Source: a virus | Strand: one strand, 5' to 3' | DNA: 21,546 bases | IMG/VR virus record: IMGVR_UViG_3300046389_000217 | Coordinates: 1-21,546 of that record | Shown: positions 1-21,546 of the stretch, piece after piece | Position numbering within the stretch: the stretch's first letter is position 1 | Layout of the letters: every line of letters starts with the position of its first letter | The notes under the pieces: generated by a model | The model's input: the letters and a program-made list of their open reading frames with translations, nothing else | Told to the model about the DNA's origin: nothing | The model's database searches: none | Program-made: the position numbers and the translations under genes

Positions 1-309
1 CCTCAACCTACGCCTACGAGTACACCATCACCAACAACAACTGTGAATCCGACAAGTACACCCGTACCTAGACCAACAACAACTGTGAATCCGACAAGTA
101 CACCCGTACCTAGTCCAACACCAACGGTAGAACCAACAAGTACACCCGTACCTAGTCCAACACCAACGGAACAACCTGAGGCCACACCAACCCCAACCCC
201 TAATCAAGAACCCACACCAACACCACAGACACCAACAGCAACTCCTGTTGGTCCAACGCCGACACCTACGGTTGATGCCGCTAATACGATATTTGTTCAT
301 TACCCATAA
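1..309 (+). CDS. C-terminal end of a Pro/Thr-repeat protein (5' end outside window)
   Basis: The frame is open from base 1 to the TAA at 307-309, so this is the last 102 residues of a gene that begins upstream. Almost all of it is a low-complexity Pro/Thr/Ser/Val linker. A 14-residue unit close to [14 protein letters not shown] repeats about three times and then decays into irregular PTPTP runs. A short non-repetitive end, [11 protein letters not shown], follows. Such linkers are usually extended and often O-glycosylated; in phages they separate globular domains of surface or fibre proteins. The same kind of linker occurs in the next gene, 13 bases downstream, so the two probably share an operon and a role on the virion surface. 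Nothing can be said about the missing N-terminal part. A GTG at 43 could start a short ORF but lies inside the repeat and is unlikely to be real. Confidence 0.75.
31..156 (+). repeat. 42-bp tandem repeat, three copies, coding
   Basis: Three head-to-tail 42-base units lie at 31-72, 73-114 and 115-156. The first two differ only at the last base; the third has several changes. A degenerate partial fourth copy follows from 157, and the bases before 31 look like a decayed partial copy. The unit is exactly 14 codons, so copy-number change keeps the reading frame. Confidence 0.9.
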
Positions 310-322
310 AACTTAATAGATC

Positions 323-2119
323 ATGACAAACGATAAAATAATAGAAATAACATCACAATTAAATCGAACAACTACTGAAGATATTGTTTCGGTTTCATAT
401 GGCACAAAAACCGTAAATGGTAAATTAACAAGTGAAAAATCTATAGTCTTTACTGTTAAAGAAAAAAAACCTTTAGAGAATATTGATGAATCAGATAGAT
501 TACCGTCAACAGTAGAGATCGATGGCGAGACGATTAAAACCGACGTTATTGAAGGTGTAGTAATGACTCAACAGGGATTTGCTCAAACATGTGATCCACA
601 ATTCTATTCGTGGCAAGGAATACCACCTGCCAACAGAAATATACATAGACCATTAATGGGTGGAATCTCAATGACTAATTGGGATTCGTTAGGTGGTTTT
701 GTAGGAACGATGGGTTTTATTGCGGTGGATAACGAAGATAACACTTTAGTTGCGGTTTCGAATAACCACGTTTTAGTTAATGACGCGTTTTTAACGAGTG
801 AAAGAAACCCTAATGGTGTAAGAACTAACGTATTCCAAAATATATGTACACAACCTAATGATGGGGCAAACACGGGTCCAAATTTTAAGGTGGGTATGGT
901 AAAAAAATATGAACCTATTAGTTCTAATAATAAATCTGATTGTGCTTTGATGGCCATAGATGATATTAGTTTAATTGACCCTTCGGTTTCATGGAACCAA
1001 TTCGGTATTACGGGTATGACCCAAGCACCAAGATTTGCAACTACTCAGGAAATAAATGTTATGTTGGAAGATCCAACTCAAGAATATTATATATCTAGTA
1101 GAACAACAGGTGCTAAGGGACAACAAGACACTAAACTTTTAAACTATGCTTTGGGTAGTTCTGTATTAATAGGATATAAAAAACAAGGTGTATTAACTAA
1201 CGTGTATATGGATGATACATTTGAATTAGTTGCAAGTGGTTCTACCACCCCTGCGGGTGATTTATGTATTTGGCCATCGGCGGGTGGGGATTCGGGATCC
1301 GCAGTTTTAGCAACAATAAATGAAGAATTTGTTATTGTTGGTCTTTTATATGGGGGAAGATATATGCAACAAGATGAAACTCAAGTGGGTATACATACCC
1401 TATGTAACAGAATCGATAATATTGCAAATGATCTTAATATACGTGCATGGGATGGTACTTTTAATGGAGTTACCGTAAATAATGTAGGAGGTCCATTAAC
1501 ATATGTTGTTAGTGGTACTAGTAATAAGAAAAGAATTAAAGTTGGTGCTCTTACGTTTTGGCAACACGGGTTAATTAGTGATTCTGTAATGCAACCTGAT
1601 CCAACACCACAGCCAACACCAACAGTAGTCCCTACACAGGTACCAACCTCCACACCACAACCAACACCAACAGCGACAGTGGCACCTACACCAACACCAA
1701 CACAGGTTCCTAACCCAACAGCAACGGTAGCACCAACACCGACACCACAAACTTTACCATTCTCTCTTTCTCTTAATAGGGAAAATGTATGTACCGTAGC
1801 TCAAGTAATATTAGAAATAAATAATGTACAGCAAGGTGCGGTTATTAATATTATTGAGGGTGGTATTCTTACGGCCACACCAAGAAGTGCAACAGTTACT
1901 GTAGGTGACGTAATAAGAGTTAGATATAAGTCAGCTAACAACACTAATTCGTGTAGTGAGTATGATACAACAAGTGTTTCTCTAACTGATACATCCACAG
2001 GAAATGTATTGTCCGCGGCATCACAGAATACATCATTATATACCGATTATGTTCATACAGTTCAAGTTTCCGATACAAATATTGGTTGGACATTTGAACT
2101 TTCCAACAATCTCGTGTAA
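323..2119 (+). CDS. Trypsin-like serine protease with Pro/Thr linker and C-terminal beta domain
   Basis: This 598-residue protein carries a full trypsin-type (clan PA) triad in the expected order: His149 in SNNHVL, Asp206 in KSDCALM and Ser324 in the classic GGDSGSAV. Residues 20-80 (VSVSYGTK, IVFTVKEKKP, DGETIKTDVIEG) resemble the N-terminal region found in bacterial Nal1-like trypsin-fold proteins. The catalytic part ends near 410. A Pro/Thr-rich linker spans about 424-477, and a beta-rich domain of about 120 residues, possibly Ig-like, closes the protein. No signal peptide or transmembrane helix is evident, so export by phage lysis or assembly into the virion is more likely than secretion. 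The start ATG follows the previous gene by 13 bases, with no Shine-Dalgarno. The protease fold is well supported. The substrate is unknown; virion maturation and attack on host surface proteins are both possible. Confidence 0.85.
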   Translation: MTNDKIIEITSQLNRTTTEDIVSVSYGTKTVNGKLTSEKSIVFTVKEKKPLENIDESDRLPSTVEIDGETIKTDVIEGVVMTQQGFAQTCDPQFYSWQGIPPANRNIHRPLMGGISMTNWDSLGGFVGTMGFIAVDNEDNTLVAVSNNHVLVNDAFLTSERNPNGVRTNVFQNICTQPNDGANTGPNFKVGMVKKYEPISSNNKSDCALMAIDDISLIDPSVSWNQFGITGMTQAPRFATTQEINVMLEDPTQEYYISSRTTGAKGQQDTKLLNYALGSSVLIGYKKQGVLTNVYMDDTFELVASGSTTPAGDLCIWPSAGGDSGSAVLATINEEFVIVGLLYGGRYMQQDETQVGIHTLCNRIDNIANDLNIRAWDGTFNGVTVNNVGGPLTYVVSGTSNKKRIKVGALTFWQHGLISDSVMQPDPTPQPTPTVVPTQVPTSTPQPTPTATVAPTPTPTQVPNPTATVAPTPTPQTLPFSLSLNRENVCTVAQVILEINNVQQGAVINIIEGGILTATPRSATVTVGDVIRVRYKSANNTNSCSEYDTTSVSLTDTSTGNVLSAASQNTSLYTDYVHTVQVSDTNIGWTFELSNNLV

Positions 2120-2137
2120 ATAAAAAAATAGATTGAA

Positions 2138-2144
2138 TATTTAT
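2138..2144 (+). promoter_or_regulatory. TATTTAT motif, candidate late promoter, 4 bases before ATG
   Basis: TATTTAT is followed by TAGT and then the ATG at 2149. This 7-mer recurs before most virion genes in the window. With only 4 bases between motif and start codon, the transcript would be leaderless or nearly so if this is a -10-type element. Confidence 0.5.
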
Positions 2145-2148
2145 TAGT

Positions 2149-2517
2149 ATGGAATTTTTTATACGAAAAGGGGCTACAGACCCATTATTAAAATTAAGGT
2201 TGGTTGACGACGGTAAAAACGATAAGTCTTCTTTAAACGACTTATTAGAAAATGCCGACATTAGGTTTGATATGATTGATATCGAAACAGAGGTTCCTGA
2301 AATTTTAGGTGGTGAATGTTTATTGACAACAAGAACCAAAAAGTATGACCAAACTACAGAAGAATATTACATTACATATAGGTTCACATCAGAACAAACA
2401 AAAGAATCGGGTAAATTCGAGGGAATAGTTAACATACAATTTAGAGACACAGATTTACTACCCACAAATAAACTCATCGTTCCAATTAAGGAAAAACTCT
2501 ACATTAACATCATTTAG
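2149..2517 (+). CDS. Small structural protein, BppU N-terminal-like
   Basis: A 122-residue beta-rich protein. The N-terminal pattern (FIRKGATDPLLKLRLVDDGK) followed by a 'FDM-E' strand, a tyrosine-rich strand (EEYYITYRF) and a FEGIVNIQF strand resembles the N-terminal domain of baseplate upper protein (BppU) and related Ig-like modules that attach fibres to the baseplate. The end, PTNKLIVPIKEKLYINI, fits the closing strands of that fold. It stands alone, without a fibre region, so it may be an adaptor or a decoration protein. It follows the protease gene by 29 bases and has its own TATTTAT motif, consistent with a virion gene. The family assignment is by pattern only. Confidence 0.6.
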   Translation: MEFFIRKGATDPLLKLRLVDDGKNDKSSLNDLLENADIRFDMIDIETEVPEILGGECLLTTRTKKYDQTTEEYYITYRFTSEQTKESGKFEGIVNIQFRDTDLLPTNKLIVPIKEKLYINII

Positions 2518-2556
2518 AAAGTGCGCAAACATTAATGGAGAATATATGATATCCGT

Positions 2557-2588
2557 ATTGATATTATAACTTATTTTTCATATCTTTG
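2557..2588 (+). promoter_or_regulatory. Bacteroidota-type promoter (ATTG - 20 bp - TATCTTTG)
   Basis: TATCTTTG at 2581-2588 matches the Bacteroidota housekeeping -7 box TAnnTTTG. ATTG at 2557-2560 lies 20 bases upstream, where the TTTG -33 box is expected (one mismatch). It points at the DNA polymerase gene, whose start is 41 or 62 bases downstream. It would let unmodified host RNA polymerase transcribe the gene early, unlike the virion genes with TATTTAT motifs. Confidence 0.6.
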
Positions 2589-2628
2589 TATTAATTAAGG
2601 CAAACTATCCAACTAAGGGTAAGCTAAT

Positions 2629-5541
2629 GTGTCATCCAATTTTAATACAATGAACGAAATTATTTCCCAAGAGGTAATAGAAGAATTCCTCAACGGTTCG
2701 GACCCTGAAGAGTACATAACAGGATTAGAATATGAGTACCGAACAAACACAATCTACAAAATTATTCAACACCCCGAAAAGGGTAAAATTATTAGAAAGG
2801 ATAAGTTAACCGCATTCTTGTGGGTTGATGATCTTACTGGTTTAAATTTCTATGGTGATAGTAAGGCCAAACAACGTCAGAAAATGTCGGAGTATGGAAT
2901 CACTATTGAAAAGTTAGATACAGCCGATAATGAACGTTTAGAGAATGGTTATAATTTCTTAGTTAAAAGTAGTCAAGGTTATCGTTCACTTCTTAGTTTT
3001 TTTAGACAAGGGGGTTTAAATCCGTGGGACGAAGAAATAAGAAAACATTTTATACTACTTAACCCTAAAGAACAATATCTCATACAAAAAGAAAAAAGAT
3101 TATTTAAGGGTATTGAAGAATATGAAGATGTACATAGATTAGTTTTTGATATTGAAACAACAGGTCTTGAACCCGAAACAGATAAAATAATTCTAATTGG
3201 TTTAAAAGACAATAAAGGTTTTGTAAAGATTATTAATGCATTCGGTGAAGATGGTGAAAAGAATTGTATAATCGAATTTTTCAAATGTGTTGAAGAACTT
3301 AAACCTACAATCTTCTCTGGTTATAACTCCGCATTTTTCGATTTTCCGTTTATTATTAAAAGGGCCGAAATATTAGGAATAGATGTAGAAGAACATACTA
3401 AGGTTTTTATAGACCAAGGTATGAAAGAGAGGGAAGGTATGTTGAAACTTGCAAATGAAGTTGAGACCTACACCCAACATATGATTTGGGGAATGAATAT
3501 TCTTGATATCGCCCATTCAGTTAGGAGAGCCCAAGCAATTAATTCTGACATTAAGTCTTGGGGGTTGAAATATATTACAAAGTATTTGGGAGCCGAGAAA
3601 GACAATCGTGTTTATGTTGATGGTGCGTGGATTTCTAAAATATACTTGGATAATGAAAGTTATTATGTAAACCCAAAAACAGGTAACTATAAGAAAATAG
3701 GTGATCCCGGTACTGAGGGATTATTAGAAAAGTATCCGAATCAATTTGAGGTATGGACAGGTAGAAAAATTGTTGAACAATATCTTGATGACGATTTATA
3801 TGAAACTATGGTTGTTGATGATTCATTTAGTCAGTCAACATTCTTACTTTCTAAAGTTGTACCTACAACCTATGAACGTATATCTACTATGGGTACCGCA
3901 ACATTATGGAAACTAATAATGTTAGCTTGGTCATATAAACACAATTTGGCCGTACCTGAAAAACAAGATAGGAGAGCGTTTACGGGTGGACTATCAAGAT
4001 TACTCGCGGTGGGATACGCAGAAAAGGTGGTTAAGTTTGATTACTCCTCACTATACCCTTCTATTCAATTAGTATATGATGTGTTTCCTAAATGTGATGT
4101 TATGGGAGTACAAAAATCCATGTTAAAATATTTTAGAGACGTACGTATTAAATACAAAAAATTAGCGTCCGAACATTACAAAACAGATCCCGAACTATCG
4201 GAAAAATATAACAGGAAACAATTACCAATTAAGATATTCATTAATGCATACTTTGGGTCTCTATCCGCACCTCACGTATTTCATTGGGGTGATATGGATA
4301 CAGGAGAAACAATCACGTGTGTTGGTAGACAATGTTTACGTATGATGATAATGTTCTTTGAAAAGAAAGGATATAAGTCACTTGTAATGGATACGGATGG
4401 TGTCAACTTCTCGTGTCCTGATGATGTTGATGACAGAGTTTATGTATCTAAGGGTCTTAATGAGTTAGTAGAGGGTGGTAAAACTTACAGAGGTGCTGAG
4501 GCAGACACTGCGGAATTTAATGATATTTTTATGAGGAATGAAATGGGATTAGACATTGATTATGTCGCACCTTCCACAGTTAATGTTGCTCGTAAAAACT
4601 ATGTACTAAAAAAACCGAGTGGGGGTCTTAAATTAACGGGTAACACAATTAAGTCTAAGAACCTTCATGGTTACATTGTGGACTTCTTAGATGAAAGTTT
4701 GAAGTTAATGTTGGATGGTAAGGGACAAGAGTTTTTGGACGTATACTATAAATATATTAGTAAGATCTATAATAAAGAAATTCCATTATCTAAGATCGCA
4801 AATAAATCGAGAGTAAAATTATCCGTAGATAACTACTTAAAGTCCATGAAAACCAAAACTAAAAGTGGGGCATCTAAGGCAAGACAAGCACACATGGAAT
4901 TGGTTATGAAGAACAATTATCCTGCAGGTCTTGGGGAAACAATATATTACGTTAATAATGGTGAACGTAAGGGTGATGGTGATGTTCAAAAAATTACTAA
5001 ACCCACTAAGAAATTTCAAAAGGAATTCCTTGAAGAACATGGGTACCCTGTTCCCGAAAATTATATAAAAATTAACTCTTTCATGATTACTGAAAAGGAG
5101 TTAAAAGAAAATCCCGACATGAAGGGTGATTATAATGTTGCTCGTTATATTAATACATTTAACAAAAGAATAGAACCATTGTTAGTTGTATTTCATCCTG
5201 ACATTCGTAATGATATTATTATTGATAACCCCGATGATAGACCTTTCTTTACAATAAACCAATGTAAGTTGGTCAATGGGTTTCCGATGAAAGAAGGTAG
5301 TCAAGATAGTTTTGAAGAGGTTATGACATTATCCGATAGTGAAGTAATGTTTTGGAAGAAGGTTGGTAGGGATCCTTATTTTATGTATTTAGAAGATAGT
5401 CTTGAACACGTAGACCAATATTGGGTACAAAAGAATAGAGATGCTGTTAATTTTAAAGTTCCAAGTAGTCCCTCCCAAGAAGGTGATTTAATTGAAAGAA
5501 ATGGTCACGATTATGCGACACACACTGATGTAGATGTTTAA
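2629..5541 (+). CDS. Family B DNA polymerase with 3'-5' exonuclease
   Basis: Replicative DNA polymerase, 970 residues from a GTG start (963 from the ATG at 2650; the true start is uncertain), a little longer than T4 gp43. Proofreading motifs: Exo I DIETTGLEP from Asp174, Exo II YNSAFFDF with Asp238, and Exo III YLDDD at 385-389. Polymerase motifs: A is DYSSLYPSI from Asp471; B is the KIFINAYFG segment with Lys535, Asn539, Tyr541 and Gly543; C is DTDG at 588-591. A KKNYVLKK segment downstream matches the KxY motif. All catalytic acidic residues are present, so the enzyme should be active. Motif C has Gly where most family B enzymes have Ser. No intein or frameshift is visible. A host-type promoter lies just upstream, and the stop codon overlaps that of the convergent neck gene. 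Confidence 0.95.
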   Translation: MSSNFNTMNEIISQEVIEEFLNGSDPEEYITGLEYEYRTNTIYKIIQHPEKGKIIRKDKLTAFLWVDDLTGLNFYGDSKAKQRQKMSEYGITIEKLDTADNERLENGYNFLVKSSQGYRSLLSFFRQGGLNPWDEEIRKHFILLNPKEQYLIQKEKRLFKGIEEYEDVHRLVFDIETTGLEPETDKIILIGLKDNKGFVKIINAFGEDGEKNCIIEFFKCVEELKPTIFSGYNSAFFDFPFIIKRAEILGIDVEEHTKVFIDQGMKEREGMLKLANEVETYTQHMIWGMNILDIAHSVRRAQAINSDIKSWGLKYITKYLGAEKDNRVYVDGAWISKIYLDNESYYVNPKTGNYKKIGDPGTEGLLEKYPNQFEVWTGRKIVEQYLDDDLYETMVVDDSFSQSTFLLSKVVPTTYERISTMGTATLWKLIMLAWSYKHNLAVPEKQDRRAFTGGLSRLLAVGYAEKVVKFDYSSLYPSIQLVYDVFPKCDVMGVQKSMLKYFRDVRIKYKKLASEHYKTDPELSEKYNRKQLPIKIFINAYFGSLSAPHVFHWGDMDTGETITCVGRQCLRMMIMFFEKKGYKSLVMDTDGVNFSCPDDVDDRVYVSKGLNELVEGGKTYRGAEADTAEFNDIFMRNEMGLDIDYVAPSTVNVARKNYVLKKPSGGLKLTGNTIKSKNLHGYIVDFLDESLKLMLDGKGQEFLDVYYKYISKIYNKEIPLSKIANKSRVKLSVDNYLKSMKTKTKSGASKARQAHMELVMKNNYPAGLGETIYYVNNGERKGDGDVQKITKPTKKFQKEFLEEHGYPVPENYIKINSFMITEKELKENPDMKGDYNVARYINTFNKRIEPLLVVFHPDIRNDIIIDNPDDRPFFTINQCKLVNGFPMKEGSQDSFEEVMTLSDSEVMFWKKVGRDPYFMYLEDSLEHVDQYWVQKNRDAVNFKVPSSPSQEGDLIERNGHDYATHTDVDV

Positions 5542-6656
5542 ATCATATTAAAAGGAGATGGCATCGCTCTGTATTTTAACGATTTGTTGAGACTTTCGGC
5601 CTCATTTCCTTTTCTTTCCAACATTTTGTCAGGTCTTAACCTTTCCAATCTTTGTGATAACTCTTCGATAAGTTTTAGTTTCTCATCTTTACCTTCGGTT
5701 AATAGGGATTGGTAATCTAATTTAACTTGACTGTCAGGTACTTGTAGGTCACCTGAAAATTTAGAATATACTCTTCCTAACCCTTCTTTAGAGTATGCAA
5801 TAAGACATTTCCTAACCCATGTTTGTGCAGGTCTATTAAGTTCTTCCCACACTAATTCTTCGGTCTCTATATCGGAAGGTAATTTTACAACATCTTTATT
5901 TTTATCTAAACAATCATCCCTGTCTGTAGTATCATAATACCAATACCAAACATAGTAGTTATGTTGTTGTATGGAACCAAAATCAAACCTACCACCAGGT
6001 ACGTTAGCCAAGTGAATATATTTTTTACCTTCGGGTCCTGCAGTTATACGATAAGTCATTTCACCACCAATTAGTCGGTTTTTAATGTTCCTATCTTGCA
6101 TACGTGATAATAAATCATAAGCGGGTAACATAAAGTAAGAACCTGAAGTTCCCATTTGTGCAAAACCACCTACACCACCTGAACCTACACCACCAAGACC
6201 ACCGAATCCACCTAAAAATGGATCCACAATAGAGTCAGTCAATTCTGCACGTGTAAACCATAACAGTTCGTTTATTTCACGACCCGCAGGAATTTCGTAC
6301 ACTTGTTGATTTCGAACAAGTTCTATTTTGTCTTTTAGTAATTCAGAATCACCACCCGCCTGTAAACCGACAATTTTTGAATATGCGTGTGAGTATTGTG
6401 TTTCATAGTCTAATGATCTCGTAGTAAACGCTCTCGTCAAAGATTGCGTATCCACATTTAACCCAGCTAAAGATGACCACTGAGATTCAATTAACCAATC
6501 ACTTACATACTGTTCATATTCATCTAAGGATAATTCTAAGAAAGTATCCATTTGTTCTTCGGTCAATTCTATAGACCTAATAGGTGCCCCTAAAAGGTTA
6601 AAAACTTGAGTATAAAGTTTGTCTCGATTTGCCGGTGTGATAATAGTGCTTGCCAT
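5538..6656 (-). CDS. Neck protein, T4 gp13-like
   Basis: A 372-residue protein. The N-terminus (VFNLLGAPIRSIELTEEQ, then an acidic helix ending in YEQYVSDW) follows the T4 gp13 neck-family pattern 'LGaPv..iel...Q'. A Tyr/Trp-rich strand (NYYVWYWYYD, 233-242) leads into helices with AYSKEGLGRVYSKFSG (287-302) and VPDSQVKLDYQSLLTEGKDE, which fits the C-terminal part of that family. In T4, gp13 and gp14 form the ring closing the head portal before the tail docks. An unusual glycine-rich insert (about 149-172, GGFGGLGGVGSGG) breaks the middle. The gene is inverted relative to the gp14- and gp15-position genes, with two non-neck genes between them. The ATG is 15 bases after a TATTTAT motif. The identification rests on pattern and gene context, not on a search. 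Confidence 0.6.
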   Translation of the reverse strand: MASTIITPANRDKLYTQVFNLLGAPIRSIELTEEQMDTFLELSLDEYEQYVSDWLIESQWSSLAGLNVDTQSLTRAFTTRSLDYETQYSHAYSKIVGLQAGGDSELLKDKIELVRNQQVYEIPAGREINELLWFTRAELTDSIVDPFLGGFGGLGGVGSGGVGGFAQMGTSGSYFMLPAYDLLSRMQDRNIKNRLIGGEMTYRITAGPEGKKYIHLANVPGGRFDFGSIQQHNYYVWYWYYDTTDRDDCLDKNKDVVKLPSDIETEELVWEELNRPAQTWVRKCLIAYSKEGLGRVYSKFSGDLQVPDSQVKLDYQSLLTEGKDEKLKLIEELSQRLERLRPDKMLERKGNEAESLNKSLKYRAMPSPFNMI

Positions 6657-6671
6657 ACTTGATTTATTAAT

Positions 6672-6678
6672 ATAAATA
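6672..6678 (-). promoter_or_regulatory. TATTTAT motif, candidate late promoter for the neck gene
   Basis: Read on the minus strand this is TATTTAT, 15 bases before the ATG of the neck gene at 6656. It is preceded by an A/T-rich AAAC, as at the 9331 site. Confidence 0.5.
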
Positions 6679-6709
6679 GTTTATATTTAGGAAAAACAGA
6701 ACAACAATT

Positions 6710-7546
6710 TTGGATTTAAATAAAATAAGACTCAAACATCGTAAAACACTTAACATATGGAGGTATATTTCTCAAACTTCCAAATTCAATAGAAAGTTTA
6801 GTAAAGAAATAACAAGAATTGTTAGAGAAACCCATTCAGGGGATGAGTTAAGATGGAGATCACCTATGGGTTCTGTTGGTGATGGTTACTACAATTACGA
6901 TGAAGATACTAAATCATATAGTTTTAGAAGTGGGATTAATTTTATTAATACGGGTTATTCTTATCAGGAGTATATTGAAAGGGTTTTAAATGAAAAATAT
7001 GGTATTAAATTACCCTATGAAACTGATAATGAGGGTAAATATATTGATGAGACTGTAGAAGAAACTTTGAAGGAGTTTTGTTATTACTTAGAACTTTATA
7101 AAGAGGATTTTCTTTTTGATGGTGATATAAAGAATCACATAGACCTTATAAGATATAGATTAAAAGTAATATCTGATCGTTCGGAAAAATTAATAGAAAA
7201 TAATTTTAAGAACATATGGACCAATTCAATTAGTTACCTTTCGTCTACAGGAAATGGTGGTAATATAAAAGATTTTAAAGGTATTGATGCTGAGGTAATA
7301 TTTGATCACGGGGTTGAAACTGTACAGTGTAAGGAAGTAAGTTTTATTGAGGAAAATGATAATACAATCAATATAACACTAACAATGGACAGTAAAAAAT
7401 ATTCAAATATCAATTACTACGCATTTACACAAGACAAGAATTATATTGTTTTTAAAAACGACTCAGAGGGTATAGAAATTTTAAGTTCTATGGAGGGTAA
7501 TGTTTATTCTTTTAATAAGAACTTAATTATATGTTCTACGTTTTAA
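6710..7546 (+). CDS. Protein of unknown function with PD-(D/E)XK nuclease-like signature
   Basis: A 278-residue protein with a basic helical N-terminus and an acidic, aromatic middle. Near the C-terminus, GIDAEVIFDHGVETVQCKEV (191-210) has the spacing of the GxD...QxK core of Mrr-like PD-(D/E)XK nucleases, with Asp193, Gln206 and Lys208 as candidate active-site residues. The following strand, NYYAFTQDKNYIVFKN, fits the strand after the core. The whole-protein fold is unproven; it could be a DNA nuclease, a homing-type intruder or an inactive relative. The start must be TTG at 6710, because an in-frame stop lies at 6677 and no ATG occurs before codon 53. TATTTAG at 6684-6690 is a degenerate form of the window's promoter-like motif. 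The gene ends 11 bases inside the convergent helicase gene. Confidence 0.55.
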   Translation: MDLNKIRLKHRKTLNIWRYISQTSKFNRKFSKEITRIVRETHSGDELRWRSPMGSVGDGYYNYDEDTKSYSFRSGINFINTGYSYQEYIERVLNEKYGIKLPYETDNEGKYIDETVEETLKEFCYYLELYKEDFLFDGDIKNHIDLIRYRLKVISDRSEKLIENNFKNIWTNSISYLSSTGNGGNIKDFKGIDAEVIFDHGVETVQCKEVSFIEENDNTINITLTMDSKKYSNINYYAFTQDKNYIVFKNDSEGIEILSSMEGNVYSFNKNLIICSTF

Positions 7547-9290
7547 TATTTTTAACTAACTCACTACCAAAACTTTCAGAGTATTCACCATCACCCATTA
7601 CCTGATCTATTATATCTTTCTTTTTCTGTAATATATTATAGATGGTCATTTCAATAGTATTTTCGAAAACGGGATAGTAGACAAGTACACTGTTCTTCTG
7701 TCCATACCTATACGCTCTGTCTTCTGCTTGTGAGTGGTCAGCAGGAACAAACGATAAATCATTAAAGATAACCGTATCTGCGGCTGTTAAAGTTATACCA
7801 ACTCCTGCCGCTTTTATATTACCAATGAATATCTTTACTTTATCTTCATTTTGAAATCTATCGACGGATTGTTGTCTCCTATCCTTTGACATCCTACCGT
7901 CTAACACCACCGCTTTCTTTCCATATTTCTCATAAATCATATCTAAAGACATGGTAAAATTGGTAAAAACTATTACTTTTCTGCCCTGTTCTAAAACCTT
8001 GTCGATTAATTCACAAGTATGGTCTACTTTCTCTATTGCGATAAGTTGTCTTAATTTCATTAATCTATTAAGAGTAACCGTGAGACTCTCTTTCTTCCTA
8101 TTTTCCTTACTTATCCTTAAGAACTCACTTAATTCATCATCATAAAATGAGTTTTTTAGTTCTAACCATATTGGGGAAATTATTTTTTCGGGTAGATCTA
8201 AAATATCAGTCTTCATTCTCCTTAAAACAACCGCCTTAGTTTGTTCTCTTAATTCATCTAAATTACTTGCACCACTTGTATTCCATATTTTCCTACCACC
8301 AACTCTAAATTGGTAACCCTTACAATATCTTAAAACATAACTCTTCCAATTAAGTGTTAGAGGTGAGTTTACAATTTTTAATAAGTTGAAATAGTTGATT
8401 GGTCTTGAGGTCATGGGTGTGCCCGTGAGTAACCAAACCTTAGGTATTTTTGCAAGTATGTCATTTAACAGTTTTGTTCTCTGTGCCTGACTATTTGAGA
8501 TGTAGTGTGCTTCGTCAACTATCGCTAAATCAAACCCTTCATTTAAAATTATTTTATATGCGTCACTATCCTCGGTATTCTCTGTTGTGTGAAAGTTTTT
8601 AAGTATATCATAGTTTATGATGTAATATTTAAAAGTGGACCCCCACTTCTTACCTTCAACAATTAATACATTTTCATCCGAATAGAGTTCTATTTCTCTC
8701 TTCCAATTGATTTTAAGGGATGCTGGACAAACTATTAATACCTTTTTAACATCACTCTCCAAAGATGCAATAACTGTACTTGTAGTCTTCCCTAACCCCA
8801 TATCGTCGGCAAGAATAAATTTATTGTTGGCCAATAATTTTTCTATTGCTATTTTTTGGTGTTCCATTGGAGGTCTGTGAGAATATGGACTATAATCTAC
8901 TTCACGGTCTAAGGTCTTCTCTTCTTGAATAACAGACGCTTTCGGTATCCACATAGATATGGGTTTCATATCATTAGTTAAGTTCCCCCATATATTATAT
9001 GCCTTATCACTCTCACATAGTAATTTCTCCACCCAAACTTGTTCGACGGGTTTCATAAGTAGTCTGTCTTCTTGTAGTTTAGTACCAAAGGACTTTGCAA
9101 TTGATAGATACTTTCGAGCAACTTTAGGTACTACCTCATGATATTTTATGACGTAGTCTGACTGTGGACGAGTTAAACTATAATTTTTCGATCTTTCGAA
9201 TTTATGTTTTAGGTCCAATATATGGTTATTATAACCTGTATATCCTGTTACAATCTCCCTTGCTTGTATTTCGGGTAATAACTTTCCCAT
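7536..9290 (-). CDS. SNF2-family DNA helicase/translocase
   Basis: A 584-residue SF2 ATPase of the SNF2 class, resembling compact SMARCAL1-type and phage SNF2 enzymes. Motifs in order: Q-like region PMEHQKIAIE (141-150); Walker A DDMGLGKT (162-169); motif Ia VCPASLKINW; DEAH box at 259-262 in IVDEAHYISN; motif III LLTGTPMTSR (287-296); the second RecA lobe with VIVFTNF, then GNIKAAGVGITLTAADTVIF (490-509); and motif VI QAEDRAYRYGQ (521-531). All expected ATPase residues are present. The N-terminal 140 residues hold no domain I can name. Such enzymes remodel forks, drive annealing or strip proteins from DNA; T4 UvsW is a functional but not close counterpart. The gene lies inside the neck-gene block on the opposite strand. 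A weak TATTTAG (9304-9298) precedes the ATG. Confidence 0.92.
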   Translation of the reverse strand: MGKLLPEIQAREIVTGYTGYNNHILDLKHKFERSKNYSLTRPQSDYVIKYHEVVPKVARKYLSIAKSFGTKLQEDRLLMKPVEQVWVEKLLCESDKAYNIWGNLTNDMKPISMWIPKASVIQEEKTLDREVDYSPYSHRPPMEHQKIAIEKLLANNKFILADDMGLGKTTSTVIASLESDVKKVLIVCPASLKINWKREIELYSDENVLIVEGKKWGSTFKYYIINYDILKNFHTTENTEDSDAYKIILNEGFDLAIVDEAHYISNSQAQRTKLLNDILAKIPKVWLLTGTPMTSRPINYFNLLKIVNSPLTLNWKSYVLRYCKGYQFRVGGRKIWNTSGASNLDELREQTKAVVLRRMKTDILDLPEKIISPIWLELKNSFYDDELSEFLRISKENRKKESLTVTLNRLMKLRQLIAIEKVDHTCELIDKVLEQGRKVIVFTNFTMSLDMIYEKYGKKAVVLDGRMSKDRRQQSVDRFQNEDKVKIFIGNIKAAGVGITLTAADTVIFNDLSFVPADHSQAEDRAYRYGQKNSVLVYYPVFENTIEMTIYNILQKKKDIIDQVMGDGEYSESFGSELVKNIKT

Positions 9291-9330
9291 GTATAAACTA
9301 AATATAAGGAATTCAAATCAGTTTTTAAAC

Positions 9331-9337
9331 TATTTAT
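9331..9337 (+). promoter_or_regulatory. TATTTAT motif, candidate late promoter, 4 bases before ATG
   Basis: TATTTAT is followed by CTAT and then the ATG at 9342. The 14-base block TATTTATCTATATG is identical to the one before the tape measure gene at 16035-16048. Confidence 0.6.
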
Positions 9338-9341
9338 CTAT

Positions 9342-9854
9342 ATGAGTAAAAAATTACCAATTAAAAGAATGAGTAAATTCTTCTCTGAGGAAGACTTTGA
9401 CTTTAATGTTCAAATAGGTCAGGAATATCTTCATGGGGATTTAAATATGAAATTGGTACTCTACCGTGTTGATACTGAGAGTACAGATACTGATGCTGTA
9501 TATGCTGAAGTCGGGAAAGATCAAATAAAGTTTTTCCCACCTATCGAGTTCAACGCATTAGTTAAAATAGAACCACCTAAAAATGAATCTTACAAACCCG
9601 GTTTAGTCCGTTATATAGAGCCTGGTAATATGACCGTATCTGTTTACATAAGTCATTTACAAGATTTAGGGGTTGACATAAAATACGGAGATTTTATTGC
9701 ATATCCTGAAACAGAAGATAAAGTTAGATATTATACAGTTTCAAATGACGGTAAAGTAACATCTGACAATAGACATAATATGTTTGGGTTTAAACCACAT
9801 TACAGAACAATAACATGTGTACCAGCACAAGAATCGGAATTTAGAGGAATTTAA
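9342..9854 (+). CDS. Virion structural protein in the gp14 (neck) position
   Basis: A 170-residue, largely beta protein. The C-terminal half has a GDFIAYPET segment followed by YYTVSNDGKV, then FGFKPHYRTITCVPA. This layout (a 'GD.I.yp' strand, a hydrophobic strand, an aromatic turn) is reminiscent of the T4 gp14 neck protein, where GDLIYFPMD is followed by a similar strand, but the overall similarity is too low to be sure. Position supports a neck or connector role: the next gene, only 2 bases away, is a gp15-like tail completion protein, and the gp13-like gene lies upstream on the other strand. It is translated from an ATG 4 bases after a TATTTAT motif, with no Shine-Dalgarno. It could instead be another head-tail joining protein. 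Confidence 0.5.
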   Translation: MSKKLPIKRMSKFFSEEDFDFNVQIGQEYLHGDLNMKLVLYRVDTESTDTDAVYAEVGKDQIKFFPPIEFNALVKIEPPKNESYKPGLVRYIEPGNMTVSVYISHLQDLGVDIKYGDFIAYPETEDKVRYYTVSNDGKVTSDNRHNMFGFKPHYRTITCVPAQESEFRGI

Positions 9855-9856
9855 TA

Positions 9857-11089
9857 ATGGCAATACCAAAAAGAAAAAATAACATAAAGGTTTATCAAGG
9901 TAATGAGTTAATGGGTAGGCGACAGGAATTACTCGATAAGATCACTCAAGGTGATTCCTATCTTCCTGATTCGGTATTACATGATGATTTGGACTTGGGT
10001 ATGTTAGATTTTGTTAAAAAGAATTTTGTAGTCGTTTCGGACGGTGTACAAATTCCCATCATACCTAAAATTTTGACACTTCAAAGATGGGGTGAGTTTA
10101 CAAACACGTGGAATTTTTCAGATTTAGATGGTAATCCGTCTCTACCTTTTATAAGTGTCATAAGGAAACCAGATGTACAACTTGGTACTAATCCGAGTTT
10201 ACAGAGAACTATACCTGATCGACAACAATTTCACTACGCCACAGTACCGACATGGAATGGTACTCAGGTAGGTGCTGACATATATAAGATACCTCAACCT
10301 GTCCCTATTGATATAAGTTACGATATTACTATTGTTTGTACAAAATTCAGAGATTTAAATAAGTTTAATCAAATAATATTACAGAAGTTTACTTCAAGAC
10401 AGGCATATACCACGGTAAAAGGACATTATGTCCCAATAGTGTTAGATAATATAGAAGACAACACACCCGTGAATTTAGAAACAAGAAGATTCTACGTCCA
10501 AAACTATAAGTTCACTTTATTAGGTTTTATTATAGACGATGAAGAATTTGAAGTGAAACCCGCAGTTAGTAGATTATTTTTAATGAATGAGTTTATTAAA
10601 AGTAATAATTTTGAGAAAAAATATTTAACTAAGAATTTAGAGATTACTGTCGCTAATTTCACTGCTGATGGAGTACAAACAATCTTTAGTGTGGGTGAAA
10701 CGATAGGTATACTTTTTAATACCACCATTAATGGATTACTACAAGAAAGGGGTGTTGAATTTAATCATGTTTCTTTAACTTCTAAAATAAGTTTTGTTGA
10801 ACCTCCGAGAGAAGGGTCCAAAGTAACAATTACTTATTACAAAGGTAGGTCAAGTGTTTTTGTCGATTCCGACGGGAATGTTAGACAGGTATCTACAGAA
10901 TATTTTGACTACTCAGGAGGTGGTCTTTCATTTACTACAGTAAACAATATAGATAGTGTTATTAGTTTAGATTTAAACGGTCTATTATTAGAAGAAGGTA
11001 GTGATTTCGATATTACGGGTGGTACTGAAGTAACACTAAATGGAACTCCTCGAATTGGTTCAAGAATAGGTATTACTTATTTATTTTAA
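9857..11089 (+). CDS. Tail sheath stabiliser/completion protein, gp15-like, with C-terminal beta repeats
   Basis: A 410-residue protein. Residues about 50-240 match the layout of T4 gp15, the ring that caps the tail tube and sheath and joins them to the neck. IPIIPKILTLQRW corresponds to the early strands. PVPIDISYDITIVCTKFRDLNKF (149-171) matches the 'P.pi...Y.l.i.tr..d' segment, and the VPIVLDN...LETRRFYVQNYKFTLLGFI region (192-225) matches 'i.l....dn...rR.....f...g'. T4 gp15 is 272 residues, so about 150 are added here. The extra part has two related beta modules: about 264-329, with INGLLQERGVEF and GSKVTITYYKG, and about 356-410, with LNGLLLEEGSDF and GSRIGITYLF. Such 'NGlL.e.G.dF' units recur in phage structural proteins. 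The gene begins 2 bases after the previous one, and its stop codon sits in a terminator hairpin. Confidence 0.7.
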   Translation: MAIPKRKNNIKVYQGNELMGRRQELLDKITQGDSYLPDSVLHDDLDLGMLDFVKKNFVVVSDGVQIPIIPKILTLQRWGEFTNTWNFSDLDGNPSLPFISVIRKPDVQLGTNPSLQRTIPDRQQFHYATVPTWNGTQVGADIYKIPQPVPIDISYDITIVCTKFRDLNKFNQIILQKFTSRQAYTTVKGHYVPIVLDNIEDNTPVNLETRRFYVQNYKFTLLGFIIDDEEFEVKPAVSRLFLMNEFIKSNNFEKKYLTKNLEITVANFTADGVQTIFSVGETIGILFNTTINGLLQERGVEFNHVSLTSKISFVEPPREGSKVTITYYKGRSSVFVDSDGNVRQVSTEYFDYSGGGLSFTTVNNIDSVISLDLNGLLLEEGSDFDITGGTEVTLNGTPRIGSRIGITYLF

Positions 11090-11130
11090 CCCACTGGGTT
11101 TTTTGGGTTTTTATTTTAACCCACTGGGTT
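11081..11130 (+). repeat. Two identical 20-base direct repeats containing terminator hairpins
   Basis: TTATTTTAACCCACTGGGTT occurs at 11081-11100 and again, identical, at 11111-11130, a 30-base period. The first copy contains the last codons and TAA of the gp15-like gene. Each copy holds the same short inverted repeat. Confidence 0.9.
11088..11117 (+). terminator. Rho-independent terminator of the gp15-like gene, duplicated downstream
   Basis: AACCC (11088-11092), loop ACT, GGGTT (11096-11100), then a T-rich tract (TTTTGGGTTTTTATTTT). The stem is only 5 bp, but a second identical hairpin follows at 11118-11130, which may make up for it. The stop codon TAA overlaps the 5' arm. Confidence 0.6.
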
Positions 11131-11132
11131 TA

Positions 11133-11192
11133 TATTTTAATTGGCACAAACCCGCCACACATACATGATATGTATTTTAATTGGCAGAAACC
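11133..11192 (+). repeat. Two near-identical 20-base direct repeats with 40-base period
   Basis: TATTTTAATTGGCACAAACC at 11133-11152 and TATTTTAATTGGCAGAAACC at 11173-11192 differ at one base. They share the leading TATTTTAA with the repeat pair just upstream. The second copy ends at the stop codon of the small minus-strand gene. Between them lies ACATA-CATGA-TATGT (11159-11173), a short inverted repeat. They could be protein-binding sites or debris of a local duplication. Confidence 0.85.
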
Positions 11193-11350
11193 TATTCACC
11201 GTATAAACCTCTTTTTCGATCCACACAATTGGTTTCTATCCACTTTTCCACAACTTTATAAATTTTAAAACCATTATCATCACAATACTTTTTTAAGATA
11301 TCATGGTGTTTTTGACTTATTTTGATGTTTTTGGGGGTTTTGTCGCTCAT
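11192..11350 (-). CDS. Small ribbon-helix-helix-like DNA-binding protein (52 aa)
   Basis: The minus strand encodes a 52-residue protein, from the ATG at 11350 to the TAG at 11194-11192. It starts MSDKTPKNIKISQKHHDILK, continues KKYCDDNGFKIYKVVEKWIE and ends in a basic/polar tail. A short strand (KNIKIS), a helix (QKHHDILKKYCDDNG), a turn and a second helix (KIYKVVEKWIETN) give the ribbon-helix-helix plan of Arc/CopG-type regulators, which bind DNA as dimers through the strand. Composition and spacing look like a real gene, and a TATTTAT motif lies exactly 4 bases before its ATG, as for three other genes here. It sits alone on the minus strand between the gp15-like gene and the sheath gene, so it may regulate one or both. 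The fold is inferred from pattern only. Confidence 0.65.
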   Translation of the reverse strand: MSDKTPKNIKISQKHHDILKKYCDDNGFKIYKVVEKWIETNCVDRKRGLYGE

Positions 11351-11407
11351 AAAGATAAATATAGATAAAAAAATATCTTTAAATATCCCAAAATAGAAAA
11401 CTTGGGA
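11351..11407. promoter_or_regulatory. Inverted repeats between the RHH-like gene and sheath gene, possible operator
   Basis: Two inverted repeats lie in the divergent gap: AAAGATA (11351-11357) with TATCTTT (11374-11380), spanning the minus-strand TATTTAT motif, and TCCCAA (11386-11391) with TTGGGA (11402-11407). They are candidate binding sites for the adjacent regulator-like protein, though short inverted repeats are common in AT-rich DNA. Confidence 0.35.
11355..11361 (-). promoter_or_regulatory. TATTTAT motif, candidate promoter of the RHH-like gene, 4 bases before ATG
   Basis: Read on the minus strand: TATTTAT, CTTT, ATG. The spacing is the same as at 2138, 9331 and 16035. Confidence 0.5.
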
Positions 11408-11428
11408 ACTCTTTACTAAAAACTAAGA

Positions 11429-11435
11429 TATTTAT
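11429..11435 (+). promoter_or_regulatory. TATTTAT motif, candidate late promoter of the sheath gene
   Basis: TATTTAT lies 35 bases before the ATG at 11471. The spacing is the same as for the tube gene. The intervening bases are A-rich and free of G-rich ribosome sites, as expected for a Bacteroidota leader. Confidence 0.55.
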
Positions 11436-11470
11436 AGTAAACAATAAAAATTTATAATTAAAGTTAATCG

Positions 11471-14284
11471 ATGGCAAATTCAAACAGAGTATTCGTTTCT
11501 CCAGGTGTATATACCTCAGAAAAGGATTTAACGTTCGTAGCACAAAGTGTGGGTGTGACCACATTAGGGTTATCAGGTGAGGCACTAAAAGGACCTGCAT
11601 TTGAACCAATTCTAATAAGAAATTTTGACGAATTCAAAACATATTTTGGACCTACTTCACCAACTAAATTTTCGGACGGTAACCCAAAATACGAATTGGG
11701 TTATGTCGCAAAATCATACCTTCAAGAATCTAACCAATTATTTGTAACAAGAGTTTTAGGTTTGACGGGTTACGTACCAAAAATAACATACGCAATTAAA
11801 ACATTAGGCGGAATAACAGTAGACCTTACAGGTGGAACTACAAATACGGTAGAGGATCTTATAGGAACTGGTTTAGATATTTCAACTTATTCATTATTTG
11901 AAAACCTAAGTGGGAAGACAGCAAATGATGGAAGTTCTATGTCTGACTGGATTACAAATTTAGGTGTCTTAGCTGACGGATCATGGTTTACTATTGGTTT
12001 AGTTGATGGGGCAGAAACATTAAGTTTGGGATCGTCTTTACAGATAGCGGGACCAATAGGAACAAACAACAATAACAATTGGTATAACACTTATTTTACA
12101 GAAAACGGTCTTGGAGTAGTATCGGGTGTAAGTTCTTACCTTTTTGTTTGGGATCAGACAGATAACGGATTCAAAATAACAGAGTTTAGTTATAATGCTT
12201 CAGTAAATTCTGACTACGACAATATAGTGGTACTATCACTAAGATCAAGAGGATCGTACCAAGGACAAACATTAAACCTTGAATTAGGTTCATCAAGTGA
12301 CATAAGTATTGCGTCATCCACTTTAGGGACCGACCCACTATCAGAATTTACACTTAATGTTACAGGTTCTACAAGTGGTGCTAAATCATTTACATGTACG
12401 TTGAATACATCATCTACTAAATATGTTTCTAAAGTATTGGGTAATACTAATTTTGATAAGAAGAAAAATGAAGTACCTCTTTATGTTTTTGAAGAGTATC
12501 CAAAATTATTATCAGCACTTTACGGACAAGGACTTGTTAGAGGTTTAGACATTACACATGTTTCACATAACGTAGGAAACGATTATTTAAATCAATGGGA
12601 AACACCAGCATCACCAACAGTTGTATCTGAAGTGAGAGGTGGTATTGTTTCCGACCTATTCAGTGTAATTAGTATATCAGATGGAAATGCTGCAAACACA
12701 CAATTAAAAATTCAAGTTCAGAATATTGACCTTGATTCAGGTGAGTTTGATTTGATAATTAGAGATTTTAATGATACTGATAATAATATTTCAGTACTTG
12801 AAAAATTCTCAAGATGTACAATGAACCCTGACCTACCTGGTTACATCGCTAAAAAGATAGGTACTTCAGATGGTGAGTATGAGTTACGTTCGAAATATAT
12901 AATGTTGAACATGGCTGAAGATGCACCTGTAGATGCATTTCCTGCAGGATTTAAAGGATTTACATCAGATTTCTTAGGTACATCTAAAGTTGGTAACGTA
13001 CTATTCAAAACAAAATATAATGTGGCGGGTGACGTTGTTTCTTATAACTCACAAGGTACAGAACAAAAAACTAACGGAGATAAAATCAGAAAAGTTACTT
13101 TAGGTTTATCATCTCAAATTGGTTTCGATAGAGATTTATTTGAATATAAAGGAAACGCTGCGAGTTCAACATCACATAGTTTCCACCTTTCAAGTCAGGC
13201 GTCTGGTATATCAGGTTTTAAAACAACACCGTATGATTTAGAAGGAAATGATAAAGGTTTATTAGAAAGTAAATCATATAGAAAATTTACATTCGCAGTT
13301 TGTGGTGGTTTTGATGGTTGGGATATCTACAGAGGAACAAGAACAAATGGAGATGGTTACATCTTTGGTAAAAACACTTATGTAAGTGGACACACATCTA
13401 ACGGTGGTGTATTTAGTGATACTGTTGGAAACTCAGATTATTACGCATATTTAGCGGGAATTGAAACATTCTCTAATCCTGAAGCGGTTGATATCAACAT
13501 ATTTGCAACACCAGGTATTGATTTCTATAACCATAGTTCATTAACTAATCAAGCAATTGATATGATAGAAGGTGATAGAGCGGATTCATTATACATCACT
13601 AACTCACCTAACACTTCAGATGTTGACGAAATAGTTGACCAATTGGATGAAGTTGATTTAGATACTAACTACACGGCAACATATTGGCCTTGGATACAAG
13701 TAAGAGATGGGGACAATGCAACTCAGTTATACATTCCACCAACAGGTGAGGTTGTTAAGAATATCGCACTAACAGATAACGTTTCTTATCCTTGGTTCGC
13801 AGTAGCGGGATACCAAAGAGGTTTAGTAAATGCAATCAAAGCGAAGAAGAAGTTGACGTTAGATAACAGAGATGATCTATATAATGCAAGAATTAACCCA
13901 ATTGCAACGTTCTCAGATACGGGTACTATAATTTGGGGTAACAAAACATTACAAGTTAGAGAGTCTGCACTTGATAGAATCAACGTAAGAAGATTATTAT
14001 TAAGAGCGAGAAAATTAATTTCAGCGGTGGCAGTTAGATTGTTATTTGAACAAAATGACGAACAAGTAAGAAATGAATTTTTAAGATTGGTTAACCCAAT
14101 ATTAGAATCTATTAAGAAAGAAAGAGGTTTATACGAATTTAGAGTAGTTGTGTCTAACGATCCAGAAGATATAGACGCGAACACACTAAGAGGTAAGATT
14201 TATGTTAAACCAACTAGATCTCTTGAATTCATTGATGTAGAATTCTTAATTACTCCAACAGGAGCATCATTTGAGAATATCTAA
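11471..14284 (+). CDS. Tail sheath protein, T4 gp18-like
   Basis: Contractile tail sheath subunit, 937 residues against about 659 for T4 gp18. The N-terminus has the sheath signature FVSPGVYTSEKD (8-19), then an AILIRNFDEF-like segment (LIRNFDEFKTYFG) and YVAKSYLQESNQLFVTRVL, the conserved start of the core domain. The C-terminal 240 residues are the polymerising core: YWPWIQVRDGD, WFAVAGYQRGLV, RINPIATFSDTGTIIWGNKT, INVRRLLLRARKLIS, then GLYEFRVVVSNDPEDID and KIYVKPTRSLEFIDVEFLI. The middle (about 110-690) is long and Gly/Ser/Asn-rich. It should hold the variable, outward-facing insertion domains that account for the extra length. Subunits surround the tube and contract to drive it into the cell. 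The gene has its own TATTTAT motif with a 35-base A-rich leader and is followed by a structured gap. Confidence 0.93.
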   Translation: MANSNRVFVSPGVYTSEKDLTFVAQSVGVTTLGLSGEALKGPAFEPILIRNFDEFKTYFGPTSPTKFSDGNPKYELGYVAKSYLQESNQLFVTRVLGLTGYVPKITYAIKTLGGITVDLTGGTTNTVEDLIGTGLDISTYSLFENLSGKTANDGSSMSDWITNLGVLADGSWFTIGLVDGAETLSLGSSLQIAGPIGTNNNNNWYNTYFTENGLGVVSGVSSYLFVWDQTDNGFKITEFSYNASVNSDYDNIVVLSLRSRGSYQGQTLNLELGSSSDISIASSTLGTDPLSEFTLNVTGSTSGAKSFTCTLNTSSTKYVSKVLGNTNFDKKKNEVPLYVFEEYPKLLSALYGQGLVRGLDITHVSHNVGNDYLNQWETPASPTVVSEVRGGIVSDLFSVISISDGNAANTQLKIQVQNIDLDSGEFDLIIRDFNDTDNNISVLEKFSRCTMNPDLPGYIAKKIGTSDGEYELRSKYIMLNMAEDAPVDAFPAGFKGFTSDFLGTSKVGNVLFKTKYNVAGDVVSYNSQGTEQKTNGDKIRKVTLGLSSQIGFDRDLFEYKGNAASSTSHSFHLSSQASGISGFKTTPYDLEGNDKGLLESKSYRKFTFAVCGGFDGWDIYRGTRTNGDGYIFGKNTYVSGHTSNGGVFSDTVGNSDYYAYLAGIETFSNPEAVDINIFATPGIDFYNHSSLTNQAIDMIEGDRADSLYITNSPNTSDVDEIVDQLDEVDLDTNYTATYWPWIQVRDGDNATQLYIPPTGEVVKNIALTDNVSYPWFAVAGYQRGLVNAIKAKKKLTLDNRDDLYNARINPIATFSDTGTIIWGNKTLQVRESALDRINVRRLLLRARKLISAVAVRLLFEQNDEQVRNEFLRLVNPILESIKKERGLYEFRVVVSNDPEDIDANTLRGKIYVKPTRSLEFIDVEFLITPTGASFENI

Positions 14285-14302
14285 TAGAATAAAAAAGGAA
14301 AA

Positions 14303-14324
14303 GGGAGGGTCTAACGACTCTCCC
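14303..14324 (+). terminator. Strong hairpin after the sheath gene, not followed by a T-tract
   Basis: GGGAGGGTC (14303-14311), loop TAAC, GACTCTCCC (14316-14324): a 9-bp stem with one G-U pair, 19 bases after the sheath stop. No T-run follows on the plus strand, while A-runs precede it. It may be a partial terminator, an mRNA-stabilising 3' structure or a processing site. Confidence 0.5.
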
Positions 14325-14346
14325 CTATCCAAAAGTAAAAATTGAG

Positions 14347-14470
14347 ATGACCCCAGTATATACTGGTTTAATATATACTAGATTTAATATATTATATAAT
14401 TTATATCCTATATTTCATACTAGTAATTACTGGGTAATAAAAAAATACGGAAATTAATTGACAATGTCAA
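14347..14470. other. AT-rich gap between sheath and tube with palindromes
   Basis: This untranslated stretch holds a perfect 14-bp palindrome CCAGTATATACTGG (14353-14366), an outer pair CCCAGTA (14352-14358) / TACTGGG (14428-14434) enclosing nearly all-A/T sequence, and TTGACA-A-TGTCAA (14458-14470). A 36-codon ORF (14347-14457) runs through it but shows no sign of being a gene. The competing stems suggest RNA structure or protein binding. Confidence 0.5.
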
Positions 14471-14512
14471 GTAGTTCTCAAATAAAAAAGAAAAATATTT
14501 CGTGAAGAGATA

Positions 14513-14519
14513 TATTTAT
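14513..14519 (+). promoter_or_regulatory. TATTTAT motif, candidate late promoter of the tube gene
   Basis: TATTTAT lies 35 bases before the ATG at 14555, exactly as for the sheath gene. The leader is A-rich (AATAATAGAATAACAAATAT and on) with no Shine-Dalgarno. Sheath and tube are the most abundant tail proteins, so a shared longer leader may aid translation. Confidence 0.55.
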
Positions 14520-14554
14520 AATAATAGAATAACAAATATAACAAAAATACAGAC

Positions 14555-15043
14555 ATGGCAGATTTATTAATGAAAATGCCGGTTCCTTACGAACCGAAAA
14601 GAGTTAACCGATTTATCGTTAGGTTCCCTTCATCATTGGGTATCAACGAGTGGTATGTAACATCAGCGGCTAGACCGAGTGCAAAAATCAACTCAGTAGA
14701 GATTCCTTTCTTAAATACTTCAACTTATGTTGCAGGTAGATTCGTATGGAATGAATTAAGAGTTAAGTTTAAAGATCCAATCGGACCATCAGCGTCTCAA
14801 GCGTTAATGGAATGGTTTAGATTACACGCAGAATCAGTAACAGGAAGAATGGGTTATGCTGCAGGGTATAAAAAAGATATTGAATTAGAAATGTTAGACC
14901 CAACAGGTGTTGTGGTTGAAAAATGGATTTTACAAGGTTCATTTATGACTGACTTAAACTTTAATGAACTTGACTACAACAATGATGCATTAGCAACAAT
15001 TGATTGTACGTTAAGAATGGATAGATGTATCCAAGTATACTAA
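14555..15043 (+). CDS. Tail tube protein, T4 gp19-like
   Basis: A 162-residue protein, essentially the length of T4 gp19 (163). It begins with a short arm and PKRVNRFIVRFPSSLGINEW, then WYVTSAARPSA and IPFLNTSTYVAGRFVWNELRVKF, where strands of the tube barrel are expected. A helix follows (SASQALMEWFRLHAE, about 80-94). The end, EKWILQGSFMTDLNFNELDY and ATIDCTLRMDRCIQVY, is typical of gp19-family proteins. Hexamer rings stack to form the inner tube through which DNA passes; the sheath packs around it. It sits directly after the sheath gene, as in T4, with its own TATTTAT motif and a strong terminator after the stop. Confidence 0.93.
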   Translation: MADLLMKMPVPYEPKRVNRFIVRFPSSLGINEWYVTSAARPSAKINSVEIPFLNTSTYVAGRFVWNELRVKFKDPIGPSASQALMEWFRLHAESVTGRMGYAAGYKKDIELEMLDPTGVVVEKWILQGSFMTDLNFNELDYNNDALATIDCTLRMDRCIQVY

Positions 15044-15067
15044 AAAAATAATCTGTCGAAATATTTC

Positions 15068-15108
15068 AAGGGGGTCTTTTATAAGGATCCCCTTTTTTAT
15101 TTTATTTA
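15068..15108 (+). terminator. Rho-independent terminator after the tube gene
   Basis: AAGGGGGTC (15068-15076), loop TTTTATAAG, GATCCCCTT (15086-15094): a 9-bp stem with one G-U pair running straight into TTTTTTATTTTATTT. It is the clearest terminator in the window and isolates the sheath and tube transcripts from the assembly genes. Confidence 0.9.
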
Positions 15109-15123
15109 AACTTTACTTTATAC

Positions 15124-15130
15124 TATTTAA
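15124..15130 (+). promoter_or_regulatory. Degenerate TATTTAA motif before the gp26-like gene
   Basis: TACTATTTAATAG includes TATTTAA, one base off the recurrent TATTTAT, 18 bases before the ATG at 15149 and just after the tube terminator, where a new promoter is needed. Confidence 0.35.
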
Positions 15131-15148
15131 TAGTTACATTTAAACAGT

Positions 15149-15901
15149 ATGGAAAACGAATATAGAATAGACCCAACAATTCAATACGATGTTGTTGAAT
15201 TACCAAGTAGAGGTATATACTATCCAAATGGTACGAAATCATTAAAGGTAGCATACCTAACTGCCGCAGATGAGAATGTTTTATCCTCACCAAACTTAGC
15301 GGCAAATGGAGACATCGTCACAGAACTTTTAAAAAGAAAGGTTTTAACTAAAGATGTACCTGTTGAAGATTTAACAAGAGAAGATAAGGAGGCAATCCTG
15401 ATTTTTTTACGTAATACTGCGTTTGGACCTGAATTAAAATTAGAGTTAAAGGACCCAAAAACAGAAGAATCATTTGAACATACAGTTGATTTAAGTGAAC
15501 TCACCTATAAAGAATTCGATTTAAAAGAAGACGAAAACGGTGAGTATCCATATTTTATGGAAAAATCTAAAGTGGATATTACATTTAAATTTCTTACACC
15601 AAAAGACGAACAAGAATTAGAGGATATAACTAAAAGTTGGAACGGTCTTGGTGCACCTCCTATTGTTACAAAAAGATTAGAAAAACTGATCAAGAGTGTT
15701 AAGGGTAATAAAGATCAAATGAATATTAGAAATTTTATTGAGACCTTACCCATATTAGATTCTCAGGATTTTAGGAAATACGTCAATAAAGTCAAACCAG
15801 GTGTAGACTTAGTACACCACGCAGTCGCCCCATCAGGAGAAAAAGTCACTTTTAGAGTAGACTTTGGGGTGGAGTTTTTTCGTCCTTTCTACGGACTATA
15901 A
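15149..15901 (+). CDS. gp26-like baseplate hub/tail assembly protein
   Basis: A 250-residue protein of the T4 gp26 type (T4 gp26 is 208 residues). The hallmark VELPSRGIYYPNG (16-28) is followed by VAYLTAADENVLSSPNLAANG, DIVTELLKRKV and EDLTREDKEAILIFLRNTAFG. These correspond to the conserved 'lPSkG..yp', 'De.il..p.l...g...d..l' and 'd.r.aIl...R...yG' segments. The C-terminal half is acidic and helical. The protein is probably an assembly factor rather than an enzyme. The location between tube and tape measure is where contractile-tail phages keep their tail assembly chaperones. The last codons overlap a second-frame ORF (15861-16034), and a T6C run at 15875-15881 in the overlap could allow the ribosome to change frame. 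Confidence 0.75.
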   Translation: MENEYRIDPTIQYDVVELPSRGIYYPNGTKSLKVAYLTAADENVLSSPNLAANGDIVTELLKRKVLTKDVPVEDLTREDKEAILIFLRNTAFGPELKLELKDPKTEESFEHTVDLSELTYKEFDLKEDENGEYPYFMEKSKVDITFKFLTPKDEQELEDITKSWNGLGAPPIVTKRLEKLIKSVKGNKDQMNIRNFIETLPILDSQDFRKYVNKVKPGVDLVHHAVAPSGEKVTFRVDFGVEFFRPFYGL

Positions 15902-16034
15902 AAGCGCGCAGTTTACTGAAACAATTTTTTTACTTAGAAAAGGGTTCTCACATAGGGATGTTTTAGAGATGCCCGTGTTTATGAGAAGATACTACGTCGA
16001 ACGAATTATTGAGTTAGAAAAGTCTACCGACTAG
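15864..16034 (+). CDS. Second-frame ORF overlapping the gp26-like gene; gp51-like or frameshift extension
   Basis: The frame is open from 15861 to the TAG at 16032-16034. Its conserved-looking core is FTETIFLLRKGFSHRDVLEM followed by PVFMRRYYVERIIELEKS. This 'fl.k.GfS..dvl.MPv..R.yyi..l.e' pattern is typical of small tail assembly (gp51-like, GT-type) proteins. No ATG occurs before codon 36. The only plausible independent start is TTG at 15864, giving 56 residues and overlapping the gp26-like gene by 38 bases. The alternative is a +1 (or -2) frameshift on TTTTTTC at 15875-15881, making a fusion of about 295 residues. The ORF ends just before the TATTTAT motif of the tape measure gene. That the frame is coding looks sure; how it is translated is not. 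Confidence 0.7.
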   Translation: MGWSFFVLSTDYKSAQFTETIFLLRKGFSHRDVLEMPVFMRRYYVERIIELEKSTD

Positions 16035-16041
16035 TATTTAT
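16035..16041 (+). promoter_or_regulatory. TATTTAT motif, candidate late promoter, 4 bases before ATG
   Basis: TATTTAT, CTAT, then the ATG at 16046. The stop of the preceding ORF is the TAG ending one base before the motif. Confidence 0.55.
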
Positions 16042-16045
16042 CTAT

Positions 16046-17836
16046 ATGGACGATATCAACAAAATAATTAACGACCTACAGAAGCGGGGAGTGCTGAATG
16101 ATAAGGACGGAAATATGCTTGACGATAAGACAATCGGTCAAATCAAAAACAAATACAAAAATGTTGGTAATAACAGTTCAAGAGGTAACTCAGTTGGTGG
16201 TGATGATTTTAAATCCTCTATTGTTGATGTGATTGCCGGAGCAACACTACAACCATATGCACCTGAAGATACTAATATTCTTAAGGAATTGGCTCAGAAT
16301 TATAAACCACCAACCGATGGTGGTAGTCAGACAGGTGCGGTTATTAGTTCTTTAATTAAAACTGCGATGAGTGGGATAGGTGATTATGTAAAAGAACAAT
16401 CCTATTTACTTACGTTTGTTAATAAAGAATTGGGTTTAGCGGGAGAACTATCTCAAAAGTTTAGGGAATCAGTCACTGACGCTCAACCTGACCTAAGAAG
16501 AATGGGAATTCCTTTCAAGGAGATGACCGATTCTGTAGGTAAATTAATAGAAGATACGGGTAGGTTTGCATTGGTTGGTACAGATATGTTAGTACGTGCG
16601 GGTGAAATCGCGGGTGCATATGGTATGAAGATGTCCGAAGTTATCGGTGCATATGACGACTTTGAAAAAGTAGGTATAGGTGCGGCACAAGCACAAGAAT
16701 CAATTGCCGATGCGGGTAAACGATCTTTAGAGGTTGGAATACAATCAAGACAAACCATTCAAGGAATGATAGAGAATGTTGGAAAACTGAATGAATATGG
16801 TTTCCAACAAGGGGTTGAAGGTCTCGAGAAAATGGTTAGAAGATCAACCGAAATTAGAATGAGTTTAAGTGAAACATTTAAAGTGGCGGATAAAGTATTT
16901 TCACCTGAAGGGGCGTTAGAACTATCTGCAGAATTAGGTGTTTTAGGTGCGGCGTTTGGAGATTTTAATGACCCACTAAGACTTATGTATATGGCAACCA
17001 ATGAAGTAGAAGGGTTACAAGGGGCATTGGAAGGTGTGGCAGGTAATTTGGCAACCTACAATATGGAGACAGGTGGATTTGAAGTGACAGGTGCTAACCT
17101 TAGACAGGCAAGAGAAATTGCGAGTAAGTTAGGTATAGACATGAAAGAACTTACCCAATCAGCGATCGCACTACAAGAACGTCAACAGGCGGCGTTAGCG
17201 TTAGAAGGTTTAAATATTAACCCTGAAAACAAGGAATTCCTAACCAACCTCGCGAGAATGAAGGACGGAGAAATGTCAATTGATCTACAAGCGGCGGGAT
17301 TGGAAGAAGAGTTTGGAAAAAGTTCAATTAAATTAAGTGAATTAAATGGTGATCTAGCCGACAAACTAATAGGTTTTCAAGACGAATTTAAAGACAAATC
17401 AGAAAAAGACCTCATAAGAGAACAAGTAACTTTAGTCGAAAACATAAGTAGGGATGTTAACTATTTAGCGTTGTTGGCTAGAATGGAAGTGGCTGGTGTA
17501 GGTGACAAAGCGGTACAAGCATTATCTTCAATGAGTGCAAAAGAGGCGGGTGGAGATATAAGTAGTTTATTATATAAAGGTACTGATTCCTTAGTAGAAA
17601 TGTTTGGTGAACAAAAGGCGGAACTTATAAAAGGTATACAAACCCAAATGGGTATAGACCCAACCGAATTTAAAAAACCTCAAAACGTTCCTCTTGAAAC
17701 CACCCAACAAGATAAGACAGTTAAACATGAAGTTGAAATTAAGGCTAAAGATGCAATTACTGGGTTCTACCAAAAGGAATGGTCGTTAAATCCTGAGAGA
17801 TGGGTTCAAGGTAAAGGTTATTTAGACCCTAATTAA
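16046..17836 (+). CDS. Tape measure / baseplate hub tail-length protein (gp29-like)
   Basis: A 596-residue, mostly helical protein rich in Ala, Gly, Glu and Lys, almost exactly the length of T4 gp29 (590), which sets tail length and is part of the hub. The segment after the tube, the gp26-like gene and the small second-frame ORF is the classic tape measure position. Residues about 85-130 hold an amphipathic to hydrophobic stretch (TGAVISSLIKTAMSGIGDYV) and the middle has long helices (GKLIEDTGRFALVGTDMLVR, ALELSAELGVLGAAFGDF) typical of tape measure proteins. The C-terminal end (KTVKHEVEIKAKDAITGFYQ, then WSLNPERWVQGKGYL) is more polar and may anchor to the baseplate or tube tip. A length of about 600 residues would predict a tail near T4's in length if the usual length rule holds. 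Sequence identity to gp29 cannot be shown by eye. Confidence 0.75.
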   Translation: MDDINKIINDLQKRGVLNDKDGNMLDDKTIGQIKNKYKNVGNNSSRGNSVGGDDFKSSIVDVIAGATLQPYAPEDTNILKELAQNYKPPTDGGSQTGAVISSLIKTAMSGIGDYVKEQSYLLTFVNKELGLAGELSQKFRESVTDAQPDLRRMGIPFKEMTDSVGKLIEDTGRFALVGTDMLVRAGEIAGAYGMKMSEVIGAYDDFEKVGIGAAQAQESIADAGKRSLEVGIQSRQTIQGMIENVGKLNEYGFQQGVEGLEKMVRRSTEIRMSLSETFKVADKVFSPEGALELSAELGVLGAAFGDFNDPLRLMYMATNEVEGLQGALEGVAGNLATYNMETGGFEVTGANLRQAREIASKLGIDMKELTQSAIALQERQQAALALEGLNINPENKEFLTNLARMKDGEMSIDLQAAGLEEEFGKSSIKLSELNGDLADKLIGFQDEFKDKSEKDLIREQVTLVENISRDVNYLALLARMEVAGVGDKAVQALSSMSAKEAGGDISSLLYKGTDSLVEMFGEQKAELIKGIQTQMGIDPTEFKKPQNVPLETTQQDKTVKHEVEIKAKDAITGFYQKEWSLNPERWVQGKGYLDPN

Positions 17837-17849
17837 TTTGAGGGTTTTT
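17826..17849 (+). terminator. Weak terminator overlapping the tape measure stop codon
   Basis: ACCCT (17826-17830), a 10-base loop containing the TAA stop, AGGGT (17841-17845), then TTTTT. The stem is only 5 bp, so termination is probably partial. The stop-in-hairpin layout resembles that at 11088. Confidence 0.4.
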
Positions 17850-17860
17850 CATCTTAAATC

Positions 17861-17867
17861 TATTTAT
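17861..17867 (+). promoter_or_regulatory. TATTTAT motif, candidate late promoter of the large baseplate gene
   Basis: TATTTAT lies 14 bases before the ATG at 17882, followed by ATTAAAAAGAAATT. It comes right after a weak terminator, where a fresh promoter would be expected. Confidence 0.5.
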
Positions 17868-17881
17868 ATTAAAAAGAAATT

Positions 17882-20800
17882 ATGCCAAGTAACTTAGATT
17901 TCGATTCTACAAGTCAATTTAGGGATAGTATATTAAATAGGACGTTACAACAACCCAACGGTCCTCAGACATTTACTAGTTCCGCATACTCTGTAGAGTC
18001 TCTTAGTGACCATTCAAATATTAGTCAGGGAGATGTAGACGATAATCTAAATACTTACTTATCAGTACCTCAAAACTCAAACACATTTACTACAGAAAAT
18101 TTTAGTACTGTTGATACTTTAAGAAATTTAACAAGGATTGATGATTTGGGGTTATATCCCGAATATTTTGTACAAGGGAGTTATAGTAATTTAATTAGTA
18201 TTATGACGACCGACAACTACGATAATGAATCGAGGTTGATGAAGTTTGCTGCAAGACATATTAGGGAAAACAAACAAGGACCTGTTTTAGCGAGAATAAC
18301 ACAAAATTTAGTTGCCGCCACTTATGGTAGAGTAAGACTAATAGATGCGTTGGAAGGTAATTTGGCAACAGCGGTTAATATTGTTACAGGTAAAGAAGGT
18401 TTAATAGAGAAGAATTTTAAAGTAACGGTTGCCAAAACCATAGCGGGTAAGGCGATTGATTTCTTACAAACAGTTGCGGGTGTGGAATTTCCATGGAGTG
18501 AAATACCTGGTGATTATTTGACAAACCCAAGAAGACCAACGGTTAATAGACCTGAGGCACAAACAGGATTGGGTGCAATTATACAAGATGTGACGGGGGC
18601 GTTAGGTTCTCTAATAGGAATTCAAAGAAGACCTAAACTGTCAAGAAAACCATCTGATTTAATGATTGAATATTTAGGTTCAGGTCAGAAGGATATTTTA
18701 TTCGACAACCTAAGTTATTCAACATATGCACCAAACTACACAAAAACAGCAAGATCACAACAATCATCTAAATTATTTACTTTCATTGATAAAGTGGGTG
18801 ATGCAATTAATGACGTTTTAGGTATGGGAGCACCAAGAGGTGTGGCATACATAGGTGATGATAGAGGTGAAGATGTAAAATACGCGATGGGGGATTTTAA
18901 TGATAACATCGTTAGAAGTAGTTATTACCTAAGTTTAATGTTTGATCCCGTACAAACCGCGTTATTTGAGAGACAACGTTCTGTGGTTGAAGGAGGACAA
19001 ATAGGTGGTAGATTAACATGGTACAGTAGTAAATCAAAAAATAAGTTAGGAGAAAGTAACCTTGAATACCAAGTTGAGAGATCTCAATTAGAGGAAAGTC
19101 TTTCCACTAAATACGGGTTTAGAAGTGACTCCATTTTAGGTAAAACTCAAGAACTACTTGAAACTATGCCATCAGACGGTGGTGCTGCGAGGTCACATGT
19201 GGCGAACGCAATCGACCAAACAAGTAGAATATTTAGAGAAGGTAATGTAATGATGTCGAGAGGATCGGCAGTAAAGTACGTGGATAAGTTTGGAGAAGAG
19301 TCAGGCGTTGAATACTGTAGGGTATGGACAAAAGACGACCCATACATGAATATGTCCGACACAATGAAACGTACAGGTAACATAAGAAAGTTTGACTCTA
19401 GTGTGATGTCAAAACCATGGAATTTAAACATGGCACCAATGTCTAATGGAGAAGGTTCTTTTGAGGGATCAACGAATATTGTTGAATCTACCTTTGGTGA
19501 TGGTTACATGGCAAAAAAATATATGTTCTCACTTGAGAACTTAGCGTGGAAAACATCTACACTACCAGGTTTTACATACACGGACTTACCGTTTTGTGAA
19601 AGAGGACCTAATGGAGGTAGAGTGATGTGGTTCCCACCATACGATATTAAAGTATCGGAACAAAATAATGCGAGATGGGAAAGTAATGTCTTTTTAGGTA
19701 GACCTGAACCGATATATACATATCAATCTACTGAAAGGTCGGGACAAATATCATTTAAAGTAGTTGTCGATCACCCAAGTATATTGAACCTTTTAGTAAC
19801 TAAAGTTTTTAAAGGAATGTCAGATGAAGAATCTGACAATTATATAAACGCGTTTTTTGCGGGATGTGAGGAATTAGATTTTTATGAGTTAATAAGAACT
19901 TACACAACTTTAACTAAGGAAGATATAGGTAGTATTCAAAAATATTTAGAAGCGGATAATCCTGATAAAGAATCAATCACCAAATATAAAGTAGAGGTGG
20001 ATGATAGTGAATATGAAACACCCGATTTAAGTCCTATTGAACAAGCACCTGAGAAAACCTTAATTAACTTATATTTTAGGAACGACTTTCCAAAGATAGG
20101 TTCAAGTGCGGTAACAAGTCCCAACACATATACCGACGAATATACTACTTATGTTGGAAATAGAGGTTCAGCAACAGGAACACCGGCTGACGGGACTTAT
20201 ATGAAAGACTTAGTAAACGGATTGGATATGGTCTTTACTGCACCACTTACCGTTAACAAAAAGAATGACATAGAAAATATGTTTGGTAAATCCGAGGGGA
20301 TAACGGGTAGTACTTCTGATTATGCACTTGTTAGGGATAAAATAGATAAGGGTTTCAATAGACTTGTTGATAATAAGACGACATATGACAGCAAACTAAC
20401 CTCTATTAAATCAAGGATTGAAGGTGGAGAACTTAAAGATGTTTTAATTAAAATATTTACTAGTACATCATCTGTTGCCGATAACAATTATAACGTAAAA
20501 TTATCGGCGAGGAGAGCCCATAGTGTCTTTATAGATGTTATGAAGAAGATACAGAAAAACAGTAAAGATTATGGAGAAGACTTTTCAAAGGTTGTTCCAT
20601 CATCGGGAGTACCCTCAGTATCTCAAACACTTGGTTATACTTTTGAAGAGTTAGGATATGAAGGTATAGAAGGTGGTTTACGTATAGGTTATAGTGCAAA
20701 TGGAGAAACAGTTAGTAAAGAAGAAAACTTGTTTGGTGGGGGTAGTGTTCCTGTAAATTGTCACAAAGATGAAATACGATCTAATAGTGCACTAAAAAGA

Positions 20801-21546
20801 ACCGCACCTGTTACGTTTTACTGTAGACACGCAACCGTGGAAATGGTTGAGACACCAATAGATAAATTACCTGACCTTCCTGACGATCCAAAAGTTAAAC
20901 TAACACCCGACGGAACAATAGAACCACCTAAGGTAAAGAAACCACCTATTAATGAAATGAAAAAAATTATCATGAAGACGTTGTCTGAGTGTTATTATTT
21001 CAAGGCATTAGAGGAGGATTCACCTGTTACATTTAAAAGTTTAACAGAAAAACTAAAATACTTCCATCCCGCGTTTCACTCAACAACACCTGAAGGTTTG
21101 AATGCAAGGTTAACATTCCTTTTGCAATGTGTTAGACCTGGTGATACAATACCACTTAAGGGTATTGCGGATAATAATGATATAAATGCGAGAAATACAA
21201 GTTTCGGTCCACCACCTATATGTGTGGTTAGAATTGGTGATTTTTATCATTCTAAGATTGCAATTAGAGATGTCAACATAAATTACGACGAAGGTGTATG
21301 GGATTTAAATCCTGAAGGTATTGGTGTACAACCAATGATTGCTAATGTGACCCTACAGGTAAACTTTATTGGTGGACAAGGATTAGATAAACCAGTCGAA
21401 AGATTACAAAACGCACTATCATCTAATTTCTTTGCAAATACAGAAATGTATGATCCAAGATCTATAGGTACAAGTAATATTGATGGAAAAGACCCTGAAG
21501 AATTTACAAAAGAGTTTTTAGAACAACTACAATCGGCGGGGTCCAA
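17882..21546 (+). CDS. Very large baseplate/tail protein with tube-like domains (3' end outside window)
   Basis: The frame is open from the ATG at 17882 to the window end, giving at least 1221 residues with no stop. The N-terminal 250 residues are Ser/Asn/Asp-rich and then helical. Around 550-640 there is a beta-rich unit with LPGFTYTDLPFCERGPNGG, MWFPPYDIKVSEQ (582-594), FLGRPEPIYTYQSTERSG and QISFKVVVDHPS. Around 1060-1180 a second one has HSTTPEGLNARLTFLLQCVR, ICVVRIGDFYHSKIAIRDVN and VQPMIANVTLQVNFIGGQG. The ending 'i.dv.i......p.gigv.P....vtl...fiGg' resembles closing strands of tail-tube-fold proteins such as the T4 tube-cap proteins gp48/gp54 and the XkdP family. It probably belongs to the hub or baseplate ring next to the tape measure tip. 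It is much larger than any single T4 protein of this kind, so it may fuse several functions. No enzymatic motif was recognised. Confidence 0.65.
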   Translation, partial: MPSNLDFDSTSQFRDSILNRTLQQPNGPQTFTSSAYSVESLSDHSNISQGDVDDNLNTYLSVPQNSNTFTTENFSTVDTLRNLTRIDDLGLYPEYFVQGSYSNLISIMTTDNYDNESRLMKFAARHIRENKQGPVLARITQNLVAATYGRVRLIDALEGNLATAVNIVTGKEGLIEKNFKVTVAKTIAGKAIDFLQTVAGVEFPWSEIPGDYLTNPRRPTVNRPEAQTGLGAIIQDVTGALGSLIGIQRRPKLSRKPSDLMIEYLGSGQKDILFDNLSYSTYAPNYTKTARSQQSSKLFTFIDKVGDAINDVLGMGAPRGVAYIGDDRGEDVKYAMGDFNDNIVRSSYYLSLMFDPVQTALFERQRSVVEGGQIGGRLTWYSSKSKNKLGESNLEYQVERSQLEESLSTKYGFRSDSILGKTQELLETMPSDGGAARSHVANAIDQTSRIFREGNVMMSRGSAVKYVDKFGEESGVEYCRVWTKDDPYMNMSDTMKRTGNIRKFDSSVMSKPWNLNMAPMSNGEGSFEGSTNIVESTFGDGYMAKKYMFSLENLAWKTSTLPGFTYTDLPFCERGPNGGRVMWFPPYDIKVSEQNNARWESNVFLGRPEPIYTYQSTERSGQISFKVVVDHPSILNLLVTKVFKGMSDEESDNYINAFFAGCEELDFYELIRTYTTLTKEDIGSIQKYLEADNPDKESITKYKVEVDDSEYETPDLSPIEQAPEKTLINLYFRNDFPKIGSSAVTSPNTYTDEYTTYVGNRGSATGTPADGTYMKDLVNGLDMVFTAPLTVNKKNDIENMFGKSEGITGSTSDYALVRDKIDKGFNRLVDNKTTYDSKLTSIKSRIEGGELKDVLIKIFTSTSSVADNNYNVKLSARRAHSVFIDVMKKIQKNSKDYGEDFSKVVPSSGVPSVSQTLGYTFEELGYEGIEGGLRIGYSANGETVSKEENLFGGGSVPVNCHKDEIRSNSALKRTAPVTFYCRHATVEMVETPIDKLPDLPDDPKVKLTPDGTIEPPKVKKPPINEMKKIIMKTLSECYYFKALEEDSPVTFKSLTEKLKYFHPAFHSTTPEGLNARLTFLLQCVRPGDTIPLKGIADNNDINARNTSFGPPPICVVRIGDFYHSKIAIRDVNINYDEGVWDLNPEGIGVQPMIANVTLQVNFIGGQGLDKPVERLQNALSSNFFANTEMYDPRSIGTSNIDGKDPEEFTKEFLEQLQSAGS

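Follow-up and report, generated by a model that had tools for sequence, protein, structure and literature searches.

The window, by which we mean the whole 21,546-nt stretch of DNA analysed here, carries TATTTAT on the coding strand before eight genes, on both strands. All eight positions given by the initial annotation, which had proposed the motif as a phage-specific late promoter, were found (8/8 exact sites). These boxes, the genes behind them and the other promoter-like features are as follows.

2138–2144, plus strand: candidate late box TATTTAT, 4 nt 5′ of the 122-aa gene; predicted leaderless
2149–2517, plus strand: gene for a 122-aa protein, no family (no PHROGs match)
2558–2588, plus strand: host-type promoter TTG-N20-TATCTTTG of the DNA polymerase gene; counterpart in the related contig G001
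5538–6656, minus strand: neck (head–tail adaptor) gene, family match to phrog_211
6659–6690, plus strand: host-type promoter TTG-N20-TATATTTAG, 5′ of a 278-aa gene (6710)
6672–6678, minus strand: candidate late box TATTTAT, 15 nt 5′ of the neck gene
9331–9337, plus strand: candidate late box TATTTAT, 4 nt 5′ of the 170-aa gene; predicted leaderless
9342–9854, plus strand: gene for a 170-aa protein, no family (no PHROGs match)
11355–11361, minus strand: candidate late box TATTTAT, 4 nt 5′ of a 52-aa ORF (11350, minus)
11429–11435, plus strand: candidate late box TATTTAT, 35 nt 5′ of the tail sheath gene
11471–14284, plus strand: tail sheath gene, family match
14513–14519, plus strand: candidate late box TATTTAT, 35 nt 5′ of the tail tube gene
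14555–15043, plus strand: tail tube gene, family match
15124–15130, plus strand: variant box TATTTAA, 5′ of the baseplate hub gene (15149)
16035–16041, plus strand: candidate late box TATTTAT, 4 nt 5′ of the 596-aa gene; predicted leaderless
16046–17836, plus strand: gene for a 596-aa protein, no family (no PHROGs match)
17861–17867, plus strand: candidate late box TATTTAT, 14 nt 5′ of the 1221-aa gene
17882–21544, plus strand: gene for a 1221-aa protein, open at the window end, no family (no PHROGs match)

TATTTAT occurs 11 times in the window, against 13.65 expected from shuffles; its count is thus not raised, and the signal is one of placement, not abundance. Indeed, eight of the 11 copies lie 4, 4, 4, 4, 14, 15, 35 and 35 nt before a start on the same strand (when sites are treated as independent, so many within about 40 nt has a binomial P of about 7e-14). 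In the 60-nt stretches ahead of called genes at least 60 aa long, TATTTAT was the most enriched 7-mer (7/14 genes, 0.19 expected, 1 in antisense), and of the 21 words that its letters can form it ranked first, being present in 8 upstream regions, with the next best in 4. Genes were called with a simple ORF script, so start positions are approximate, and the 7-mer P values presume independent positions. The suggestion that the motif gathers near starts in a way that does not look random is borne out by this rank and count, as well as by the strand bias, conservation at orthologous genes and spacing described below.

The same 7-mer came first upstream of genes in 6/6 related contigs, near-duplicates being G003 of G002 (nearly the same phage) and the 47.7-kb G006 of the window. 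Upstream copies were more often in sense than in antisense orientation in G001 (40 versus 9) and G002 (46 versus 18), an excess that rules out the T4 element read in the opposite orientation. In the cultured Flavobacterium phage immuto, TATTTAT was the top upstream 7-mer of the structural region (112–160 kb; 16/48 genes, 1.10 expected) but merely rank 39 at 62–112 kb (7/66 genes, 1.14 expected). The identical test on T4, used as a positive control, returned ATAAATA, in agreement with the earlier view that TATTTAT is not simply the T4 element. In the huge phage LR756508, TATTTAT was not enriched and TATTTAA weakly so (7/98 genes, 0.68 expected).

At five genes, all 93 of 93 non-redundant relatives keep the box: sheath (21/21, 33–40 nt from the start), tube (22/22, 33–45 nt), neck (16/16, 13–20 nt), 170-aa (18/18, 4–7 nt) and 1221-aa (16/16, 10–18 nt). 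Before the sheath gene it was present in 78/78 loci typed, out of 80 fetched, two that begin inside the gene having been omitted. The box at 2138 was present in 10/13 non-redundant relatives, in 9 of these at 4–5 nt, and that of the 52-aa ORF in 9/11 (4 at 4–5 nt, the rest at 24–28 nt), with an aligned first codon other than ATG in three of these rows. For the 596-aa gene the aligned starts were too few for judging conservation; a 595-aa gene of G001 likewise has the box 4 nt upstream. Since relatives L017 and L020 carry TATTTAT in the same surroundings before the hub gene, the TATTTAA found there in the window is a variant of the candidate late box.

The initial annotation had placed the motif before nearly every virion gene. 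The neck, sheath and tube genes fit this claim, but only 3/8 box genes gave a virion family match. The PHROGs scan covered seven of them, that is, all save the 52-aa ORF at 11350, and no match at E 0.001 was found for the 122-aa, 170-aa, 596-aa and 1221-aa proteins. In the longer contig G001, the box precedes 8/9 clear structural genes versus 1/16 replication and metabolism genes (Fisher P 7e-5), the neck, sheath, tube, hub, helicase and polymerase there being named after the window's proteins. This tally leaves out a ClpP-like 'head maturation protease' (which lacks a box; 8/10 if counted), a trypsin-like protease and a weak endolysin (neither with a box), and two weak tail matches, both box-bearing. 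The G001 major capsid gene has no box upstream, and most of the 29 box-bearing genes scanned in this contig lack a named family. Its helicase is the one non-structural gene of the tally to have a box, and that box is doubtful.

Across the clade, the distance from box to ATG has a sharp lower edge, with 7 sites at 0–3 nt and 109 at 4 nt; among scrambled 7-mers the top single count was 33, for ATTTATT at 3 nt, a word that overlaps TATTTATT. PMC6847099 places the transcription start of Flavobacterium 4–5 nt from the promoter element. The match between the two spacings suggests that many box-driven mRNAs of the clade are probably leaderless, starting at or beside the ATG. Such spacing is rare in immuto and absent among the sites listed for Mel-JY01, on which we found no literature, and for Rhodothermus phage RM378. 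A leaderless class would contrast with the studied host F. johnsoniae, whose messages are mostly leadered.

A divergent late sigma and co-activator system adapted to a Bacteroidota host had also been suggested. The sigma part finds support: a gp55-like sigma gene was found in the longer relatives G001, G002 and G003 and in immuto (KNV73_gp118 region). It was not found in the window or G006, both of which are genome fragments. T4 gp55 as a query finds the phage sigma at E 2.4e-5, and T4 gp55 is the best match of the sigma family profile among PDB sequences (E 0.0086). The predicted sigma model aligns with T4 gp55 at Z 10.8 and 4.3 Å over 120 residues. Other results weigh on the opposite side: the pTM is 0.43, hhalign with T4 gp55 gave a probability of 34%, Pfam Sigma70_r2 scored under its cut-off, and Foldseek gave no match at E 0.001. 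A search with phrog_12791 gave no match. The C-terminal domain alone had no clear match among PDB chains, which is no proof of a novel fold. The sigma tail of the nearest clade (LDFINY and similar) resembles those of T4 gp55 and gp33 (LDFLY, LDFLL) and would suit clamp binding; farther members lack it. The other T4 parts did not come to light: T4 gp33 against the ORFs of G001, G002 and immuto 62–160 kb reached at best E 0.52, and the clamp profiles matched no records (phrog_223 0/11, PF02916 0/11, bacterial beta clamp PF00712 0/10). The cultured Flavobacterium relative and the host-type promoters suggest a Bacteroidota host.

We consider it probable, at about 0.82, that TATTTAT is the single late-gene promoter element of a T4-like phage group, read by a gp55-like sigma with the host polymerase. 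The sequences themselves show the motif, where it sits, its conservation and the spacing edge; they also show that no −33 element accompanies it, that it stays apart from host-type promoters and that longer relatives carry a gp55-like gene. Together with the 7-mer rank, the strand asymmetry and the near-absence of the box at operon-internal genes, these features argue for the phage-specific late promoter first proposed; from them we infer that it acts as a promoter, that the gp55-like sigma reads it, at which base transcription starts, and that it works late. Host RNA polymerase carrying the phage-encoded sigma would read TATTTAT on the coding strand and would start transcription about 4–5 nt past its last base. 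A box 4–6 nt from the ATG would then give a message whose first base lies at the start codon or beside it, and one at 12–45 nt a message with an A-rich leader. Other genes, such as that for DNA polymerase, would rely on a host promoter of two elements (TTG and, about 20 nt further on, TANNTTTG or TATATTTAG).

Alternatively, a host sigma, primary or alternative and perhaps aided by a phage activator, might read TATTTAT in place of the gp55-like protein. Measured to the inferred start, the box ends just as far away as the host −7 element, the immuto early box TATATTTAG contains TATTTA, and RM378 has TATTTAA with no recognised gp55-like family member in the 50 kb tested. The late boxes, however, fail the Bacteroidota primary-sigma form, having neither a TTTG end nor a −33 TTG: TTG stands at the early position in 15/16 immuto early sites but in 1/19 immuto late and 2/100 clade late sites, and no position in the latter rises to a peak (largest count 7/100). 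The two kinds of promoter do not overlap either, as none of 15 host-type promoters in five contigs, some of which may be chance, has a TATTTAT in the 60 nt nearest the gene. Moreover, 37/37 contigs picked for carrying the sigma hold box–ATG pairs, with 370 copies versus 71 of the reversed pattern. Reading by a host sigma is thus unlikely.

The near-matches and the DNA polymerase gene bear on the same separation. As the initial annotation had it, the polymerase gene lacks TATTTAT and has a host-type promoter instead (TTG-N20-TATCTTTG). Of the three near-matches, that at 15149 is kept as the variant box described above, while TATTTAG at 6710 is rejected as a late box, because it belongs to the host-type promoter TTG-N20-TATATTTAG, a form shared by immuto early promoters; the counterpart in locus L024 reads TTG-N20-TATATTTG, the strict host form. 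Clade-wide, TTG does not accompany TATTTAG more often than background (7/363 at the early position, against a mean of 6.7 at other positions), whereas it does so with TATATTTG (21/155, mean 3.0). The third, at 9290, is doubtful: in the majority of the 14 relatives shown in the alignment it is a TATATTT-type site, which is not clearly late.

TATTTAT might instead act in the mRNA as a translation-initiation signal, standing in for a Shine–Dalgarno sequence. A peak 4–6 nt before the ATG would suit a ribosome, and Bacteroidetes mRNAs are described as lacking Shine–Dalgarno sequences in PMC6847099. Against this, the sheath and tube boxes are kept 33–45 nt from the ATG in 43/43 non-redundant relatives, genes with a host-type promoter lack the box, and genes internal to operons nearly all lack it (6/206 co-directional genes at gaps of at most 10 nt versus 89/222 at larger gaps). 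A 410-aa gene lying 2 nt behind its neighbour, for instance, has no box in 15 relatives. We give this explanation little credence. Still less probable is RNA processing, with cleavage at an AU-rich site creating fresh 5′ ends before late genes; composition and position close 5′ of starts would suit it, but the box is kept at the heads of divergent units (neck, 170-aa gene), where the neighbouring gene supplies no same-strand transcript, and 25 copies lie in 28 divergent regions. Convergent regions held 6 copies in 2,166 bases, which counts against the late-promoter reading; in its favour, co-directional intergenic DNA held 99 copies along transcription versus 13 in the opposite orientation. 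Chance in AT-rich DNA, which the unraised window count would allow, is ruled out by placement, rank, strand bias, conservation at orthologous genes and the spacing edge.

The late-promoter reading offers a candidate promoter, together with the sigma that probably reads it, for a T4-like phage group that is large and mostly uncultured (80 sheath loci kept of 592; 66 sigma loci) and that has in cultured immuto a relative for laboratory work. Transcription starts can be predicted from it with a precision of one or two bases, as can leaderless messages for particular genes. Among the titles and abstracts listed from the open-licence literature, none described a TATTTAT late promoter; PMC7892883, PMC7824862, PMC5312081 and PMC6024767 were also drawn on. 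More tentatively, and with the odds somewhat against it, the T4-type system may have been rebuilt for Bacteroidota, with a new box in the host −7 register, an added C-terminal sigma domain that may take the place of gp33 and the T4 clamp, neither of which was detected, and a large leaderless class.

Among known systems, the Bacteroidota primary-sigma promoter (−33 TTG, −7 TANNTTTG) likewise ends 4–5 nt before the start (PMC6847099), but has the TTG and TTTG end that the late box lacks, and precedes such genes as the phage DNA polymerase. RM378 also has a single TATTTA-type box, with A as its last base: TATTTAA is the top 7-mer before genes at 80–130 kb (15/54, 0.76 expected). Its listed TATTTA sites lie at least 6 nt from the start, and its annotated sigma gave no match to the gp55-like family. 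Cyanobacterial T4-like phages have T4-like late genes too, but an ATAAATA-kind box; TAAATAA and ATAAATA rank first in P-HM2, and PMC2988020 describes such a late box in S-PM2. ATAAATA, TATTTAA and TATTTAT thus form a natural series of late boxes in T4-like phages, suited to asking how a minimal sigma factor changes in concert with its box. T4 late transcription itself (gp55 sigma, gp33, gp45 clamp; 8-bp TATA box) likewise uses a single box near −10 with no −35/−33 element, and both T4 and the window's clade place the box ahead of virion genes on either strand and have a gp55-like sigma and a T4-like gene set. They differ in several respects. The gp33 and gp45 of T4 were not found in the clade records searched, and the clade sigma carries about 95 helical residues beyond those of T4 gp55. 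The box is TATTTAT and not TATAAATA (in the clade 7-mer test TATTTAT came first; TATAAAT and ATAAATA did not), it lies closer to the inferred start, and many copies are 4–6 nt from the ATG, in contrast to 14–32 nt in the T4 pieces tested. Our best reading is therefore of a variant of T4 late transcription, which would combine a different box with leaderless messages.

The window, a viral record of 21,546 bases, carries genes of T4-like kind, for DNA polymerase, head-tail adaptor, a UvsW-type helicase, tail sheath, tail tube and baseplate hub. TATTTAT is present 11 times in it, counting both strands, against 13.65 in shuffles, so its number is not raised. Its placement bears out the recurrence ahead of genes proposed in the initial annotation: 8 of the copies are in coding-strand orientation, with a start following after 4, 4, 4, 4, 14, 15, 35 and 35 nt. 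The remaining copies are:

1817, minus strand, TATTTAT
4748, minus strand, TATTTAT
11078, plus strand, TATTTAT, 386 nt from the next same-strand start

A ranking of every 7-mer by over-representation in the 60 nt ahead of called genes put TATTTAT at the top both in the window (7 of 14 genes, 0.19 expected) and in all six related viral contigs, as the annotation's enrichment near starts predicted. The contigs are not all independent, G002 and G003 being roughly one phage and G006 roughly the window's phage.

TATTTAT within 60 nt upstream of genes in related contigs
G006: 9 of 33 genes, 0.43 expected, 1 antisense
G005: 9 of 31 genes, 0.35 expected, 2 antisense
G004: 12 of 35 genes, 0.45 expected, 2 antisense
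G001: 40 of 144 genes, 1.88 expected, 9 antisense
G003: 25 of 100 genes, 1.32 expected, 6 antisense
G002: 46 of 252 genes, 3.02 expected, 18 antisense

As positive controls, the late region of T4 yielded ATAAATA (13 of 55 genes, 0.83 expected), and cyanophage P-HM2 yielded TAAATAA first and ATAAATA second (6 and 4 of 46 genes). In the cultured Flavobacterium phage immuto (NC_055915.1) TATTTAT led in the structural region at 112-160 kb (16 of 48 genes, 1.10 expected); at 62-112 kb the word ranked only 39th, behind other words (7 of 66, 1.14 expected). TATTTAT was first, more weakly, in Mel-JY01 (8 of 38 genes, 1.18 expected), the top word of Rhodothermus phage RM378 was TATTTAA (15 of 54, 0.76 expected), and TATTTAT was not returned for the huge phage LR756508. 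Mel-JY01, deposited as a Microcystis phage, carries a ribosomal protein S21 gene (L192 10204-10431, PP395634.1 22183-22410) and has the late box and capsid kinship in common with immuto; the host given in the deposit may need revisiting.

Among co-directional genes, tallied like the orientations without G003, the box precedes 6 of 206 with gaps of up to 10 nt and 89 of 222 with larger gaps. Co-directional intergenic DNA holds 99 copies along the direction of transcription versus 13 opposed; 25 copies fall in 28 divergent regions, and 13 convergent regions, 2,166 bases in all, contain 6, above our expectation. In G001, where genes with weak or ambiguous names were excluded, the box precedes the genes for terminase, portal, prohead protease, neck, sheath, tube, hub and gp25-like wedge but not that for capsid (8 of 9 clear structural genes), versus 1 of 16 replication or metabolism genes. 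Of 29 G001 genes with a box that were scanned, most belong to no named family.

Host-type promoters form a separate set. In five contigs, 15 genes are preceded by the strict form (TTG-N17-22-TANNTTTG), and all 15 lack TATTTAT in the nearest 60 nt. One of them, in G001 and likewise in G006, is the gene for DNA polymerase, for which such a promoter had been claimed. Early-region sites of immuto read GTTG, about 20 nt, then TATATTTAG, with TTG at a single fixed position in 15 of 16; TTG stands there in 1 of 19 immuto late TATTTAT sites and 2 of 100 late sites of the window's clade. At 62-76 kb of immuto (L124), an almost invariant early promoter, GTTG-N-TATATTTAG, recurs fifteen times, each copy ahead of a small gene and most copies followed by GTATCAATAATTAAAA. 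Around 219-243 kb of G002, several host-type promoters begin with a longer TTGGAATATTCGAAA or close variant, and look as if they were a separate class with its own regulator.

At orthologous genes, with upstream regions reduced to a non-redundant set, the box is conserved as follows:

Tail sheath: 21 of 21 relatives
Tail tube: 22 of 22
Neck: 16 of 16
170-aa gene: 18 of 18
1221-aa gene: 16 of 16
122-aa gene: 10 of 13
410-aa gene, close behind its neighbour: 0 of 15

All 78 sheath loci examined (80 fetched) have it. Results for the hub gene vary (box in 4 of the 8 rows that start with ATG), the helicase box is doubtful (8 of 19, with a TATATTT-type site in most of 14 rows printed), and the 596-aa gene has too few aligned starts for judging conservation. 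Upstream of the sheath gene (window 11409-11435, and many of L010-L080), an inverted repeat, ATCTTTG-7 nt-CAAAGAT, runs into TATTTAT; it was not seen at other late genes and may be a regulator binding site. Divergent from this gene is a 52-aa ORF (11192-11350, minus strand), kept in relatives, most with their own TATTTAT. Repeated TTTTAACCCACTGGGTTT units directly past the 410-aa gene (11080-11145) are perhaps a terminator. Repeats rich in proline and threonine occur in the first ORF (1-309), which is open-ended, and towards the end of the protease-like protein that comes next (323-2119).

Spacing was counted in 186 loci (2.08 Mb) as TATTTAT, k bases, then an ATG opening at least 40 codons. 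For k of 0, 1, 2 and 3 there are 3, 0, 1 and 3 sites, and for 4, 5, 6 and 7 there are 109, 36, 19 and 6, with contexts deduplicated for exact repeats only, so that related phages count repeatedly; after stricter thinning, 33 of 99 sites lie at 4-6 nt. Further groups fall at 13-20 and 27-38 nt. Nine rearranged 7-mers, TATAAAT and TATTTGT lack a comparable step, the highest control count being 33 (for ATTTATT, a word overlapping TATTTATT, at 3 nt). On the simplest reading of this edge, transcription would start 4-5 nt past the box; nearer ATGs would stay untranscribed, and those at 4-6 nt would open leaderless or nearly leaderless messages. For many F. johnsoniae -7 elements, transcription begins 4 or 5 nt past the end of the element (PMC6847099).

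The initial annotation had also proposed a divergent late sigma factor and co-activator. The sigma part is supported in the longer relatives: G001, G002, G003 and immuto give a weak gp55 family match (the shorter G004-G006 none), and the gp55-like family comprises 66 loci in viral contigs. T4 gp55 as a lone query found the G001 and G002 proteins (E 2.4e-5 and 2.1e-4); the family profile matched gp55 alone of nine T4 proteins and, among all PDB sequences, T4 gp55 best (E 0.0086); the immuto protein matched over residues 4-126 (32% identity, E 8e-7). An AlphaFold2 model (mean pLDDT 80, pTM 0.43) has sigma factors as its listed structural matches, T4 gp55 (open complex) second, with Z 10.8 and 4.3 Å over 120 residues, although helical models can often reach such Z values. 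Against kinship, hhalign with T4 gp55 gave a probability of 34%, the protein scores below the Pfam Sigma70_r2 cut-off, and Foldseek returned no match for the model at E 0.001. About 95 further helical residues of the protein have no clear fold match. Each of the 39 IMG/VR records searched, comprising G001, G002 and 37 of the 66 sigma loci, contains the pattern TATTTATN{4,5}ATG, with 398 copies in total versus 74 of its reversal, which it exceeds in 38; the figures are 6 versus 1 in immuto and 4 versus 2 in T4. The co-activator part found no support: gp33 was not detected in the relatives searched, nor a gp45-type clamp in 11 records or a bacterial beta clamp in 10. Activation coupled to a clamp, in the T4 manner, may or may not operate in these phages.

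The element is real and its first interpretation right in the main. As in T4, late transcription with a gp55-type sigma appears to be at work; the TATAAATA box, one of the features that define the T4 type, did not emerge as the box here when tested, in agreement with the claim that TATTTAT is not simply the T4 element. Because of this different box, and because the activators were not found, the sequences place the element as a variant of T4-type late transcription rather than a plain member. RM378 also has a TATTTA-type box, yet its annotated sigma showed no link to the clade's gp55-like family in the comparison run. In the T4 pieces tested, 15 boxes stand 14-32 nt ahead of their ATG, whereas many in the window's clade lie at 4-6 nt. 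Immuto shares TATTTAT with the clade, but only 4 of its counted sites have a spacing of 4-6 nt, which suggests that leaderless messages are typical of the clade and not of every relative. Leaders longer than 10 nt predominate in F. johnsoniae (87% of predicted transcripts; PMC6847099), in contrast to the leaderless class predicted for the clade phages. What is new is this likely leaderless class, together with a box that would occupy the host's -7 register.
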